Shown here piece by piece: positions 1 to 64,000 of a stretch of DNA of 64,000 nucleotides. This DNA is from Cytobacillus oceanisediminis 2691 (lineage in GTDB: Bacteria > Bacillota > Bacilli > Bacillales > Cytobacillaceae). Positions within the stretch are counted from its first letter, which is position 1. Each line of letters opens with the position of its first letter. The position numbers and the translations under genes are program-made. Below the pieces are notes generated by a model. The model did no database searches. It saw only the letters and a list, made by a program, of their open reading frames with translations, and was not told where the DNA came from. The DNA is taken from positions 159,942-223,941 of the forward strand of contig NZ_VEEP01000008.1 of NCBI RefSeq assembly GCF_007678455.1, written 5' to 3'.

Positions 1-280
1 TGACATGCGGGGCTGTGCCGTCCACAATTCCCGCGTTCAATTCAGGAATCAGTACACCATCAATCGATTTATTATCAGAGGAGCAATGCAGAAATTGAAT
101 ATCATATCCTTTTTCCTGCCATTCATAACCGATCTTTTTCATGAGAGATGACTTCCCTGTTCCAGGACCGCCCTTCAATATGAACAACCGTGACAAGCCC
201 TGCAAGCTTGAATCATACAAGCTGTAAAAACCGCGGGCAGTGTTGCCTCCGGCGAAAAAGTTGAGGATTCTTCCTGCCAT
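1..280 (-). CDS. Partial P-loop ATPase (PRK06851-like), N-terminal part
   Basis: Only the first 93 codons are inside the window; the gene runs off the left edge. The start is the ATG at 278-280, preceded on the minus strand by GGAGGGAG at a normal distance. About 40 residues in is a Walker A motif, GGPGTGKSS, after a short hydrophobic stretch (LSRLFILK). The layout, with MAGRILNFFAGGNTARGF at the very N-terminus, resembles the uncharacterised Bacillus ATPase family PRK06851. Function is unknown. The gene diverges from the nos operon, so the 281-554 gap contains promoters for both directions. Confidence 0.7.
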   Translation of the reverse strand, partial: MAGRILNFFAGGNTARGFYSLYDSSLQGLSRLFILKGGPGTGKSSLMKKIGYEWQEKGYDIQFLHCSSDNKSIDGVLIPELNAGIVDGTAPHV

Positions 281-417
281 ATATTCGCACTCCCTCCAGC
301 CGTTGACCATAACGGCAAGTTTTTGCTTCCCCCTTACTATATGCAGGGCATAGGCGCTGGGTGAATGCCCAATTGCAAATGTAATTTTGTCTATTTTTAA
401 ACTTTATTTCCCGGGCA

Positions 418-433
418 AGTGATGTTCTTCACA
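418..433. promoter_or_regulatory. FNR/CRP-type operator upstream of the nos operon
   Basis: The sequence AGTGA-N6-TCACA is a nearly perfect dyad matching the FNR consensus TGTGA-N6-TCACA used by Bacillus Fnr for anaerobic activation. It lies 122 bp upstream of the cytochrome start, a plausible distance for a class I/II activated promoter. The match is direct; assignment to Fnr is inferred from the denitrification context. Confidence 0.65.
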
Positions 434-469
434 TCCCCTCATAGCGCTTTCACAAATCATTCACAATAA

Positions 470-483
470 ACACAAATTTGTGT
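470..483. promoter_or_regulatory. Perfect 14-bp palindrome in the nos promoter region
   Basis: ACACAAATTTGTGT reads the same on both strands and lies about 70 bp upstream of the cytochrome start, downstream of the FNR-type site. It is followed by TGTGCCGTACATCACAC, which is loosely dyadic. It could bind a second redox or nitric-oxide regulator. It does not match the Rex or NsrR consensus well enough to name one. Confidence 0.4.
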
Positions 484-554
484 GCCGTACATCACACTGA
501 CGTTTTTTTGAAAAAGTTAGGATGTAATTGTAAATCAATCTAGGGGGGAAGAAA

Positions 555-1001
555 GTGAACAAACCAGTCATTCATTTCATCTTAAGTGCTGTGCTCGGAC
601 TCGGTATTGGTTATATAGCCTACGACGTCATCCCGCAAGGCAATGGGCAGGAAAAAGAAGTCACGGCTGTCGATCAATCACCAAAGGCTAAGGAACCCGC
701 CAAGGAAGAAAAGAAGTCAACTGAGACTTCTACAGCTTCTGCTGGTGATGAAAGCATCCTGCAATCAAAAGGCTGCCTTGGCTGCCACTCTGTCGAAGCA
801 TTGAACCTTAAAGGCGGAGCAACCGGACCGGACCTGTCCCAGGCATTCAATAATGTCGAAGGAAAGCATGGCAAACCTGTCAATGAATTTTTGAAAGAGC
901 CTACCTCCGCAGTCATGTCAGGCGTCATCGGCGGCAACCCGCTGACAGATGAAGAAATCAATCAAGTCGTAGAAATTTTGAAGGAAGCTTCTGAAAAATA
1001 A
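555..1001 (+). CDS. nosC: Membrane-anchored c-type cytochrome of the nos operon
   Basis: This 148-residue protein has an N-terminal membrane anchor (residues 5-25), a charged Lys/Glu-rich linker (about 30-60) and a small class I cytochrome c domain. The haem site is CLGCH at residues 74-78. A Met near residue 120 in the PTSAVMSG segment is the likely sixth ligand. It is the first gene of the operon, starts at an ATG preceded by AGGGGGGAAG, and ends 21 bp before nosZ. In Gram-positive nos clusters such a cytochrome passes electrons from the quinol pool to NosZ at the outer face of the membrane. The symbol follows usage in Bacillus and Geobacillus. Confidence 0.85.
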   Translation: MNKPVIHFILSAVLGLGIGYIAYDVIPQGNGQEKEVTAVDQSPKAKEPAKEEKKSTETSTASAGDESILQSKGCLGCHSVEALNLKGGATGPDLSQAFNNVEGKHGKPVNEFLKEPTSAVMSGVIGGNPLTDEEINQVVEILKEASEK

Positions 1002-1022
1002 ACCAAAGGTGGTGCAGTGTTA

Positions 1023-2897
1023 ATGAAAAAATGGGTTCCCGCAGCTTCAGGGCTGCTCGCCGGTTTTATGGCGGCAACAGTATTTTTCGCTGATTTTTCA
1101 CCAGGACCTAAAGGAACGGCAAGCAGTGATAACAACTCAAAGAAGTCAAATGCTGAAAAAGTGTATGTACCGTATGGCGAGCTGGATGAGTATTACATGC
1201 TTTCATCAGGAGGACATTCTGGCCAGCTATTTGTATACGGACTGCCTTCCATGAGGAAAATTCGCACCGTGCCTGTATTCTCGCCAGACCCGGCCACAGG
1301 TTATGGTTTTGACAAAGACTCGAAAGAAATGCTGGGCAAATATACTTGGGGGGATTTCCACCACCCGGCAATTTCTGAGACAAACGCTGAATATGACGGC
1401 AAATTCTTGTTTGCGAATGATGTAGCCAATAACCGGATCGCCGCTGTCGACTTAAGTGTATTCCATACCGCCGATATCATGGAAATGCCGAATATGGGCG
1501 GACCGCACGCCGGTACGTTCGTCACCCAGAATACGGAATACATTGTGATGCCTACCCGCTTCTCGGTACCGATTGGAAAAGAATATGCTCCACTTGATGA
1601 ATTCGAGGAGAAATATAAAGGCGTTGTATCTATGGTCACTTTTGACCAGAAAAAGAAGAACCTTGACCTTGCTTACCAGATCATGCTTCCGCCATGGTCC
1701 TATGACCTGTCTGACGCCGGCAAAAAGATGTCTGGCGACTGGATTGTCATGACGACTTACAATACTGAATTCGCGACAACCAATAACGAAATCAACGCAT
1801 CCCAGAATGACCGTGACTATATTGTTTTATTGAACTGGAAAGAGCTTGAGAAAAAAGTAGCAGCAGGAGAGTTTGAGGAAGTCAACGGCGCGAAGATGAT
1901 TGACCCGCGCAAGCACAAAGGATCCATTTACGCTGTACCTGTCGCAAAATCACCGCACGGCGTTGACGTCACTCCAGACGGTACACGCTTCATCGCGTCC
2001 GGAAAACTGGCTCCTTTAATGACAGTGTTCTCTTTTGAAAAAGCTTTCGAAGCCATCAAGTCTGGCAATTTTGAAACAGAGAAGTTCGGAATTCCTGTCC
2101 TGCCATACGACAAGGTAGTTGAACGTGAAGTCGATCCTCCGGGAGCATTGGGGCCGCTTCACACTCAATTTGACGACAGAGGCAATGCATACAATACGAT
2201 GTTCATTTCATCCGAGATCGTTAAATGGAAAATCGATACCGGTGAAATTTTAGACCGTACACCTGTCCACTATTCACCAGGACACTCAACAGCAACGGAG
2301 GGTGACACAGCCTCACCGGATGGCAAATGGATCGTATCCTTGAATAAAATTGCGAAGGACAATTTCCTGTCTGTCGGACCTTCACACCCTGAATCAATGG
2401 AATTGATCGATATCTCCGGCGACAAGATGTCACTGACTTATACAGCTCCGGTCGATCCTGAACCGCATTATGCGCAGACGATCCACCGTGACAAGATCAA
2501 GACGCTGAAGATTTATGAAAAGGATGTAAACCGCGAAAACTCAGTTTGGAAACAGGAAGATACACGGATCGAACGCAAGGGCAACGAAGTCCATGTTTAC
2601 GGAATCGCGATGCGTTCCAAGTTCGTCTTCGATGCAAAAGCGAAGCGCCCGGATGAAATCAAGGTCAACCAGGGAGACAAAGTCGTCATCCACCTGACGA
2701 ACATCGACCTTGACCAGGATATCACCCACGGCTTCGGCATCATGGACCATGACCTGAACTATGAAGTACAGCCAGGCCAGACGAGCACCATCGAATTTAC
2801 AGCTGACAAAGCCGGTACATTCCCAATTTATTGCACAAACTTCTGTTCAGCGCTTCACCAGGAAATGAGCGGCTACCTGCTTGTTGAACCGAAGTAA
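1023..2897 (+). CDS. nosZ: Nitrous-oxide reductase, clade II (Sec-exported)
   Basis: The product of about 624 residues reduces N2O to N2. The N-terminus is a plain hydrophobic Sec-type signal/anchor with no twin arginine, the hallmark of clade II enzymes. CuZ histidines are visible in GDFHHPAIS, GGPHAGTF, KSPHGVDV, GPLHTQFD, YSPGHST and PEPHYAQ. The C-terminal cupredoxin domain carries the CuA signature YCTNFCSALHQEM (Cys604, Cys608, His612, Met615) with an upstream His in ITHGFGIMD. ATG 1023 is preferred over GTG 1017 because AAAGGTGG lies 10 bp upstream of it. A hairpin and a dispersed repeat separate it from the rest of the operon. Confidence 0.95.
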   Translation: MKKWVPAASGLLAGFMAATVFFADFSPGPKGTASSDNNSKKSNAEKVYVPYGELDEYYMLSSGGHSGQLFVYGLPSMRKIRTVPVFSPDPATGYGFDKDSKEMLGKYTWGDFHHPAISETNAEYDGKFLFANDVANNRIAAVDLSVFHTADIMEMPNMGGPHAGTFVTQNTEYIVMPTRFSVPIGKEYAPLDEFEEKYKGVVSMVTFDQKKKNLDLAYQIMLPPWSYDLSDAGKKMSGDWIVMTTYNTEFATTNNEINASQNDRDYIVLLNWKELEKKVAAGEFEEVNGAKMIDPRKHKGSIYAVPVAKSPHGVDVTPDGTRFIASGKLAPLMTVFSFEKAFEAIKSGNFETEKFGIPVLPYDKVVEREVDPPGALGPLHTQFDDRGNAYNTMFISSEIVKWKIDTGEILDRTPVHYSPGHSTATEGDTASPDGKWIVSLNKIAKDNFLSVGPSHPESMELIDISGDKMSLTYTAPVDPEPHYAQTIHRDKIKTLKIYEKDVNRENSVWKQEDTRIERKGNEVHVYGIAMRSKFVFDAKAKRPDEIKVNQGDKVVIHLTNIDLDQDITHGFGIMDHDLNYEVQPGQTSTIEFTADKAGTFPIYCTNFCSALHQEMSGYLLVEPK

Positions 2898-2917
2898 CAG
2901 CTGGAATTGAAGGCGGA

Positions 2918-2958
2918 AAAGGGTATTGAGTATTCGCCGATACCCTTTCTCCCTTTTT
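2918..2958 (+). terminator. Possible terminator/attenuator after nosZ
   Basis: A 9-bp stem, AAAGGGTAT paired with ATACCCTTT, has a 13-nt loop and is followed by CTCCCTTTTT. It lies 20 bp after the nosZ stop. The imperfect T-run suggests partial readthrough, which would set nosZ expression above nosBDYF. This is inferred from the sequence. Confidence 0.55.
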
Positions 2959-2960
2959 AA

Positions 2961-3150
2961 AAAGGCTCTTTTCTAAAACTTTGCTGCTATTACTGCAAAA
3001 TTGCAGTGATGACCTAGGTAACTTCGCTAAATGGACGATTTGGATGAGAAAAGAGCTTTCAAACTAGATACCGACCAGCAATATGCCTGATCATACGTTA
3101 AAATCGGCTTTAGGATTTTAACAACAATCATTACGAAAACAGCCTTTAAT
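2961..3150 (+). repeat. Dispersed intergenic repeat, copy A (~190 bp)
   Basis: This segment is clearly homologous, in opposite orientation, to 34185-34376. Shared blocks are GGCTCTTTTCT, AAACTTTG(C/T)TGCT, ATGAGAAAAGAGC and a long 3' block from about 3096 to 3147 with very few differences. GCTCTTTTCT and AGAAAAGAGC form a distant dyad. GTTAAAATC (3098-3106) and GATTTTAAC (3114-3122) form a perfect 9-bp stem. It encodes no protein and resembles the non-autonomous bcr-type repeats of the B. cereus group in size and hairpin content. It sits inside the nos operon between nosZ and the nosB-like gene. Confidence 0.8.
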
Positions 3151-3219
3151 AAAGATTGTAAATCGAGAAATGACCAGCCTGATCGAGGCAATGCGCATTT
3201 CTTTTAGGAGATGATTCAG

Positions 3220-3783
3220 ATGGCAAAGAAAATATCTGCCGGTTCTATGGCTAGTCTTATCGGGGCTGCAGCATTCCTATTTGCCTCTATCAAGTTCCCC
3301 TGGTGGGGGATGAAATTTTTCGCACCGCAATATCCTGAAGGTCTTGATATTGTCGTTTATCCAAGCAAGCTTGACGGCGACATCGATATCGTCAACGGCC
3401 TGAACCATTATATCGGCATGTCTCCCTTCAGCAATGAAAGCTTTCCTGAGCTTCAATACCTGCCCAGCCTGATCATCGGGATGGCAATTCTTTTCATCAT
3501 CATTGCTTTAGTCAGAAGGAAAAGCCTGCTTTATTTTCCGATTGGACTGCTGGCTGTTGGTGGTGCTCTTGGCATCTATGACATGCACCGCTGGCTGACG
3601 AAGTTCGGAACTGAGCTTGATCCGAAAGCACCGATTGAACTTGATCCATTCGTACCGCCGATCATTGGAGAAAACATCCTTGCTAATTTTGTGACCCACA
3701 GCTATTTCACAACAGGTTCCTTCCTGCTCGGGGCAGCCTTCATCCTTACACTTCTGCCGTTCTGGCTGGAGCGCCGAAGATGA
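3220..3783 (+). CDS. NosB-like polytopic membrane protein
   Basis: This protein of 187 residues has about four membrane segments and a large outward loop (roughly residues 35-75, containing FFAPQYPEGLDIVVYP and NGLNHYIGM). A similar uncharacterised membrane protein, often called NosB, follows nosZ in clade II clusters; I assign it by position and general features. ATG 3220 is chosen because TAGGAG lies 9 bp upstream; the earlier ATG 3211 directly abuts that site. Its TGA overlaps the nosD start as ATGA, so translation is probably coupled. Its function is not established in the family; a role in copper handling or NosZ maturation is an inference. Confidence 0.7.
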   Translation: MAKKISAGSMASLIGAAAFLFASIKFPWWGMKFFAPQYPEGLDIVVYPSKLDGDIDIVNGLNHYIGMSPFSNESFPELQYLPSLIIGMAILFIIIALVRRKSLLYFPIGLLAVGGALGIYDMHRWLTKFGTELDPKAPIELDPFVPPIIGENILANFVTHSYFTTGSFLLGAAFILTLLPFWLERRR

Positions 3784-5093
3784 ACAGGCTACTGATCCTT
3801 TTTGTTGGGATAGGCGTCTGGATTTTATCCACCCTGCCTGTCTCGGCAGATGCCTCCCTGCAGCAGCTGATTGATGAAACTCCAATTAACGGCGAATTGA
3901 TTTTAGAGAACAAGCAATACGATGGCAATGTTGAGATTAAGAAACCAATCACAATCATTGGAAAAAAAGGCACGACGATCCGGGGCGACGGGAAAGGAAA
4001 TGTCGTCCTGATCAAAGCTTCGAATGTTACGTTGAAAAACTTAAAGATTGAACACGGCAGCCTAAACAGGAGCTCCGACGAGGAATATTCGGGGATCCGC
4101 ACGATGGGAGAGCATAACCAGTTTATTAATCTAGTTATCCACGATGTTTACCATGGACTCTATATTAATAGTTCAAAGTACACTCTCGTCAAAAATATCA
4201 AAGTCACTGGCCAGGGAACAGGCAAGCTTGGCAGCCAGGGAAACGGCATCCAGCTTGTACGCACATCCAACAATATTATTGAAGACTCTACGATTTCCAA
4301 TACACGCGACGGCATTTATGTCGAATACGCCGATAAAAATGAAATCCGCAATAATTTTGTAAGTGAAACAAGGTACGGACTGCACTATATGTACTCTAAT
4401 GACAATGTTTTTTATAAAAACCGCTTCAATAAGAATACCGGCGGCGCGGCCATCATGCATTCGCAGAACATCTTATTGAAGGAGAACCAGTTTTCTTTCA
4501 ACCAGGGATCCCGTTCATTCGGGCTCATCATCCAGACGAGCACAAGCAATACCGTCCTGGACAATGAATTTTACCTGAACCAGCGCGGCATTTACCTGGA
4601 GCAATCCACGCAGAACAAGATTGAGGGAAACAAGTTTTTCCACAATGACATCGGCGTGGAATTATGGACGACTTCGACATCCCAGGTATTCACGAAAAAT
4701 CATTTCAAGCAAAATGTCGCCAATGTCCTGACGATTGGCGCGGAATCATATAACCAATGGAATCAAAACGGGGCGGGCAACTACTGGGGCACAGAGCTAT
4801 CTGTCCTCGACCTGGACCAGAACCAGGTCGGTGACTCCCCTGTTGAATATAAATCATCACTTTACAAACTGGTAGAAGAAAATGAGCTGGCCTACTTGTT
4901 TTTAAAAAGTCCGGCAATCACAATCTATGAAAAAATCAATGAAGTTTTAAGCACCCAGAAAGTCATGGTCGTGGATGAATTCCCGCTGATTGAAGTGAAG
5001 CAGGAATCTGGACCGTGGGGCCTGCTGGTGATTCCGGCATTCGCTATTTTCGGGTGGATATTTACCAAGAAGAGAAGGAGGCGTTCATCATGA
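3780..5093 (+). CDS. nosD: NosD copper-site maturation protein (parallel beta-helix)
   Basis: The 437-residue protein begins with a Sec signal peptide (residues 1-23, cleavage near SADAS). It continues with repeated N-rich, beta-helix-forming turns of the CASH/PbH1 type, for example NIIEDSTISNTRDGIYVEY and NVFYKNRFNKNTGGAAI. It ends with a C-terminal membrane segment (GLLVIPAFAIFGWIF) and a basic tail. NosD works with the NosF-NosY ABC transporter to supply sulfur and copper for the CuZ centre of NosZ. The start is at ATGA, overlapping the previous stop. The C-terminal anchor is sensible for a Gram-positive cell, which would keep the protein at the outer membrane face. Confidence 0.92.
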   Translation: MNRLLILFVGIGVWILSTLPVSADASLQQLIDETPINGELILENKQYDGNVEIKKPITIIGKKGTTIRGDGKGNVVLIKASNVTLKNLKIEHGSLNRSSDEEYSGIRTMGEHNQFINLVIHDVYHGLYINSSKYTLVKNIKVTGQGTGKLGSQGNGIQLVRTSNNIIEDSTISNTRDGIYVEYADKNEIRNNFVSETRYGLHYMYSNDNVFYKNRFNKNTGGAAIMHSQNILLKENQFSFNQGSRSFGLIIQTSTSNTVLDNEFYLNQRGIYLEQSTQNKIEGNKFFHNDIGVELWTTSTSQVFTKNHFKQNVANVLTIGAESYNQWNQNGAGNYWGTELSVLDLDQNQVGDSPVEYKSSLYKLVEENELAYLFLKSPAITIYEKINEVLSTQKVMVVDEFPLIEVKQESGPWGLLVIPAFAIFGWIFTKKRRRRSS

Positions 5094-5887
5094 ACTACAT
5101 TTGGAAGGAATGGCTTGAACAGTCACGCGGGAAAGGCCTTTGGCTCGGTCTGGCCATGGTCATGCTCTCTTCCATCTTCCTGTTGATGGAAGCACGCTCC
5201 TATCCAGCAGAACTCGGATTTGACGCTTTTCTTCTCTCGCTTTATGACATGAACATATACCTGGTGCCGATTTTCGCGCTGTTCATTTCGTCCTTTTCGA
5301 TTTTCCAGGAAAAAGAGCTGAAGACATCGATGATCCTGCTGACAAAAAAGGAATCGAACCTGAGCCTGATGCTGAAAAAAAGCATCGCGATCCAGACCGT
5401 CGTCGTTGGCGTGTTTGTTGGCTGGTACTTCGTGCTTGCCATCGTGATGAAAATGTTCCTGCAATTTGAGATTTCCAGCTTCCTCTATTTTATCGTGACG
5501 GTCGTCGTGTTATTGCTGATTTTCAACCAGCTAGGCCTCTTTTTGGGCAATATCACAAACACGAAGATGCAGCTGATCGGAGCGACGATTTTCACCTGGT
5601 TCCTGTTCGTGTTCCTTATTGACCTGGCTTTCATCCAGTATGTCCCGTCCGTTTCCTATGAAAATGTCAAACTGTTCTCGTGGCTCTACTTCCTGGACCC
5701 GCTGCACACATTGCGCTTTTACCTGGAAACATCACTCGGCCTGTTCTCGCTGAACAATATGTCACGCCTGATGGAAAAAATGATCTGGATGGCGCCATCG
5801 AAGTTTCTGTTGATCGACCTGGCCTTCTGGATGATCGCTTTCTTCGGCCTTGCCATCCTGTTCCGCAGCAAGGGGGAAAAATCATGA
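5090..5887 (+). CDS. nosY: NosY-type ABC transporter permease
   Basis: The protein of 265 residues has six predicted membrane segments (near residues 17-35, 50-68, 103-125, 133-155, 165-190 and 240-258) and is the ABC-2 type permease of the NosDFY complex. The start at 5090 follows AGAAGGAGG at good spacing and overlaps the nosD stop as ATGA; an in-frame upstream extension to 5015 would overlap nosD and is rejected. The permease precedes its ATPase, so the order is D-Y-F and not the proteobacterial D-F-Y. Confidence 0.9.
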   Translation: MNYIWKEWLEQSRGKGLWLGLAMVMLSSIFLLMEARSYPAELGFDAFLLSLYDMNIYLVPIFALFISSFSIFQEKELKTSMILLTKKESNLSLMLKKSIAIQTVVVGVFVGWYFVLAIVMKMFLQFEISSFLYFIVTVVVLLLIFNQLGLFLGNITNTKMQLIGATIFTWFLFVFLIDLAFIQYVPSVSYENVKLFSWLYFLDPLHTLRFYLETSLGLFSLNNMSRLMEKMIWMAPSKFLLIDLAFWMIAFFGLAILFRSKGEKS

Positions 5888-6555
5888 TTGAAATCAAGAA
5901 TCTCTCACAATCCTATAAAAATAAACAAGTCTTGAAAGATATCAACCTGACAGTCGAGAAAAATGAATATTGTGCCCTAGTTGGGCGGAACGGTGCCGGG
6001 AAATCCACTTTGATCCGATCGATTCTCGGTTTACAGCCGGTAAAAAAAGGCTTGATAACGCTTGGAGGATTTCCAAATTCAAAAGGAGATTGGAAGAAAA
6101 TCGTTTCCTATCTCCCGGAAAAGTTCCACCTGTATCCTCACCTGACTGGTGAAGAAAATATGAGGTTTTTCGCATCGCTTGGAACCGGTGAGGTCAATGA
6201 AAAGAAAATCGAAGAGAAGCTGAAGCTTGTGTCCTTGTGGGAGGACCGCCATAACCAGATAAAGGGCTACTCCAAGGGGATGCTCCAGCGCCTCGGGCTG
6301 TGCGTCATGCTCTATTACGATACAGAGGTGCTGATCCTCGATGAACCGACGAGCGGACTCGATCCTCTTGGGCGTGAGGAAATCCTGCAAATTTTGAAAT
6401 CCTTGTACGGGAAAACAATTTTCATGGCCTCCCACCATATGGATGAAATCAAGCAAATCTGTACACATGTCGCCTTTTTGGAAAATGGCGAAATGACGAA
6501 ATACACCGTTGATGAATTCCTGAATGAACATTTAAAAGGAGCGGATTCGAAATGA
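5884..6555 (+). CDS. nosF: NosF-type ABC transporter ATPase
   Basis: This 223-residue nucleotide-binding subunit has Walker A GRNGAGKST near residue 36, a signature motif written YSKGMLQRL, Walker B VLILDEPTSGLDP and the switch histidine in MASHHMDE. The start is the ATG overlapping the nosY stop; an alternative upstream start would lie deep inside nosY in another frame. With NosY and NosD it forms the CuZ maturation transporter. The stop overlaps the next ATG, continuing the chain of ATGA couplings. Confidence 0.92.
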   Translation: MIEIKNLSQSYKNKQVLKDINLTVEKNEYCALVGRNGAGKSTLIRSILGLQPVKKGLITLGGFPNSKGDWKKIVSYLPEKFHLYPHLTGEENMRFFASLGTGEVNEKKIEEKLKLVSLWEDRHNQIKGYSKGMLQRLGLCVMLYYDTEVLILDEPTSGLDPLGREEILQILKSLYGKTIFMASHHMDEIKQICTHVAFLENGEMTKYTVDEFLNEHLKGADSK

Positions 6556-6914
6556 AAAAATTGATCGCAGGCTTCATGCTGTTGATGATAATCCTTGCTG
6601 GATGTGGCTCGGACTCGGATTTTGAAGTCAGTTTAAAGGAAGCCCCTAAGTATAAAACCGGTGAAAGTTTTCCAGTCGTAATTGAGATTTCACAGAATGG
6701 GGAGCCCGCTTCCGGTCTCGAATTCACTGCTTATCTTGAAATGGCGAAAATGGATCATGGCACAATCGAACTGAATTTCGAGGATAAGGGAAATGGTATC
6801 TATGAATCCAGCGTCGAACTTCCGATGGCTGGAGAATGGATCGCCAATATTGAAGGCGAAGCCGATGGTTCAGGTTTTGAACATGTGATTACATTCGAAG
6901 CGGAAAAGGAATGA
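6552..6914 (+). CDS. FixH/YtkA-like lipoprotein in the nos operon
   Basis: The protein of 120 residues has a lipoprotein signal with lipobox LAGC at residues 15-18. The small beta-sandwich domain that follows resembles the YtkA/FixH family (VEISQNGEPASGLEFTAYLE, then MAGEWIANIEGEADG). Its start overlaps the nosF stop. Such domains are often associated with copper-protein assembly at the outer membrane face. The usual nos copper chaperone NosL is not present here, so this protein might take over part of that role; that is inference. A Met-Asp-His stretch (AKMDHGT) could contribute metal ligands. Confidence 0.75.
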   Translation: MKKLIAGFMLLMIILAGCGSDSDFEVSLKEAPKYKTGESFPVVIEISQNGEPASGLEFTAYLEMAKMDHGTIELNFEDKGNGIYESSVELPMAGEWIANIEGEADGSGFEHVITFEAEKE

Positions 6915-6920
6915 TCGAAG

Positions 6921-7637
6921 ATGAAACGCATACTTTTTGCTTTGCTCAGCCTGCTCATGATCAGCTTTGGACTCGCCGCCTGCCAGCAGAATGAAAAACA
7001 GCCTGCCGCTGAGAGTCGTGCTGGTGCTGAAGGCCAGGCTAGTGCAAGCACTCCCGCAACAAAAGAAGGCTTCACTGCTAAAGACAAAGTCGTCACCATC
7101 AGCGGCAAAGTCCTTTCCTATGAGGACCTGCAATTCTACCAGCTGATGAACAAGGTCGACATCGAGCTGAACCGCTCTGTTGATGAAAAGAATCTCGAAG
7201 GCGAAAACTTAAAGGAAAAACTGGCTTATTGGGATGAGCAGCTTAAGTATCACGATAACTTCAATGTGAATCTATCAAAAATGATCGAACAGCACGCAAT
7301 GTACCTGCTTGCGAGGGAAAAAGGACTGGATGTTGAAAATGCAGCTGTCGCGAAAACAGTGGAAGAGTTCACTGCCAAAGCCGCGCAAAATAAAGCAGCT
7401 TCACAGCTTATCTCTGAATTTCCAACCGACGCATATAAAAACCGACTGAACAACTACTTCACCGAAAAGCTGCTGACACAGCAGATTTTCGACACACTCA
7501 AAGCCGATGTGATAAAAGAAAAACCCGAAGCACCAGAAATCGAAATCGCCTATGACACATCAAAAAACTACGAAGAACTCTATCAATCACAAATCGCCAG
7601 CCTGGAAATCAAGATCAATGCAGCAGAAAAACAATAA
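6921..7637 (+). CDS. Lipoprotein with SurA-N-like helical region, last gene of nos operon
   Basis: The 238-residue protein has a lipobox (GLAAC, Cys near residue 21) and a low-complexity Ala/Glu linker. A long helical region follows (about residues 55-230) with the pattern seen in the N-terminal domain of SurA/PrsA-type chaperones (MIEQHAMYLLAREKGLDVENA, LISEFPTDAYKNRLNNYF). No PPIase domain is present. It starts 6 bp after the preceding stop and is the last gene of the operon. A chaperone role for exported NosZ or the cytochrome is a reasonable guess, not shown by the sequence. Confidence 0.7.
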   Translation: MKRILFALLSLLMISFGLAACQQNEKQPAAESRAGAEGQASASTPATKEGFTAKDKVVTISGKVLSYEDLQFYQLMNKVDIELNRSVDEKNLEGENLKEKLAYWDEQLKYHDNFNVNLSKMIEQHAMYLLAREKGLDVENAAVAKTVEEFTAKAAQNKAASQLISEFPTDAYKNRLNNYFTEKLLTQQIFDTLKADVIKEKPEAPEIEIAYDTSKNYEELYQSQIASLEIKINAAEKQ

Positions 7638-7650
7638 ATGAGTAAAATGG

Positions 7651-7690
7651 GAAACAGCCCCTGCGGACAGAGGCTGTTTCTCATTTTTTA
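7651..7690 (+). terminator. Terminator of the nos operon
   Basis: GAAACAGCC pairs with GGCTGTTTC (9 bp, 12-nt loop) and is followed by TCATTTTTT, 13 bp after the last stop codon. The 52-bp array starts just downstream. Confidence 0.85.
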
Positions 7691-7715
7691 TAGGTTTGCG
7701 CGGGAGATATGACTG

Positions 7716-8176
7716 ACTTCGGACAGCTTTTCGGTTTTTTCTCTTAAACCTGTCCGAACTCAGGGCTACTTCGGACAACTTTTTGGGTTTTCCTCTCAAA
7801 CCTGTCCGAACTCGGAGCTACTTCGGACAGCTTTTTGGCTTTTTCTCGCAAACCTGTCCGAACTCTGGACTACTTCGGACAGCTTTTCTGGTTTTCCTCT
7901 TAAACCTGTCCGAACTCTGGACTACTTCGGACAGCTTTTCTGGTTTTCCTCTTAAACCTGTCCGAACTCTGGACTACTTCGGACAGCTTTTCAGATTTTC
8001 CTCGCAAACCTGTCCAAACTCGGGGCTACTTCGGACAGCTTTTCAGATTTTCCTCGCAAACCTGTCCGAACTCGAGACTACTTCGGACAGCTTTTCATCT
8101 TCTTCCCCCAAACCTGTCCGAACTCCGGCCTGATTCTGACAACTTTTCTGAATTCCCCATGGAACCTGTCCGAACA
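7716..8176. repeat. 52-bp tandem array 1 (about 9 units)
   Basis: Units begin with ACTTCGGACAG at 7716, 7768, 7820, 7872, 7924, 7976, 8028, 8080 and a degenerate 8132, a spacing of exactly 52 bp each time. Each unit contains CCTGTCCGAA and TTCGGACAG, which form a 9-bp inverted repeat around an 11-nt variable centre. The part between (CTTTTCTGGTTTTCCTC-type) is pyrimidine-rich. Because 52 is not a multiple of 3, any open frame across it changes phase each unit, so it is not coding. It fills the space between the converging nos operon and the YbaK gene. Confidence 0.95.
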
Positions 8177-8196
8177 GTCACATGGTCTGGTCACGA

Positions 8197-8685
8197 TTAG
8201 TCTTTTTGGGCCGTTACCAAATTGGCATATTTGCCTTCCGTTGCCTGAATCAGCTGATACGGTTCCAACTCAATCTGGAATCCTATTTTCCCAGCACTGA
8301 CGATGATGGTTTCAATTTGCTTCGCGCTCTCATTTAAAAACGTTGGATAGTTCTTTTTCATGCCAATCGGTGAGCAGCCGCCGCGGATATAACCGGTGAA
8401 TTTCTGGATGTCCTTGACCGGAAGCATTTCCACTTTCTTCTCGCCAGCTTCCTTTGCCGCCTTTTTTAAGTCCAGCTCGGCTTCAACCGGAATGACAAAG
8501 ACGTATAAATTCTTACTTGCCCCTACAGCCACAAGCGTCTTGTAGACCTGTGCTGCATCGCGGCCGATTTTGCCAGCAACAGTCACACCGTCAATTTTCC
8601 CATCATTTGAGTCATAAGAAAGAATCTCATACGGCACCTTCTGCGTATCGAGAATCCGCATCGCATTCGTTTTAACCTTAGCCAT
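8197..8685 (-). CDS. YbaK/EbsC-family Cys-tRNA deacylase
   Basis: The 162-residue protein matches the YbaK family, which hydrolyses Cys-tRNA(Pro) formed by misacylation. Family features are the N-terminal MAKVKTNAMRILD, the active-site Lys region QVYKTLVA, and GYIRGGCSPIGMKK, which contains the conserved GGxSP-type loop with Gly-Cys-Ser-Pro. ATG 8685 is the start, preceded by GGGAGG; a TTG 15 bp upstream overlaps that site. It is a single gene converging on the nos operon. Confidence 0.9.
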   Translation of the reverse strand: MAKVKTNAMRILDTQKVPYEILSYDSNDGKIDGVTVAGKIGRDAAQVYKTLVAVGASKNLYVFVIPVEAELDLKKAAKEAGEKKVEMLPVKDIQKFTGYIRGGCSPIGMKKNYPTFLNESAKQIETIIVSAGKIGFQIELEPYQLIQATEGKYANLVTAQKD

Positions 8686-8754
8686 CCTGGTCCCTCCCAA
8701 ACTGAGGTATTTAGGTTCATTTTACCTTATACTTCCAGTCGGGCACAATGAGCT

Positions 8755-10089
8755 TTAACGCTTGAGACTCTTTAGGCTGTCGTGAACATTCACGGCCTTC
8801 CTGCCGATAGAAAAATACGTCAGTCCAGCTGCTTCTGCCTGGTCGAGGCCATAGCAATTCCGGCCGTCAAAAATGATTGGCTGCCGCATCAATAATGGAA
8901 ACCGCGTTAATTCATACTCCGTAATTTGCGGCCATTCGGTCATGATGAAAACCGCATCCGCTCCTTTGATGGCAGTGTCAGCATTTTCAGCATAATAAAC
9001 CCCGCTGCCGAATAGGTGGGCGGCATTGCTCAATGCAGCCGGGTCATAGACAGAGATATCTGCCTGTTCGTCCAGCAGCCTGGCAACCAGCTCAATGGCG
9101 GGTGCCTCTCGGATGTCATCGGTATGCGGCTTGAACGCAAGGCCCAGCACGGCCACCCTTTTTCCCTGAAAGGTCCCAAACAGCTCCTTCGCTTTATAAA
9201 AAAGCTGCTGTTTCTGCCTGCTGTTCACCTCGATGACCGACCGCAGGATTTTAAAATCATAATCATAGTACTCCGTCAGTTTTTCCAGCGCCTTCGTATC
9301 CTTCGGGAAACAGGATCCGCCATAGCCAATCCCCGCGTTTAAAAAATGGCTGCCGATCCTGTGGTCCATGCCCATGCCCTTTGCCACATCCTCAATATTG
9401 GCACCCGTATGTTCACATAAATTCGCGATTTCATTGATAAAACTGATTTTCGTCGCCAGGAACGCATTGGAGGCATACTTGATGAGCTCCGCACTGCGGA
9501 CATCGGTCTGTATAACCGGCCTGGCAAATGGTTCATACAGCTTTGCCACCGCGCGGCCAGCCCCATGATCATCTGCTCCGATGACAATCCGGTCCGCGTG
9601 GAAGGTATCAAGGATACCCGAGCCCTCGCGGAGGAACTCAGGATTTGAAACGACGGACACCCGCAATTCACTTGGTATGATCGCCTTCAACTTTTGCCTG
9701 ACCCATTCATTGGTCCCAACAGGCACCGTACTTTTAATGACAATGACCCCATCCCTGTCCAAGCTTTTGCCAATCGCGGCGATCGCGGCATCCAGATATT
9801 CCAGGTTCGCCGACCCGTCTTCATTTTCAGGCGTTCCGACAGCGATGAAAATATAATCAGCCTTCCTGCAGGCGGTTCTTGAATCATTTGTAAAATAAAG
9901 CCTTCTCTCCGCAAGATTCCTTCTCAGCATCTCCTCAAGACCGGGCTCATAAATCGGGCACTTCCCTTCAGAAAGGGCAGTGATTTTACGTTCATCTATA
10001 TCAAAACAAGTGACATTGTAGCCCATTTCGGTAAAACAAACACCGGTGACAAGGCCAACATAGCCTGTCCCAAAAACTGCGATTTCCAT
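8755..10089 (-). CDS. ugd: UDP-glucose 6-dehydrogenase
   Basis: The 444-residue enzyme oxidises UDP-glucose to UDP-glucuronate with two NAD+. The Rossmann motif GTGYVGLVTG begins at residue 7. The catalytic cysteine is in GYGGSCFPKDTKAL near residue 260. The C-terminal UDP-binding domain begins around residue 315 (RVAVLGLAFKPHTDDIREAP). It belongs to the TuaD/YwqF group but stands alone here, without teichuronic acid or capsule genes alongside. Its start lies 70 bp beyond a normal intergenic promoter region. Confidence 0.95.
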   Translation of the reverse strand: MEIAVFGTGYVGLVTGVCFTEMGYNVTCFDIDERKITALSEGKCPIYEPGLEEMLRRNLAERRLYFTNDSRTACRKADYIFIAVGTPENEDGSANLEYLDAAIAAIGKSLDRDGVIVIKSTVPVGTNEWVRQKLKAIIPSELRVSVVSNPEFLREGSGILDTFHADRIVIGADDHGAGRAVAKLYEPFARPVIQTDVRSAELIKYASNAFLATKISFINEIANLCEHTGANIEDVAKGMGMDHRIGSHFLNAGIGYGGSCFPKDTKALEKLTEYYDYDFKILRSVIEVNSRQKQQLFYKAKELFGTFQGKRVAVLGLAFKPHTDDIREAPAIELVARLLDEQADISVYDPAALSNAAHLFGSGVYYAENADTAIKGADAVFIMTEWPQITEYELTRFPLLMRQPIIFDGRNCYGLDQAEAAGLTYFSIGRKAVNVHDSLKSLKR

Positions 10090-10270
10090 ATTGGCCTCCG
10101 TTATTTTTTATTCTTTATTTTATCATGCTGCACCCGTAATCCTGGCCAATTCGCTCAATTTGGTAAAAACTTGTCTATCCATATTTCTAGGGGGTAAAAG
10201 GAAAAATAGCATGATTCTCACTAAAACAGGAAAAATTAAAGACTATGAAGACTTTTAAGGAGGATTGTTG

Positions 10271-11806
10271 ATGAACGATTATACTTCAAAGCTGCCTCGT
10301 TTCCCTGAACCTTACTGGCGCAAAACAGCTGAACTGCCTTCTTTCCCGAAACTGCAGGAGGACCTGAATACAGACGTCGCGATTATTGGAGGCGGAATCA
10401 CAGGCTTGACCTCTGCCTACCTGCTGGCGAAAGCTGGTGCGAAAGTGGCCGTAATTGAAGCTGGCAGTATCTTAAACGGCACAACCGGGCATACAACCGC
10501 AAAAGTGACCGCACAGCACGGGTTAATTTATGACGAGCTCATCAGCCACTTTGGTGAGGATCACGCCCGCCTTTATTATCAGGCCAATTTTGACGCAATG
10601 CAATTTGTTAAAAATCTGGTGAAAGAACAGCAGATCGATTGCGATTTCACAGAAGAGGATGCCTATTTATTTACCAATTCCGATAAGGAAATGGAAAAGC
10701 TGCTTAAGGAATTCAAGGCTTATGAAAAGCTGGGTGTCGCAGGAAGTGAGTATGTATCAGAATTACCTATTCCTGTTGAGGCGATGGCAGCCGTGGTCAT
10801 GAGGAACCAGGCCCAGTTCCACCCGCTGAAATTTTTGAAACATCTGGCGGAGCGTTTTACAGAAATGGGCGGCCAAATTTATGAAAATACAACCGCAGTC
10901 GATATGGTGGAGGGCTCTGAGCCTGTCGTTACGACAAGGGACGGACATAAGGTGCACTGCAATCAGATGATCATCAGCACCCACTTCCCATTTTACGATC
11001 TAAAAGGGTTCTATTTTTCAAGGATGCAGGTCCATCGTTCCTATGTGCTTGCCGTTAAAACTGAAAAAGAATTCCCGGGCGGCATGTACATCAATGCCGA
11101 GACACCGTCACGATCCCTGCGCTATACAGACTGGAATGGCGAAAAACTGGTGCTGTTCGGCGGAGACAGCCATATCACAGGACAGGATGATAATACGCAT
11201 CAGTATTATGAAGCCCTTGAGGCGTTCGCTGCCCAGACGTTCGGCGTAAAGGAAATCCCTTTCCGCTGGAGCGCACAGGACCCGACCACACTTGATAAAA
11301 TACCTTTCGTCGGAAAATACTCATCAAGCACGGATAACATCTTTGTGGCCACAGGATACCGGAAATGGGGAATGAGCAACGGTATCAATGCGGCGCTGCT
11401 CATGTCCGATCTTGTCCTAAGGAGAGACAATCCGTATGTGGATGTGTTCGAACCGCAAAGATTCCATGCAAAACCGGATGTAGCGACATTCGTTGCTGAC
11501 AATGCCACTGTCGCAAAGGAACTGGTTAAAGGGAAACTGGAGCGTCCATCAACCGATCCCGAAAGCCTTGGCCACGACGAAGGCGCCGCCATAACAGTCA
11601 ACGGCAAACGGGCAGGAGCCTATCGTGACGAAAACGGCCAGCTGCACGTCGTAGATACTACCTGTACCCATATGGGCTGCGAGCTAAAATGGAACAACGG
11701 CGATCGCACCTGGGATTGCCCATGCCACGGCTCACGCTTCTCCTATAAAGGAGATGTCATTGATGGGCCTGCCGAACTGCCACTGGAAAAAGTCGATCTG
11801 GAATAA
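10271..11806 (+). CDS. FAD-dependent oxidoreductase with C-terminal Rieske domain (YhfW-like)
   Basis: The 511-residue protein is a fusion. An N-terminal DadA-type FAD domain has the dinucleotide motif VAIIGGGITGLTSAYLLAK near residue 35. A C-terminal Rieske [2Fe-2S] domain has CTHMGC and CPCHGS as the two ligand pairs (about residues 455-490). B. subtilis YhfW has the same architecture; its substrate is unknown. ATG 10271 follows AAGGAGG with a 7-bp spacer, so two upstream TTG codons are not used. A strong terminator follows. It probably acts in the cytoplasm as there is no signal peptide. Confidence 0.88.
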   Translation: MNDYTSKLPRFPEPYWRKTAELPSFPKLQEDLNTDVAIIGGGITGLTSAYLLAKAGAKVAVIEAGSILNGTTGHTTAKVTAQHGLIYDELISHFGEDHARLYYQANFDAMQFVKNLVKEQQIDCDFTEEDAYLFTNSDKEMEKLLKEFKAYEKLGVAGSEYVSELPIPVEAMAAVVMRNQAQFHPLKFLKHLAERFTEMGGQIYENTTAVDMVEGSEPVVTTRDGHKVHCNQMIISTHFPFYDLKGFYFSRMQVHRSYVLAVKTEKEFPGGMYINAETPSRSLRYTDWNGEKLVLFGGDSHITGQDDNTHQYYEALEAFAAQTFGVKEIPFRWSAQDPTTLDKIPFVGKYSSSTDNIFVATGYRKWGMSNGINAALLMSDLVLRRDNPYVDVFEPQRFHAKPDVATFVADNATVAKELVKGKLERPSTDPESLGHDEGAAITVNGKRAGAYRDENGQLHVVDTTCTHMGCELKWNNGDRTWDCPCHGSRFSYKGDVIDGPAELPLEKVDLE

Positions 11807-11810
11807 AACG

Positions 11811-11850
11811 AAGCCGCCATTCACATGTTTGAGTGGCGGCTTTCTTTTTG
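11811..11850 (+). terminator. Terminator after the Rieske oxidoreductase
   Basis: AAGCCGCCA pairs with TGGCGGCTT around a 14-nt loop and is followed by TCTTTTTG. It starts 5 bp past the stop codon. Confidence 0.9.
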
Positions 11851-11874
11851 TTTTGTCCAGCAGGGAACTTTCCC

Positions 11875-12124
11875 CGGCCGGGAATATAGTGGTCTCACCC
11901 GGGAATAAATTGGTTCCAACCCGAATCTTCCTCCAAACAGGGAGTGTCTTGCTCTAGAATGGGATATCTTGCGTCCAACTGGAGATATCCCGTCACAACT
12001 GGAGATATCCCGTCACAACTGGAGATATCCTTCCCACAACTGGAGATATTCTCCCACAACTGGAGATATCCTGCTCACGACTGGAGATATCTTCCCCTCA
12101 ACTGGAGATATCCTCCCTTCCAAC
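11875..12124. repeat. 20-21-bp tandem array (GGAGATATCC type)
   Basis: The core AACTGGAGATATCC recurs with starts of GGAGATAT at 11981, 12001, 12021, 12042, 12062, 12083 and 12104. The spacing is 20 or 21 bp, with a weaker copy at 11961. Further left, more diverged copies (CCGGGAATATAG, CCGGGAATAAAT) continue the same rhythm. Between cores is a variable C-rich stretch. The core contains the near-palindrome GGATATCC. It lies between two converging genes, after the terminator. Confidence 0.9.
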
Positions 12125-12191
12125 CTGTAATTTCTTCGCCCAACCGGGACAGATTACTTTCACAAGGATGAAATAACCTTATAACAGCTAA

Positions 12192-13091
12192 TTATTCCTT
12201 TTCCGCTAAAAGTGTCTTATGGATCCAGATGCTGGCCTGCATGCCGTCTCCCATCGCGATTGTTGTTTGCTCGGAATGGGCTACAAGGTCACCTGCTGCC
12301 CAAACGTTTTCGACATTGGTCATCTTGGTCCTTGGGTCCACTAATACATGCTTGTTTTTATGAAGGTCGACGCCAAGCTGTTGCGCGAGCTGCGATTTTA
12401 CTTCATTTCCTCCAAAGGCCATGAAGCCGCGTTCCGACGTCAGCTTCTCACCATTTGCAAGCATAATCCCCCTGAAATCCGGACCATCCGCCAGCACCTT
12501 TTCAATTGGCCCTTCAACATACTTAATTCCCTTTTTCTTCATGGCGGACATTATATCCTCGGCCACTTCTTTGTTTTCATGATTCACATACGTGAGTTTA
12601 TCAGTGAAATAATTCAGGGTCAGTGCCATGTTCGCACCAGGATTCCCCGACCCCATTACGATTGTCGACTTGTCTTTCACTTCATGTCCATCACAATCCG
12701 GACAGATATACACACTGATTCCCAAAGTAGGCATCAGCTCTGGGAAAGGGGGAATCCGGTCCATGACTCCTGTGGCAAGGAGCAATGTCTTCGCTTCGTA
12801 AGTATCTCCACTCTCCGCTTTGACTTCAAAACCAGCCCCTGTTTTTTTTGCAGCCTCAGCTTTTCCGATCACGAACTCCACGCCATACTGAGCAGCCTGT
12901 TTTCGGCCGATTTCCCTTAACTGTGGACCGCTTACTCCATCTGGGTAGCCAAGAATATTATGATAACTTTGGCATAATGCGGACCTTCCATCTCCTGCAT
13001 CAAGCACCATTGTTTTATGATTGTAACGTCCGAGTTGAATCGCCGCCTGCAGTCCGGCAATCCCCCCTCCAACTATAAGGCAATCGTACAT
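12192..13091 (-). CDS. TrxR-like NAD(P)/FAD-dependent disulfide oxidoreductase
   Basis: The 299-residue protein has the thioredoxin-reductase fold: FAD motif CLIVGGGIAGLQAAIQLGR at residue 4, the redox pair CPDC in YICPDCDGHE near residue 135, an NADPH motif GSGNPGANMAL, and the C-terminal FAD motif NVWAAGDL. It is a low-molecular-weight pyridine nucleotide-disulfide oxidoreductase, but the second motif GxGNPG departs from the classical GGGxSA of TrxB, so it may use a different partner. No operon partner is adjacent on the same strand. Confidence 0.85.
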   Translation of the reverse strand: MYDCLIVGGGIAGLQAAIQLGRYNHKTMVLDAGDGRSALCQSYHNILGYPDGVSGPQLREIGRKQAAQYGVEFVIGKAEAAKKTGAGFEVKAESGDTYEAKTLLLATGVMDRIPPFPELMPTLGISVYICPDCDGHEVKDKSTIVMGSGNPGANMALTLNYFTDKLTYVNHENKEVAEDIMSAMKKKGIKYVEGPIEKVLADGPDFRGIMLANGEKLTSERGFMAFGGNEVKSQLAQQLGVDLHKNKHVLVDPRTKMTNVENVWAAGDLVAHSEQTTIAMGDGMQASIWIHKTLLAEKE

Positions 13092-13225
13092 ACTACTACA
13101 CCGTCCTTTTTAAAAATTCCCATAGTAGCATATTTCCCTGTTAAAGAGCGGATAATCCAACAATTACTTTCTGAATGTTTTTACTAATACTAGTTATGAC
13201 GAAACCAACAAAATGGCTCTTTTAA

Positions 13226-13257
13226 AAAACCCAGCCGCATAGCTGCGACTGGGTTTT
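13226..13257 (-). terminator. Terminator downstream of beta-phosphoglucomutase
   Basis: AAAACCCAG pairs with CTGGGTTTT, with a second GCA/TGC pairing inside. On the minus strand it follows the pgmB stop by 6 bp and is followed by a T-rich tract. Confidence 0.85.
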
Positions 13258-13263
13258 GGAGTG

Positions 13264-13932
13264 TTAACTATTATAAACTTCTACGATTTTCTCAAATGAA
13301 AGCTTAGAAGTGCTGGTATAGACAATATCAGCATTTTCAAAGCTTTCCTTAGGACCGACAGCAACTGCATACATTCCGGCAGCTTTGATGGCCTGTACGC
13401 CAGCTGCTGCATCCTCGACACCGATGCAGGCTTCAGGCTCAACGCCTAGCATTTCGGCAGCACGCAGGAAGACTTCCGGATGCGGCTTGCCGTTTACGAC
13501 TGTTTTTGCGTCAACGATGATATCAAATTCAGATTTCATCCCGAGCGACTCCATTACGGTGAACGCGTTCTTGCTTGCTGACGCAAGGCCTAGTTTTAGC
13601 CCATTATCTTTGATGTCCCTGATCAATTCCTTGATCGCCGGCAACAGGTCAACAGGAGTGATGTTCTGGATCAATGTCAGGTAGTGCTCATTTTTCTTCT
13701 CAGCCAATGCTTCTTTTTCATCAACTGAAAAATCCCCCATCCGGCCGCCAAGCTCAAGAATCTTTTCGAGAGAATCCATCCGGGAAACACCCTTCAGCTC
13801 CTCGTTGTCCTCACGGGTAAAAGTAATTCCCAAATCCTCAGCCAGCGCCTTCCACGCTAAAAAGTGGTATTCCGCTGTATCCGTAATGACCCCATCAAGG
13901 TCAAAAATAAAAGCTTTTAGTGGTCTAGTCAT
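13264..13932 (-). CDS. pgmB: Beta-phosphoglucomutase
   Basis: The 222-residue HAD-superfamily enzyme interconverts beta-glucose 1-phosphate and glucose 6-phosphate. The nucleophile and acid/base aspartates are in FIFDLDGVITDTAEYH, the cap region follows, and motif III/IV is GVEDAAAGVQAIKAAG. ATG 13932 follows AAAGGAG at 8 bp; the upstream GTG is not preferred. It lies downstream of maltose phosphorylase on the same strand, which produces its substrate, but the two are separated by a 52-bp array. Confidence 0.93.
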   Translation of the reverse strand: MTRPLKAFIFDLDGVITDTAEYHFLAWKALAEDLGITFTREDNEELKGVSRMDSLEKILELGGRMGDFSVDEKEALAEKKNEHYLTLIQNITPVDLLPAIKELIRDIKDNGLKLGLASASKNAFTVMESLGMKSEFDIIVDAKTVVNGKPHPEVFLRAAEMLGVEPEACIGVEDAAAGVQAIKAAGMYAVAVGPKESFENADIVYTSTSKLSFEKIVEVYNS

Positions 13933-13984
13933 TGTCAAAACTCCTTTCACGAGTCATCCATGCAGTCTCAGAAGCAGATTCTGA

Positions 13985-14425
13985 GAATCATTGGACATTT
14001 CATTCCCACTCAAACACGCAAATGTCTATATAATTGCTTTTCTTGACTTCTCTTCGCCATTCACTATCCAAAATGTCTATTAAGACTCGGTTCTTGGACA
14101 TTTCAACGCTTTCTACTCTCCAAAATGTCCATTAAAGCACCTTTCTTGGACATTTCAACAGCTTCTGCTCTTCAAAATGTCTATTAAACCGCTTTTCTTG
14201 GACATTTCATCCCTTCACACTCTCCAAAATGTCCATTAAACCACTTTTCTTGGACATTTCAACCCTTCACACTCTCCAAAATGTCCATTAAACCGCTTTT
14301 CTTGGACATTTCAACCCTTCACACTCTCCAAAATGTCCATTAAAGCACCTTTCTTGGACATTTCTACACCTTCCGCTCTTCAAAATGTCTATTAAATCCA
14401 CCCTTTTTGGCCATTTCACTGCAAT
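13985..14425. repeat. 52-bp tandem array 4 (about 9 units) between malP and pgmB
   Basis: TTGGACATTTC cores start near 13993, 14045 (degenerate), 14096, 14148, 14200, 14252, 14304, 14356 and 14409, so the spacing is 52 bp with single-base slips at the ends. Each unit holds AAATGTCCA and TGGACATTT as a 9-bp inverted repeat. TGTC and the following GACA start 23 bp apart (for example 14126 and 14149), the same geometry as arrays 1, 2 and 3. It separates two same-strand genes of one pathway. Confidence 0.93.
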
Positions 14426-14491
14426 TCACACAGTAAAATCTTTCCCCAATGAGAGAGACCTTCAGGCTTGCCTAAAGATCTCTTCATCAAC

Positions 14492-16783
14492 TTATTTCAA
14501 TTTTACAGAAAGCTTGCCTTCTGCAGGGATGGTTACGTCCTCGCCGTAAAGTTTCATGGCGAGTTCTGGTCCTTGCTGTGTGAGGATGACGTTTTCCTGG
14601 TTCACTTCTACCTTGATGTAGTGGTCGCGGTAGATGATCTTGAAGCTGTATTGCTCCCAGGCTTTCGGGATGAATGGTGCGAATGACAATGTGCCTTCTG
14701 CTGTGCGCATGCCTGCGAAGCCCTGGACAATCGCCAGCCATGCACCTGTCATGCTTGTGATGTGCAGCCCGTCTTCTGTATCGTTGTTGTAGTTATCTAG
14801 GTCAAGGCGCGCCGTGCGGTTGTACATTTCGTATGCCTTCTCTTCCATGCCAAGCTCTGCTGCAAGTACTGCGTGGATGCTTGGTGACAGTGATGATTCA
14901 TGTACGGTCATTGGCTCATAAAATTCAAAGTTGCGGCGTTTCTCTTCTTCTGTGAACTCGTGGTTGAAGAAGTATAAGCCTTGAAGCACGTCCGCTTGCT
15001 TGATGAAGCAGCTGCGCAGGATTTTATCCCATGACCAGTTCTGGTTGATTGGGCGATCTTCGGCTGCAAGCTCATCCACCGTCATCAAATCTTTATCAAG
15101 GAATGTATCGTGCTGAACGAAGACACCTTTTTCTTCATCGTAAGGGAAATACATTCTTTCAACGATATCCTGCCACTTAGCAAGTTCTTCAGTAGAGAAT
15201 TCAAGGCCTTCGAGGCGCGCCTCATGGCCATTCTGCTTAAGTAAATCGATGACTTCAAGCGTGTATCGCAGTGTCCATACAGCGATACGGTTTGTATACC
15301 AGTTGTTGTTAACATTGTTTTCGTATTCATTCGGACCTGTTACGCCATGGATCATATAGACATTCTTGCTCTTATTGAAGTGAACTCGGTCAGCCCAGAA
15401 ACGAGAGATGCCAGCGAGCACATCAATTCCGTATTCGTGGAGATAATCTTTATCCCCAGTGTAATTCACATAGTTATATATCGCATAGGCGATCGCACCG
15501 TTACGATGAATCTCCTCGAACGTGATCTCCCACTCATTGTGGCACTCCACGCCTGTAAAAGTAACCATTGGGTAAAGTGCACCCTTCAGTCCCTGCTGCT
15601 TCGCATTATGGTAGGCTCCTTCCAGCTGGTTGTGGCGATAGACAAGCAGGTTGCGTGCAACCTCTGACTCTGCAGTAGAAAGGTAGAGCGGAATTGCGTA
15701 AGCTTCTGTATCCCAGTAAGTAGCACCGCCATATTTTTCACCTGTGAAACCTTTAGGGCCGATGTTCAGGCGCGAATCTTCTCCATAATAAGTTGAGAAT
15801 AACTGGAACAGGTTAAAGCGGATTCCCTGCTGTGCAGAGTCATCACCGGCAATTTCGATATCAGCAATTTCCCAGCGGCTCAGCCAGCCATTTCTATGCT
15901 CTTCCAATAACTGTTCGAACCCTTTTTCAACAGAACGATCAAGCACTTCACGCCCTTTTGAAACTAGTTCGCCAGCTTCATAGTCACGGTCGGTTGTAAC
16001 AGCAACATATTTATAAAGGGTTACAGTTTGTCCCTGTTCAGCTTTCACTTCGATGACATTTTCTACGTATTCTGCTTTTTCATTTACTTCAACCTTTGAC
16101 ACATCGCCTTCGACAACCGTTTGCATAGTTGTCGCTACCTGGAAAGTCGGAGTGCCGAATGGGTTGTCTTTCGTCTTCATGACAAGGCTGCCGCTGTAGT
16201 CTGCAGCATCCCTGCTGACTTCATACCAGAAGTCCTCTTCATAGTTGGAGTCTTCATTGCGGACGTCCCCATCAAGATAAGGAACAAAGGTAACGTTTCC
16301 ATTATAGTTTTTGGCAGTGACAGAGTAACGAATAGCGGCCAGCTCCTGATCAGCTACTGACAGGAAGCGAACGGCTTCTACTTCTGTTTCCTTGCCGTTT
16401 AGAGTGACGGTAAATTTTCGTGTCAAAATACCATGCTGCATATCAAGCTCGCGATAGTAATCGCTTACTTCAGCATTGTGCAAATCCAATTCTTCACCAT
16501 CAATTAGTACTTTTATGCCGATAAAGTTCGTGGAGTTGATGACCTTTCCAAAATAATTCGGATAGCCATTTTTCCACCAGCCTACACGTGTTTTATCCGG
16601 GAACCAGACACCGGCAATATAAGAACCACGATGGAAATCCCCAGAGTATGTTTCTTCAAAATTCCCACGCATGCCCATATGTCCATTCCCAAGGCTCATG
16701 ATGCTTTCAGCCAGGCGGAAATCCTCTTTATTTAAGTCCGTTTCGACGATCTTCCAGCTATCAATTCCAAATAATCTTTTCAT
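14492..16783 (-). CDS. Maltose phosphorylase (GH65)
   Basis: The 763-residue cytoplasmic enzyme splits maltose with phosphate to beta-glucose 1-phosphate and glucose. The GH65 catalytic region [19 protein letters not shown] contains the general acid Glu near residue 480. The phosphate-binding loop is [17 protein letters not shown] near residue 630. The N-terminal domain includes [10 protein letters not shown]. Length and motifs fit the Bacillus YvdK group. Kojibiose or trehalose phosphorylase are related alternatives, but maltose is favoured by the following pgmB and the LacI-type operator in the promoter. An imperfect hairpin at 14451-14486 may act as its terminator. Confidence 0.9.
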
Positions 16784-16807
16784 AGCTTTATCTCCCTTTT
16801 AGAAGTT

Positions 16808-16823
16808 GTACAAACGTTTGCAC
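16808..16823. promoter_or_regulatory. LacI/MalR-type operator upstream of maltose phosphorylase
   Basis: GTACAAACGTTTGCAC is a near-perfect dyad centred on CG with a perfect 10-bp CAAACGTTTG core, typical of LacI-family operators. It lies 25 bp upstream of the malP start, where repressor binding would block transcription. It also resembles a CcpA cre site but matches that consensus only in part. Confidence 0.7.
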
Positions 16824-17015
16824 TATTATATCATGAATTTCCGTAAAAATGACGAAAACAAAGGTGATATTTTTGTGTCATGGTGAACTTATTATTATTT
16901 TACTATCATCGTCGATAAGAAAAATAAATTTACCTATTTAATTAGTACATATGTTATAAATTTTCAGAACTTTTATATAATCTAAAAGAACTAATCAGAG
17001 AGGAGGAAAATAGCT

Positions 17016-17384
17016 TTGAGCATACGGTTTTTCAAGGTCGCTGCGGTCTATTTTGTTATTGCCATCATTCTAGGAATTGTTATGGGGATCGTGCATGATT
17101 TCACACTGTCCTCAGTGCATGCACACTTAAACTTGTTAGGCTGGGTCTCAATGGCACTGTTCGGGACGATTTATTATTTATTTCCGCAGGCAGGTAACAG
17201 CAAGCTTGCCTCAACGCACTTCTGGCTTCATAACATTGGAGTTCCGGTCATGCAGGGCGGGATTACATTATCCATGTTGGCAGGAGGAGTCATTTTCACC
17301 GTCTTTGCCATTGTGGGATCATTAGTCGTGGTCATTGGGGGCATTCTTTTTCTTGTGAATGTGTTCAAATATGTTCATGCTTGA
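17016..17384 (+). CDS. Four-helix heme-copper oxidase subunit I-like mini-protein
   Basis: The 122-residue protein has four hydrophobic helices and the motif HAHLNLLGW near residues 35-43, which resembles the haem-ligand helix of cbb3/NorB-type subunit I. The remaining helices and the copper ligands of a full oxidase are missing, so it cannot be a catalytic subunit alone. The start is TTG at 17016, preceded by AGAGGAGG at a good distance. A strong bidirectional hairpin follows. Proteins of this size occur in Bacillaceae; I do not know their role. Possible roles are haem binding or sensing (inference). Confidence 0.7.
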   Translation: MSIRFFKVAAVYFVIAIILGIVMGIVHDFTLSSVHAHLNLLGWVSMALFGTIYYLFPQAGNSKLASTHFWLHNIGVPVMQGGITLSMLAGGVIFTVFAIVGSLVVVIGGILFLVNVFKYVHA

Positions 17385-17392
17385 TTAAGATG

Positions 17393-17424
17393 AAAAAGTT
17401 CGCCTCCTCGAAGGCGAACTTTTT
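17393..17424. terminator. Bidirectional terminator
   Basis: AAAAAGTTCGCCT pairs with AGGCGAACTTTTT around a 6-nt loop. It serves both the upstream mini-oxidase gene and the convergent niaP. Confidence 0.95.
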
Positions 17425-17427
17425 CTT

Positions 17428-18633
17428 TTAAGCCAGCTCTTTCTGCTTCGTCTCCGTACCCCAGAAAAATACTGCCGCGGCACCAATCAGGATCGCGATA
17501 CAGAAGATCGTGAAGATGGCTGTGATCGATAGATTTTGCGCTGAGAGGTACGGGACCATCAGCGGTCCGACAATTCCGCCGATGCGGCCAAAGGATGCGG
17601 CCATTCCCGCTCCCGAACCGCGGATTGTCGTTGGATACTGTTCTGGTGTGTAGGCGTACAATGCGCCCCAGGCACCAAGGTTGAAGAATGACAGCAAAAT
17701 TCCAGCTGTAATCAGCAATGCCAGCGAATCTGCCGTCCCAAAGAAATAGGCGCTGAGGGCAGTTCCAATTAAATAAACAACCAGCACGAACTTCCTTCCC
17801 GCTTTTTCAATCAGCCATGCTGCGGTAAAATACCCCGGAAGCTGGGCGAGAGTCATGATCAAGACGTATTGGAAACTCTTGATCAATGTGAATCCCTTCA
17901 TGACCATCACGCTCGGCAGCCAGAGGAACATTCCATAGTAGGAAAATACAACACTGAACCATAGAATCCATAGCATCGCCGTTCTCTTGAAATGTTCCCT
18001 TGACCAGACCTCTGCGATGCTCTCCCTCATCGTCAGCCGTTCTTTCTTGGAAACCGCAAGGAATCTTGGTGAATCAGGCAAGTTGATACGAAGATACAAT
18101 GCATACAATGCCGGCAATGCACTTAGGATTAACGCCATTTGCCAGCCAAACTTCGGAATGATGAAATATGAAATCAACGCTGCAACTAGCCAGCCTGCCG
18201 CCCAGAAGCTTTCAAGCAGTACAACGACACGCCCGCGTTTCTCCGCAGGCACACTTTCAGAAACAAGTGTGGATGCAACCGGCAATTCACCGCCAAGCCC
18301 CATTCCGATAAAAAACCTCAGCAGTAAAAAGAATGACAAGGTCGTTGCCATCGCAGATATTCCGCTTCCAGCAGAGAAAAGCAATAAAGTAATGATAAAG
18401 ACGTTTTTCCGGCCGATCCGGTCAGCAAGCAATCCAAATACGAAGGCACCGACTGCCATTCCAATTGAGTTTACACTGCCAATCCACCCCATTTCCTTGC
18501 CTGTTAATCCCCAATCCACCTGAAGGGCAGCGATGACAAAGGATAGGATCCCCACATCCATTGCATCAAACATCCAGCCGAGCCCGGCAATCCCTAATAG
18601 CTTCTTTTCTGAAATCTCCTGTGACTTTTTCAT
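17428..18633 (-). CDS. niaP: Niacin transporter of the MFS (NiaP/YceI)
   Basis: The 401-residue, 12-helix permease closely resembles my memory of B. subtilis YceI/NiaP: LGWMFDAMDVGILSFVIAAL at the N-terminus, GMGLGGELPVASTLVSE in the first half, and GAWGALYAYTPEQYPT near the C-terminus. It has the MFS signature ADRIGRKNVF. ATG 18633 follows AGGAGGG; the longer frame starts at a TTG and overlaps this site. A dyad in the promoter region looks like a NiaR operator, which supports vitamin B3 uptake. Other members of this sugar-porter branch carry aromatic acids, a weaker alternative. Confidence 0.82.
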   Translation of the reverse strand: MKKSQEISEKKLLGIAGLGWMFDAMDVGILSFVIAALQVDWGLTGKEMGWIGSVNSIGMAVGAFVFGLLADRIGRKNVFIITLLLFSAGSGISAMATTLSFFLLLRFFIGMGLGGELPVASTLVSESVPAEKRGRVVVLLESFWAAGWLVAALISYFIIPKFGWQMALILSALPALYALYLRINLPDSPRFLAVSKKERLTMRESIAEVWSREHFKRTAMLWILWFSVVFSYYGMFLWLPSVMVMKGFTLIKSFQYVLIMTLAQLPGYFTAAWLIEKAGRKFVLVVYLIGTALSAYFFGTADSLALLITAGILLSFFNLGAWGALYAYTPEQYPTTIRGSGAGMAASFGRIGGIVGPLMVPYLSAQNLSITAIFTIFCIAILIGAAAVFFWGTETKQKELA

Positions 18634-18726
18634 AAAACCCTCCTGCAACACTAGCGAGATACAAATAGTTTCCCTAAAATGGGTTGTTTTAACATGAATT
18701 TTTGTGCTGCTTCTTTATATTACCAC

Positions 18727-18738
18727 GTGTCTTTACAC
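18727..18738. promoter_or_regulatory. Candidate NiaR-type operator upstream of niaP
   Basis: GTGT-CTTT-ACAC is an inverted repeat about 95 bp upstream of the niaP start. NiaR (YrxA) sites in Bacillus are, as I recall, dyads of this type around TGTCTTTACA. The fit to the neighbouring gene makes it plausible; the motif is short. Confidence 0.4.
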
Positions 18739-18837
18739 TAGTCATGATATAAATTTACAGGTTATGTTCCGGTAAATAATTTCAAAGAATTAGCAAACAG
18801 TATAGCTATATACTTTGTAAAAACTGGAGTGTTGGAT

Positions 18838-19683
18838 ATGAAAAAAAACAAACTCGCCACAAAGAACGCTTTTCCCTTTCTGCTGCTGGCTGTCGTTCAT
18901 ATCTTGCTTTTTTTCATATTCACGAAAAGATGCCGCCAAAAGAATATATGGACCCTGCTGCTTACCAATATCGGATTGGCTTATTTATTCGAGTACCCGG
19001 TCCTTAATTTGTTCAAAGGGTACTCCTATAAGCCAAAGGTCCTTAAGAAAAGAGCCCATGATCAAATTCTTGGGGCAATTTTATCGCAGGGGTTTTATGT
19101 TCCCATCACGGCTACGCTCCTTACTTTGTACCGAAAAAACGTGTACTGGAAGCTCGGCAGCACGCTGATTTATTATGGCATTGAACATTATTTCCTGCAT
19201 TTGAAAATCTATAAAGCCTACTGGTGGAAGCCATCCTATACGGTATTCTTTATGAATATCTACTTTTATATCAGCGATTGGTTTTACAAAGCTTTGAATT
19301 CGGAGAAAAAATGGGCACTGGTGATAGCCCAATACCTGTCAACTGAGGTCATCTGTGTTACATTGCTATATATATCTGCGGTTGGCAGGAAAGTCCGCTT
19401 CGGACGGGGAATCTACCACTCATGGCGCGAGCATTTTATCATCGCTCCACTCTACAGCCTGGTCCGGGCAGTTTTCCTTGTCATCACCTCTTCAAGACAA
19501 GGGATCCTTCCAAGGCTGAACATGTTCATAGGATTGACCGGCATGGATTGGGTTCTGGTGAGGACCGGCCTCTTGAAATTGCATAAGCTCTGGAATATTC
19601 CATTCAATGCGGTGATGGTCCTGGTATCAAGGTATTTGTATATAATAATCCGCCAAAAACAGCCAAAGCCCCCCTCTGCATAG
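18838..19683 (+). CDS. Unrecognised polytopic membrane protein
   Basis: The 281-residue protein has about seven hydrophobic segments, starting with AFPFLLLAVVHILLFFIF. The N-terminal and C-terminal ends are basic. Conserved-looking features include YYGIEHYFLHLKIYKAYWWKP and FMNIYFYISDWFYK, rich in aromatic residues. ATG 18838 lies 8 bp after GGAG. It overlaps a GC-rich hairpin at its 3' end (CCCCCC at 19669-19674 with GGGGGG at 19688-19693) that may serve as terminator. I do not recognise the family; there is a loose similarity in style to CBO0543-type proteins. Confidence 0.7.
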   Translation: MKKNKLATKNAFPFLLLAVVHILLFFIFTKRCRQKNIWTLLLTNIGLAYLFEYPVLNLFKGYSYKPKVLKKRAHDQILGAILSQGFYVPITATLLTLYRKNVYWKLGSTLIYYGIEHYFLHLKIYKAYWWKPSYTVFFMNIYFYISDWFYKALNSEKKWALVIAQYLSTEVICVTLLYISAVGRKVRFGRGIYHSWREHFIIAPLYSLVRAVFLVITSSRQGILPRLNMFIGLTGMDWVLVRTGLLKLHKLWNIPFNAVMVLVSRYLYIIIRQKQPKPPSA

Positions 19684-19701
19684 CAAAGGGGGGTGTTGGA
19701 G

Positions 19702-21936
19702 TTAAGCTAATTGGTCAAGGACGACTGTTACCTTGAACAGATCTCCGTCTACCTCAATGTCAAGCGAGCCTTCGTGCAGATCGATGATCGATTTGGCGAT
19801 TGCCAGCCCGAGCCCGGAACCTTCTGTATGGCGGGACTGGTCACCGCGTTTGAAGCGCTCGAACAGTTCATCCAGGTCTTCTCCTAGCTCATATTTGGTG
19901 ATATTTTTAAAAGTGAGCACCACCTGGTTTTGCTCTTCTTTTACCGAAATATAGACCCTCGTATTCTCCAGTGCATACTTCAGGATATTGCCGATCAGAT
20001 TATCGAACACCCTCCAGAGTTTTTGCCCGTCAACAAATGCATAAACCGGATGATCCGGCTGGGAAACGCGCAGCTTTAATGAAGACTGGCTCAGCGCTTC
20101 GTTATGTTCGGCCAATGCCTGCTGCAGCAGCTGGTTAAGGTCGACCTTCTCCTTATTCAACTCGATATTGCCGCTCGCCATTTTCGTTGCTTCGAACAAG
20201 TCATCGATCAGCACCTTGAGCCGCTTTGATTTACGGTCGAGGATTTCGATGTAGGAATCACGGTCTTCAGGTGCGAGCTCAGGTGTCTTCAGCAGCTCAG
20301 TGTAGGTAATAATAGAAGTAAGCGGAGTCCTTAGATCATGGCTTACATTCGTAATCAATTCCGTTTTCAGGCGTTCACTTTTAGCCTGCTCTTTGTGGGA
20401 GGATTTCACAGTGTTTCTGAGCGCATTGATATTTGCTGCATGTTTCGCGATTGCAGATTTCCCTTTCACCGGTATGTCCGCACCTAAATTGCCTGCAGCC
20501 AATTCTTCTGTATGCTTCATTACTTTATTCAGGTAGCCAGCTTTCCTCATGATCATGATGAAAATCGGAAGACTGATGACACCAAAAGCGAATGCAATGA
20601 CGATTATTTCTCCGCCGCCTGCTACAAGGACTGCAACAAACAGCATGCCCATCACAAAAACAAGCCCGAGGATTAAAAGCAGCTGGAATCCGATGCTCTT
20701 GATTAAAAACGCATTTAGAATGGAGTGATAGCTTTTTACTAACAAGCTGTTATTCAGGTCCTCTTTCAGCTTTGGCCAATCCTTGCGGTACTCTGATAGG
20801 AACCTCAGCTGAATCCACCCGAATGCCAGCAATGAAGCTGCAGCAACCAGACTGACGAACAGCTCGGTAAGGGTAGCGAATACATTTGAATGATAATAAA
20901 CAAATTGTTCACTGATCAGAGTCATGGCCAGCAAAAGGAAAAACGCTGTCGTTAAAAGAATGACTGCCCTTACATCAAGCGGGATTCTCCCATAGAAGGG
21001 CTTCCACTTGTCGAATGAGCCTAAAACAGTTGCCGGTTTCCGTTTTGCCAGAAAATAACTTGCAATCAAGGCCGCAATACTCGCTAAAAGATAACCGAAA
21101 AAGAGTTTTTGGCTTTTCTGATAGTCTTTATAATTCATGATGGCGATGTTTTTTTCTGATGCGTGCTTAGAAAGCCCGATTTGGCCGATCATATCCCGGT
21201 CTTTTTGATTCTCGAGGATCGTTTCAGCCACTTCATTAAAGGGCAGGAAGTTTTCATTATAACCAGTGAACATATAGTTTTTTTGCAAACCCTCGTAATC
21301 CAGCACATAATACATATTTTTTTTATTCAGGTAGTCAGAGGCCGATTCACCTTTTGATAGATTAAGGTTCGTAATCACTTCTCCTGTTGTGTTGTCTTTA
21401 AGGTAATATTTGAAGGCATTCCCAAGATTGTTGAACTCGCGGCGGTAATTTTCCAGGTCCCGGTAAAACTCATCAATCTTCTTCTCTTTTTCTTTGACGA
21501 TTTTAGCGCGGACATATTCATCACTATTAAAATTCTCCGTGATATCCGCAATCTTTTCGTCTCTTTCCTTCTTAAGGACAGCTTCTGCTGCATTGTTTTC
21601 TGAATCGATGGCCGCCCGGATTTGGTCTTCATATTGCATGCTAATATTAGAAATTTGATCACTGAGATTGCCGTATCTAGTACGATGCTCTTCAATTTCC
21701 TCATCAGAAACAGTGATTTGCTTTTTCATTTCTTCTTTCGGCATTTTATAGAGCTCAAACATATTCAGCATGGAAACAAATTGATCCATTTGCGAGTTAT
21801 ATTCTTCCGACTCAAAATAATCGCCTTGCATAAACCTGCTTCCGTTTGTCAGAACTGAAAAAATACCGCTTAAACCAAATGCAATCAGAAGTACCCAGGT
21901 TACAAATAAATACTTACTTTTCGATTTTATATCCAA
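19702..21936 (-). CDS. Membrane sensor histidine kinase
   Basis: The 744-residue kinase has an N-terminal membrane helix and a large extracellular region (about residues 30-280) rich in coiled-coil Glu/Lys sequence. Several further helices (about 280-470) are followed by a HAMP-like stretch (EELAAGNLGADIPVKG). The HisKA phosphoacceptor is in NVSHDLRTPLTSIITY near residue 530, and a HATPase domain carries the GSGLGLAIAKSI motif. The start codon appears to be TTG; the start overlaps the response-regulator gene by 23 bp. The signal sensed is unknown. Confidence 0.88.
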   Translation of the reverse strand: MDIKSKSKYLFVTWVLLIAFGLSGIFSVLTNGSRFMQGDYFESEEYNSQMDQFVSMLNMFELYKMPKEEMKKQITVSDEEIEEHRTRYGNLSDQISNISMQYEDQIRAAIDSENNAAEAVLKKERDEKIADITENFNSDEYVRAKIVKEKEKKIDEFYRDLENYRREFNNLGNAFKYYLKDNTTGEVITNLNLSKGESASDYLNKKNMYYVLDYEGLQKNYMFTGYNENFLPFNEVAETILENQKDRDMIGQIGLSKHASEKNIAIMNYKDYQKSQKLFFGYLLASIAALIASYFLAKRKPATVLGSFDKWKPFYGRIPLDVRAVILLTTAFFLLLAMTLISEQFVYYHSNVFATLTELFVSLVAAASLLAFGWIQLRFLSEYRKDWPKLKEDLNNSLLVKSYHSILNAFLIKSIGFQLLLILGLVFVMGMLFVAVLVAGGGEIIVIAFAFGVISLPIFIMIMRKAGYLNKVMKHTEELAAGNLGADIPVKGKSAIAKHAANINALRNTVKSSHKEQAKSERLKTELITNVSHDLRTPLTSIITYTELLKTPELAPEDRDSYIEILDRKSKRLKVLIDDLFEATKMASGNIELNKEKVDLNQLLQQALAEHNEALSQSSLKLRVSQPDHPVYAFVDGQKLWRVFDNLIGNILKYALENTRVYISVKEEQNQVVLTFKNITKYELGEDLDELFERFKRGDQSRHTEGSGLGLAIAKSIIDLHEGSLDIEVDGDLFKVTVVLDQLA

Positions 21937-22606
21937 TCCCCCACACCACCTTCAAAAATCTTGGATTCTTCGGATCGATCTCTATTTTTTCACGGATCTT
22001 GCGGATATGGACGGCCACTGTGTTTTCAGCATTGTAGCTTGGCTCCTTCCACACGCGCTCATAAATATCATTGATAGAGAACACTCTGCCGGCATTCGTC
22101 ATCAGCAGTTCGAGGATTTTGTACTCGATTGGCGTCAGTTTTACCGGTTCACCGTGAGCGGTGACCTCCTTCGAGGCCTGGTCAAGTGTCAGGCCATTCA
22201 GGTCAATCACCTTCGCCTTCCCTTCGTATGTACCGAGCGTGACATATCTCCTGAGCTGCGACTTCACCCTGGCGATCAGTTCAAGCGGATTGAACGGCTT
22301 CGTCACATAATCATCCGCACCAACCTGAAGCCCGAGAATTTTATCTGTATCCTCCGCCTTTGCACTCAAAATGATGATCGGGATGTTCTTGTCTTCCCGG
22401 ATTCTGAACGTCGTGGTAATCCCGTCCTGACGCGGCATCATTACATCGAGCAGGATCAAATGGACCGGCTGCTCATTCAGCTTCTCGATCGCTTCGATTC
22501 CATCCGCCGCCTTGATGACCTTGATTCCTTCGTTCTTTAAATAAATCTCGATCGCATCCCGTATCTCTTTCTCATCATCCACGACAAGCACATTGTATTG
22601 TTCCAA
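21914..22606 (-). CDS. OmpR-family response regulator
   Basis: The 230-residue protein has a receiver domain with phosphoacceptor Asp in LILLDVMMPRQDG (near residue 54) and the Lys of DDYVTKPF. A C-terminal winged helix (YNAENTVAVHIRKIREKIE, VWGIGYKIEK) follows. It precedes and overlaps the sensor kinase gene, so the two form one operon. VanR- and YycF-like regulators are the closest in style. ATG start with GAAAACCTTGGAAC-type weak leader; no adjacent target genes are obvious. Confidence 0.9.
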   Translation of the reverse strand: MEQYNVLVVDDEKEIRDAIEIYLKNEGIKVIKAADGIEAIEKLNEQPVHLILLDVMMPRQDGITTTFRIREDKNIPIIILSAKAEDTDKILGLQVGADDYVTKPFNPLELIARVKSQLRRYVTLGTYEGKAKVIDLNGLTLDQASKEVTAHGEPVKLTPIEYKILELLMTNAGRVFSINDIYERVWKEPSYNAENTVAVHIRKIREKIEIDPKNPRFLKVVWGIGYKIEK

Positions 22607-22870
22607 GTTTGAAAACCCCCTTCCCTAACAGGCAAACTTTGATATTTTCTATTCTAGGCAGTGAACCTTAATATTCACTGAGCATAAATCTTAAGATTTT
22701 CTTAATAATGGTAAAAGTGGTGTGTGAATCTATTATATATTTTTGTGAAGGATGAGAGGAAAGGGATTTTTGAAGATGTTTTTTATAAATCTTACAGAAG
22801 AAATCGGCTCAATCCCCAGGATAGTGAGCCGGTTGGATAAGTTTCATGCCTTTTTATTATTGTTGAATCT

Positions 22871-22990
22871 TTTTATTGGCGGTTTTCACAATTTTATTGG
22901 CGATTTTTTAGTTTTATTGGCGAAAAAACAAATTTATTGGCGAATTCACCCTACTTTTTGACGAAAATCAGATTTTATTGGCGAACTGGA
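22871..22990. repeat. 20-21-bp tandem array (TTTATTGGCG type)
   Basis: TTTATTGGCG recurs with ATTGG starting at 22875, 22896, 22916, 22936 and 22977, and a degenerate copy between the last two. The spacing is 20 or 21 bp. The linker is A/T-rich. It lies downstream of the HAD gene and upstream of the response-regulator gene. The rest of 22607-23110 holds only the regulator's promoter area and a short T-rich stretch. Confidence 0.85.
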
Positions 22991-23110
22991 AATTTCGGTC
23001 GTTTTTTCCCAGTTTAGGGTCGGTACTTGGGAAGTTACAGTTAGTGTATGTAAAAAACCACACTATTACTGTGTTTTTTCCATCTGCGGTTTTTACTTTC
23101 CTTCAACCGG

Positions 23111-23575
23111 TTATTTTCGCAGCGTAGCGATCAACCGCTTGGGATTAAGCAGCAGATCCAACCCATCATTGATATCTTCAATCACCAGATCGCTTTTCAA
23201 CAGTGTTGCCGTTGCGCAGCCTTCTCTTCCGGCTATGGCAATGGCGAGGTCGGATTCTGCGAACATCGATTCATCATTTGCTCCATTCCCCATGCAGAGC
23301 ACGCCTTCCAGCCCCCGGACAAATTCCCCCTTCTCGTCTGTATGATTCTCTGACTTCAGAATTTGTACCGTGACAGGCAGTCCCTCACACTGCCGGACCA
23401 CACTGCCGTTTGTATCCGCTGTAATGACATGAATCTCCATTTCCCTGCTAAGCAGCTGGATTCTTTCACCTACGCCAGAGATCAGCTCGCCGCCAAAAGC
23501 AATCGTTCCGTTAAAATCAAGGACCAGATGATGCAGGTTGAACTGGCCTCTCCCTGGAATATTCAAGTCAAGCAT
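23111..23575 (-). CDS. Small soluble HAD-family hydrolase (P-type-ATPase-like)
   Basis: The 154-residue protein has the HAD nucleophile motif LVLDFNGTIAFGG (DFNGT, Asp near residue 20), motif II VITADTNG and the C-terminal metal-binding motif MGNGANDESMFAES. It lacks membrane helices and the ATP-binding domain of P-type ATPases but resembles their phosphorylation core. The substrate is unknown. The start follows GAGGGGGCATCTGC on the minus strand. A single gene divergent from the reductase-like gene. Confidence 0.82.
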   Translation of the reverse strand: MLDLNIPGRGQFNLHHLVLDFNGTIAFGGELISGVGERIQLLSREMEIHVITADTNGSVVRQCEGLPVTVQILKSENHTDEKGEFVRGLEGVLCMGNGANDESMFAESDLAIAIAGREGCATATLLKSDLVIEDINDGLDLLLNPKRLIATLRK

Positions 23576-23635
23576 GCAGATGCCCCCTCAAATTTGATAG
23601 AATAACGTTATTATACACCTGCATGGAGGATATCG

Positions 23636-24172
23636 ATGAAAAATAACAAAGTCATACTGTATATCGCAATGAGCCTGGATGGCTATATCGCCAGGCCGGA
23701 TGGGGCTGTTGACTGGCTGGATGAAGTTGAAGGTGTTGGCGATAATGGTTACGGTAAATTTTACGCCCAGGTCGGAACGGTGATCATGGGTCGGAAAACG
23801 TATGAGGAAGTTCTGAAACTGACGGATGAGTTCCCTTATGCCGGTAATGACTGCTATGTTCTAACGCGGCAGTCCCAGGAAAGCACTCCTCATGTGACGT
23901 TTACCGATGAAGACCTGGAAACACTGGTCTCCCGTGTCAAAAAAGTTTCTGATGGGTATGTCTGGCTTGTCGGCGGCGGAGTGCTTGTGAGACAATTCCT
24001 TGAAAAAAAGCTGATCGACGAGATGGAACTTTATATCATTCCTAAAACAATTGGCGAAGGAATCCCGCTGTTTCCCGATGGCACACCACCTTCTGATTGG
24101 GAATTAGCCAGCACAGGGCGCTACGGTCAGATTGCGGCACTGAACTATAAATTGAAAAAAGGCGCTGAATGA
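23636..24172 (+). CDS. Dihydrofolate-reductase-like/RibD C-terminal family protein
   Basis: The 178-residue protein resembles the YwjB/YyaP group. It begins with KVILYIAMSLDGYIARPDGAVDWL, has GTVIMGRKTYEEVL and ends with ELYIIPKTIGEGIPLFPDG. These are features of the RibD_C (NADPH-dependent reductase) fold shared with DHFR and riboflavin reductase. It is not assumed to be a true DHFR: the family's substrates are mostly unknown. The start follows GGAGG at 6 bp. Confidence 0.85.
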   Translation: MKNNKVILYIAMSLDGYIARPDGAVDWLDEVEGVGDNGYGKFYAQVGTVIMGRKTYEEVLKLTDEFPYAGNDCYVLTRQSQESTPHVTFTDEDLETLVSRVKKVSDGYVWLVGGGVLVRQFLEKKLIDEMELYIIPKTIGEGIPLFPDGTPPSDWELASTGRYGQIAALNYKLKKGAE

Positions 24173-24189
24173 TATCCAGCGCCTTTTCT

Positions 24190-25170
24190 TTATAATTCAA
24201 TTTTGACTGACTCTAGTTCTTCTCCTGATTCCAATGCTGGCTTGACTTCAATAAAATCCGACTCTAATACCATTGGGATTGTGACCCGTCTCTTCTCCGT
24301 AACCAAGCCATTTTCGATTTCCCTTCCAATCTTGGTATCCGAAGTCCCTCCAATGATTTCCTTGCCCTTACCATCGAAAAGATCAATCATGACGCTTTGT
24401 CCGCCTTCTGGATAGCTCATTGTATATTCAATTGCTGTCGAGGATTTTCCCGTAATCAGTTTTTCGAGCGTGACTTTATGCTGACCAAGTTCAGTTGACT
24501 GACCTAGTTCGACCGTTTCATACGGCAGCTGCAAAATCGGTACATCAAAATTCCATTTCCCCTGTTCGTCCTTCCAGCTGTCATCAATTTCACCAATACC
24601 GAGGAAGTTCAACGGCAAATTCATTTCTGCCGGCAGCCCGCTTCTCGGGTAGCTCAATTGGATATGCCCTTTATAGCCAGCTCCATCCGGCACCAATTTC
24701 ACCAGTTCCATTGTTTCTTCTATATTAGGGTCACGGTCGAAGATTTCATAGAATGCGTAAATATCATCCTTATCTCCTTTGACTTCACCCTTAACATCAA
24801 AAGTCACCCCGATAATCGCCCCATCATAGTAGGCTTCTGTAACTGTCACATCAATACCATCATATGTTGCCTTTTCGTCCAATTCGGTAATCAGTTGTTG
24901 AGAGGCCAGGTTTTCAGCTACCTTGTCATGCTCATACAATTTTGCCAGTAAAGGGATTTCAGCCATCACACTTGCCATAGATGGGAACATGAAACCTGAT
25001 GAGATGAAAAGAGCTGCAGCAGCTGCTGATACTGCCCCTGCTTTAAATAGCGGCCGCCGTTTAGGTTTCATTTTGCTTCCTTTCCGAACACCCGCCTGAA
25101 TTGCGCTTACGACATCTTCTTCAGGCACATCAATCTCGCCGACGAATTCAAGAAACGTTTTCTTTTCCAT
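24190..25170 (-). CDS. DUF4179 membrane protein, likely anti-sigma factor
   Basis: The 326-residue protein has a short cytoplasmic N-terminus (about 50 residues, basic KMKPKRRP), one membrane segment (AGAVSAAAAALFISSGF) and an extracellular DUF4179 region (from about residue 80, with YDGIDVTVTEAYYDGAIIGV). Its start overlaps the 3' end of the ECF sigma gene by 23 bp, the usual sigma/anti-sigma arrangement. The membrane anchor and position imply that it holds the sigma factor inactive until an envelope signal arrives. The signal is not evident. Confidence 0.83.
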   Translation of the reverse strand: MEKKTFLEFVGEIDVPEEDVVSAIQAGVRKGSKMKPKRRPLFKAGAVSAAAAALFISSGFMFPSMASVMAEIPLLAKLYEHDKVAENLASQQLITELDEKATYDGIDVTVTEAYYDGAIIGVTFDVKGEVKGDKDDIYAFYEIFDRDPNIEETMELVKLVPDGAGYKGHIQLSYPRSGLPAEMNLPLNFLGIGEIDDSWKDEQGKWNFDVPILQLPYETVELGQSTELGQHKVTLEKLITGKSSTAIEYTMSYPEGGQSVMIDLFDGKGKEIIGGTSDTKIGREIENGLVTEKRRVTIPMVLESDFIEVKPALESGEELESVKIEL

Positions 25171-25681
25171 TTACCTCGCCTCCCAATCTATTTTTCAATT
25201 CCTTTCGGCCACGCTGCAGATAGGTCTTAACGGTATTCTCGGGTATGTCCATCATTCTGGCAATCTCGCTGATTGACAGGTCATGATAGTAAAACAGGAT
25301 AATCGCTGTTCTATGCTGTTCTTTCAGCAGAGTAATGGCCTCCATCAAATCCAGGTTCTCCGCGACCCTATTATCACTGCTCGAAGGCAGCTCAACCAGT
25401 TCGTTCACCGGCATTTCTTTTTTCCTTTTTTTCAAAATGTCATAAGCACAATGAATCAAAATCCTCGTCAGCCAGGTTAAAAAGTATTGTTCATTCTTCA
25501 GCTGCCCAATCGCCAGAAATGCCTTGCATGAGGTTTCCTGGACAATATCAAGGGCATCCTCTCTGTTCCCCGCATATAAAAAAGCGGTTCGGTATAATCG
25601 CTCACTATGTAAAATCAACAGCTCTTCGAAAGACCTGGCATTCCCCTTCACTGCTTTCTTCACTAGCCTTTCTTCTTTCAT
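25148..25681 (-). CDS. ECF-type RNA polymerase sigma factor
   Basis: The 177-residue protein has sigma region 2 (FEELLILHSERLYRTAFLYA, AFLAIGQLKNEQYFLTWLTRI) and region 4 (HRTAIILFYYHDLSISEIARM, then an HTH PENTVKTYLQRGRKEL). It belongs with the SigV/SigW-type group. ATG 25681 follows AAAGGAGG. A TGAAAC hexamer on the minus strand at 25727-25732, typical of an ECF -35 element, lies about 50 bp upstream, but the matching -10 (CGTC) is poor. Autoregulation is therefore only possible. Confidence 0.88.
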   Translation of the reverse strand: MKEERLVKKAVKGNARSFEELLILHSERLYRTAFLYAGNREDALDIVQETSCKAFLAIGQLKNEQYFLTWLTRILIHCAYDILKKRKKEMPVNELVELPSSSDNRVAENLDLMEAITLLKEQHRTAIILFYYHDLSISEIARMMDIPENTVKTYLQRGRKELKNRLGGEVNGKENVS

Positions 25682-25815
25682 TTCCTGACCTCCTTTCACT
25701 TTTTAGAGCAGAATCAGGTTAAAAAAGTTTCAACATTTCCGAGATTATTTTTCTAATAGTTTGGAGATTACCACGAATTCATTTATATTGATAGACTACC
25801 TTACAATGTGAAGTT

Positions 25816-26084
25816 ATGACTATCTTCTTCGCAAGCATTTATAAAAGCCTTGCAGGAGACGCCAAACCCCTGACCACTTTGGACGAGTCGAAAAGAATCA
25901 CACCCCCACACATGTGATTGTCGGAACTAAGGATTTGTTAGGCGAAAAGAATTTCCAGAAAGCGGAAGGACTTTTCGGCCAGCAACTAGAAATAAAAAGT
26001 TATCAGATGGGCCATTTTCCATCACCTGAAAACCTTGAAAAAATTGATACAGACATAAGGGCCTTTCTGAAAAAACACTATTAG
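25816..26084 (+). pseudogene. Frameshifted C-terminal relic of an alpha/beta hydrolase
   Basis: One frame from ATG 25816 reads IYKSLAGDAKPLTTLDE and SKRITPP, then hits a stop at 25914. Another frame picks up at about 25908 with THVIVGTKDLLGEKN and continues through YQMGHFPSPENLEKID to a stop at 26084. The junction is a run of five C residues at 25903-25907, where one indel would join the frames. The joined sequence has the strand-Asp and GHFP-His segment of alpha/beta hydrolases. The N-terminal part with the nucleophile is missing, so it is both truncated and shifted. Confidence 0.7.
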
Positions 26085-26094
26085 GAGACAAGTC

Positions 26095-26472
26095 ATGCAA
26101 TCAAACCAAATTAAAAAAATTGGTCAAATCGGCATCCCTGTTAAAAATATTGAAAGAGCCACTGCCTTTTATCAGGAAAAATTAGGGCTGCCACTTTTAT
26201 TCAATACCGATACAATGGCATTTTTCGATTGTGGCGGTGTCAGACTCTTGTTAAGCATCCCGGAAAATGAGCAATTTGCCCACCCGAGTTCCGTACTTTA
26301 CTTCCAGGTTGAAAATATCAGAGCAAAATATGAGGAGCTTCTGTCAATTGGGGTGAATTTCGCAGGTGAACCGCATGTTGTAGCGAAAATCGGCAATACA
26401 GAAACGTGGATGGTGTTTTTTATGGACTCTGAAGAAAACACCCACGCCTTTATTTCTGAGGTTGTTGCATAG
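26095..26472 (+). CDS. VOC-family (glyoxalase-like) protein
   Basis: The 125-residue protein has the VOC betaalphabetabetabeta layout, with IGQIGIPVKNIERATAFYQEKLG at the start and MVFFMDSEENTHAFIS at the end. Candidate metal ligands include His and Glu of the typical positions, but with no dedicated partner the substrate is unclear. It starts 11 bp after the relic's stop, with TAGGAGACAAG as the ribosome binding site. Confidence 0.85.
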   Translation: MQSNQIKKIGQIGIPVKNIERATAFYQEKLGLPLLFNTDTMAFFDCGGVRLLLSIPENEQFAHPSSVLYFQVENIRAKYEELLSIGVNFAGEPHVVAKIGNTETWMVFFMDSEENTHAFISEVVA

Positions 26473-26561
26473 AAAGTTGTTTTCGTATGGATTTTTACTG
26501 ACCTGGGGGTTCTTCGATGATCCTTTTGTATCGGATATGCGAAAAGTAACTTCTTAAAAAC

Positions 26562-26598
26562 AAAAAAGGATACTGCCACATTCGCAGGACCCCTTTTT
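26562..26598. terminator. Shared terminator between converging genes
   Basis: An imperfect stem (AAAAAAGGAT-CTGC against GCAG-ACCCCTTTTT) overlaps the end of the SGNH hydrolase gene and lies 90 bp past the VOC gene, with T-runs on both strands. Confidence 0.65.
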
Positions 26599-27472
26599 AC
26601 TGGATTGCTTTCAGTTCATTCTTTTTAAGGAATAGCTCGATTTGATGAGCGGCCATCATCCCAGCTGTGCTGTTCAAATGGATGCCGTCCGTCAGCAGCA
26701 AGTATCCGTTTCGGACCGATATGCGGTCAAGGCTGTAACCGTACACGAAATGGTCGGTGACCGCTTTTTCGTACAGCTTCATGCTGTTTTTCAGCGAGCG
26801 TCCCCTCGTCTGGCCTTTTCCCTTTAGATAGGCTTTTAATTTTTCATTGAATGGAAGGTAGGAAACATTGTGTATTTCCGCGATTTTCTTGATGACGTCA
26901 TTGTACTGGTCAATTTCCTTATTCGCTTTGGAAAAGAGGTTCTCACCAGCCACCGGCAGTGACAAAAGCCCGATATTGGCATGTGTTTCTGCTTTCAGTC
27001 TTGCAACAATCAGGGCAAGGTTCTTTTCATACACCAGTAATGACGGCTTTTCTAATTGCTCCGCAAGCTTGATATTCTTCCTGGCAAACTCAGGAGCTAT
27101 TTTAGCTGAGGCGTCATTCAAGCCGACCAGGAGCACTACATAATCCGGCTGGCATGCAATCACGCTGTCCAGGCGCTGGAGGACGTCATAAGCCGTACTG
27201 CCATTCACGCCTGCGTTGATAAATTGGTAATCCTGGCAGCTCCGCCTCCTGGCTGCGTCATCAACGAAATTGTAGCTGATATTTCCATGGACTACATCGC
27301 CGCCGACCACAGCCACCAGCCTTTTGCCTTCCTGGTGCAGGCCTTTTTCCAGAAAAGCATGCGGATTATTGGCAGGCAAGTGTTTCAACCTGCTCTTCCG
27401 CTGGTAGTACAGTGATAAACTTACCGCAGCGGTCAACAAAAGCACTAAAATTCCGCCAAATAGTAATTCCAT
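26597..27472 (-). CDS. SGNH/GDSL-like hydrolase with altered nucleophile motif
   Basis: The 291-residue protein has one N-terminal membrane anchor (residues 4-23) and an SGNH-like domain facing outward. Block III is GLNDAS near residue 122 and block V is DGIHLN near residue 268, so the Asn and the Asp/His pair are present. Block I, however, reads GGDVVHG instead of GDS: the nucleophile serine position is Val. I checked this in the DNA (GGC GAT GTA GTC CAT GGA). The fold is likely intact but ordinary serine-esterase chemistry is doubtful unless another residue substitutes. Confidence 0.8.
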   Translation of the reverse strand: MELLFGGILVLLLTAAVSLSLYYQRKSRLKHLPANNPHAFLEKGLHQEGKRLVAVVGGDVVHGNISYNFVDDAARRRSCQDYQFINAGVNGSTAYDVLQRLDSVIACQPDYVVLLVGLNDASAKIAPEFARKNIKLAEQLEKPSLLVYEKNLALIVARLKAETHANIGLLSLPVAGENLFSKANKEIDQYNDVIKKIAEIHNVSYLPFNEKLKAYLKGKGQTRGRSLKNSMKLYEKAVTDHFVYGYSLDRISVRNGYLLLTDGIHLNSTAGMMAAHQIELFLKKNELKAIQ

Positions 27473-27732
27473 GTAAAACCCCTCTTCATTATATATTAAT
27501 TAAATATTCTGAATATATATAATAAAATATTCGACAAAAAGCAGAATAATCCCTTTTCTGAGGGTTGTCTCCTGACATTAAAAGATTATAAATCCATTAT
27601 AGCCCTTTATGATATGTGACAGACAATGAAATGGCACAAAAATTTGCACAAATCAAAAAATTACTTTGCAACTTTATTTAGAATTAGGATAAAATTAGGA
27701 TGGTAGAGTTTGGGAGAGGGGAATTTTTACCT

Positions 27733-28989
27733 ATGCTGAAAGCTAGGTTGTATGATTTTACATTATTTTTTGCTGCTATTGCCGTTGCTTTTGGTCTGGG
27801 TGTCTTTACATTAGATAAAAATGTGTTTTTAATCGCATTATTCATTTATTGGTTATTCTCAACCCTTTACAATCATTTACGGATCACCGCGCAAAACGGG
27901 ACACTGAAATTCGACTACGGAATCAGCTATAGTTTATCCTTCGGGATTTTCGCGGGACCGATTGGACTATTTATTTTCGAGACCATCCTCCGATTCACTG
28001 TTTACTTTTCAAGGAAAAGTTCAAAAACCGCTGATGAAGATGAATTCTGGGATACATTTTACAATATAGGCGCACATGCGCTGATTTACTCCATTGGTTA
28101 CTTTTTGTTTCAATGGGGATACGAGGCGTTCAATAACATACCATTTGGTTTCTGGCTCTTGATGTGCATCCTGACTGTGACAACTACTTTAATTTCCTAT
28201 ACTTTTTTATCGACTGCCTTTTTTATCATGGGCGAAATCAAGAATGTCAAGCAGGCTGTCAGGTTTTTCCGGGAAAGCAATAACTGGCTTGACCTGGGTA
28301 AAACAGCGTTCACGAATGGCCTGCTGCTGCTGTTGCTGACAGAACAGAAATGGGACATGGTCGTCGGCCTGTTCATCCTGAACTACCTTGTGAGCCGCTC
28401 CTTCCACTCGAAGTCGCAAAGCATCAAAAACAAGATTGAACGGGACAAGTTCGAACAAATGGCCTATACGGACTTCCTGACCAGGATTCCAAACAGAGCA
28501 TTCATGGATAAAAAAATGTCCGAATTAAACAAGGCTGGTGAAACAGTCGGCATCGTCGTAGCCGATATCGATAAATTCAAGCTGATCAATGACTCGTACA
28601 ATCATGCGGTGGGAGACCGGGTCATCCAGCATTTTGCCAATACTCTCAAAAGCTATTTATCTGCGGACGACTACGTTTTCCGCAGCGGGGGAGAAGAGTT
28701 CACCTTGATCCTGAGGAATAAATCCCTTAACCAAACCATCGATCTCGTTGAAAAAATCCGTCATGGAGTCGAAACAAGCTCAGTCGAAGTCGATTATCAA
28801 TCCGAGAAACATAAAGTTAGCATCACCTCTTCCTTTGGGCTGTATTACTTCAAAGTAAACCAGTATACCTCCATGGAAAAAGGCTACATCTACGCTGACC
28901 AGCTCCTGCTGCAATCGAAGGAGCTCGGCAAAAACAAAGTCACCGTCAAGGACGAGCTACCTCAGAAGACCCCGGTGAATGCCATGTAA
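27733..28989 (+). CDS. Membrane-bound GGDEF diguanylate cyclase
   Basis: The 418-residue protein has about six to seven membrane helices (residues 10-235) and a C-terminal GGDEF domain with an intact RSGGEEF active motif near residue 330. It should make cyclic di-GMP. The inhibitory I-site RxxD, five residues before the motif, reads SADD, so product inhibition is probably absent. ATG 27733 is preferred because GGGAGAGGGG lies about 11 bp upstream; ATG 27700 has no good site. A strong terminator follows directly. Confidence 0.85.
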   Translation: MLKARLYDFTLFFAAIAVAFGLGVFTLDKNVFLIALFIYWLFSTLYNHLRITAQNGTLKFDYGISYSLSFGIFAGPIGLFIFETILRFTVYFSRKSSKTADEDEFWDTFYNIGAHALIYSIGYFLFQWGYEAFNNIPFGFWLLMCILTVTTTLISYTFLSTAFFIMGEIKNVKQAVRFFRESNNWLDLGKTAFTNGLLLLLLTEQKWDMVVGLFILNYLVSRSFHSKSQSIKNKIERDKFEQMAYTDFLTRIPNRAFMDKKMSELNKAGETVGIVVADIDKFKLINDSYNHAVGDRVIQHFANTLKSYLSADDYVFRSGGEEFTLILRNKSLNQTIDLVEKIRHGVETSSVEVDYQSEKHKVSITSSFGLYYFKVNQYTSMEKGYIYADQLLLQSKELGKNKVTVKDELPQKTPVNAM

Positions 28990-29022
28990 AAAGACAGAGA
29001 ACGCGTATCTCTGTCTTTTTTT
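28988..29022 (+). terminator. Terminator after the GGDEF gene
   Basis: AAAAAGACAGAGA pairs with TCTCTGTCTTTTT around a 7-nt loop, ending in a run of seven T. It overlaps the stop codon. Confidence 0.95.
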
Positions 29023-29046
29023 CGTTTGAAGTGTGGCCAGGTGCTG

Positions 29047-29718
29047 ATTTTGACAACTTTGATGTTGTGCACCTCAAACCTGTCTGAATTCAGGGCTTTT
29101 TTTGACAGCTTTTCTGCTTTGCGCCTCGAACCTGTCTGAATTCCGAGCTTTTTTTGACAGCTTTTGGGCCTTCCGCCTCAAACTTGTCTAAATCCAGTTG
29201 TTTTTTTGACAGCTTTTCTGCTCTGCGCCTCAAACCTGTCTAAATTCAGAGCTTTTTTAGACAGCTTTTAGGCCTTGCGCCTCAAACCTGTCTAAATCCA
29301 GTTGTTTTTTTGACAGCTTTTCTGCTCTGCACCTCGAACCTGTCAGGATCCAGGGCTTTTTTTGACAGCTTTTAGGCCTTGCGCCTCAAACCTGCCCAAA
29401 TCCAGAGCTTTTTTTGACAGCTTTTCTGCTCTGCTCCTCGAACCTGTCAGAATCCAGGGCTTTTTTTGACAGCTTTTCTGCTCTGCGCCTCAAACCTGTC
29501 TGAATTCCGAGCTTTTTTTGACAGCTTTTGGGCCTTCCGCCTCAAACTTGTCTAAATCCAGTTGTTTTTTTGACAGCTTTTCTGCTCTGCGCCTCAAACC
29601 TGCCCAAATCCAGAGCTTTTTTTGACAGCTTTTCTGCTCTGCTCCTCGAACCTGTCAGAATCCAGGACTTTTTTTAACAGCTTTTCTGCTCTGCGCCTCA
29701 AACCTGTCTGAATTCCCC
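29047..29718. repeat. 52-bp tandem array 2 (13 units)
   Basis: The GACAGCTTTT core (GACAAC in unit 1, AACAGC in the last) starts at 29052 and then every 52 bp to 29676, thirteen units with no slip. CTGTC and GACAG form the half-sites, and TGTC to GACA start distance is 23 bp (29081 to 29104). The stem is shorter than in array 1 because the base after TGTC is often T opposite T. Linkers alternate between two versions, TCTGCTCTGC and GGGCCTTCC/AGGCCTTGC, which suggests duplication of blocks of two units. It fills the space between converging genes. Confidence 0.95.
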
Positions 29719-29734
29719 TGCATTCAGCATCATC

Positions 29735-30115
29735 TTAAAAATGCATGAATAAATCTGCGGATGCTGCTTCGTTTAATAGCCACTTGATTGGTACTTGTTC
29801 GGCGGGGTAGATAAACTCGAAATTGTCTTTCACATCGAGATCCACGACATACAGTTGGGCTCCCATTTCGACGGCGATTCCAAGGAGGTCATGGACGGAT
29901 GCCACACCAAAGTCATTCAATGCGTTTGATAGATACTCCAAATCCTCGGACGGGACTGATATATACCGTTTATCGAGGATATTCACTCCTTTGCGGGAAA
30001 ATGCAAGGATGACATCCGCACCTGAGGAGGCAGCCCCGACCGCTACATTCAGGGGAGGGTACGCCGACTCCAGTTCATCATGCATGGCCATCACAACTAC
30101 CTTCTTCTTCTCCAT
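29735..30115 (-). CDS. DsrE/DsrF-like protein, copy 2
   Basis: The 126-residue cytoplasmic protein has a DsrE-type Rossmann-like fold (KKKVVVMAMHDELESAYPPL, VGAASSGADVILAFSRKGVN, GAQLYVVDLDV). It lies 16 bp after its neighbour and shares with it the phrase LDKRY(I/L). It lacks the cysteine typical of sulfur-carrying DsrE proteins in the usual loop, so a sulfur-relay role is uncertain. The pair probably forms one operon under the dyad at 30561. Confidence 0.78.
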   Translation of the reverse strand: MEKKKVVVMAMHDELESAYPPLNVAVGAASSGADVILAFSRKGVNILDKRYISVPSEDLEYLSNALNDFGVASVHDLLGIAVEMGAQLYVVDLDVKDNFEFIYPAEQVPIKWLLNEAASADLFMHF

Positions 30116-30131
30116 CAGGCCTTCACCTCCA

Positions 30132-30479
30132 TCAGTAACTTAGCACCGCATCTGCCTGGTAAGCGGCTTCTAAAAAAGTTGCAACACCTGACAACTCTGC
30201 TCCTTCAACAAGTTCCAGCCCATCAGCGATCAGCACATTCATCTGGCAGCCAAAGAACTTGATTCCCAAATCCATCGCCTGCTTCATCTGTTTTTGCAAA
30301 TCGATATTGTGGGTTCTTTCCATGATCTTCAAATATCGTTTATCCAGCACCCTGGCGCCGTCCAAATCAAAGAAAATCGCTACCTCATTGTCTTCCTCTG
30401 CTTTTTTCAGGGCTTTTTTCAAAACATAAGGAACATTTGAGCTCAATGAAACGAAATAAACAAATTTTTTTTTGGCCAT
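30132..30479 (-). CDS. DsrE/DsrF-like protein, copy 1
   Basis: The 115-residue protein begins MAKKKFVYFVSLSSNVPYVL and contains EVAIFFDLDGARVLDKRYLK. It also has a Cys in KFFGCQMNVLIADG near residue 77, which matches the active-site Cys position of DsrE-type sulfur acceptors. The start 30479 follows AAGGGT; an in-frame upstream extension has no ribosome binding site. It is followed 16 bp later by the second DsrE-like gene. The two may form a heterocomplex in which only this subunit carries the Cys (inference). Confidence 0.8.
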   Translation of the reverse strand: MAKKKFVYFVSLSSNVPYVLKKALKKAEEDNEVAIFFDLDGARVLDKRYLKIMERTHNIDLQKQMKQAMDLGIKFFGCQMNVLIADGLELVEGAELSGVATFLEAAYQADAVLSY

Positions 30480-30560
30480 CGGCGACCCTTCTTTCGTTAG
30501 TTTGCTACAACTATTTATTTTGTCCAAACGATGATTTAACATGAACAGTTCACATTATTA

Positions 30561-30578
30561 TATACCCAATATGGTATA
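30561..30578. promoter_or_regulatory. CsoR/CstR-type operator upstream of the DsrE pair
   Basis: TATACCCAATATGGTATA is a dyad: TATACC and GGTATA flank a 6-bp centre. CstR and CsoR operators have the form ATACCC-N4-GGGTAT; here one base of the right half differs (TGGTAT). CstR controls persulfide-handling genes in Firmicutes, and DsrE-like proteins fit such a regulon. The regulator gene is not in the window. Confidence 0.5.
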
Positions 30579-30589
30579 TTTAGAAGCAA

Positions 30590-30632
30590 AAAAAACAGAC
30601 AGCCCTGGGTTACAATTCCCTGCTGCCTGTCC
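30590..30632 (-). terminator. Terminator after the cupin gene
   Basis: On the minus strand ACAG-GCAGC-GGG pairs with CCC-GCTG-CTGT, with small internal bulges, and is followed by eight T. It ends about 10 bp before the CstR-like dyad. Confidence 0.8.
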
Positions 30633-30640
30633 ACCTTTCC

Positions 30641-31138
30641 TTATTTTACCCATTTTTGAAGAAGTGGTCCTGATTCCCCATATACCGGATCCGTTTCCGG
30701 CACGGGTACGTATTTAATTTGGGAGAGAGCCTGCGCCCGTGTGCCAGGGTCTTCTGTTTTCAAATCCGGCTTCCTTCCGTTGGGATAGGCACCCACGACT
30801 GCAAAATCCTGGCTGCTGTCAATCTTCTTGTGGCCAGTCCCAGCCGGCAGGACAACTACATCTCCGGCTTTCAGCTCAAGACGCTCTCCGCTGTCCCCGC
30901 CGATTTGCACGGTTGCGCTGCCTGCTTTCACGCCTAACACCTCATGGGTGTTGGTATGATAGTGGTGGTAATCGTAAATATCACCCGTCCAGGTTCCTGT
31001 CCAGTTATGCTGCTCGAATTGTTCCTCCATGCTTAAGTTGCCGTCAAAAACACCCTGGTAGACAATGACCGGCAATGTCGGATTGTTTGGAATATCACCT
31101 GTGTCCTGTGCAAAAAACGATTGTATTTGTGTTCCCAT
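30641..31138 (-). CDS. Cupin-domain protein
   Basis: The 165-residue protein has a single cupin fold with metal-binding residues in DIYDYHHYHTNTHEVLGV and GDVVVLPAGTGHK, giving two or three His and one Glu. It has no signal peptide. The family includes dioxygenases, sugar isomerases and storage proteins; a specific reaction cannot be named. Start ATG is preceded by AAAGGAGCAG on the minus strand. Confidence 0.83.
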   Translation of the reverse strand: MGTQIQSFFAQDTGDIPNNPTLPVIVYQGVFDGNLSMEEQFEQHNWTGTWTGDIYDYHHYHTNTHEVLGVKAGSATVQIGGDSGERLELKAGDVVVLPAGTGHKKIDSSQDFAVVGAYPNGRKPDLKTEDPGTRAQALSQIKYVPVPETDPVYGESGPLLQKWVK

Positions 31139-31229
31139 TGTGGAATCTGCTCCTTTCTTTTAAAAGGTTAAAAGTTAAGTGCCACCCACAATGATGGCAT
31201 CGGCCAAAAAGGCCTCTGCTTATCTCTAC

Positions 31230-32078
31230 CTAAAATCCTCGTGTGTTAAACGTGTCTCCCTGTTCAAGGTTGCCTGCTTTATAACCTTTGTAGAACCAGC
31301 TCTTTCTTTGTTCGGATGTACCGTGTGTGAAGCTTTCCGGAACGACATAGCCCTGTGACCGTTTCTGGATGGTGTCATCCCCGACGGCACTTGCTGCATT
31401 CAGTGCTTCCTCAAGGTCGCCTTCTTCAACCACACCCATCCCCTGGGCATGGTGCGCCCATACGCCTGCCAAATAATCTGCCTGCAGTTCAAAACGCACT
31501 TGATATTTATTGAATTCCGTCTGATCCAGCTTGCCGCGAAGTGAATTCAGTTTATCGGATGTTCCCAATAATGTTTGCACATGGTGGCCGACCTCATGGG
31601 CAATGACATATGCCATCGCGAAATCACCAGGCGCCTGGAATTTAGTCTGTAGTTCATCATAAAAGCTCAGGTCGATATACAGCTTCTGATCACCCGGACA
31701 GTAAAACGGCCCTACCTGTGAACCCGCCATTCCGCAGGCTGACTGAACACTCCCGGAATACAGCACGAGAGTAGGCTCCTGATATTCCATTCCTTGTTCC
31801 CTGAATACATCGGACCACACTTCCTCTGTATCGGCCAGGACGACTGAAACGAATTGGGCAAGCTCCTCTTCCTCTGCTGTTTGCTGGTAAGGAGCGGGCG
31901 ACTGGTTACCGCCATTCGTCATATTGTTGAGGACATCACCCATATCGCCCCCTCCGAGGAAGGTCATGACTACCAGTAGGATGATCCCGCCAATGCCGCC
32001 GCCCATGAGCATGCCTCCGCCGCCTCTACCCCTTCTATCTTCTACATTGCTGCTCGCTCTTCTGCCTTTCCATTCCAT
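31230..32078 (-). CDS. YpfJ-type neutral zinc metallopeptidase
   Basis: The 282-residue protein has a short basic Gly/Arg-rich N-terminus and one membrane segment (GGIGGIILLVVMTFLGG). The zinc-binding motif HEVGHHVQ lies near residue 165, with a third ligand likely in the ELQADYLAG segment. It matches the YpfJ/putative neutral zinc metallopeptidase family. ATG 32078 follows GGGAGG. The catalytic domain should face outward from the membrane. Confidence 0.88.
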   Translation of the reverse strand: MEWKGRRASSNVEDRRGRGGGGMLMGGGIGGIILLVVMTFLGGGDMGDVLNNMTNGGNQSPAPYQQTAEEEELAQFVSVVLADTEEVWSDVFREQGMEYQEPTLVLYSGSVQSACGMAGSQVGPFYCPGDQKLYIDLSFYDELQTKFQAPGDFAMAYVIAHEVGHHVQTLLGTSDKLNSLRGKLDQTEFNKYQVRFELQADYLAGVWAHHAQGMGVVEEGDLEEALNAASAVGDDTIQKRSQGYVVPESFTHGTSEQRKSWFYKGYKAGNLEQGDTFNTRGF

Positions 32079-32251
32079 GTTGATGGTTCCTCCCTGCTTT
32101 ATAAAAAACAATGATTGGACATGCTAATTGATTTCCTTAGTGTTATACCCGCTATGAGGCGATTTATTTGCGTTTCCAGGAATATTTTTTGCAGCAGCAA
32201 TGGTTTCCAGAAAATCAAAGAATAACCTGCAGGGGTAACTTAAAAAAATTA

Positions 32252-32279
32252 AAGCAGTTCACCCAAAAGTGAACTGCTT
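32252..32279 (-). terminator. Terminator of the glycine-oxidase-like gene
   Basis: AAGCAGTTCAC pairs with GTGAACTGCTT around a 6-nt loop, followed on the minus strand by TTTAATTTTTTT. Confidence 0.92.
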
Positions 32280-32290
32280 CCCGTCATTGC

Positions 32291-33418
32291 CTAGGAAATA
32301 TCCATGACTATTGCTTCTGATAGATCGTACAAGGCAAGATCAATATCCAATTTTCTGCCTGATGCAAGTTGGGCAAGCTGGTACCCAAGATATGGACCGA
32401 CTGTCAGGCCTGAGGACCCGAGTCCATTTGCCACGAACAGATTCTCGAACCCTGGAACCTGCCCAATGATCGGGAGGAAGTTTGGAGCGACAGGGCGGAA
32501 GCCTACTTTCGTTTCAATAAAAGTCCCATCTGCCAGGCCAGGTGCTGCCTCCAAGCCTTTATCAAGTATTTCATGCATACCGCCCAGGGTCGGCCGCCGA
32601 TCATATCCCATATCGTTTTCATGTGTGGCGCCAATCACTACTTTTCCGGCATCGAAAGCCACGATATATTGATTATTCGGCGGCATCACAACAGGCCAGT
32701 CTCCCGTTTTCTTGTTTTCGAGTTGCAGATGGACGATTTGGGCTTTTTGAGGAGTGATTTTCAGCTCCATCCCAAGCGGCCTTAACAGCTCAGGCGCCCA
32801 TGCACCTGCTGTGATGATCAACTTATCCGCTACATATCTCGTTCCGCTGACAATGGCCCCTGTTACCTTGCCGTTGGAAAAATCAAGGTCCGCACTTCCT
32901 TCTATCCACCTGGCACCGTGTTTTTGTGCAGACGCTAATAATGCCTGCCGAAGCAGACGCCCATTCACACGTGCAGCCCCGCTTACATGGACAGAAGAAA
33001 ACGCCTCGGATAGCGGCGGGAACAACGCTCTTGTTTCCTCCGTACCAAGCTGCTGGATATTTCCTATATCAGGTGCTTCCCCCCTTCTTTGTATCGCTCT
33101 TTCTTCCATTTTGACTAATTTCTCTGAAACGGTATGGAGGCTTATAGCACCTGTTCGCTTATAGCCGGTTTCATGTTCACCATCTTGTTCTAGCTGTTCT
33201 ATCAGCGATTTATAATAGGCAGCCCCATTTTTCGCTAGGAAATACCACGCCTTGTTTCGCCGCTGGCTCAGCCACGGACAGATGATCCCGGCAGCAGCGT
33301 CTGTTGCCTGCCCCGGCTCTCCTCGATCAATGATTGTCACACTCTTTCCGGCCTTCGCTAAATGATAAGCAGTAGAGGCACCCAGAATTCCTGCCCCGAT
33401 GACTACATATTTTTCCAT
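32291..33418 (-). CDS. FAD-dependent amino-acid oxidase (DAO/glycine-oxidase type)
   Basis: The 375-residue protein begins with the FAD motif YVVIGAGILGASTAYHLAKAG and ends with the C-terminal flavin-binding GLGSSGLTVGPYLGYQLA. Between them lie residues typical of DadA/glycine oxidase proteins (GQATDAAAGIICPWLSQ, RPVAPNFLPIIG). Soluble, no signal peptide. The exact amine substrate cannot be decided: glycine, sarcosine and D-amino acids are all handled by relatives. It is a single gene with its own terminator. Confidence 0.83.
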   Translation of the reverse strand: MEKYVVIGAGILGASTAYHLAKAGKSVTIIDRGEPGQATDAAAGIICPWLSQRRNKAWYFLAKNGAAYYKSLIEQLEQDGEHETGYKRTGAISLHTVSEKLVKMEERAIQRRGEAPDIGNIQQLGTEETRALFPPLSEAFSSVHVSGAARVNGRLLRQALLASAQKHGARWIEGSADLDFSNGKVTGAIVSGTRYVADKLIITAGAWAPELLRPLGMELKITPQKAQIVHLQLENKKTGDWPVVMPPNNQYIVAFDAGKVVIGATHENDMGYDRRPTLGGMHEILDKGLEAAPGLADGTFIETKVGFRPVAPNFLPIIGQVPGFENLFVANGLGSSGLTVGPYLGYQLAQLASGRKLDIDLALYDLSEAIVMDIS

Positions 33419-33547
33419 CCAAACACCTTTTTCTGTAAAAGTTTCCTGTTTACCATTCTACAGAAATTCCGTTACAGACTCAAAAGGCTTATGTCAATTG
33501 AACTCAAAGGTATGTACAGAGGGATCGTTCTGTACATGAATTATACC

Positions 33548-34009
33548 TCATTCAACCTTGCCATTGGCAGGACGTTTTCTTCGAATTGCCTCTCCGGCGA
33601 TCACCAGCAACAATCCTAACGCCAGGAAGGAAATATCATAAAATAGAGCGTTTGGATCGCCTGGTTTTACACGATGGATTTTTAAAAGGTGATGGTTTAT
33701 CAAACCCTCAACCAAATTGAAAATGCCTGCTCCGGTTAAAAATCCGCCAACAAGCCGGTTAACCCCCCGTGATACCTCTGACGGTCTGCCTGCCAGCCAC
33801 AAGAGGATCCCTCCTATGACCAGAGCGACTGTCACACCAAAATGGAAGATTCCATCACTTGCTATCTGCCCAGGCCTGGTTGTATCCGTTACAACGCTAT
33901 GCCACTGGAGCAATTGGTGAAAAATAATGCCGTCCATCGCCCCCATAAACCCAAAGCCAAGAATAAAACTGCCTATTCCAAGGAAATTTTTTTTCGTTTT
34001 TGGGCTCAT
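33548..34009 (-). CDS. DUF2243 membrane protein
   Basis: The 153-residue protein has four membrane helices and family features at the start (GIGSFILGFGFMGAMDGIIFHQLL with the following LQWHSV) and in the last third (NLVEGLINHHLLKIHRVKPG). Paired His residues within or near helices suggest metal or haem binding (inference). The function is unknown. A single gene. Confidence 0.85.
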   Translation of the reverse strand: MSPKTKKNFLGIGSFILGFGFMGAMDGIIFHQLLQWHSVVTDTTRPGQIASDGIFHFGVTVALVIGGILLWLAGRPSEVSRGVNRLVGGFLTGAGIFNLVEGLINHHLLKIHRVKPGDPNALFYDISFLALGLLLVIAGEAIRRKRPANGKVE

Positions 34010-34184
34010 TGCAAAACTCCTCTCGGGATATATTTCAACTTTTGATTTATTTATCCAAACTGACCGGCAACTAACCTTTTATCAGGATGAAAAAGGTTTT
34101 GATAATGAAAAAGTTTTTAAGACTCTCTTTTCGCTATACCCCCACGGTTTCTGATATAATTTTCTTTATCGTTAAAAGTTATCG

Positions 34185-34376
34185 TTAAAGGCTGTTTTCG
34201 TAAAGATTGTTGTTAAAATCCTAAAGCCGATTTTAACGTGGTAAAAAGCCATTTGCAGTTCGGAATTAAGTGTGCAGGCTCTTTTCTCATCATTAACTTT
34301 AATTTTGTGGACAAAAACAGGTCATTCAATCCCAATTATGTTGCCAAAAGCAACAAAGTTTGAGAAAAGAGCTTAG
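34185..34376 (-). repeat. Dispersed intergenic repeat, copy B (~190 bp)
   Basis: Read on the minus strand this segment aligns with 2961-3150. Nearly identical blocks are the CTCTTTTCT and AAACTTTGTTGCT end, ATGAGAAAAGAGC in the middle and the 50-bp block from GTTAAAATC through ACAGCCTTTAA. The stretch between the first two blocks is diverged. The same 9-bp GTTAAAATC/GATTTTAAC stem is present. The rest of 34010-34400 is A/T-rich and holds promoter sequence for both flanking genes. The copy ends about 25 bp before the MFS gene. Confidence 0.8.
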
Positions 34377-34401
34377 TTAAAATAATGGAGTGAAAACGAA
34401 A

Positions 34402-35574
34402 ATGAATACAAAAAAGGCTCTGCCTATTTTATTTTTAGTCATGTTCCTAGTGATGGTCGGATTTGGGATCATCATTCCAGTCATCCCTTTCTATGCGGAG
34501 GAAATCGGGGCGACACCCACACAACTTGGGCTGTTAATGGCCGTTTACTCGCTGATGCAGTTTTTATTCGCGCCAATGTGGGGACGCATTTCAGACCGGA
34601 TTGGCAGGAAGCCGGTCATCATGATTGGTATTCTTGGATTGTCTCTATCCTTTTTCCTGATGGCCATATCAACCCAGCTTTGGATGCTATTTACGGCACG
34701 GATTATCGGCGGTTTTCTGTCATCGGCCAATATGCCGACGGTAATGGCCTATGTCGCAGACATCACCTCTGAAGAGGACCGCGGAAAAGGGATGGGAATC
34801 ATCGGTGCTGCTGTTGGACTGGGCTTCATCTTTGGTCCAGCGATCGGCGGTGTATTTTCCAAAACAAGTTTGAGTACACCATTTTACATTGCTGGTGCCA
34901 CTTCACTTATCACGTTCTTAGTTGTCACCTTTGTATTAAAAGAGTCCCTTTCTGCGGATCAGCGCAATAGTGAGGAACGGGAGCGCACTTCATTAATGAA
35001 AGCTTTCACTGGACCTTTGTCCATGTTGTTTTTGCTTCAGTTGTTCGTTTCCCTTTCGCTATCGGGGCTTGAGGCAACTTTTGCCTATTTCGCTGCGGAA
35101 AAAGCAGAACTCGGCTCAGTTGAATTGGGCTATATTTTCATGATCATGGGACTTGCCGGTGCTGTTGTGCAAGGCGGATTAGTCGGCAGATTGACGAAGA
35201 CACTAGGCGAAGGAAAGGTCATACAGCTCGGCATTGTCATTTCTGCAATAGGTTTTGGATTGATTCTCCTGACTGAAGGTTTTGGCACAGCCGCATTATT
35301 CCTGACCATTTTCGGAATCGGCAACGGATTGATCCGGCCAAGTGTATCTTCATTACTGACAAAAAAGTCGACGACTGGTCATGGCGGAACAACTGGGCTG
35401 CTCTCATCCTTTGACTCCCTCGGCAGGATTATCGGGCCTCCTCTAGGAGGATGGCTGTTCTCGATTGCTATTGGGTTGCCGTATATTTCAGGGATTGTAC
35501 TCTCAATTATTGCTCTGATGCTATATCAATTCTATCAAGCACGGACAAAAACATCCCATTCGATAAATCAATAA
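34402..35574 (+). CDS. MFS drug efflux transporter (TetA/NorA-like)
   Basis: The 390-residue permease has 12 membrane helices and the DHA1 features: FGIIIPVIPFYAEEIGATP in helix 1, motif A GRISDRIGRKPVIM, and motif C GLGFIFGPAIGGVFS in helix 5. ATG 34402 is chosen because TGGAG lies upstream at about 11 bp; the alternative GTG 34390 overlaps that site. A strong terminator follows. The substrate is not evident; tetracycline, quinolones and others are known for the family. Confidence 0.87.
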   Translation: MNTKKALPILFLVMFLVMVGFGIIIPVIPFYAEEIGATPTQLGLLMAVYSLMQFLFAPMWGRISDRIGRKPVIMIGILGLSLSFFLMAISTQLWMLFTARIIGGFLSSANMPTVMAYVADITSEEDRGKGMGIIGAAVGLGFIFGPAIGGVFSKTSLSTPFYIAGATSLITFLVVTFVLKESLSADQRNSEERERTSLMKAFTGPLSMLFLLQLFVSLSLSGLEATFAYFAAEKAELGSVELGYIFMIMGLAGAVVQGGLVGRLTKTLGEGKVIQLGIVISAIGFGLILLTEGFGTAALFLTIFGIGNGLIRPSVSSLLTKKSTTGHGGTTGLLSSFDSLGRIIGPPLGGWLFSIAIGLPYISGIVLSIIALMLYQFYQARTKTSHSINQ

Positions 35575-35581
35575 ATGTAAA

Positions 35582-35610
35582 GAGGAGGATGGCATATTGC
35601 CATCCTCCTC
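35582..35610. terminator. Strong hairpin terminator between converging genes
   Basis: GAGGAGGATGGCA pairs with TGCCATCCTCCTC (13 bp, 3-nt loop), placed 7 bp after the MFS stop. Confidence 0.9.
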
Positions 35611-35626
35611 CTCTTATATAGAGTTC

Positions 35627-37252
35627 TTAATCCGTTAAGGGAAGTTTTATTTCAACCAAAGTCCCTTTGTTTAGCTTACTTTGATAGGAAATCGTCCCAC
35701 TATGCTGTTTAATGATTTTATGGCAAATCATCAATCCTAGACCTGTTCCTTTCTCCTTCAATGAATAAAACGGTTCTCCTAAACGAGGGAGTAATTCTTC
35801 TGGAATTCCGCTGCCTTCATCCTGAATGGAAATAATGCATTCACCATCCAGGCCCTTTTGCAGCTTTATATCAATATTTCCTCCCTTAGGCATGGCTTCC
35901 ATAGCGTTTTTTAAAATATTCAGGAACACCTGTTTAATCTGGTTTTTCTCGCAGGTTATGAAAAAATCTGTCCCCAGATAACTTCGGCTAATTTGGATAT
36001 TCTTCATATTCGCCTGTGGGGATAAGAATTCGACCGTATGATCGATCAAATCACATAGATTGGCCCGGTTGAGCTGGATAGCCTGAGGTTTTCCTAAAGA
36101 AAGCATTTCACTGGTTATTGTCTCAATTCTTTCTAATTCACTTAGAAGCAAGTTGTTAATTTCATTTAATTCATCTTCTTTTCCATATAGCTGGATAAAC
36201 CCCTTTATTGTTGTAAGAGGATTACGTATTTCATGGGCTACTCCTGCTGCCAGTTCTCCTACAATCGATAGCTTTTCAGATTGCAAAAGAATCTCCTCCG
36301 CTTTTTTCCGTTCAGAAATATCCCGGCTTATTATTACAATGTGCTCAATCACCCGCTCATCACTCATTACCGGCATCCAGCGGGACTCAAAATCCATCCA
36401 TTTTCCTCTTTTATCTTGAAAGCGAAACTCTAATGGCATCGATTCTTTATTTTTCATAATCTTTGTGATTGTTTCTCTGAAAGTCACAACGTCATCTGGA
36501 TGAATTAACTTACATATCTCAATCTTTTCAAGCTCTGCTGCCTTGTATCCCAACACCATCTCATGAGAGGGTGAAAAATAAGTTATGGCATGCTCTTTGT
36601 CCATTACCATGATGAGGTCTGATGTATTCTCCGCTATGAGGCGGTATTTTGATTCACTTTCCTCCAGCGTCTGCTCCATCCTCTTTCGTTCCTTAATAAT
36701 CCTGTATAACTTTTCATATGACTCGATCAAGATTCCTCCAATAAGTACTCCTATTGACACAAACAATAAGTATTGGAAGTGAAATATTGGATTGTCTCTT
36801 ATTATGTTGAAAACAATCGGTACAGTAATTATATAAGTGACAATGTAAGAAAACAGTAAAATCATAACTCTCTTGACTGGTTTAAAATGGGTAGTTGCTT
36901 TGTGAATAACGACCAGAATGGCCATCACCACTAACCAGCCAACTATTGCCGGAAACCAGTTTACAGAGACCATTAACCTTGATGCCAACGCCATGCTGCC
37001 GGTAATAATTCCTGCAGCAGGCCCAAGATACGCGAAGACCAAAATGATGACGGCATACCGAATATCATATGAGTAACCTTCATCCTGGAAAGATAACATT
37101 ACAAGTACAGAGGAAACAATACCCCCGTATAATCCTACCCAGAGCCACAGTTGTTTTAATGGCTTATGATTCAGGTAAGAGCGAATGACTAAAGGAGTAC
37201 TGACCATTAAAGAAAGCATTGAGAGATTAATTATGTAGTCTATTAAAATCAA
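35627..37252 (-). CDS. Membrane PAS-domain sensor histidine kinase
   Basis: The 541-residue kinase has a six-helix N-terminal region of the 5TM-receptor LYT type (residues 5-180), a PAS domain (about 200-315, with ENTSDLIMVMDKEHAITYFS), and an H-box VAHEIRNPLTTIKGF near residue 340. The HATPase domain contains GTGLGLMICHKII. This is the build of Bacillus sporulation-type kinases (KinB/KinD-like H-box). No response regulator is adjacent, so it may be an orphan kinase feeding a phosphorelay; that is inference. Confidence 0.87.
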   Translation of the reverse strand: MILIDYIINLSMLSLMVSTPLVIRSYLNHKPLKQLWLWVGLYGGIVSSVLVMLSFQDEGYSYDIRYAVIILVFAYLGPAAGIITGSMALASRLMVSVNWFPAIVGWLVVMAILVVIHKATTHFKPVKRVMILLFSYIVTYIITVPIVFNIIRDNPIFHFQYLLFVSIGVLIGGILIESYEKLYRIIKERKRMEQTLEESESKYRLIAENTSDLIMVMDKEHAITYFSPSHEMVLGYKAAELEKIEICKLIHPDDVVTFRETITKIMKNKESMPLEFRFQDKRGKWMDFESRWMPVMSDERVIEHIVIISRDISERKKAEEILLQSEKLSIVGELAAGVAHEIRNPLTTIKGFIQLYGKEDELNEINNLLLSELERIETITSEMLSLGKPQAIQLNRANLCDLIDHTVEFLSPQANMKNIQISRSYLGTDFFITCEKNQIKQVFLNILKNAMEAMPKGGNIDIKLQKGLDGECIISIQDEGSGIPEELLPRLGEPFYSLKEKGTGLGLMICHKIIKQHSGTISYQSKLNKGTLVEIKLPLTD

Positions 37253-37434
37253 CTGGCTCCCACCTATTGTAAATTTCCGAATTTACTAATTATCATAAAC
37301 CAGAGATTCAACCTTTTCCATAACATTTTAATACTAGCAGTTCAGTATTATTTTTAAATTTTTAAAATAGTTAAATTATAATTTAATTATTTCGGTTTTC
37401 GTAGTAATATGAAAGGATAAAGGAGGAGATATCC

Positions 37435-39252
37435 ATGAATAAAACTGTTGAAAAACGTCTTGCCCGCTCAGAAGTTCATGAATCACTGACCTGGAATCTT
37501 AATGATTTATATCCATCTGACAAAGAGTGGGAGGATGCACTGAAAGAGATCGAGGCTGATGTTAAAAAATTCGATAGCTTCAGAGGAACCTTACATACAG
37601 GGCCGAAAGCTTTACTGGAATGCCTTACTGCCCAGGAAGAGTTAACAAAGAAATTGGTAAAGGTTCGAACATACGCAAGCCTGAAGCAATCCGCTGACGG
37701 CACTGACCCGGTGAACCAGGCAAATTCAGCAAAGGTTGGGGCCGTTGGCACAAAGGCGATGGCTGCACTATCCTTTATTTCATCTGAAATCCTTGAGTTT
37801 GATGAAGGCAAAGCAGAAGAGTTCATCGAGGCTGAGGAAGGACTCCAGCCTTTCAAAAAGACGCTTCTTGAGCTTCTGGAAACGAAAAAGCATAAACTAT
37901 CGCCTGAAACAGAAGAAGTCCTTGCTGCTTTAGGAGAAGTCCATTCAGCACCTTACAACATATACAATATGGCCAAACTAGCGGATATGGAATTTTCGTC
38001 TATCAGGGACGAACAAGATAACGATTTGCCAGTTTCATTTGCGCTGTTCGAGAGCCGGTATGAATTTTCGCCGGATACTTATGTCCGCAGAAAAGCCTAT
38101 GATTCATTTGTTTCAACCCTCAAACAATATAAAAATACCATCGCCGCCACCTATGCCACCGAGGTAAAAAAACAGGTGACCCTTGCAAAGCTGAGGAAAT
38201 ATGAATCCGTTACCGATATGCTTTTGGAGCCACAGCAGGTAACAAAGGAAATGTATAATAACCAAATTGATATCATCTACAAGGAACTGGCCCCGCATAT
38301 GCGCCGTTTTGCTCAGTTAAAGAAGAAGGTGCTGGGCCTGGATAAAATGATGTTCTGTGACTTGAAGGCTCCATTTGATCCGGATTTTGATCCTCAAATC
38401 ACTTATGATGAGGCACGACAGCTGATTACCGATTCATTGAAGGTAATGGGAGCGGATTATACAGCAATGGTTGAAAAGGGCTTTGAAGACAGATGGGTAG
38501 ACCTTGCTGATAATGTTGGAAAATCAACAGGTGCATTTTGCTCAAGTCCTTATGGATCACACCCATATATCCTGATCACATGGGCGGACAATATGCGCGG
38601 CTGCTTCACGCTGGCACATGAATTCGGCCATGCGGGCCATTTTTACCTGGCCAATAAAAATCAGCGCATCATGAATGTGCGTCCATCCATGTATTTCATT
38701 GAAGCACCATCGACAATGAATGAAATGCTTTTAGCCCAATATCTTCTTGATAAAAATAAGGAAAACCCGCAGATGATTCGCTGGGTGGTCTTGCAGCTGC
38801 TGGGAACTTATTATCATAATTTCGTGACCCACCTGCTGGAGGCTGAGTTCCAGCGCCGTGTTTACGCGCATGCTGAAGCTGGGAATGCACTTACGGCAAA
38901 AACACTTACTGAAATGAAAACAGATGTCCTGACTGGCTTCTGGGGCGATACAGTCGAAATCGACGAAGGGGCGGGTCTCACCTGGATGCGCCAGCCACAT
39001 TACTATATGGGCTTGTATCCATACACCTACTCTGCCGGCCTGACTGCATCGACCGCCGTTTCCCAGTTGATCCAGGAGGAAGGGCAGCCGGCTGTTGACC
39101 GCTGGCTTGAGGTGCTCCGTGCAGGCGGAACCATGAAGCCGCTGGAATTGCTGAAGCATGCCGGCATCGATATGTCGACTCCGGAACCTGTACGCAAGGC
39201 TGTCGGTTATGTTGGATCACTGATCGACCAATTGGAAGCATCCTATCAGTAA
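37435..39252 (+). CDS. pepF: Oligoendopeptidase F
   Basis: The 605-residue M3-family zinc metallopeptidase has the active-site motif HEFGHAGH near residue 400, with the downstream Glu in the EAPSTMNE segment. N-terminal phrases (RSEVHESLTWNLNDLYPSDKEW) are typical of PepF. It cleaves short cytoplasmic peptides. The start follows AAGGAGGAGATATCC. A strong hairpin follows it. Confidence 0.94.
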   Translation: MNKTVEKRLARSEVHESLTWNLNDLYPSDKEWEDALKEIEADVKKFDSFRGTLHTGPKALLECLTAQEELTKKLVKVRTYASLKQSADGTDPVNQANSAKVGAVGTKAMAALSFISSEILEFDEGKAEEFIEAEEGLQPFKKTLLELLETKKHKLSPETEEVLAALGEVHSAPYNIYNMAKLADMEFSSIRDEQDNDLPVSFALFESRYEFSPDTYVRRKAYDSFVSTLKQYKNTIAATYATEVKKQVTLAKLRKYESVTDMLLEPQQVTKEMYNNQIDIIYKELAPHMRRFAQLKKKVLGLDKMMFCDLKAPFDPDFDPQITYDEARQLITDSLKVMGADYTAMVEKGFEDRWVDLADNVGKSTGAFCSSPYGSHPYILITWADNMRGCFTLAHEFGHAGHFYLANKNQRIMNVRPSMYFIEAPSTMNEMLLAQYLLDKNKENPQMIRWVVLQLLGTYYHNFVTHLLEAEFQRRVYAHAEAGNALTAKTLTEMKTDVLTGFWGDTVEIDEGAGLTWMRQPHYYMGLYPYTYSAGLTASTAVSQLIQEEGQPAVDRWLEVLRAGGTMKPLELLKHAGIDMSTPEPVRKAVGYVGSLIDQLEASYQ

Positions 39253-39256
39253 AACT

Positions 39257-39288
39257 AAGAAACCCCATGGAGGTCCATGGGGTTTCTT
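39257..39288. terminator. Bidirectional terminator between pepF and the par locus
   Basis: AAGAAACCCCATGGA pairs with TCCATGGGGTTTCTT (15 bp, 2-nt loop) and serves both converging transcripts. Confidence 0.95.
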
Positions 39289-39293
39289 CATGC

Positions 39294-39881
39294 TCACTTA
39301 TTCATTTTGGCAAGGAAATCTCCTAACAGATCATCCAGATCTTCTTCTGTCTCTTCCTGGTCCGGTGTTTCAGTTTGTTGGGCTGATTCCCATTCAAATG
39401 AATCCAAATCATCGTCCAAGTCGTCGATTTCAGCACCAGAGGCCGTTTCCTGTGTTACCGGTGATTCCTCTTCTAATGCTGTCGGGTGCATGTTCATATC
39501 CTTTTCCTGCAGGTAAAGAGCCTCATCTATTTCAGTAGACTTGCTGTTCAATGAGGCCAGCAGTGCGGTTGCCCTCAAGGGATCCGTCAACAGATGATAG
39601 ACGATATTGCCCAGCAAAGCTTCTGAATGCTCATGCTTGATCCAATCCCGCTGCGATTTGCTGAGACTCCGAGGGAGAGGGATTGTAATCGTTTCGCGTT
39701 CCCTTGAATAAGAATTCCCCACACCTTTGACGACAAATTCGGCAATCTTGCTCGAAAAGTTCCTTCGCTCTGTTTCCTTTAAGTTCTGGAGATGCCTTAA
39801 GATATGGTCTGGTGTATCAGAGGGAACACGAAATGACAATGCTTGTCCTCTCTTAATCTCATTTGGGTTGGTTTTTTTCAT
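39294..39881 (-). CDS. ParR-like partner of the ParM filament protein
   Basis: The 195-residue protein has a basic N-terminal part (about residues 10-115; SFRVPSDTPDHILRHLQNLK, FSSKIAEFVVKGVG, ITIPLPRSLSKSQRDWIKHE) that could be a DNA-binding ribbon-helix-helix pair. A strongly acidic C-terminal tail (from about 125; DDLDDDLDSFEWE, EETEEDLDDLLGDFLAKM) follows. In ParMRC systems ParR binds parC with its N-terminus and the end of the ParM filament with its C-terminus. The assignment rests on position, 14 bp after parM, and on this charge layout. Confidence 0.7.
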   Translation of the reverse strand: MKKTNPNEIKRGQALSFRVPSDTPDHILRHLQNLKETERRNFSSKIAEFVVKGVGNSYSRERETITIPLPRSLSKSQRDWIKHEHSEALLGNIVYHLLTDPLRATALLASLNSKSTEIDEALYLQEKDMNMHPTALEEESPVTQETASGAEIDDLDDDLDSFEWESAQQTETPDQEETEEDLDDLLGDFLAKMNK

Positions 39882-39895
39882 AGGATCACCTTATT

Positions 39896-41071
39896 TTAGC
39901 TTTTAACAGGTTCAGAAGCGGCTTTGCTGCTCTTCTCTGATTTTTTCACAAAGTCCATGATGAGCTTATAATAAGCGTTCGCCATCATCCAGATGCTTTC
40001 TTTTTCATCCTCGAAAAATTCAATGTTATAGCCATCAAGATTATTGTTCAATGTTTTGATATATTCTTTTAAAACTGTTGCTCCTCCGCCAACAAAATAG
40101 CAGATTTCAGTCTGGGAATTCTTTGCCCACACATTGCGAAGCAGGCGGTATTGCTTTTTAGCCAGTTCAAGCAGGATACGGTCTGTGATGTCATGAACGC
40201 TTGTACGGCTTCCTTTGACCATGATATGGTTCCGGTCATTCTTGCGCGTGATGATCTCTACAACGTCCGTACGGCTGTCTAACTCGACGCCATGCTTGCT
40301 GCGGATTTCTTCCCTGATTTGTTCGAGTGCTTCAGACACACCAAGGTTGAAGCCCTGTGCCTTGTCATCATCGACATTGCGATTCTTGATGACAGCGATA
40401 TCTGTTGATAATCCGCCGATATCCTGGATCAGGATTCTTCTATCAATCAAGTCCTTATTGATGATTTTCAGGCTGTTATCCATTACTAGATTGATATATG
40501 CTGCGAAGCCTTCAGGATAAACCTTCACTTCATCGAATTTGATATTTACTTTCAGTCCCTGGTATTTCGGGGTAACAAGGAATTCAACCTGGTGAACGGA
40601 TCCTACCAGCTTGGAACGGTAGCCAGCATCTTTTCCTTCCTTGACCTCGCGAAGCGGAAGGCCGGTACCAAGCGTATAATTCGCATCAATGACATTCTTG
40701 CTTTTCGGGAAAAGCTTGGCATTGTCTTCATTGACAGCATCCAATGCTAGAGTAGCGAAAAGCATAATCAAGGTCTGATCTTCCTCCGACTTGCTGCTGC
40801 CAGGATCAAGTTCGGTAGCATTGTCACTTTTAGTAGCCAGGTTTCCGACACGATAGATTGCGTTATTTTCTTTCAGGGCAGGGGAGTGGACACGAATATG
40901 GATTCCATCAAGCGGATCCTTCGCATCAAGCTCCTCGATGCCGATTACAGGACGGTCTTCAGTGTCCCTTGCCACGATGTTAGGGATATTCAGTTCGTTA
41001 TCAAATTCTCCAAAAATAGCTTTAATAGAATCGTTACCAACATCAACTGCTGCAATTCTGGATTTCGTCAT
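39896..41071 (-). CDS. parM: ParM/StbA-family actin-like ATPase
   Basis: The 391-residue protein has actin-fold motifs: phosphate 1 IAAVDVGNDSIKAIFGE at the start, phosphate 2 ILIQDIGGLSTDIAVI near residue 220, and adenosine motif YFVGGGATVL near residue 325. It should polymerise to push DNA molecules apart. It resembles the ParM proteins found in Bacillus plasmids and chromosomes. ATG 41071 follows AAAGGAATGATAAG; the ATG 9 bp upstream is too close to that site. It forms an operon with the ParR-like gene and the iterons lie just upstream. ParM loci are usually on plasmids, so its place here is unusual. Confidence 0.85.
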   Translation of the reverse strand: MTKSRIAAVDVGNDSIKAIFGEFDNELNIPNIVARDTEDRPVIGIEELDAKDPLDGIHIRVHSPALKENNAIYRVGNLATKSDNATELDPGSSKSEEDQTLIMLFATLALDAVNEDNAKLFPKSKNVIDANYTLGTGLPLREVKEGKDAGYRSKLVGSVHQVEFLVTPKYQGLKVNIKFDEVKVYPEGFAAYINLVMDNSLKIINKDLIDRRILIQDIGGLSTDIAVIKNRNVDDDKAQGFNLGVSEALEQIREEIRSKHGVELDSRTDVVEIITRKNDRNHIMVKGSRTSVHDITDRILLELAKKQYRLLRNVWAKNSQTEICYFVGGGATVLKEYIKTLNNNLDGYNIEFFEDEKESIWMMANAYYKLIMDFVKKSEKSSKAASEPVKS

Positions 41072-41170
41072 TCTTATCATTCCTTTTCATTTATGTATAC
41101 TTACCTACTATTCTAAAGGTAAAGGGAAATAATAGATACTGCAAGATATACGAGTAAAAAGAAATGTAAT

Positions 41171-41345
41171 TGTAAACATGTAAACGAGATGTAAACCTGA
41201 CGAGTATTGTATACATAATTGTACACAACGAATACAAATCTGTATACATGCCTATATATCAGCATGTATACGAGTTTGTATACGTGTAAACATAATTGTA
41301 CACCCATTGTTTACAAAACGTATACATGTATACATATTTGTACAC
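41171..41345. repeat. parC-like iteron region upstream of parM
   Basis: The heptamer TGTA(A/T/C)AC recurs about 14 times, starting at 41171, 41179, 41190, 41208, 41220, 41241, 41265, 41277, 41285, 41297, 41308 (TGTTTAC), 41319 (CGTATAC), 41327 and 41339. Steps are mostly 8, 11 or 12 bp. Variants are TGTAAAC, TGTATAC and TGTACAC. A run of short repeats directly upstream of parM is the typical parC centromere and operator for ParR. Confidence 0.8.
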
Positions 41346-41787
41346 ATTAAAATATTTACCTTATTTTACCTTTTAACAGACCTATCAGAGCCCCCTCCCC
41401 TCCCCTGCCGTTGAAAAGATTTTAAAAGATTTGAATTTTAATGAATGAATTTGATTGGTAAGAGTTGAAGATGAAAGAGTCATTGGAGGCAAATAACACA
41501 ACGGACATGAAAAAGGTTCCAGGAAGTAAATAACCGCACCATAAAAGTATGCATGTATAACAGTGCCAATTTTTAAAAAGGCTTCAATATGCAGATGAGT
41601 AATATGAATCCACCACACCTACCCAAGAGACTTGAAAAAGGAAGTTGAAAAAAGCAGGGAATTGTCGGAACATGGAGAAAGAGGAAGGAAGAAAGAAAGA
41701 AATAACAAGGTGTATTTCCGCATTTTTCCATAAAAAGAAGTAATGGTTACCTTCTGATCACCCACTATCAATGATAAAAGGTAAAAA
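41346..41787. other. Non-coding gap between parC and the RND pump terminator
   Basis: No gene with a ribosome binding site is visible in either strand. A purine-rich tract on the plus strand (about 41629-41705, GAAAGAAAGAAA-type) stands out. The region is otherwise A/T-rich. It is possible that part of it belongs to the centromere but the TGTAnAC heptamer does not continue past 41345. Confidence 0.5.
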
Positions 41788-41822
41788 AGGCCCCTGTGGA
41801 CGACTGGTCATCCGCAGGGGCT
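41788..41822 (-). terminator. Terminator of the RND pump gene
   Basis: GCCCCTG pairs with CAGGGGC, with an additional GGA/TCC pairing inside, and the minus strand continues with TTTTTTACC. Confidence 0.85.
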
Positions 41823-41828
41823 ATTGTA

Positions 41829-44800
41829 TTAATCCTCTTGTATTTCTCGTCGATTTTTCTTAAAAATTTTCGACAGAACTTCATAAACAATTGGCACAAC
41901 AATCAGTGTTAACAGTGTCGAGCTTGTTAAACCGCCTATTACAGTAATGGCAAGGCCTTTTGAAATCAAGCCTCCGCCTCCTGAGCCCATGGCCAATGGA
42001 ATCAGGGCACCAACAGTGGCTATTGCTGTCATAAGGATTGGACGTAAACGCGTTGCTCCTGCCTCAAGAACGGCTTCACGCATCGTCATTCCATCACGTT
42101 CCATGTGGATGATCCGGTCTACGAGTACGATTGCATTCGTTACAACAATACCAATCAGCATCAAGAGACCCATCATGACTGAAACAGAAATCGTTTCATC
42201 TGCAATCAACAATCCAACAAACGATCCGATAACCGCAAATGGGAGCGAGAACAGAATGGCGAATGGCGCTACACCTTCACGGAAGGTTACCACCAGGATG
42301 AAGTAAACTATCGCGATAGCAGCAAGCATTGCAGCACCTAGCTGTGTAAATGTTTCGGTCATGTCCGCCTGTACGCCTGCAACACCAACTTCTACACCCT
42401 TTGGCATATCTAAAGCATCGATTGCCTCTTGGGTTTCAGCAGATGCTTTTGAAATATCATCATCTGTAACCGTTCCTGAAACGGATGCATAGTACTGCCC
42501 TTTACTGCGGGCGAGTGTATTCATCGTTGTACCTTTTTCAACGGTTACCAGTTCTGATAATGGCATCGTTGTTCCCATGGCTGTTGGGACTTCTGTATCC
42601 AGGATATCATCAACTGACTCAGGCTGCTTTTCCTGCTCCTGCTGGACGATGACATCTAGTGATTCACCATCTTTTTCAATCGTCGTCAATGTATCTTTAG
42701 TTTTGTTTGGGTTTAACATCATGACAATTTGTCCGGCTGTTAAACCATATTGCAGCAATTCGTCCTGTTCGACTTTAAATGTGTATTCCACGTATGCTTC
42801 CTCTGCACTGGAACTTACATCTTCCAAGCCTTTAATACCTTTCATCTCACCCTCAGCCATTTTCACAGCATCAGTAAGTTTGTCTAGATCTTCACTGTAG
42901 AATGTGTAGCTGATTTCGTTCTCCGGCATCGACATGCCGCCGAAATTCTGGCTCTTCCACTCGCCGCTTTGTCCAATTTTGAATACATACTCTTCAATTT
43001 CTTTCTTGACGTCTGGAAAATTTTCCATATCAGGATCAAAAATCAGGTACATCAAGCCTCCGCCTGATCCCCCGCCCATCATTGCCGACATCTGGTCAGC
43101 TTCATCGCTAATCGATACTTGAACGATGTCAATATCATCACGTTTGAGCATCTTTTCTTCGACTTCAGCGATACTCTCGATTGTTTCTTCTTTAAGTTCG
43201 CCTGCTGCAGGAGTATAAGTAAGGTACATAACCTTATCTTCCTCGCTGCCCATGAAGCTAAAGCCAATAATCGGTGTGAGGGCAAGGCTTCCAGCTAAAA
43301 GTACAACAGCAATAAGGGAAGTGATGATTTTATGGTTAAGCGACTTGTTCAAGACGCCTTTATACCAGCTTGCCAGTTTGCCAACTTCTTTGTGGCTGCT
43401 TTCTGTTTTTTCACCATAAAGTTTCTTTTTGAACAAGAAGTGTGACAAGGCCGGAACGATTGTAATGGCAACAATCAATGAAGCACCAAGGGCAAAAGTC
43501 ATTGTCAATGCAAATGGCGCGAACAATTCGCCTACCATGCCTCCTACAAAAATCAGCGGTGCAAAAACAGCAACCGTTACAAGTGTAGATGATAAAATTG
43601 GCTTGAACATTTCAATGGTTGCTTCACGTACTAATGCACGGCCTGTTAATTTTTCTTCCTTCAAGTGGAGGCGTCGGTATATATTTTCCACAACGACGAT
43701 CGAGTCATCTATTACACGCCCAATGGCAACCGTAATCGCGCCAAGTGTCATGATATTAAGCGTGATTTCCATCCAATTCAACAGCAGCAATGCCATAAAA
43801 ATCGAAACTGGAATTGACACAATTGATATAATCGTAGACTTGAAGTCTCGTAAAAACAGCAGAATAACCAGGACCGCAATCAATCCGCCAAATAAAGCTT
43901 TTTCAATCATTGTTGTTACAGATTCTTCAATTGGCTTACCCTGGTCCAGTGATACATCAATGGATAGGCCATCAATTTTATCCTGTTCTTCTTTTATTAA
44001 ATCCTTTATCTCATTCACAACATCAACTGTGTTTGCTTGCTGTTCCTTGACAATCTGGATGGCAATCGCATCATTGCCGTTTGTACGGGAAATGGACTGC
44101 ACCTTGCCTACCAGCTCAATCTCAGCAATATCACTAAGCTTTACAAAAGGTGATGGATTTGATTCTGATGGAGTTACCGGAATCAGCATGTTCTTCAGTT
44201 GTTCAGCAGTGGTGAACTTGCCATCAACAGCAACTGCCTGCTCGCCTTCCTTAAATTCAAAAAGCCCCAGCGATACGCCTAAATTGCTGGCCTGAATCAT
44301 TTCCTTCACTTTGTCTTCCGTCAAACCGAACTGAGCCATTTTCGCTTCATTATACGCAAGATTCACTTCTTCGATATGCTGTCCTGTTATCGTTACGGAA
44401 GCCACACCATCGATTTTATCGATCTTCGGAAGCAGGATATCCTCGACTGTTGATGTAAGCTCAACAATATCCTCTTTCGTGCTGCTGACACTCAGTGCAG
44501 CGATCGGCATCATGTTCATGCTGATGGCCGTAATGGTTGGCTCCTGTGCACCTTCCGGAAGCTGAACCGTATCCAATGCCGACTGTAAAGCCCGCTTGGC
44601 TTCATCCATATCAATGCCATATTCATACTCAACCTGGATACTGGACATATTGGAATATGAATTGGAATAGACGTACTTTACATCTTCCAGTCCTTCCACC
44701 GCTTTTTCAATCGGGATGGACACATCATCCATTACCTTCTCAGGAGTGGCTCCGGGATAAACATCCATGACCATTAAATACGGGATGGAGATATTCGGAA

Positions 44801-44912
44801 TCGTCTCCATGTTCATCCGCGTACCTGAATAAATTCCTGAGACTGTAATGATGATCGTAAGCAGCCAAACCGCCAGTTTATTTCCAAGCACAAAATTGAC
44901 CAGATTTTTCAC
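41829..44912 (-). CDS. RND efflux permease (SwrC-like)
   Basis: The 1027-residue protein has the RND layout: two six-helix blocks (residues 10-30 and 335-510; 520-545 and 850-1000) and two large outer loops. The helix-4 motif GRVIDDSIVVVENIYR carries the proton-relay Asp residues. A glycine-rich insert (MMGGGSGGGLMYLIF) lies near residue 610. It matches SwrC/YerP, which protects against surfactin-like lipopeptides and other toxins. No membrane-fusion or outer-membrane partner is adjacent, as expected in Gram-positives. The promoter carries a TetR-type operator. Confidence 0.87.
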   Translation of the reverse strand: MKNLVNFVLGNKLAVWLLTIIITVSGIYSGTRMNMETIPNISIPYLMVMDVYPGATPEKVMDDVSIPIEKAVEGLEDVKYVYSNSYSNMSSIQVEYEYGIDMDEAKRALQSALDTVQLPEGAQEPTITAISMNMMPIAALSVSSTKEDIVELTSTVEDILLPKIDKIDGVASVTITGQHIEEVNLAYNEAKMAQFGLTEDKVKEMIQASNLGVSLGLFEFKEGEQAVAVDGKFTTAEQLKNMLIPVTPSESNPSPFVKLSDIAEIELVGKVQSISRTNGNDAIAIQIVKEQQANTVDVVNEIKDLIKEEQDKIDGLSIDVSLDQGKPIEESVTTMIEKALFGGLIAVLVILLFLRDFKSTIISIVSIPVSIFMALLLLNWMEITLNIMTLGAITVAIGRVIDDSIVVVENIYRRLHLKEEKLTGRALVREATIEMFKPILSSTLVTVAVFAPLIFVGGMVGELFAPFALTMTFALGASLIVAITIVPALSHFLFKKKLYGEKTESSHKEVGKLASWYKGVLNKSLNHKIITSLIAVVLLAGSLALTPIIGFSFMGSEEDKVMYLTYTPAAGELKEETIESIAEVEEKMLKRDDIDIVQVSISDEADQMSAMMGGGSGGGLMYLIFDPDMENFPDVKKEIEEYVFKIGQSGEWKSQNFGGMSMPENEISYTFYSEDLDKLTDAVKMAEGEMKGIKGLEDVSSSAEEAYVEYTFKVEQDELLQYGLTAGQIVMMLNPNKTKDTLTTIEKDGESLDVIVQQEQEKQPESVDDILDTEVPTAMGTTMPLSELVTVEKGTTMNTLARSKGQYYASVSGTVTDDDISKASAETQEAIDALDMPKGVEVGVAGVQADMTETFTQLGAAMLAAIAIVYFILVVTFREGVAPFAILFSLPFAVIGSFVGLLIADETISVSVMMGLLMLIGIVVTNAIVLVDRIIHMERDGMTMREAVLEAGATRLRPILMTAIATVGALIPLAMGSGGGGLISKGLAITVIGGLTSSTLLTLIVVPIVYEVLSKIFKKNRREIQED

Positions 44913-44951
44913 TATTGCACCTACCTTAATTAATCATTTACACACATTATA

Positions 44952-44980
44952 ATGTTAATGACTGACCGGTCATTTGTCAA
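44952..44980 (-). promoter_or_regulatory. Promoter with embedded TetR-type operator for the RND pump
   Basis: On the minus strand a perfect -35 TTGACA (44975-44980) is followed after 17 bp by TAACAT (44952-44957) as -10. The palindrome TGACCGGTCA (44963-44972) fills the spacer, a classical place for a repressor. Flanking bases extend it as ATGACT and CATTTG. The B. subtilis swrC homologue is repressed by the TetR-type YerO; no such regulator gene is adjacent here. Confidence 0.7.
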
Positions 44981-44996
44981 TTCTGTATGCACATTA

Positions 44997-45028
44997 AAAG
45001 ACCCACTCAACATGGAAAGTGGGTCTTT
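44997..45028 (-). terminator. Terminator of the small lipoprotein gene
   Basis: AAAGACCCACT pairs with AGTGGGTCTTT around a 10-nt loop, ending in TTTTAAT on the minus strand, 4 bp after the stop codon. Confidence 0.9.
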
Positions 45029-45032
45029 GGTA

Positions 45033-45182
45033 TTATTCATCATCTATTTCGCCATCACCAATCTCATCTTCTTCTTCCACATCTTCCAGCTGTTCATCAT
45101 CTTCAGGAGGAGCATCGTTGCCACACCCTGTAATAGAGAACATTGAAATCGCTAATAATAGCATAGCCAGGTACTTTCTCAT
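45033..45182 (-). CDS. Tiny acidic lipoprotein (49 aa)
   Basis: The start ATG 45182 follows AAAGGAGGTTTGTTTC, a strong ribosome binding site. The peptide starts MRKYLAMLLLAISMFSITGC, a lipoprotein signal with the lipobox Cys at residue 20. The mature part of about 29 residues contains 17 Asp/Glu (for example EDVEEEDEIGDGEIDDE). It has its own terminator, so it is a real one-gene unit. I do not recognise a family. Such an acidic tail at the outer membrane face could bind calcium or another cation (inference). Confidence 0.78.
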   Translation of the reverse strand: MRKYLAMLLLAISMFSITGCGNDAPPEDDEQLEDVEEEDEIGDGEIDDE

Positions 45183-45312
45183 GAAACAAACCTCCTTTTG
45201 AAAAGTATGTCCTGGTATATGGGGATTCTATGTAATTGGGATAAAAATCAATGATGATTTGTAATAAATATCTAAAAAATACAAACACTATTGGGAAAGG
45301 AGTGTATCATCG

Positions 45313-46305
45313 ATGGGAGAAATAAATGTGGGTTTAACCTCAACAGAAATATCGAATATATGGTCATCTTACTTAAAAAGCAGTATGGAACTTCGTTTTT
45401 TTCAATATTTTTATAGGACAGCTGATGATTTGGAACTGAAAAAGATATTAGAAAAAATGGTCGTTTTCTCTGAGAATAGCCTGAACGACCTAAAAAATAT
45501 TTTTTTAAAAGAGAATCTCCCTATACCGCTAGGGTTTACGGATAAAGATGTCAGACTCGACGTTGAAAAGTTTTTTTCTGACACTTTTATATTATATATT
45601 TGCCATGATATTACAATGCTTTCACTGACTACCTATCCGAGCGCTTTTCCGGATTGCACGCGCAATGATACAAGGGATTATTTTCAAGGGGCCATAGAAT
45701 TCACCATCAGTATTCAAAATGAAATTACAGACCTGATGCTGCAGCAGGGAATTTTTCTGAAATCCCCCCAGGTAGCTATGGACCATACCATTGACCTGGT
45801 GGATGAAATGAAATACTTGAACGGCCTATTTGGGCACTCCAGGCCTGTAAATGCACCTGAAATTGCAAACCTCTCAAGAATTCTCCATCGGGCGCACTTT
45901 TCAAAAATGGTTCTATTATCCTTTAGTAAGCTCGCCAGCCATAAGGAAGTAAAACAACATTTAAGCAAAGGAGTTGATGCACTCAATAAAGTGATGGATA
46001 CGCTTGAGGATACATTTAATAAAGAAAATATTCCTTATTCAGCTTCCGGTGATTTCAACTTTTTCGAAGTGAATCATTCACCTTTTTCTGATAAACTGAT
46101 GCTGTTTTTCGTTAATACCTGCCTCGGAATGTTCTGCTTCATTATGATCAATCAGGCTTTAACCTCAAGTTTACGGTCAGATATTGTAACCAAATTCACT
46201 CTGATCTCAGCTCAAATGAAAAAATTTTACGGAAAAGGCCTGTTGCTCATGATTACCGAAAAATGGCTCGAACAGCCGCCTCAGGTTTTCAACCGAAAGT
46301 CATAA
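45313..46305 (+). CDS. DUF3231 protein
   Basis: The 330-residue soluble protein consists of two helical repeats of about 165 residues (first ISNIWSSYLKSSMELRFFQYF, second EIANLSRILHRAHFSKMVLL), typical of DUF3231 in Bacillaceae. The family is predicted to be ferritin-like; possible metal ligands are not fully conserved here. Many spore-formers carry several copies. The function is unknown; a link to sporulation is only suggested by distribution. Start is preceded by GGAAAGGAGTG. Confidence 0.85.
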   Translation: MGEINVGLTSTEISNIWSSYLKSSMELRFFQYFYRTADDLELKKILEKMVVFSENSLNDLKNIFLKENLPIPLGFTDKDVRLDVEKFFSDTFILYICHDITMLSLTTYPSAFPDCTRNDTRDYFQGAIEFTISIQNEITDLMLQQGIFLKSPQVAMDHTIDLVDEMKYLNGLFGHSRPVNAPEIANLSRILHRAHFSKMVLLSFSKLASHKEVKQHLSKGVDALNKVMDTLEDTFNKENIPYSASGDFNFFEVNHSPFSDKLMLFFVNTCLGMFCFIMINQALTSSLRSDIVTKFTLISAQMKKFYGKGLLLMITEKWLEQPPQVFNRKS

Positions 46306-46306
46306 A

Positions 46307-46341
46307 AAGGATTCCTACTGAGCAATCTAGTAGGAATCCTT
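46307..46341. terminator. Bidirectional terminator between DUF3231 and the protease gene
   Basis: AAGGATTCCTACT pairs with AGTAGGAATCCTT (13 bp) around a 9-nt loop, one base after the DUF3231 stop codon. Confidence 0.93.
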
Positions 46342-46348
46342 AATTTAA

Positions 46349-48748
46349 TTATTCCTTTGTAACAAGGTAGGCTTTGTACTCTGCTTTTCCTGCTTGTTCT
46401 ACATATACTCCCAACACCCAGTCTCCGTTAGGAAGTTCAATACCATTTTGAACTGTGCCGTCCCATAGGAATTCGTGGTATGGAACCGGGGCATTCGTGA
46501 AAGAGCCAATTGTGTCTACAAAGCCACCAATGGTGCCATTTGGATTGAACACATAAAGATCATATTCTAAAACTTCTGCCCCGCCCGGAAGATAGGCACC
46601 AACATAATAACCATGATCGACTTTATCCATGAATGCACCTGTTACACGAGGGTAATCCGGCTCTCCGATGAAAAGGATCGTTGGCACGTCAAATGTCTCA
46701 GACCCATCAGAGACTTTAATGGTTCCTTCATAATATCCTGGGTCCAGTTTTGAAGTATCGACCTGGACATTGAAGTTCACTTGCTGGGACTTGCCTGCAT
46801 TCACTTTCAGGTTGTTGCTTGTCATTATCTTGATGCCAGCTGGATTTGCGGCAAATTCTACATCAAAGCTATAGGTCTTGCTTTTTCCTGAAAGGTTTTT
46901 GATTTCAAAGCTATTCTTTTCAACTTGCTTGCCGCTATCCTTCACAAACTTGCCGAAAGAGTGGCTGCCTGGAGCGACGAGTGTCTTTGTATTCAAAGCA
47001 TTAACAACTCGGATACTTCCTGCGCCTTGCGTGTTATGGGCATAAACTTTACCCGTAGCAGGGTCAATGACATCAGCTGCAGTGTTCATCAATGCAGCCT
47101 TTACATCTTCGGTACTCCATTCCGGGTTCTTTTCTAACAGCAATGCTGCAGCACCTGCTACGTGAGGAGATGCCATGCTCGTGCCTTGTAATGATGCGTA
47201 TCCATTACCTGGGTAAGTACTTACGATATTCACGCCTGGAGCCGAAACATCCGGTTTGATCATCCATGTCAGGGTAACCGGGCCGCGGGAAGAGAAGGCG
47301 GCCATTGTTTCGCCGATTTCCTTATCAAACTCTATATTAAATGAAATTTTATTATTACCTGCTTTTAATTCTTCAAGCAGCTTTTGGCCATCCGAAAGTT
47401 CGGTTTTAATTGTCGGTATGGCCATTCCAGGAACATCCGCATGCTCACCAGGAATATTGTTGAAAATAATAGCACCGACTGCCCCAGCCTTTTTGGCATT
47501 TTCAGCTTTGTCAACGAACGCTAAGTCACCACGGCTGATTAACGCGATTTTTCCAGTAAGGTCCTTGCCATTAAAGTCTTCTGGGTAGGCTTTTCCCACA
47601 AACACAAACTCGTATTCATCATCATTCAATGCAAGTAATTCTTTATCTGATGGGAAACCCATAACTTTAGCTGTCGGGTAATCCGCGCCCTCAGATGTGG
47701 AGATTGAAGCTTTATATTGATTGTAAGGCAATTGTGTCGCCCCTACAGAAATTGCCTCACGGGAGGTACCAGGGGATCCAACTGTCCAGTTATTAGGACC
47801 AGAGTTTCCGTTGGAAGTGACTGCTACTACACCTTCAGCCATTGCCCAATCCAGCGCAATGGAAGTCGCCCAGTCAGGGTTATTCAGTGAGTTTCCAAGA
47901 GACAGGTTCATGACGTCTGCACCATCTTGAACAGCCATTTCAATCCCTGCCACTACATCTTCTGTTGTACCGCCTTCCGCACCAAGAACTCGATAGCCCA
48001 ATAATTTCGCATCTGGAGCAACCCCCTTTATCGCACCATTCGCCGCTACTGTACCTGATACGTGAGTTCCGTGATATTGGCCCGCACCTTCCATTGGGTC
48101 ATTATCATCGTCAACGAAATCATGCCCTTTGTACTCACCAAATGCATGCGCAAGATCAGGATGAGTGTAATCAACACCCGTATCGATGACTGCTACCGTC
48201 ACACCCTCACCTGTGTACCCGGCATCCCACGCTTCGTTCGCACCAATAAATGGAGCGCTGTTCATCATGTTCGGACTGAATTCCTCCGCGGAAACTTTCT
48301 CTGCAGAGATGACTTCAGCAGTGTAATGAATATTCGGATAGACCGCCTTGACGCCAGGAAGCGCCATCAATTTAATAATTTCATTCGCTGGAAGCTTTGC
48401 TGAGAATCCTGAAAATACATAATCGTATTCCCTATTCACTTCCGCCCCTTTCACCGAGTTCTTAAGTGCTCCAATAACTTTGTTTCTTTCAGTTTTCAGG
48501 CTCGCCTTCGTTTGCTTCTTTCCTTTATGCTTCGCTTCAACAATCGATTCTGCTTTCAGTTCAACAATGACTGATGTCGGCCGTTTGGAGGAAAGTTCTA
48601 TATCCCCGAACAATTCCGCTAACGGCAATTCAGTCAATTTCGCCCTGGAAGCTGTTCCTTCATTTGCCGCTGCTCCAAAACCAAATGTTGATAAAATTAA
48701 AACAAATGCTACTACCGTGAGTAAAAACCTTGGGAAATACCTCTTCAT
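46349..48748 (-). CDS. vpr: Vpr-type secreted subtilisin-family serine protease
   Basis: The 799-residue protein has a Sec signal peptide (residues 1-28) and an I9 propeptide inhibitor domain (about 55-145). The S8 catalytic domain has Asp189 (VIDTGVDYTHPDL), His226 (HGTHVSGT) and Ser in GTSMASPHVAGAAALL near residue 530. A PA domain is inserted (about 375-480; GKIALISRGDLAFVDKAENA). A C-terminal beta-rich region (from about 620) follows. These match the Vpr minor extracellular protease. It has its own terminator and sits behind a 413-bp intergenic region. Confidence 0.92.
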   Translation of the reverse strand: MKRYFPRFLLTVVAFVLILSTFGFGAAANEGTASRAKLTELPLAELFGDIELSSKRPTSVIVELKAESIVEAKHKGKKQTKASLKTERNKVIGALKNSVKGAEVNREYDYVFSGFSAKLPANEIIKLMALPGVKAVYPNIHYTAEVISAEKVSAEEFSPNMMNSAPFIGANEAWDAGYTGEGVTVAVIDTGVDYTHPDLAHAFGEYKGHDFVDDDNDPMEGAGQYHGTHVSGTVAANGAIKGVAPDAKLLGYRVLGAEGGTTEDVVAGIEMAVQDGADVMNLSLGNSLNNPDWATSIALDWAMAEGVVAVTSNGNSGPNNWTVGSPGTSREAISVGATQLPYNQYKASISTSEGADYPTAKVMGFPSDKELLALNDDEYEFVFVGKAYPEDFNGKDLTGKIALISRGDLAFVDKAENAKKAGAVGAIIFNNIPGEHADVPGMAIPTIKTELSDGQKLLEELKAGNNKISFNIEFDKEIGETMAAFSSRGPVTLTWMIKPDVSAPGVNIVSTYPGNGYASLQGTSMASPHVAGAAALLLEKNPEWSTEDVKAALMNTAADVIDPATGKVYAHNTQGAGSIRVVNALNTKTLVAPGSHSFGKFVKDSGKQVEKNSFEIKNLSGKSKTYSFDVEFAANPAGIKIMTSNNLKVNAGKSQQVNFNVQVDTSKLDPGYYEGTIKVSDGSETFDVPTILFIGEPDYPRVTGAFMDKVDHGYYVGAYLPGGAEVLEYDLYVFNPNGTIGGFVDTIGSFTNAPVPYHEFLWDGTVQNGIELPNGDWVLGVYVEQAGKAEYKAYLVTKE

Positions 48749-49161
48749 TCCTAAGCGTCATCCTCTCAATTTTGAATAATATAAAACCTCACTCCTTTGT
48801 CTTAAAATTTGGCACCTCCTTCAGTAAAAAGAGTGAGTAAGTATCTATAAATCCCCTACCTATTACTAATTAACTAATCTCTCAAATTTCCCTTCAATTA
48901 GTTATCTAAAAATTCCGACTAATCTCGCCGAATTATTGAACACAAATGTCCAAAATAGTTGGTTAATAGACAAAACGAGCTTTTTTTATTAAAGATTCAT
49001 CAAAGTCCGATTCTTCAACTAGCATTACTTTTCTGGACACTCTTTCCAATTTCACTATTGTCTGTTTCAGTTAACAGGTGTAGTTTATAATTAAGTGCAT
49101 TTTCTTCATTCTTATAGGGGTTATAAGAAAAACAATTTCACAAAAAGAGGCGGTACATAAA
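48749..49161. other. Divergent promoter region between vpr and the symporter gene
   Basis: A/T-rich intergenic region with no gene. It should contain both promoters. Isolated TGTCC (48948) and GACA (48970, 49037) motifs are seen but not in the 52-bp rhythm. No recognised DnaA box is present. Confidence 0.5.
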
Positions 49162-50388
49162 GTGAATCTATGGAATTCATACAAAAATTCATCATTTATT
49201 TTAAAAATGACCATCGGCTTTGTTCTGGGGATATTAGCTGGTGTTCTGCTGGGGGCTGATGCGGAGTTCTTGAAGCCATTTGGCACGCTGTTGATCAAGC
49301 TTCTTAGTCTTATTGCTACTCCAGTAGTGTTCTTGACGGTTGTGCTGGCAGTCAATCAAATGAACCCTGCACAGCTTGGCAGGACCGGAGGTAAATTGAT
49401 CCTGTATTATGGGGCAACAACTGCTGCGGCTGTGTTGATTGGTCTGGGTCTTGCGTTATGGATCAATCCCGGGGAATCCTTGACACTCCCGAATACGACC
49501 GTAGAGAAACCTGCGACACCATCCATTTCTGATGTCATTTTCAGCATCGTCCCTGATAATTTCTTTTCAGCTTTCACAACCGGGAACTTGATGGCGATTC
49601 TGTTTCTGGCGATCATCATCGGCTTCACGATTTCAGGAATGAGGTTTTCCGGTGAGGAGAAAACCCAGCAATACGGGGTACAGCTGCAAACTTTCCTTGA
49701 GGCAGCCAATGAGCTGTTCTTCAGGATTTTAAAGGGAATCCTACTTTACGCACCGATCGGTATTTTTGCCATCAGCGCATCCACTTTTGGCACACAAGGG
49801 TGGGATACATTAACGTCACTACTGGAATTTACAGCGGTTTTTTATATTGGAATCATCATCCTCTGGGTTTTCGTGTACAGCGGGACTCTTAAACTGTTCA
49901 AGATCCCGGTCAGGAGCTTTTTCGCGAACACGAAGGATGCATATACAACGGCTTTCTTTACTTCGAGCAGCATCGCTTCCCTTCCAGTAGCCATCGAAAG
50001 TGCGAAAAAGGCTGGAATTTCCGAGAAGATGGTGAACTTCAGTTTGCCGCTTGGCGCTGTGTTCAACTCTGATGGCGGAGCACTAAGAATGGGTGCATCG
50101 ATTGTTTTTGCCGCCAATGTCACTGGTGCCAATTTCTCGCTGGTTGATTTCGTTACCATCATTCTTGTTGGTACATTGCTTTCCATCGGAACAGCAGGCA
50201 TTCCTGCAGCAGGGCTTGTCACCCTGTCAGTGGTACTGACGATGTTCGACCTGCCGCTTGAAGTCGTCGCACTGATCGCTGGCGTCGATGCGATCATCGG
50301 CATGGCCGGGACGGCTTCCAATGTCGTCGGGGACGTCGTAGGAGCCGCTGTAGTTGACCAATCTGAAAAGAAAGCAGAATTAGCTTGA
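49162..50388 (+). CDS. Dicarboxylate/amino-acid:cation symporter (DAACS family)
   Basis: The 408-residue protein has the DAACS/GltP layout with eight helices and two re-entrant loops. Family motifs include TSSSIASLPVAIESAKK (serine-rich loop 1), LPLGAVFNSDGGALRMGA and AGVDAIIGMAGTASNVVGDV (loop 2 region). It imports glutamate/aspartate, dicarboxylates or cystine with Na+ or H+; GltP and TcyP types cannot be separated here. The start is GTG at 49162 preceded by AGAGGCGG. A strong hairpin follows. Confidence 0.9.
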   Translation: MNLWNSYKNSSFILKMTIGFVLGILAGVLLGADAEFLKPFGTLLIKLLSLIATPVVFLTVVLAVNQMNPAQLGRTGGKLILYYGATTAAAVLIGLGLALWINPGESLTLPNTTVEKPATPSISDVIFSIVPDNFFSAFTTGNLMAILFLAIIIGFTISGMRFSGEEKTQQYGVQLQTFLEAANELFFRILKGILLYAPIGIFAISASTFGTQGWDTLTSLLEFTAVFYIGIIILWVFVYSGTLKLFKIPVRSFFANTKDAYTTAFFTSSSIASLPVAIESAKKAGISEKMVNFSLPLGAVFNSDGGALRMGASIVFAANVTGANFSLVDFVTIILVGTLLSIGTAGIPAAGLVTLSVVLTMFDLPLEVVALIAGVDAIIGMAGTASNVVGDVVGAAVVDQSEKKAELA

Positions 50389-50411
50389 TACTAGCAAGAA
50401 TCATAACAAGT

Positions 50412-50445
50412 AGAAAACCGCATCTGGAATAAGGTGCGGTTTTCT
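50412..50445. terminator. Terminator between symporter and amine-oxidation operon
   Basis: AGAAAACCGCA pairs with TGCGGTTTTCT around a 12-nt loop, 23 bp past the symporter stop codon and 5 bp before the convergent reductase stop. Confidence 0.92.
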
Positions 50446-50450
50446 AGTTT

Positions 50451-51410
50451 CTATAAATCTAATACTAAATGCCCTTCCCCCCGGGAAACAAAGCATAGAA
50501 TCGACTGATTTGTACGTTGTTGTTCTTCAGTGAGGAAGGAATCGAAATGGGCGACTTCCCCCTCTGCTACTTTCACTTCGCATGTCCCACAGCCGCCAAC
50601 CTTGCAGGAAAAAGGCAGATTGATTCCATTTTCACGGATCACATCCAGCAATGAACGATCCTTTGGAATTTCCAGCTGCATTCCGCTATTTTGCAGAGTC
50701 ACGGTAAATGGCCTGGCTTCTCTATTCTCGGGTGGAGCAAATCGCTCGAAATGAATATTGAAAGAAGGATATCCATAGCTTTTTGCCGTTTCGGTGAATT
50801 CTTCAATCATGTTTTCAGGCCCGCAAAAATATACATGGGTCCCAATCCGGTGATCTTGAAGAGAAGCTGGAGATAATCTATTAGAATTCTCATCCTCTGA
50901 AAAATAAAAATAGCATTCCTCTGGATAACGTTCCCTTAACGTATTGTAAAAAGCGCATTGTTCCTTTGTTTTCGCTCCATAATGCAGCTCGAAAGATTGG
51001 TTCTTTTCGGCGAGTTCAGCCATCATTGATAAAAAAGGCGTGATCCCAATGCCGGCTGCATAAAAAACATGGTGTTTAGCTTGAAAACTCATTGGAAAAT
51101 GGTTTTTAGGATAGCTGATCTTAACAATATCCCCTTCAATGACACTATGATGCCAGTAAGCGGAGCCGCCATTTGAAGGCTCGGCCAGACGTACGGCGAT
51201 CTCCATGACACCTGGCTCTGAAAGGTTAAAAACTGAATAATGTCTTTCCATTATGCCTGAAGGCTGCGGCAAATAAGTGATTATATGGGAGCCGCCGCCA
51301 AAGAGCGGGAGCTTGACGCCGTTCACTGCTTCCAGGGTGAACCTTTTAATGGTTTCCGTTTCCATTTTTATAGATTTCACTCGTACTTGTATTGTATTGC
51401 CCTGCTGCAA
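50451..51410 (-). CDS. PDR/VanB-type oxidoreductase (FMN/FAD and 2Fe-2S)
   Basis: The 319-residue reductase has a flavin domain (about residues 10-105; ERHYSVFNLSEPG) and an NAD-binding domain (about 110-225; YAAGIGITPFLSMMAELA). A C-terminal plant-type [2Fe-2S] ferredoxin domain has Cys residues in FSCKVGGCGTCEVKV and SILCFVS. This is the phthalate-dioxygenase-reductase type, which passes electrons from NADH to an oxygenase. It is the last gene of a three-gene operon whose other members resemble dimethylamine monooxygenase subunits, so it most likely supplies that enzyme. Confidence 0.85.
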   Translation of the reverse strand: MQQGNTIQVRVKSIKMETETIKRFTLEAVNGVKLPLFGGGSHIITYLPQPSGIMERHYSVFNLSEPGVMEIAVRLAEPSNGGSAYWHHSVIEGDIVKISYPKNHFPMSFQAKHHVFYAAGIGITPFLSMMAELAEKNQSFELHYGAKTKEQCAFYNTLRERYPEECYFYFSEDENSNRLSPASLQDHRIGTHVYFCGPENMIEEFTETAKSYGYPSFNIHFERFAPPENREARPFTVTLQNSGMQLEIPKDRSLLDVIRENGINLPFSCKVGGCGTCEVKVAEGEVAHFDSFLTEEQQRTNQSILCFVSRGEGHLVLDL

Positions 51411-51426
51411 TCTCAGTCCCCCTGTC

Positions 51427-51882
51427 TCATTTGATCGTTACATATCCCAAGTAAGCATCCAAACGGCGGGAATAATGATCCGAAACCTCGAGTTCCTGCC
51501 CACAGAACCTGCATATGACAATCTGGTTTTCCCAGGCTTCATTCTCGCCATGACAAGTACAGCATATTAACTTTTTCGATAAAAAAACCTTTGTTGCAGT
51601 CTGTATTTCCTGTTCGGAAAAACCTGTTTCAAATGCCAGCTCCTTTACCATTTTCACAAATTCCGCCGAACCGGATATGTATAGGTAGGTCCCCATTTTT
51701 TGCGTGCAGAACCAGGTTTTCAGCATGGGTTCCTGTCCCTCAGCGAAAATATGAAAATCAAAAGGGATTTTTTCAGACAATGCCTGTTGTAAAAGGTCGT
51801 AAAAATCCCCGGCACCCCCCGAATCCGTACAAAACAAGAATTTTCTTTTCCCACTCACTATTTTAAAGCTGCTTTCACTCAT
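51427..51882 (-). CDS. DmmA-like subunit of an amine monooxygenase
   Basis: The 151-residue protein resembles the DmmA family (dimethylamine monooxygenase subunit). It has a central GTYLYISGSAEFVKMVKELA region and a C-terminal four-Cys site (CCTCHGE and CRFCGQE), probably a zinc knuckle. It has no signal peptide. It overlaps the end of the upstream DUF3445 gene by 4 bp, and the reductase follows after 16 bp. The family assignment is from memory of domain layout and context. Confidence 0.7.
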   Translation of the reverse strand: MSESSFKIVSGKRKFLFCTDSGGAGDFYDLLQQALSEKIPFDFHIFAEGQEPMLKTWFCTQKMGTYLYISGSAEFVKMVKELAFETGFSEQEIQTATKVFLSKKLICCTCHGENEAWENQIVICRFCGQELEVSDHYSRRLDAYLGYVTIK

Positions 51883-52829
51883 CTCTTTTTCAGTTCCACC
51901 TCCAGATATTCAAGGACCGAGTTCCGGTACAAGGAAATACCTTTATATTCTGCGATGAATTCAGGAAGTTCCTTCAAGATTGCCGAAAATTGCTTTAGCC
52001 ATGGGGTATGCTGGATGAGTGATTCAAGGGGCAGCATATGTGTATGGATGGTAAATAAAATCCCATTGCTTTTTGGCAGCCGGAAAAGTTTCTGTACTTC
52101 TACCCGCAAGTGGACCAGTTCACCTGCATTTTCTTTTGTCACATTTTTTCGGGCCTTGCCCCATTCAGCGAATGTTTCAAGCGAGGTATCCAGCCGGTCC
52201 CCTGCCATAAGTGACCAATTTTTCCTCCACCATGGACTGCCTGCCTCGATTCTCATTAAAAACTGGAGAATGCGCTCATCAAGTGATCCATACTTGAACC
52301 CGGGAATTGTCGTATGGATTTCTTTGAACGACATTCCAGCATCAAAATACAACGACCAATTGGCTGGAAAGCAGAGCTGACCTGCATCCAGAAATAAATC
52401 CCCGTCCCGCTGCATCATCAGGATCAAATCTTCCTGCACATGCCGGCCGACAAAATCCAGCGGTTCAACGTCCAGTGTTGCCTGATTTCCAAATATGAAG
52501 GAATGATTCTCACCTGTTAACTGGTTAGTGAAAATCCAATGGTCATTGTTTGCAACAAGCTGGTAGTTCTCAGGATAGAAACTGGCCAGCTGGTGCAGGA
52601 TTAAATCCAACACTTCCCACTGGGCATCCAATGTATGTGGCATGGAGTGGTAACAGCGTTTGGGGTGATTTATCAGCAATTCTCTCTTCAGCTTGATGTC
52701 CTCTAAATAAGATTTTGTCACTTCGATGGCAATTGGTGGATTTAATGGTACCGCATTGTTAGAATATCTATATACATCCTGTTCACCAAAAGGATAAGGA
52801 AAAGGGTCCTTATTCTCAATAGAGACCAT
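51879..52829 (-). CDS. DUF3445 heme-dependent oxidative N-demethylase-like protein
   Basis: The 316-residue protein has features of DUF3445/HDOD (LICFPANWSLYF-type segment, here LCFPANWSLYFDAGMSFKEIH; FGNQATLDVEPLDFVGRHVQEDLILM). In methylotrophs this is the catalytic haem subunit that demethylates dimethylamine. It is the first gene of an operon of three. Start ATG 52829 follows GGAGGAATTAG on the minus strand. Substrate specificity (dimethylamine or another secondary amine) cannot be settled from sequence. Confidence 0.78.
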   Translation of the reverse strand: MVSIENKDPFPYPFGEQDVYRYSNNAVPLNPPIAIEVTKSYLEDIKLKRELLINHPKRCYHSMPHTLDAQWEVLDLILHQLASFYPENYQLVANNDHWIFTNQLTGENHSFIFGNQATLDVEPLDFVGRHVQEDLILMMQRDGDLFLDAGQLCFPANWSLYFDAGMSFKEIHTTIPGFKYGSLDERILQFLMRIEAGSPWWRKNWSLMAGDRLDTSLETFAEWGKARKNVTKENAGELVHLRVEVQKLFRLPKSNGILFTIHTHMLPLESLIQHTPWLKQFSAILKELPEFIAEYKGISLYRNSVLEYLEVELKKR

Positions 52830-52995
52830 CTAATTCCTCCTTTTCAGAATTTTTCATCTACTTATTACTATACAGAAGTTCAATGAGGAATTCATTACAC
52901 AAGGAAAAGTTGGACAAACTAATCTAGTGCAATGCTGTATAAATCTATCTTTTTTTTGAAATAATTATTAAGAACTAAAAACCGGTGTTTATCAC

Positions 52996-53049
52996 TTGAC
53001 ACTTAATAAGTTTTATATAATAATCGTTACTGTATTAGAATTATTCTAG
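52996..53049 (+). promoter_or_regulatory. ahpCF promoter with PerR box
   Basis: A perfect -35 TTGACA (52996-53001) is followed after 17 bp by AATAAT (53019-53024). Eleven bases further is TTAGAAT-T-ATTCTAG (53035-53049), a 7-1-7 dyad close to the PerR consensus TTATAATNATTATAA. Binding there would block the start of transcription, as at ahpC in B. subtilis. The PerR assignment is inferred from the match and gene identity. Confidence 0.72.
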
Positions 53050-53127
53050 TTTACCGAATAGTTAACTGAATTCATTCAGGAAAACTATTTCAAAAATAAT
53101 TCAACCATTTTAAGGAGGAAATTAATC

Positions 53128-53691
53128 ATGGCATTAATCGGTACTCAAGTTTTACCATTCACAGCAAACGCATTCCACAACGGAGAATTCATCACTGTTT
53201 CTGAAGAAAACTTCAAAGGCAAGTGGAGCGTAGTTGTATTCTACCCAGCAGACTTCACATTCGTATGCCCTACAGAGCTTGAAGACATGCAAAACGAATA
53301 TGCTACATTAAAAGAAATGGGAGCAGAAGTATATTCTGTATCAACTGATACACACTTCACTCACAAAGCATGGCACGACCACTCTGAAGCAATCAGCAAA
53401 ATCGAGTACATCATGATTGGCGATCCATCTCAAAGACTTACTCGCAACTTCGATGTATTGAATGAAGAAGATGGTCTTGCAGAGCGCGGAACTTTCATCA
53501 TCGATCCAGACGGCGTTATCCAGACTGTTGAAATCAACGCAGGCGGAATCGGCCGTGACGCTAGCCAGGTAGTTAACAAGCTGAAAGCAGCACAATATGT
53601 ACGCAACAACCCAGGCGAAGTTTGCCCTGCTAAATGGAAAGAAGGCGGCGAAACTCTTAAGCCAAGCCTTGATCTTGTAGGAAAGATTTAA
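53128..53691 (+). CDS. ahpC: Alkyl hydroperoxide reductase subunit C (peroxiredoxin)
   Basis: The 187-residue 2-Cys peroxiredoxin has the peroxidatic Cys in [17 protein letters not shown] (near residue 47) and the resolving Cys in [11 protein letters not shown] (near residue 166). It reduces hydrogen peroxide and organic peroxides and is recycled by AhpF. The start follows TAAGGAGGAAATTAATC. A 13-bp gap separates it from ahpF. Confidence 0.97.
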
Positions 53692-53704
53692 GGGGAACAC
53701 TCCC

Positions 53705-55234
53705 ATGTTATTAGATGCAGAAATTAAGGCACAATTAGCCCAATATCTTCAAATGATGGAGGGCGATGTGCTGCTTAAAGTTAGCGCAGGATCGGATGAT
53801 GTATCACGAGACATGCTGGCTTTAGTCGATGAATTGGCAACAATGTCATCCCATATTAAAGTGGAGCATGCCGAATTAAATAGAACACCTAGCTTTAGTG
53901 TCAACCGTGTCGGTGAAGACACTGGAGTGACTTTTGCGGGCATTCCTTTAGGACATGAATTCACTTCATTAGTCCTTGCCCTGCTCCAGGTCAGCGGCAG
54001 AGCGCCAAAAGTTGATCAGAAAGTCATTGACCAAATTAAAGCGATCAAGGACGAATATCGTTTTGAGACATATGTCAGCCTTAGCTGCCACAATTGCCCT
54101 GATGTAGTACAAGCCTTGAACGTGATGAGCACTTTGAATCCTGGCATTTCACATACCATGATTGATGGTGCAGCGTACAAGGAAGAAGTTGAAAGCAAGG
54201 ATATCATGGCCGTACCAACGGTATTCCTGAATGGCGAGCCATTCGGAAGCGGACGTATGTCCCTTGAGGAGATTCTTGCAAAATTGGGTTCTGGTCCAGA
54301 TGCTTCCGAATTGGCGGACAAAGATCCTTATGATGTCCTTGTTGTTGGCGGCGGACCAGCTGGTTCAAGTGCAGCCATCTATGCAGCGCGAAAAGGCATC
54401 CGTACAGGGATCGTTGCTGAGCGCTTCGGTGGCCAGGTAATGGATACTTTAGGCATCGAGAACTTCATCAGTGTCAAGCACACTGAAGGCCCTAAGCTTG
54501 TTGCCAGCCTTGAAGAGCATGTGAAAGAGTATGGCGTCGATATCATGAACCTTCAGCGTGCCACACGCCTGGAGAAAAAAGACCTTATCGAGCTGGAACT
54601 TGAAAATGGTGCAGTCCTGAAGAGTAAAACTGTCATCATTTCGACTGGTGCCCGCTGGCGCAATGTCAACGTACCAGGAGAAGCTGAATTCAAGAACAAA
54701 GGCGTTGCCTACTGCCCTCACTGTGATGGACCATTGTTCGAAGGAAAAGATGTAGCTGTCATCGGCGGAGGAAACTCTGGCGTTGAAGCAGCAATCGACC
54801 TTGCAGGTATCGTAAAGCATGTAACAGTGATCGAGTTCAATCCTGAACTCAAAGCTGATGCTGTTCTACAAGATCGCCTGCACAGCCTTCCAAACGTCAC
54901 AGTAGTGACAAACGCACAAACAAGCGAAATTACCGGAACTGACAAAGTGAACGGTATTACGTACATTGACCGTGCATCAGGCGAAGAACACCATGTTGAA
55001 TTACAAGGGGTATTCGTACAAATCGGTCTCGTACCAAACACAGAATGGCTCGGTGACACGCTTGAACGCACTCGCTTCGGTGAGATTGTCGTAGACAAGC
55101 AAGGTGCCACAGACCTGCCTGGCGTTTTCGCTGCTGGCGATTGCACGGACAGTGCATACAAACAAATCATCATTTCAATGGGATCAGGTGCAACCGCAGC
55201 ATTAGGTGCGTTTGATTACTTGATTCGTAACTAA
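53705..55234 (+). CDS. ahpF: Alkyl hydroperoxide reductase subunit F
   Basis: The 509-residue flavoprotein has an N-terminal double thioredoxin-like domain with CHNC ([14 protein letters not shown], near residue 128) and a TrxR-like domain. That domain has the FAD motif [19 protein letters not shown], the redox CPHC in [13 protein letters not shown] (near residue 340) and a second FAD motif FAAGDCTDS. It passes electrons from NADH to AhpC. A terminator hairpin begins 5 bp after the stop. Confidence 0.97.
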
Positions 55235-55238
55235 TAGG

Positions 55239-55283
55239 AAGCCGCTTTACTGCCTGGATTGATGGCAGTGGAGCGGTTTTTTT
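55239..55283 (+). terminator. Terminator of ahpCF
   Basis: AAGCCGCTTTACTGCC pairs with GGCAGTGGAGCGGTTT including G-T pairs, 9-nt loop, followed by TTTT. Confidence 0.85.
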
Positions 55284-55290
55284 GTGGGCT

Positions 55291-56233
55291 GACAGGTTTT
55301 CTTGACAGCTTTACGCTCGCCACCCGCAAACCTGTCTAAATACCGAGGGTTTCTTGACAACTTTACGCTCGCCACCTGCAAACCTGTCTAAATAACGAGG
55401 GTTTCTTGACAACTTTACGCTCTTCACCCACAAACCTGTCAAAATAACGACCGTTTCTTGACAGCTTTACTCTCTTCACCCACAAACCTGTCAAAATAAC
55501 GACGCTTTCTTGACAACTTTACTCTCTACACCTGCAAACCTGTCAAAATAACGAGGGTTTCTTGACAACTTTACGATCTTCACCCGCAAACCTGTCAAAA
55601 TAACGAGGGTTTCTTGACAACTTTACGATCTTCACCCGCAAACCTGTCAAAATAACGACGCTTTCTTGACAACTATCCGCTCATCACCCGCAAACCTGTC
55701 AAAATAACGAGGGTTTCTTGACAACTTTACTCTCTACACCTGCAAACCTGTCAAAATAACGAGGGTTTCTTGACAACTTTACTCTCTTCACCCGCAAACC
55801 TGGCAAAATAACGAGGGTTTCTTGACAACTTTACGCTCGCCACCCGCAAACCTGTCAAAATAACGACGGATTCTTGACAGCTTTCCGCTCATCAACTGCA
55901 AACCTGTCAAAATAACGAGGGTTTCTTGACAACTTTACGATCTTCACCCGCAAACCTGTCAAAATAACGACCGTTTCTTGACAGCTTTCCGCTCATCAAC
56001 TGCAAACCTGTCAAAATAACGAGGGTTTCTTGACAACTTTACTCTCTTCACCCGCAAACCTGTCAAAATAACGACCGTTTCTTGACAGCTTTACTCTCTT
56101 CACCCGCAAACCTGTCAAGATAACGACGGATTCTTGACAGCTTTCCGCTCATCAACTGCAAACCTGTCAAGATAACGACGCTTTCTTGACAACTTTCCGC
56201 CCATCACCCACAAACCTGTCAAAATAACGAACG
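55291..56233. repeat. 52-bp tandem array 3 (18 units)
   Basis: TTCTTGACA(A/G)CT cores start (GACA) at 55304, 55356, 55408 and every 52 bp to 56188, eighteen units without a slip. Each unit has CCTGTCAAAATAACGA, an ACGAGGGTTTC-type centre and TTGACA; TGTC and GACA starts are 23 bp apart. TGTCAA and TTGACA form a 6-bp stem. The linker TTTACGCTCTTCACCCGCAAA is variable in three short places, and variants such as TCATCAACTGCAAA recur in the order of neighbouring units, as expected for block duplication. It lies between converging ahpF and mqo. Confidence 0.96.
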
Positions 56234-56290
56234 CATATCCCAATTATCCCCCCTCCCAGGCAAATGCCTGATTAATTTCTAACCAACAAA

Positions 56291-56324
56291 AAAACCTCCA
56301 ATCCCACCCTGGATTGAAGGTTTT
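56291..56324 (-). terminator. Terminator of mqo
   Basis: AAAACCT-CAATCC pairs with GGATTG-AGGTTTT with one bulge on each side, 24 bp past the mqo stop, read on the minus strand. Confidence 0.87.
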
Positions 56325-56348
56325 GATTTATTATCCATTTAAAATAAA

Positions 56349-57848
56349 TCAGCTGTAAACTCGCTCTTTATCGCTCAATCCCAGCGTTTGTGCTGTGGAT
56401 TCATGGATTTCATGGAATAGTTCGGGATTGGCCGCTAAAGATACTCCATACGAAGGGACCATTTCCTTAATTTTATCTTTCCATTCGAACATTTTTTCTG
56501 GGAAGCATTTTTCCAGCACTTCAAGCATGACGTTTACAGCAGTTGATGCACCAGGGGATGCTCCCAGTAATGCAGCAACAGAGCCATCCGAAGCACTTAC
56601 GACCTCTGTGCCGAATTGTAGTGTGCCTTTGCCGGAATCTGTGTCTTTGATGACTTGTACACGTTGTCCCGCGACTACGACTCCCCAGTCCTCGTTCTTG
56701 GCGTTCGGAATGAATTCGCGCAGTTCTTCCATGCGCTTTTCATGGGAAAGCATCACTTGTTCAATCAGGTATTTCGTCAAAGCCATCTCCTTCATTCCTG
56801 CAGCAAGCATAGTCATGACGTTATTCGGTTTTACAGAAGCAATCAAATCCAAATTAGATCCTGTCTTCAGGAATTTAGGCGAGAAGCCTGCAAAAGGTCC
56901 AAACAGCAAGGACTTTTTGTTATCGATGAATCTTGTGTCCAGGTGCGGCACAGACATCGGTGGTGCTCCCACCTTCGCTTTTCCATAAACTTTTGCGTGG
57001 TGTCGCTCGACAACTTCAGGGTTGTTGCAAACCAAGAATAAGCCGCTCACAGGGAATCCGCCAATCTGCTTTGATTCAGGAATGCCTGTTTTTTGCAGCA
57101 ATGGCAGGCTTCCTCCACCGCCTCCGATGAAGACGAACTTGGTTTTATGGAGTTCCTCTTTGCCGCTATCAAGGTTTTTCACCTTGACTTCCCATGTCCC
57201 ATCGCTGGCACGTTTGATATCTTTCACACTATGCTTATAGTTAATCTCAACATTCTTGCTCTCCAAATGCTCAAATAACATCCGCGTCAAGGCGCCAAAG
57301 TTAACATCTGTTCCCGAGTCAATTTTGGTTGCTGCAATCGGGTCATTAGATGTGCGGCCCTCCATGACTAAAGGAATCCACTCCTTGAGCTTCTCTGGGT
57401 CCTCTGAGTACTCCATTCCCTCAAACATCGGAATAGCTGAAAGCGCTTTAAATCGTTTTTTCAAGAAGGTAACATTTTTCTCGCCTTCTACCAGGCTCAT
57501 ATGTGGCAGCGGCCTAATGAAATCCTGGGGATTGCGAATTAAATTGCTCTTTACAAGATAAGACCAAAATTGTCTTGTAAGCTGAAATTGTTCATTTACA
57601 TTGATGGCCTTAGTTATATCGATCGATCCATCAGGTTTTTCAGGTGTATAGTTCAACTCACAAAGGGCTGCATGTCCAGTACCCGCGTTATTCCACTCAT
57701 TGGAGCTCTCTTCACCTGCTGAAGGAAGTTTTTCGAAAACTTTGATTTCCCACTCTGGTGCTAACTCTTTCAGTAATGACCCCAACGTCGCACTCATGAC
57801 TCCGGCACCAATTAAGATAACGTCTGTAGCTTTCTGTACGTTGCTCAT
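56349..57848 (-). CDS. mqo: Malate:quinone oxidoreductase
   Basis: The 499-residue FAD protein oxidises malate to oxaloacetate and reduces quinone at the membrane. It has the N-terminal FAD motif [34 protein letters not shown] (substrate-site region) and the C-terminal [19 protein letters not shown]. It is of the Mqo family and not the NAD-dependent malate dehydrogenase. ATG 57848 follows AAGGAAGGATAAA; the longer frame has no ribosome binding site. Single-gene unit with its own terminator. Confidence 0.95.
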
Positions 57849-58266
57849 TTTATCCTTCCTTGTCCCATATATTTGAGTAGGCGCGTCGGATTGGGACACA
57901 CCTTCTGCCTTTGTTAAAACCGTAACATAATCTATTATAATGATTTGAGGATTAAAATTTCTACTATTTACTGATAATTATAAACTATTTTGCCACTGTA
58001 AAAAAGTGTGAAGTCTTCCCAACGGTTTTATTGGCCGCCAAAGCCCGATAAATCCCCGTTTACACAAAGGGAATTTTAAGAGCCTATATTGAAATAACAG
58101 AACTATAGTTAGAGCTCCAAAAAGCATAAGGGTATAGATTACAGCGATTACTTGGTCAGGAAAAAACATTTTGGTTTTATACAAAGAAAAGGCCGAACTT
58201 ATATAAAATAGTTCAGCTAGTTTAATTTATCCTGTTTGAAAACAGAAATCGTAAAATTGAATTGGT
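57849..58266. other. Intergenic region with no supported gene
   Basis: This gap holds the mqo promoter and an open frame of 68 codons (57978-58184, minus) with one hydrophobic segment. The frame starts with TTG, or with an internal ATG at 58169, and neither has a ribosome binding site. I do not call it a gene. Otherwise A/T-rich without clear structure. Confidence 0.4.
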
Positions 58267-58416
58267 TTATAACAACAGGTTTATGTATTCCATTATCTGC
58301 TCCCACTGCCCTTCCGTGAATTTCCCAGGGGATTGTCCGATTATATTAAAAGGACGGATTCGTAAGAGAACCGGCCTTTCTGCTAGAGGTTGTAGTTGGA
58401 TTAACTCCTCGTTCAT
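58267..58416 (-). CDS. Unrecognised 49-residue protein, coupled to the upstream membrane protein
   Basis: The ATG at 58416 overlaps the stop of the upstream gene as ATGA, with AGGGATAA just before it in the upstream coding sequence. The peptide has 49 residues, begins MNEELIQLQPLAERPVLLRI and has no membrane segment or signal. The middle contains FNIIGQSPGKFTEGQWEQIM. I do not recognise it. Coupled translation and a regular coding pattern suggest it is real. It could be a small partner of the membrane protein upstream. Confidence 0.55.
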   Translation of the reverse strand: MNEELIQLQPLAERPVLLRIRPFNIIGQSPGKFTEGQWEQIMEYINLLL

Positions 58417-58985
58417 TTATCCCTGAATTTCAGCATAAACTTTGTAAACCAATAAGCAGTGTACGCAATAGCGATGTCTATAAGAAAAATATAAAATTGA
58501 TGCATGCCTCTCTCGATTTTCACCAAACCCATATACTTTTCGAAAGAAGCAAAGACAAATGCAAAAACAGCGCTTAGCAACGCGGAATAAACATAAAAAT
58601 TCTTATGATGATTCGTACAATATTGATATACAAGCAAAAAACCCACTGGCAATGCAGAGGCTGTCATACTAAGAGCTGGAGGGAACCAGGGCGAGAGAAA
58701 GTATGTATGAATAAAATGACTGTAATTTGCAAGGACCTGTTCGACGTATGTCCATAGGATATGAACCGTATAACCAAAGAAAAAAATCTCAAATAATCTT
58801 TTTCGATCGAGTAAAAAATACAATAAGATCAATGGCAGCAGCAAAAAAGCCAAAACCATCCAGAACTGCCAGTTCCCCATATCGGAGTATTGATGCCAAT
58901 ATGAGGAGATTAACTTTGTCATCTCATCATTTTTTTCAGTTATTTGCTTCCAATAATCCTGGTAACTCAATGAAATAACCCCCAA
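58413..58985 (-). CDS. CBO0543-like membrane protein
   Basis: The 190-residue protein has a soluble N-terminal part of about 37 residues (SYQDYWKQITEKNDEMTKLI) and then five membrane helices. FGYTVHILWTYVEQVL and FYIFLIDIAIAYTAYWFTK are typical of CBO0543-family proteins of Bacillus and Clostridium. The function is unknown; many genomes of spore-formers contain several. It ends with an ATGA overlap to a small downstream gene. Confidence 0.75.
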   Translation of the reverse strand: MGVISLSYQDYWKQITEKNDEMTKLISSYWHQYSDMGNWQFWMVLAFLLLPLILLYFLLDRKRLFEIFFFGYTVHILWTYVEQVLANYSHFIHTYFLSPWFPPALSMTASALPVGFLLVYQYCTNHHKNFYVYSALLSAVFAFVFASFEKYMGLVKIERGMHQFYIFLIDIAIAYTAYWFTKFMLKFRDK

Positions 58986-59160
58986 ATCATACAGGCAATA
59001 GTCCTCTTTTAGTAAGTTTCCGCTAAAGATGGAGGTTATATACCAAGCGCTGACATAATTCGACGTAATCTAACGGACCCGGCAGGTATGATGATTATAA
59101 AAGCAATTGTCTCCATATAGCCTACTCCTTCTTCGCCTTAAAAATGGCAAAAAAAGTTAA

Positions 59161-59184
59161 AGATACTGTTTTGACACAGTATCT
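59161..59184 (-). terminator. Terminator of the prolyl-hydroxylase-like gene
   Basis: AGATACTGT pairs with ACAGTATCT around a 6-nt loop and is followed on the minus strand by TTAACTTTTTTT. Confidence 0.88.
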
Positions 59185-59200
59185 CTTCTATAGTTTATAT

Positions 59201-59806
59201 TCAATACTGTGGTTTTTCTCGAAACCATAGGGTCGCAATCCATTTCTCTCCAGCTATTAAAGGACGGGATCCATGCTTTGAGAGTAAATGGACTTGATTT
59301 GTTTCTTTACTAAAATTTTCAAAAACCAATAAGTTTCCCTGGATTGGGGTAATATCGAGAGAAAGAGCAGGAAAGAACGTTTCTCCTCCAGCATCCACAC
59401 TATTTAAGTAAAGAAGTGCTGTATAGGTTCGTTGCCCACCTTTAAGTAAGTACTCTCTCCCAAGTTTGCCAGAGGATTTAAAAGTATCCAAATGCGTATT
59501 GAACTTACCACCAGGTTGATATCTGACAATTTGCAGCTTCTCCGCATAATTAAGTGGCTGCCCTACAATGGAAGCAATCCGCTCAGATATGTGCAGAACA
59601 TTTTCGTTGATATTGTGATGTAACCAGGCATGTTCTGACTTCCGTGCACTTGAAAATGACTTTTTCGAGTCTCCGACAACAGCTGACGGTTTTAGTTTTC
59701 CTTTGGCTAAATCTATCAGTTCTTTACATTCTTCCTCGTTTACCACATTTTCATAATAAGCTATAAAGGGGCTTTTATCATGGTACATAATAGTCGGCTC
59801 CTTCAT
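59201..59806 (-). CDS. 2OG-Fe(II) oxygenase, prolyl-4-hydroxylase type
   Basis: The 201-residue enzyme has the iron-binding motif HxD in KFNTHLDTFKS (near residue 110) and the distal His with the 2-oxoglutarate-binding residue in SKHGSRPLIAGEKWIATLWF (near residue 185). It is the bacterial prolyl-4-hydroxylase type seen in B. anthracis. The natural target in Bacillus is not clear; EF-Tu or collagen-like proteins are suggested for relatives. ATG 59806 follows GGAGGTGAATTTA; the ATG 15 bp upstream lies before that site. Confidence 0.88.
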   Translation of the reverse strand: MKEPTIMYHDKSPFIAYYENVVNEEECKELIDLAKGKLKPSAVVGDSKKSFSSARKSEHAWLHHNINENVLHISERIASIVGQPLNYAEKLQIVRYQPGGKFNTHLDTFKSSGKLGREYLLKGGQRTYTALLYLNSVDAGGETFFPALSLDITPIQGNLLVFENFSKETNQVHLLSKHGSRPLIAGEKWIATLWFREKPQY

Positions 59807-59976
59807 TAAATTCACCTCCATTGTAATTAATCTATTCTTTAAATTATGTAGTGGAAGTGTTTAATGTGAATAACTTAATGAACCATCCCTATAACTCAAT
59901 AAAAAGAGAGCAGTACAATTACTACTCTCTTGTCCAGTAACGATATTCATACCCACATTGCTGACCGAATCAATAT

Positions 59977-60825
59977 CTAATATCCATTTACAAAGTCGGT
60001 GATTGTTTCTATTTCATCTTCTGTAAGTTCCCTTTTCACATGCTTTTCGTATTCTTCAATGATTTTTTGCTGATCACCAAGGCAATTATCTGTATATTGG
60101 GCAATGGTTCTTAGCTTAGCTGCTTCCTTATTAAATTCATCTTTCGAAATCGCCCTTTGATGTGAAAGTATATATGTTTCTGCATCAAAAGCTTCTAATT
60201 CATTCAACAGCCGCAGCGTTTCATTGATTGTGTAGTTTTGTTTTTCGGAAAAAATATCTGGATAAATACAATCACCAAGAAAGAGAATTTTTTCTTCTTT
60301 AACATACACGATCACAGAATCTGAAGCGTGATCTCCTCCAACGTGCTGCACGACGCAAGTTACACCGCCAAGGTCGATTTCAACGCGTTTTTCAAACGTT
60401 AAATCCGGCAAGACAATGGTGATATCCCTGTGATCTGGGAATTCCTCCTTGATTGCTTTCGCACAAAATTCAATTTCCGATCCTTCCCTAACTCGTGCAT
60501 CTAATGCTTCATCTGACCATGAAAGCGGGATTAGCTTCTCCATTTCTTGTTTCGTTTCTTTGGAAGCAATAGAAACTATTTTAGGGAATGCTGAAAGCCC
60601 AAAAATATGATCCCAATGCCAGTGAGTAAGAACGACCATATCAGGATCAGGGATTCCCCTTTTTAAAAGTTCTTCCAGAAAATAATTTGCATGGTCCTCC
60701 GAGTTGCCTGCATCAATCATTAAGGTCTTTTTCTTGCCCACAACCATCCCTAAAATTGGCCGGTCGGTCAGCGAAACTGGAGTGATATACCAAAAACTAT
60801 TGCCTATCTTGTTTATTGAATGCAT
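59977..60825 (-). CDS. Metallo-beta-lactamase-fold hydrolase
   Basis: The 282-residue protein has the MBL metal motif HWHWDHIFG near residue 62, with further ligand His in QHVGGDHASDS and LSHQRAISKD, and Asp in FLGDCIYPD. It is a two-metal MBL hydrolase without a signal peptide, so a true beta-lactamase is unlikely. Substrate unknown. A long helical C-terminal tail (about 225-282) is present. Single gene with an upstream intergenic promoter region. Confidence 0.86.
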   Translation of the reverse strand: MHSINKIGNSFWYITPVSLTDRPILGMVVGKKKTLMIDAGNSEDHANYFLEELLKRGIPDPDMVVLTHWHWDHIFGLSAFPKIVSIASKETKQEMEKLIPLSWSDEALDARVREGSEIEFCAKAIKEEFPDHRDITIVLPDLTFEKRVEIDLGGVTCVVQHVGGDHASDSVIVYVKEEKILFLGDCIYPDIFSEKQNYTINETLRLLNELEAFDAETYILSHQRAISKDEFNKEAAKLRTIAQYTDNCLGDQQKIIEEYEKHVKRELTEDEIETITDFVNGY

Positions 60826-61050
60826 ATAGGATTCCTACCTTCTTTATTTTATATTTAGTGAATTTTCCCTAGCCCATTTGTGACATTCAGCAACTACACT
60901 TTTTTTAAAAATAAAACTCCAATCCTTTATGGTATAGTTCACTGCAAACTACTACATGAGGTTATATAATTTAAAACTCATCCCATTTTCTATAATACAT
61001 AAATGTTAAGCAAATACTAAATGCAACTTGTTTTTCATGGAGTGATTTGA

Positions 61051-61674
61051 ATGTCACATAAAATGAATAGTTCTTCGATTCATTTTTTCTTGTTATTGGT
61101 TGTTTTACTTGTACTTATTTGGTCCCTGATTAAACCGGAAGAAGGATATATGGTTTTGTTGGTGGAGGTTTTACCTTCAATATTGGCAATACTGTTTTTA
61201 GTATTAACATATAATCTGTTTCGCCTCACCACTGTTTCCTATGTCATCATTACCTTTCTTGTCATTTTGACGTTTGTAGGGGGGCATTATTCTTATTCAA
61301 AAGTTCCACTCTTTACATGGATCAAAGATTATTTTGATTTACAGAGAAACCACTACGATCGGTTTGGTCATTTTCTTAAGGGGTCTATTGTGATAGTGAT
61401 AATAGAGATATTATTAAGGAAAACGGCTTTATCGAAAAGTAAAACCACAAATTTTATTGCTTTATGTATAACCCTAGCAATCGGGGCTTTCTACGAAATC
61501 ATTGAGTGGGCAAGTGCAAAAATAGGGAAAGAAGGGAAAGTCACAAAAGATTTTTTAGGGATGCAGGGAGACATATGGGATGCCCAGTGGGATATGGCAC
61601 TTTTACTTGTAGGTTCCATTCTTTCGCTATTTATTATAAAAATCCTTTATAAAGAATTAGAAAGATCCAGATAA
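61051..61674 (+). CDS. DUF2238 (YjdF-type) membrane protein
   Basis: The 207-residue protein has six membrane helices. Family features are RNHYDRFGHFLKG, GAFYEIIEWASAKIG and LGMQGDIWDAQWDMALLL, with Asp, Glu and His placed near membrane borders. DUF2238 function is unknown. The start is ATG 61051, preceded by TGGAGTGATTTGA. No terminator hairpin is obvious after it; a debris region follows. Confidence 0.85.
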   Translation: MSHKMNSSSIHFFLLLVVLLVLIWSLIKPEEGYMVLLVEVLPSILAILFLVLTYNLFRLTTVSYVIITFLVILTFVGGHYSYSKVPLFTWIKDYFDLQRNHYDRFGHFLKGSIVIVIIEILLRKTALSKSKTTNFIALCITLAIGAFYEIIEWASAKIGKEGKVTKDFLGMQGDIWDAQWDMALLLVGSILSLFIIKILYKELERSR

Positions 61675-62058
61675 TGGGTTGATATCTATTTAAAATAACC
61701 CAGGTACAACATTTGAGCAACAAGATAGATGGCCAAATAAACCGAGTTATTATTCATAACTTGGCTTTTTGGGCATTGTTACTATTTTATACATCTAGAC
61801 CTCAACTACTTATGGTAAGGTTCACCCTAACATGGCTAAAGGCGGTTTTTATACAGCACTTCAAGATAAAACCAACGAAGCTTCAGCTTCATTTGCAGCT
61901 AGCTAGTCTTCATATGCGCGTTATCTAAAGCATTGTCGTAGGCTAATGGATTTTCAACTTGAACACTAATCAGTATATGCACAGGGCCTGGAACAATGGT
62001 TTTATAAATGAAATCATTTAAAATGGATATAATAGGTCAAGGAAGGTGTATTCAAATT
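61675..62058. other. Gap with broken coding debris upstream of the CDF gene
   Basis: A frame ending at 61906 reads KVHPNMAKGGFYTALQDKTN and a few more residues before a stop, without a start. A nearby frame gives LKHCRRLMDFQLEH, stop, SVYAQGLEQWFYK, stop (about 61927-62007). These look like pieces of one or two decayed genes that I cannot identify. No promoter or terminator is clear. Confidence 0.4.
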
Positions 62059-62931
62059 ATGGAGCATTATAATAATCATGGGCAACAACAAAGCGAAAAT
62101 AACAATCGAAAAGTAATCATGTGGACGTTTTTACTTATTACATCATTTATGATTGTTGAAGTTATTGGCGGGTTTATGACAAATAGCCTGGCACTTTTAT
62201 CAGATGCAGGGCATATGCTGAGTGATTCTGCGGCATTAGGGCTTAGCTATGCAGCACTTATTATTGGTCAACGTGCTGTATCAGGGCAAAAAACATTTGG
62301 ATACCGACGCTTTGAAATATTTGCAGCATTTATAAACGGTTTAACGTTAATTGCAATTTCTATCTATATTTTTTTTGAAGCTGTAAAACGTTTTTCAGCA
62401 CCTCCAACTGTTGCGAGTACAGGCATGCTAATAGTAGCTGTTCTCGGTCTAGTGGTAAATATTGCGGCGGCATTTATTTTAAATCAAGGCGATAATGAAA
62501 ATTTAAATGTAAAGAGTGCATTTTTACATGTTATTGGTGATATTCTTGGCTCTGTTGGCGCGATTACAGCTGCATTACTTATTTTATTTTTCCAATGGAA
62601 TCTAGCCGATCCAATTGCTAGTATCATTGTGGCTATTTTAATTATTATTAGTGGATATCGCGTAACGCGCGACTCTATTCATATTTTAATGGAAGGTGCT
62701 CCAGAAGATTTAAATAAAGACAAAATTGAAGAAAAATTATTATCTATAAAAGAAGTAATAAGAGTAACGGACCTTCATATTTGGTCTATTACATCTGATT
62801 TTCCATCATTAACATGTCACGTAAGCGTAGGACAAGATGTAGATGAACAGGTCGTATTGCGTAAAATTCAAACATTACTTCATGATGAATTTAACGTGCA
62901 TCATATGACAATTCAAATTGAAAAGTGGTAG
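62059..62931 (+). CDS. czcD: CDF-family metal cation efflux protein (CzcD-like)
   Basis: The 290-residue transporter has six membrane helices with the metal-site motif LLSDAGHMLSDSAALG in helix 2 (HxxxD), a second in AFLHVIGDILGSVG (HxxxD of helix 5), and a C-terminal cytoplasmic domain (about 210-290). It exports Zn2+/Co2+/Cd2+. ATG 62059 follows GGAAGGTG at 10 bp; an upstream ATG at 62008 has no ribosome binding site. The codon use is visibly more A/T-rich than that of neighbouring genes, and it is flanked by gene debris, which suggests acquisition from another Bacillus or Lysinibacillus-like source. Confidence 0.9.
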   Translation: MEHYNNHGQQQSENNNRKVIMWTFLLITSFMIVEVIGGFMTNSLALLSDAGHMLSDSAALGLSYAALIIGQRAVSGQKTFGYRRFEIFAAFINGLTLIAISIYIFFEAVKRFSAPPTVASTGMLIVAVLGLVVNIAAAFILNQGDNENLNVKSAFLHVIGDILGSVGAITAALLILFFQWNLADPIASIIVAILIIISGYRVTRDSIHILMEGAPEDLNKDKIEEKLLSIKEVIRVTDLHIWSITSDFPSLTCHVSVGQDVDEQVVLRKIQTLLHDEFNVHHMTIQIEKW

Positions 62932-63019
62932 AAATAGAAAGTGAACTGCCTAATTGAAACCTGTATAGCTGTAGTTAGGACACTTGAAAAAGGATGTTGA
63001 GCTGCAGGTATCATATGTA

Positions 63020-63172
63020 CTCTTGAATTACTTTTTTATGTCGACCGAAATTCATCGGGCTACTCTTTCCTTTTAAATAACCCTTAAAAGCAAATACAAT
63101 TTACTTCGATAGAATACTTACCAAACATATGTATGTGATCTGGACATACAGTTGCCTCACTTATTTCTATAT
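63020..63172 (-). pseudogene. Degenerate IS200-like Y1 transposase fragment
   Basis: On the minus strand, ISEATVCPDHIHMF is followed by GKYSIEVNCICF, a stop, GLFKRKE, a stop, and PDEFRST. PDHIHM has the HUH motif of IS200/IS605 TnpA (PDHVHM in intact relatives), at 63126-63143, and the next segments sit where the intact protein has KYSVSSFMGYLKGKSS-type sequence. Several stops and a shortened length show it is dead. It lies just downstream of the A/T-rich CDF gene. Identification rests on one short motif and spacing, so it is moderate. Confidence 0.5.
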
Positions 63173-63246
63173 AATTCGTATATAAACTTCCGATGTATAT
63201 AAATTTTCGTTTAAAAAGGGATTTAACAAAAAATGCAGAAATAGCG

Positions 63247-63285
63247 AAAGCAGAAACGTTGTTTTAACAACATTTCTGCTTTTCA
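63247..63285 (-). terminator. Terminator of rlmH
   Basis: AGCAGAAACGTTGTT pairs with AACAACATTTCTGCT (one mismatch) around a 2-nt loop, 57 bp after the rlmH stop on the minus strand, with T-rich sequence at both sides. Confidence 0.85.
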
Positions 63286-63341
63286 ATTTCGCATAAATTC
63301 ACTTCAAAAAGGCTTATTGGACAGCTCTTAAAAAACCTCAT

Positions 63342-63821
63342 TTACTTATGGTACGGTTCACCCCGATTAATCCGAAATGCCCGATAAATCTGTTCCACTA
63401 ATATCAGCCTCATCAGCTGGTGTGGAAAGGTCATTTTTGAAAAAGATAACTGTTCATCCGCCCTTTTCAACACTTCATCGCTCAGTCCCAGAGACCCGCC
63501 GATAACAAAGGCGATTTTACTTTTCCCATAGGTGGCGAGTTTGTCCATGCTGTCTGCAAGTTCTTCGGAGGATTTCAGCTTGCCGTTAATGGCCAGGGCG
63601 ATGACATAGGTATCCTGGCCAATCTTAGAGAGGATTCGCTCTCCTTCTTTTTGTTTGACCTGGACCATTTCGGTATCACTTAATTCCTCCGGTGCTTTTT
63701 CATCTGGTACTTCGAAAACTTCTACTTTTGCGTAGCTTCCGAGTCGTTTAAGATATTCTTCTATTCCCTGTTTGAGGTATTTTTCTTTCAATTTGCCAAC
63801 CGTCACGATTGAGATATTCAC
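63342..63821 (-). CDS. rlmH: 23S rRNA pseudouridine-1915 N3-methyltransferase
   Basis: The 159-residue SPOUT methyltransferase methylates pseudouridine 1915 in helix 69 of 23S rRNA. It shows [19 protein letters not shown] and the conserved C-terminal [21 protein letters not shown] (last 20 or so residues). The chosen start is GTG 63821, which gives [16 protein letters not shown] and the same length as B. subtilis RlmH; upstream ATG and GTG codons add four residues. In B. subtilis the gene (yydA) lies near oriC. Confidence 0.96.
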
Positions 63822-63834
63822 AGGCATCCCCACT

Positions 63835-63867
63835 TTACAAACAGATTACAAACAGTTTACAAACAAT
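63835..63867. repeat. Three 11-bp direct repeats (TTACAAACAG)
   Basis: TTACAAACA starts at 63835, 63846 and 63857, an exact 11-bp period, just before the first DnaA-box-like site. One repeat per helical turn could place binding sites on one face. Confidence 0.75.
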
Positions 63868-63991
63868 CTATCCACAAGAGTTATCCACATATTCACATCG
63901 ATATCCACATTTAGTAGGCGATCATTCGTTCGCCACAATATATACAGCAGGTTGTCCACAGTATCCACAGACAAACCCCGACTTATCAACA
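63868..63991 (+). promoter_or_regulatory. Cluster of seven DnaA-box-like 9-mers upstream of rlmH
   Basis: Against TTATNCACA the sites are CTATCCACA (63868), TTATCCACA (63881, perfect), ATATTCACA (63889), ATATCCACA (63901), TTGTCCACA (63952), GTATCCACA (63961) and TTATCAACA (63983). All have the same orientation. One perfect and six near-consensus sites in 124 bp is far above chance. The cluster continues to the window edge. It could titrate DnaA or couple rlmH expression to replication. Confidence 0.8.
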
Positions 63992-64000
63992 GCCTCTATC

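What the first reader, a model, noticed from the sequence alone, without database searches (positions are those of the whole stretch)
7716..56233. Four unrelated-looking intergenic arrays share one hidden plan: 52-bp period with TGTC/GACA half-sites 23 bp apart
Arrays at 7716-8176, 13985-14425, 29047-29718 and 55291-56233 differ in most bases but agree exactly in geometry. The unit is 52 bp in all four (array 4 with single-base slips). TGTC is followed by GACA at +23 in each: 7751/7774, 14126/14149, 29081/29104 and 55333/55356. Together they contain about 49 units. Independent arrays converging on both numbers is unlikely by chance, so they are either one ancient repeat family that diverged array by array or sites under a common constraint. 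I know of no described Bacillus element with this plan.
Basis: seen in the sequence. Interest (0 to 1): 0.85.

Follow-up and report, generated by a model that had tools for sequence, protein, structure and literature searches.

The report
Nuclease genes paired with repeat arrays
The four repeat blocks belong to a known but unexplained class of bacterial repeats, and comparison of many genomes points to their missing partner: a family of nuclease-like proteins, usually encoded right beside an array, whose DNA-reading end varies together with the array's sequence.

Summary
Observation confirmed: four arrays, period 52, with TGTC-N19-GACA (39 strict pairs); the genome holds 523 tandem pairs, control 0. 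The repeat class is known (52-nt Bacillus repeats, PMC8161180), without a partner protein. TGTC/GACA is not universal: 9 of 27 52-bp arrays in 844 kb have no strict pair, yet several keep a 27-bp inverted repeat.

New: a chromosomal protein family, NERD nuclease domain (PF08378) + zinc ribbon + predicted winged helix, is encoded beside such arrays. In the window's genus 98 of 103 genes are followed by one within 354 bp; the 5 others stop at contig ends. Of 80 named loci, 67 (within 400 bp); control genes 32 of 759. Most paralogue clades have their own half-site type; one has period 53. Identity of the zinc ribbon/winged helix predicts half-site similarity (rho 0.46, 0 of 2000 permutations). 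Gene family and TGTC arrays co-occur over 249 genomes (46/2/52/149; p=4e-20). Spacers are purine-rich on the leading strand (16 of 17 arrays).

Best reading: array families are targets of cognate NERD proteins, whose intact active site may drive array turnover. Binding and cutting are inferred, not assayed.

The parts
7711..8175 (-). 52-bp array 1, class D half-site (TGTCCGAA/TTCGGACA), in a convergent gap after a hairpin and T run; the strand given is the purine-rich spacer strand. Proposed cognate gene: NERD clade II, G000:C111:330575-331483 (L177), outside the window
13985..14425 (-). 52-bp array 2, class B half-site (TGTCYATTAAA / TTCTTRGACA), between two minus-strand genes; strand given = purine-rich spacer strand. 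Proposed cognate gene: NERD clade I, G000:C332:408247-409140 (L351), outside the window
29048..29713 (-). 52-bp array 3, class A half-site (TGTCTRAATC / TTTTTTGACA), in a convergent gap after a hairpin and T run; strand given = purine-rich spacer strand; array in the orthologous gap of 17 of 20 congeneric genomes. Proposed cognate gene: NERD clade III, G000:C477:123042-123950 (L178), outside the window
55294..56230 (-). 52-bp array 4, class A half-site (TGTCAAAATAA / TTTCTTGACA), in a convergent gap after a hairpin and T run; strand given = purine-rich spacer strand; array beside the orthologous gene in 8 of 19 congeneric genomes. Proposed cognate gene as for array 3

Best explanation
The arrays are the DNA target sites of a family of dedicated chromosomal proteins with a NERD (PD-(D/E)XK nuclease) domain, a four-cysteine zinc ribbon and a C-terminal tail predicted as a winged helix. 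One unit is a 27-bp inverted pair of about 10-bp half-sites plus a 25-bp spacer. Inferred: a dimer reads one unit with one winged helix per half-site, and the 52-bp period (five helical turns) puts successive dimers on one face of the DNA. Shown by comparison: nearly every gene of the family is followed by an array; different paralogues of a genome stand beside arrays with different half-sites; further arrays of such types lie in intergenic gaps around the chromosome; and the variable recognition-helix/wing residues go with the half-site. Inferred: the invariant nuclease site nicks or cuts array DNA or structures formed in it, perhaps when a fork passes, since the spacers are polar. Repair by unequal exchange would keep arrays homogeneous, variable in copy number and locked to the period, so that arrays last only while their protein does. 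By half-site likeness the four arrays of this window belong to three such systems (clades I, II and III), whose genes lie elsewhere in the genome. Whether the host profits (chromosome landmarks, fork handling) or the gene-array pair is a settled selfish element is open.
For: Adjacency: 98 of 103 genes in 20 genomes of the genus (21 searched; 2 partial genes not taken) are followed by an array within 354 bp, the 5 others having 59-143 bp of contig left; 48 of 50 loci have an array, 46 of them 1-162 bp after the stop codon and 2 upstream; 67 of 80 named loci within 400 bp downstream (at least 9 of the 80 repeat loci among the 50, and 23 of the 50 are among the 103); control genes 32 of 759. Co-occurrence over 249 genomes of the order: family (best E<1e-60) in 46 of 48 TGTC-array genomes and 52 of 201 others, Fisher 3.7e-20, relatedness not corrected; all 6 TGTC-pattern-negative genomes among the 30 best loci also have a TRF 52-bp array beside the gene. 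Number of clade I-III genes against TGTC pairs in 20 genomes: rho 0.80, p=2.4e-5. Code: clades II, III, VI and VII each show one recognisable half-site type with variants, clade V a period of 53 in 13 of 13 arrays; clade I shows three types, clade IV several. Across genera, ZnR-wHTH identity against half-site match rho 0.46 (0 of 2000 permutations), nuclease part 0.21 (9 of 2000); the signal is highest in residues 261-300, partial rho 0.43. In clade I all 24 positions without a shared residue between type-E and type-B proteins lie in residues 228-301 (alignment of the wing is unsure). Nuclease: E42, D74, K89, Q116 and four Cys invariant in 64 of 64, position 87 E or D; model pLDDT 93; PD-(D/E)XK neighbours at modest scores. 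Half-sites, not hairpins: conserved mismatches between arms, no G-T over A-C bias. Polarity.
Against: No binding or cleavage has been measured. Two array-positive genomes (G021, G095) showed no strong family member; in G021 palindromes 52 bp apart persist with poorly related spacers (identity 0.36 and 0.56), so something else may hold them there. A prediction noted before its test held only in part: class B sites are 0, 0 and 7 where no clade I gene was found (G011, G017, G018), but G001 (87% complete) has 36 without a found clade I gene, and B sites are not clearly commoner in genomes with B-type clade I (p=0.12), e.g. G013 with E-type has 81; class E sites are fewer in B-type genomes (p=0.023). 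G000 has class C arrays, but none of its 6 genes stands beside one. Clade IV does not keep one half-site. Six of 80 named loci have enough downstream DNA and no array within 400 bp downstream or upstream. Genus counts are of orthologues, so not independent.
Confidence: 0.72

Rival explanations
1. Same protein-array pairs, but architectural: the NERD proteins coat the arrays as chromosome landmarks that a replication- or segregation-linked machine reads in one direction; the nuclease fold is not used for cutting at the arrays. The paper's authors proposed a nucleoid-stabilising protein without naming one.
For: Period of five helical turns; spacers purine-rich on the leading strand in 16 of 17 arrays of known strand, GC skew 0.445 and AT skew 0.293 against 0.00-0.14 and about 0 at fourfold sites; in a complete chromosome the orientation switches between 2.26 and 2.58 Mb of 4.7 Mb, with 3 arrays against the rule among the 100 of 151 places listed; in a genome of another family arm asymmetry agrees with the sign of local GC skew in 13 of 13 fetched loci with unequal tallies, while one listed site that was not fetched (2419898) goes against its neighbour.
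Against: Catalytic residues invariant in 64 of 64 and 102 of 102 proteins, apart from E or D at position 87, unexpected for a pure scaffold. Arrays patchy within genera.
Confidence: 0.2
2. Transcribed repeats acting as small or hairpin RNA (the paper's alternative).
For: The paper reports transcription of 52-nt repeats in B. coagulans (PMC8161180). Arms are partly complementary.
Against: Mismatches between arms are conserved, e.g. class D position 9 unpaired in 4 of 4 arrays; G-T and A-C mismatches balanced, 15 arrays against 14; strand skew follows replication in 8 of 8 arrays in convergent gaps; no Rfam match at gathering score in the window.
Confidence: 0.04
3. Neutral satellites that gather after terminators; NERD genes lie beside arrays because arrays gather at some gene ends.
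For: Arrays lie in intergenic gaps, 0 of 27 in called genes; copy number at one gap varies from about 3 to 23.
Against: 32 of 759 control genes against 67 of 80 and 98 of 103; correlation of half-site with recognition helix and wing; clade-specific 53-bp period.
Confidence: 0.02

Closest known systems
52-nt tandem repeats of Bacillus (Subirana and Messeguer 2021, PMC8161180)
   Same: Same repeats: 51-53 nt, mostly non-coding, constant size with variable sequence, several families per genome; Table 1 consensus units from B. coagulans, litoralis, thermoamylovorans and alkalitelluris carry TGTC-N19-GACA.
   Different: The paper gives no unit anatomy, no replication polarity and no partner protein; [quoted passage not shown]
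REPIN-RAYT systems (PMC8049555, search listing only; features recalled)
   Same: Chromosomal gene with dispersed palindromic intergenic repeats that persist with the gene (recalled).
   Different: RAYT is a Y1/HUH transposase (recalled); here Pfam finds NERD. Here tandem arrays with fixed period and several paralogues with different half-sites per genome.
NERD domain proteins (PF08378)
   Same: The nuclease domain, E 4e-17 to 2e-18 in three proteins.
   Different: This subfamily adds zinc ribbon and predicted winged helix and is tied to 52-bp arrays; three searches found no paper that links NERD proteins to such arrays.
20-21-nt repeats of the same paper
   Same: Coexist here; period of two helical turns.
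   Different: Other sequence; not analysed for inverted half-sites. One such array lies 112 bp from a distant NERD-ZnR homologue.

Membership tests
52-nt Bacillus tandem repeats (PMC8161180) | period 51-53, at least four copies, constant size and variable sequence | tested here: met
52-nt Bacillus tandem repeats (PMC8161180) | not in coding sequence | tested here: met
   0 of 27 arrays in called genes; genes called by my own simple script
NERD (PF08378) proteins | Pfam match above gathering score | tested here: met
   63.1-67.7 bits against cut-off 22.1, 3 of 3 proteins scanned
PD-(D/E)XK nucleases | E ... D ... (E/D)xK ... Q active-site residues | tested here: met
   invariant in 64 of 64, position 87 E (61) or D (3)
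PD-(D/E)XK nucleases | fold | tested here: met
PD-(D/E)XK nucleases | measured cleavage | not testable with these tools
   needs bench work
REPIN-RAYT | repeat-flanked gene encodes a Y1/HUH transposase (recalled) | tested here: not met
   in three array-adjacent proteins NERD is the only family above its Pfam cut-off
CRISPR arrays | near-identical repeats separated by unrelated spacers | tested here: not met
   mean identity of internal spacers is at least 0.62 in 29 of 33 arrays
CRISPR arrays | cas genes beside the array | not tested
   no search for cas genes was made
Rfam RNA families | match at gathering score | tested here: not met
   5 matches at E<=1 in the window, all below their gathering scores, none in a 52-bp array
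Known anti-phage defence systems | full-length match to a defence protein | tested here: not met
   three proteins: weak partial matches to HEC-02B, MkoA, PglW and MAD6 (best 3.6e-6, far under its cut-off)

The most novel reading that the evidence does not exclude
A previously unrecognised kind of two-component genome system: families of site-specific NERD nucleases that not only read but write and maintain their own tandem target arrays. Several mutually specific copies would coexist in one genome, each with its own half-site code set by recognition helix and wing, and all oriented to the replication fork. New codes would arise by change of the DNA-binding tail, after which old arrays are left to decay.
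Probability: 0.4. Interest if true: 0.95.

Novelty: categorically new. Interest (0 to 1): 0.88.

Why it matters
The 52-nt repeats of Bacillaceae have been a described riddle: constant size, variable sequence, no known partner. A dedicated protein family beside the arrays makes the riddle testable at once. It gives natural experiments (many protein-array pairs with different half-sites, and genomes that lack one pair) and a specificity code for a zinc-ribbon/winged-helix tail on a nuclease that can be read by comparison. It also adds a strongly polar, replication-oriented feature dispersed over the chromosome. The repeats as such are known; the two-component system is undescribed as far as my searches reach (open-licence papers only).

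Tried and rejected
RNA hairpin reading: tested by arm mismatches and wobble bias, not supported; the fold-alignment tools were not used. Rfam: nothing at gathering score. Phage, provirus or plasmid origin: one tandem-pattern scan of viral contigs gave 19 hits, of which one (L072) is a real array; blastn of two arrays in plasmids and one of them in phages and tblastn of one family protein in both gave no match. A phage protein family of unknown function (phrog_21557) matches the NERD part weakly, best 9.1e-9. Simple mutational skew as cause of polarity: rejected for the spacer, since fourfold sites and other intergenic DNA are far less skewed; arrays beside clade V and VI genes do not show clear GC polarity. 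Isolated sites as a sign of autoregulation (G253) gave no regulator, but that reading showed a NERD gene between arrays. A solved structure of the whole protein: hmmsearch found only zinc ribbons of RNA polymerase subunits at E 0.34-0.95. The winged helix was not searched alone, so no statement on its nearest fold. Orthologous gaps without array 4 are mostly about 1 kb long with other sequence, so not clean empty sites. The link of 21-bp arrays to a distant NERD homologue rests on one case. In the 844 kb read, one further weak partial NERD hit (G3:248378-248650) has no array beside it.

Limits: the order-wide search scored at most 9 candidates per genome; palindrome calls give a bonus to GTC/GGC, which may also flavour; clades were assigned by best BLAST match to seven references, and the tree places two G018 genes nearer clade III and the G011 gene nearer clade VI; many G genomes are drafts in which arrays break contigs; half-site classes A-H are my labels; the replication origin was assumed at position 1 and in the reading (in G003 supported by gene direction and skew of 100-500 kb).
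Full report
OBSERVATION. Tandem Repeats Finder finds the four arrays with period 52: 7711-8175, 14062-14418, 29048-29713, 55294-56230, 46.5 copies. TGTC is followed by GACA at +23 in 39 places (8, 6, 9, 16). In the read parts of the own genome the distances 23, 29, 52 and their sums stand far above a flat background. Genome-wide the tandem pattern occurs 523 times, the backwards control 0 times. It occurs in 20 of 21 genomes of the genus and in 48 of 249 genomes and 25 of 103 genera of the order. The claimed slips of array 4 are not there.

KNOWN CLASS. These are the 52-nt repeats of Subirana and Messeguer (PMC8161180, whole text read; their 2020 paper was not held). The period is wider than the TGTC skeleton: of 27 52-bp arrays in 844 kb of two genomes, 9 have no strict TGTC/GACA pair, and several of these keep a 27-bp inverted repeat with other arms, such as GGTCACATAA and GGTCACCAATA.

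ANATOMY. A unit is a 27-bp inverted repeat with arms of about 10 bp, and a 25-bp spacer. The arms look like half-sites rather than a stem. Over 267 units in 39 arrays, some arm positions agree and others differ in a conserved way, and G-T mismatches are hardly commoner than A-C (0.082 against 0.070; 15 arrays against 14). Spacers are purine-rich on the leading strand: GC skew 0.445 and AT skew 0.293, against 0.103 and 0.004 in other intergenic DNA and 0.00-0.14 and about 0 at fourfold sites. This holds for 16 of 17 arrays of three or more units with known strand, the exception being C11:24206. In the complete G003 chromosome the oriented class A spacer lies on the plus strand from 0.18 to 2.26 Mb apart from two arrays, and on the minus strand from 2.58 Mb apart from one place, in the 100 of 151 places that were listed. 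In G253, of another family, arm asymmetry agrees with the sign of local GC skew in 13 of 13 fetched loci with unequal tallies; one listed site that was not fetched goes against its neighbour.

INHERITANCE. The gap of array 3 has an array in 17 of 20 genomes with the flanking gene (one of them a single unit before a contig end), with up to 23 copies, in the same orientation; array 4's gene has one beside it in 8 of 19. In G018, G019 and G011, which lack a clade III gene, the array 3 gap is 112, 148 and 259 bp and has no array. All 16 genomes with a clade III gene have one. G017, without a clade III gene found, keeps about 3 copies.

THE PARTNER. Reading genes beside arrays of other genera showed NERD-domain proteins in several of them. 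Five were aligned and sought in the same 249 genomes. A strong member (best E<1e-60) occurs in 46 of 48 TGTC-array genomes and in 52 of 201 others. Of 50 loci examined (the 30 best and 20 chosen paralogues), 48 have a 51-53-bp array, 46 of them 1-162 bp behind the stop codon and 2 upstream; of the two without, one lies at a contig end and one shows weak 52-bp periodicity. Of 80 named loci (the best 80 of 389), 67 have an array within 400 bp downstream; of the 13 others, 5 have under 180 bp of contig left, 2 have an array upstream, 6 have neither. Of control genes 32 of 759 have one. In the genus 103 of the 105 listed genes were taken, two partial ones left out: 98 are followed by an array, and the 5 without have 59-143 bp of contig left.

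THE CODE. A tree of the 103 proteins shows seven groups. Clades II, III, VI and VII each show one recognisable half-site type with variants; clade V has period 53 in 13 of 13 arrays; clade I holds three half-site types and clade IV several (clades there by best BLAST match). In clade I the type B proteins form a fully supported group, and all 24 positions without a shared residue between type E and type B lie in residues 228-301. Across genera (64 loci, 1967 pairs), identity of the zinc ribbon and winged helix predicts half-site match (rho 0.463, 0 of 2000 permutations), the nuclease part far less (0.208, 9 of 2000); the signal is highest in residues 261-300 and stays at partial rho 0.43.

TESTS THAT WENT AGAINST OR ONLY HALF WITH THE READING. 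A prediction written down before its test said that class B sites would be high where clade I is of type B and low elsewhere. Absence fitted (0, 0, 7 sites in G011, G017, G018), but the graded part did not (p=0.12; G013, of type E, has 81), and G001 has 36 sites without a found clade I gene. Class E sites were fewer in genomes with type B protein (p=0.023). G021 and G095 have arrays without a strong gene, and G021's palindromes persist with poorly related spacers. G000 has class C arrays without a class C neighbour among its six genes. The GC skew of arrays beside clade V and VI genes is weak.

MECHANISM. Shown by comparison: physical pairing, co-occurrence, co-variation of DNA-binding residues with half-sites, conserved catalytic residues, and polarity. 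Inferred: binding by dimers on one helical face, cutting or nicking at the arrays, and array turnover by repair. Unknown: profit for the host. For this window, array 1 (class D) goes with clade II, array 2 (class B) with clade I, and arrays 3 and 4 (class A) with clade III, by half-site likeness to the arrays beside these genes in G000.

VERDICT. The repeats are known; the two-component system is new as far as the searches go (searches found no paper that links NERD proteins and such arrays; only open-licence papers are held).

Noticed in passing
window 11963-12124; also 22871-22943: Arrays of period about 20-21, the other constant-size class of PMC8161180, in the same window.
   Followed up: partly
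G000:C466:39377-39467 and 39579-40577 (L021, L022): A distant NERD homologue with CxxC pairs (about 25% identical to the array-linked family) starts 112 bp from a 21-bp array: perhaps the 20-21-nt class has its own NERD partner.
   Followed up: partly
G253 arrays (e.g. L134, L143, L145): Higher-order repeats of 249 or 260 bp built from 52-bp units, often with one arm TGGC and the other TGTC.
   Followed up: no
L063 (G122) 2542-4463: NERD gene in two pieces around transposase genes that look IS3-like by eye, beside its array.
   Followed up: no
one-contig genomes G003, G005, G006, G008, G010: NERD genes of clades I, III, VI and VII lie on the lagging strand in 19 of 19 cases, clades II and V on the leading strand in 7 of 7, clade IV 3 lagging and 1 leading (origin assumed at position 1).
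   Followed up: partly
L072 (viral contig IMGVR_UViG_3300007759_000741): The only real 52-bp array among 19 viral-contig hits, with a class B-like half-site; perhaps host flank of a provirus.
   Followed up: no
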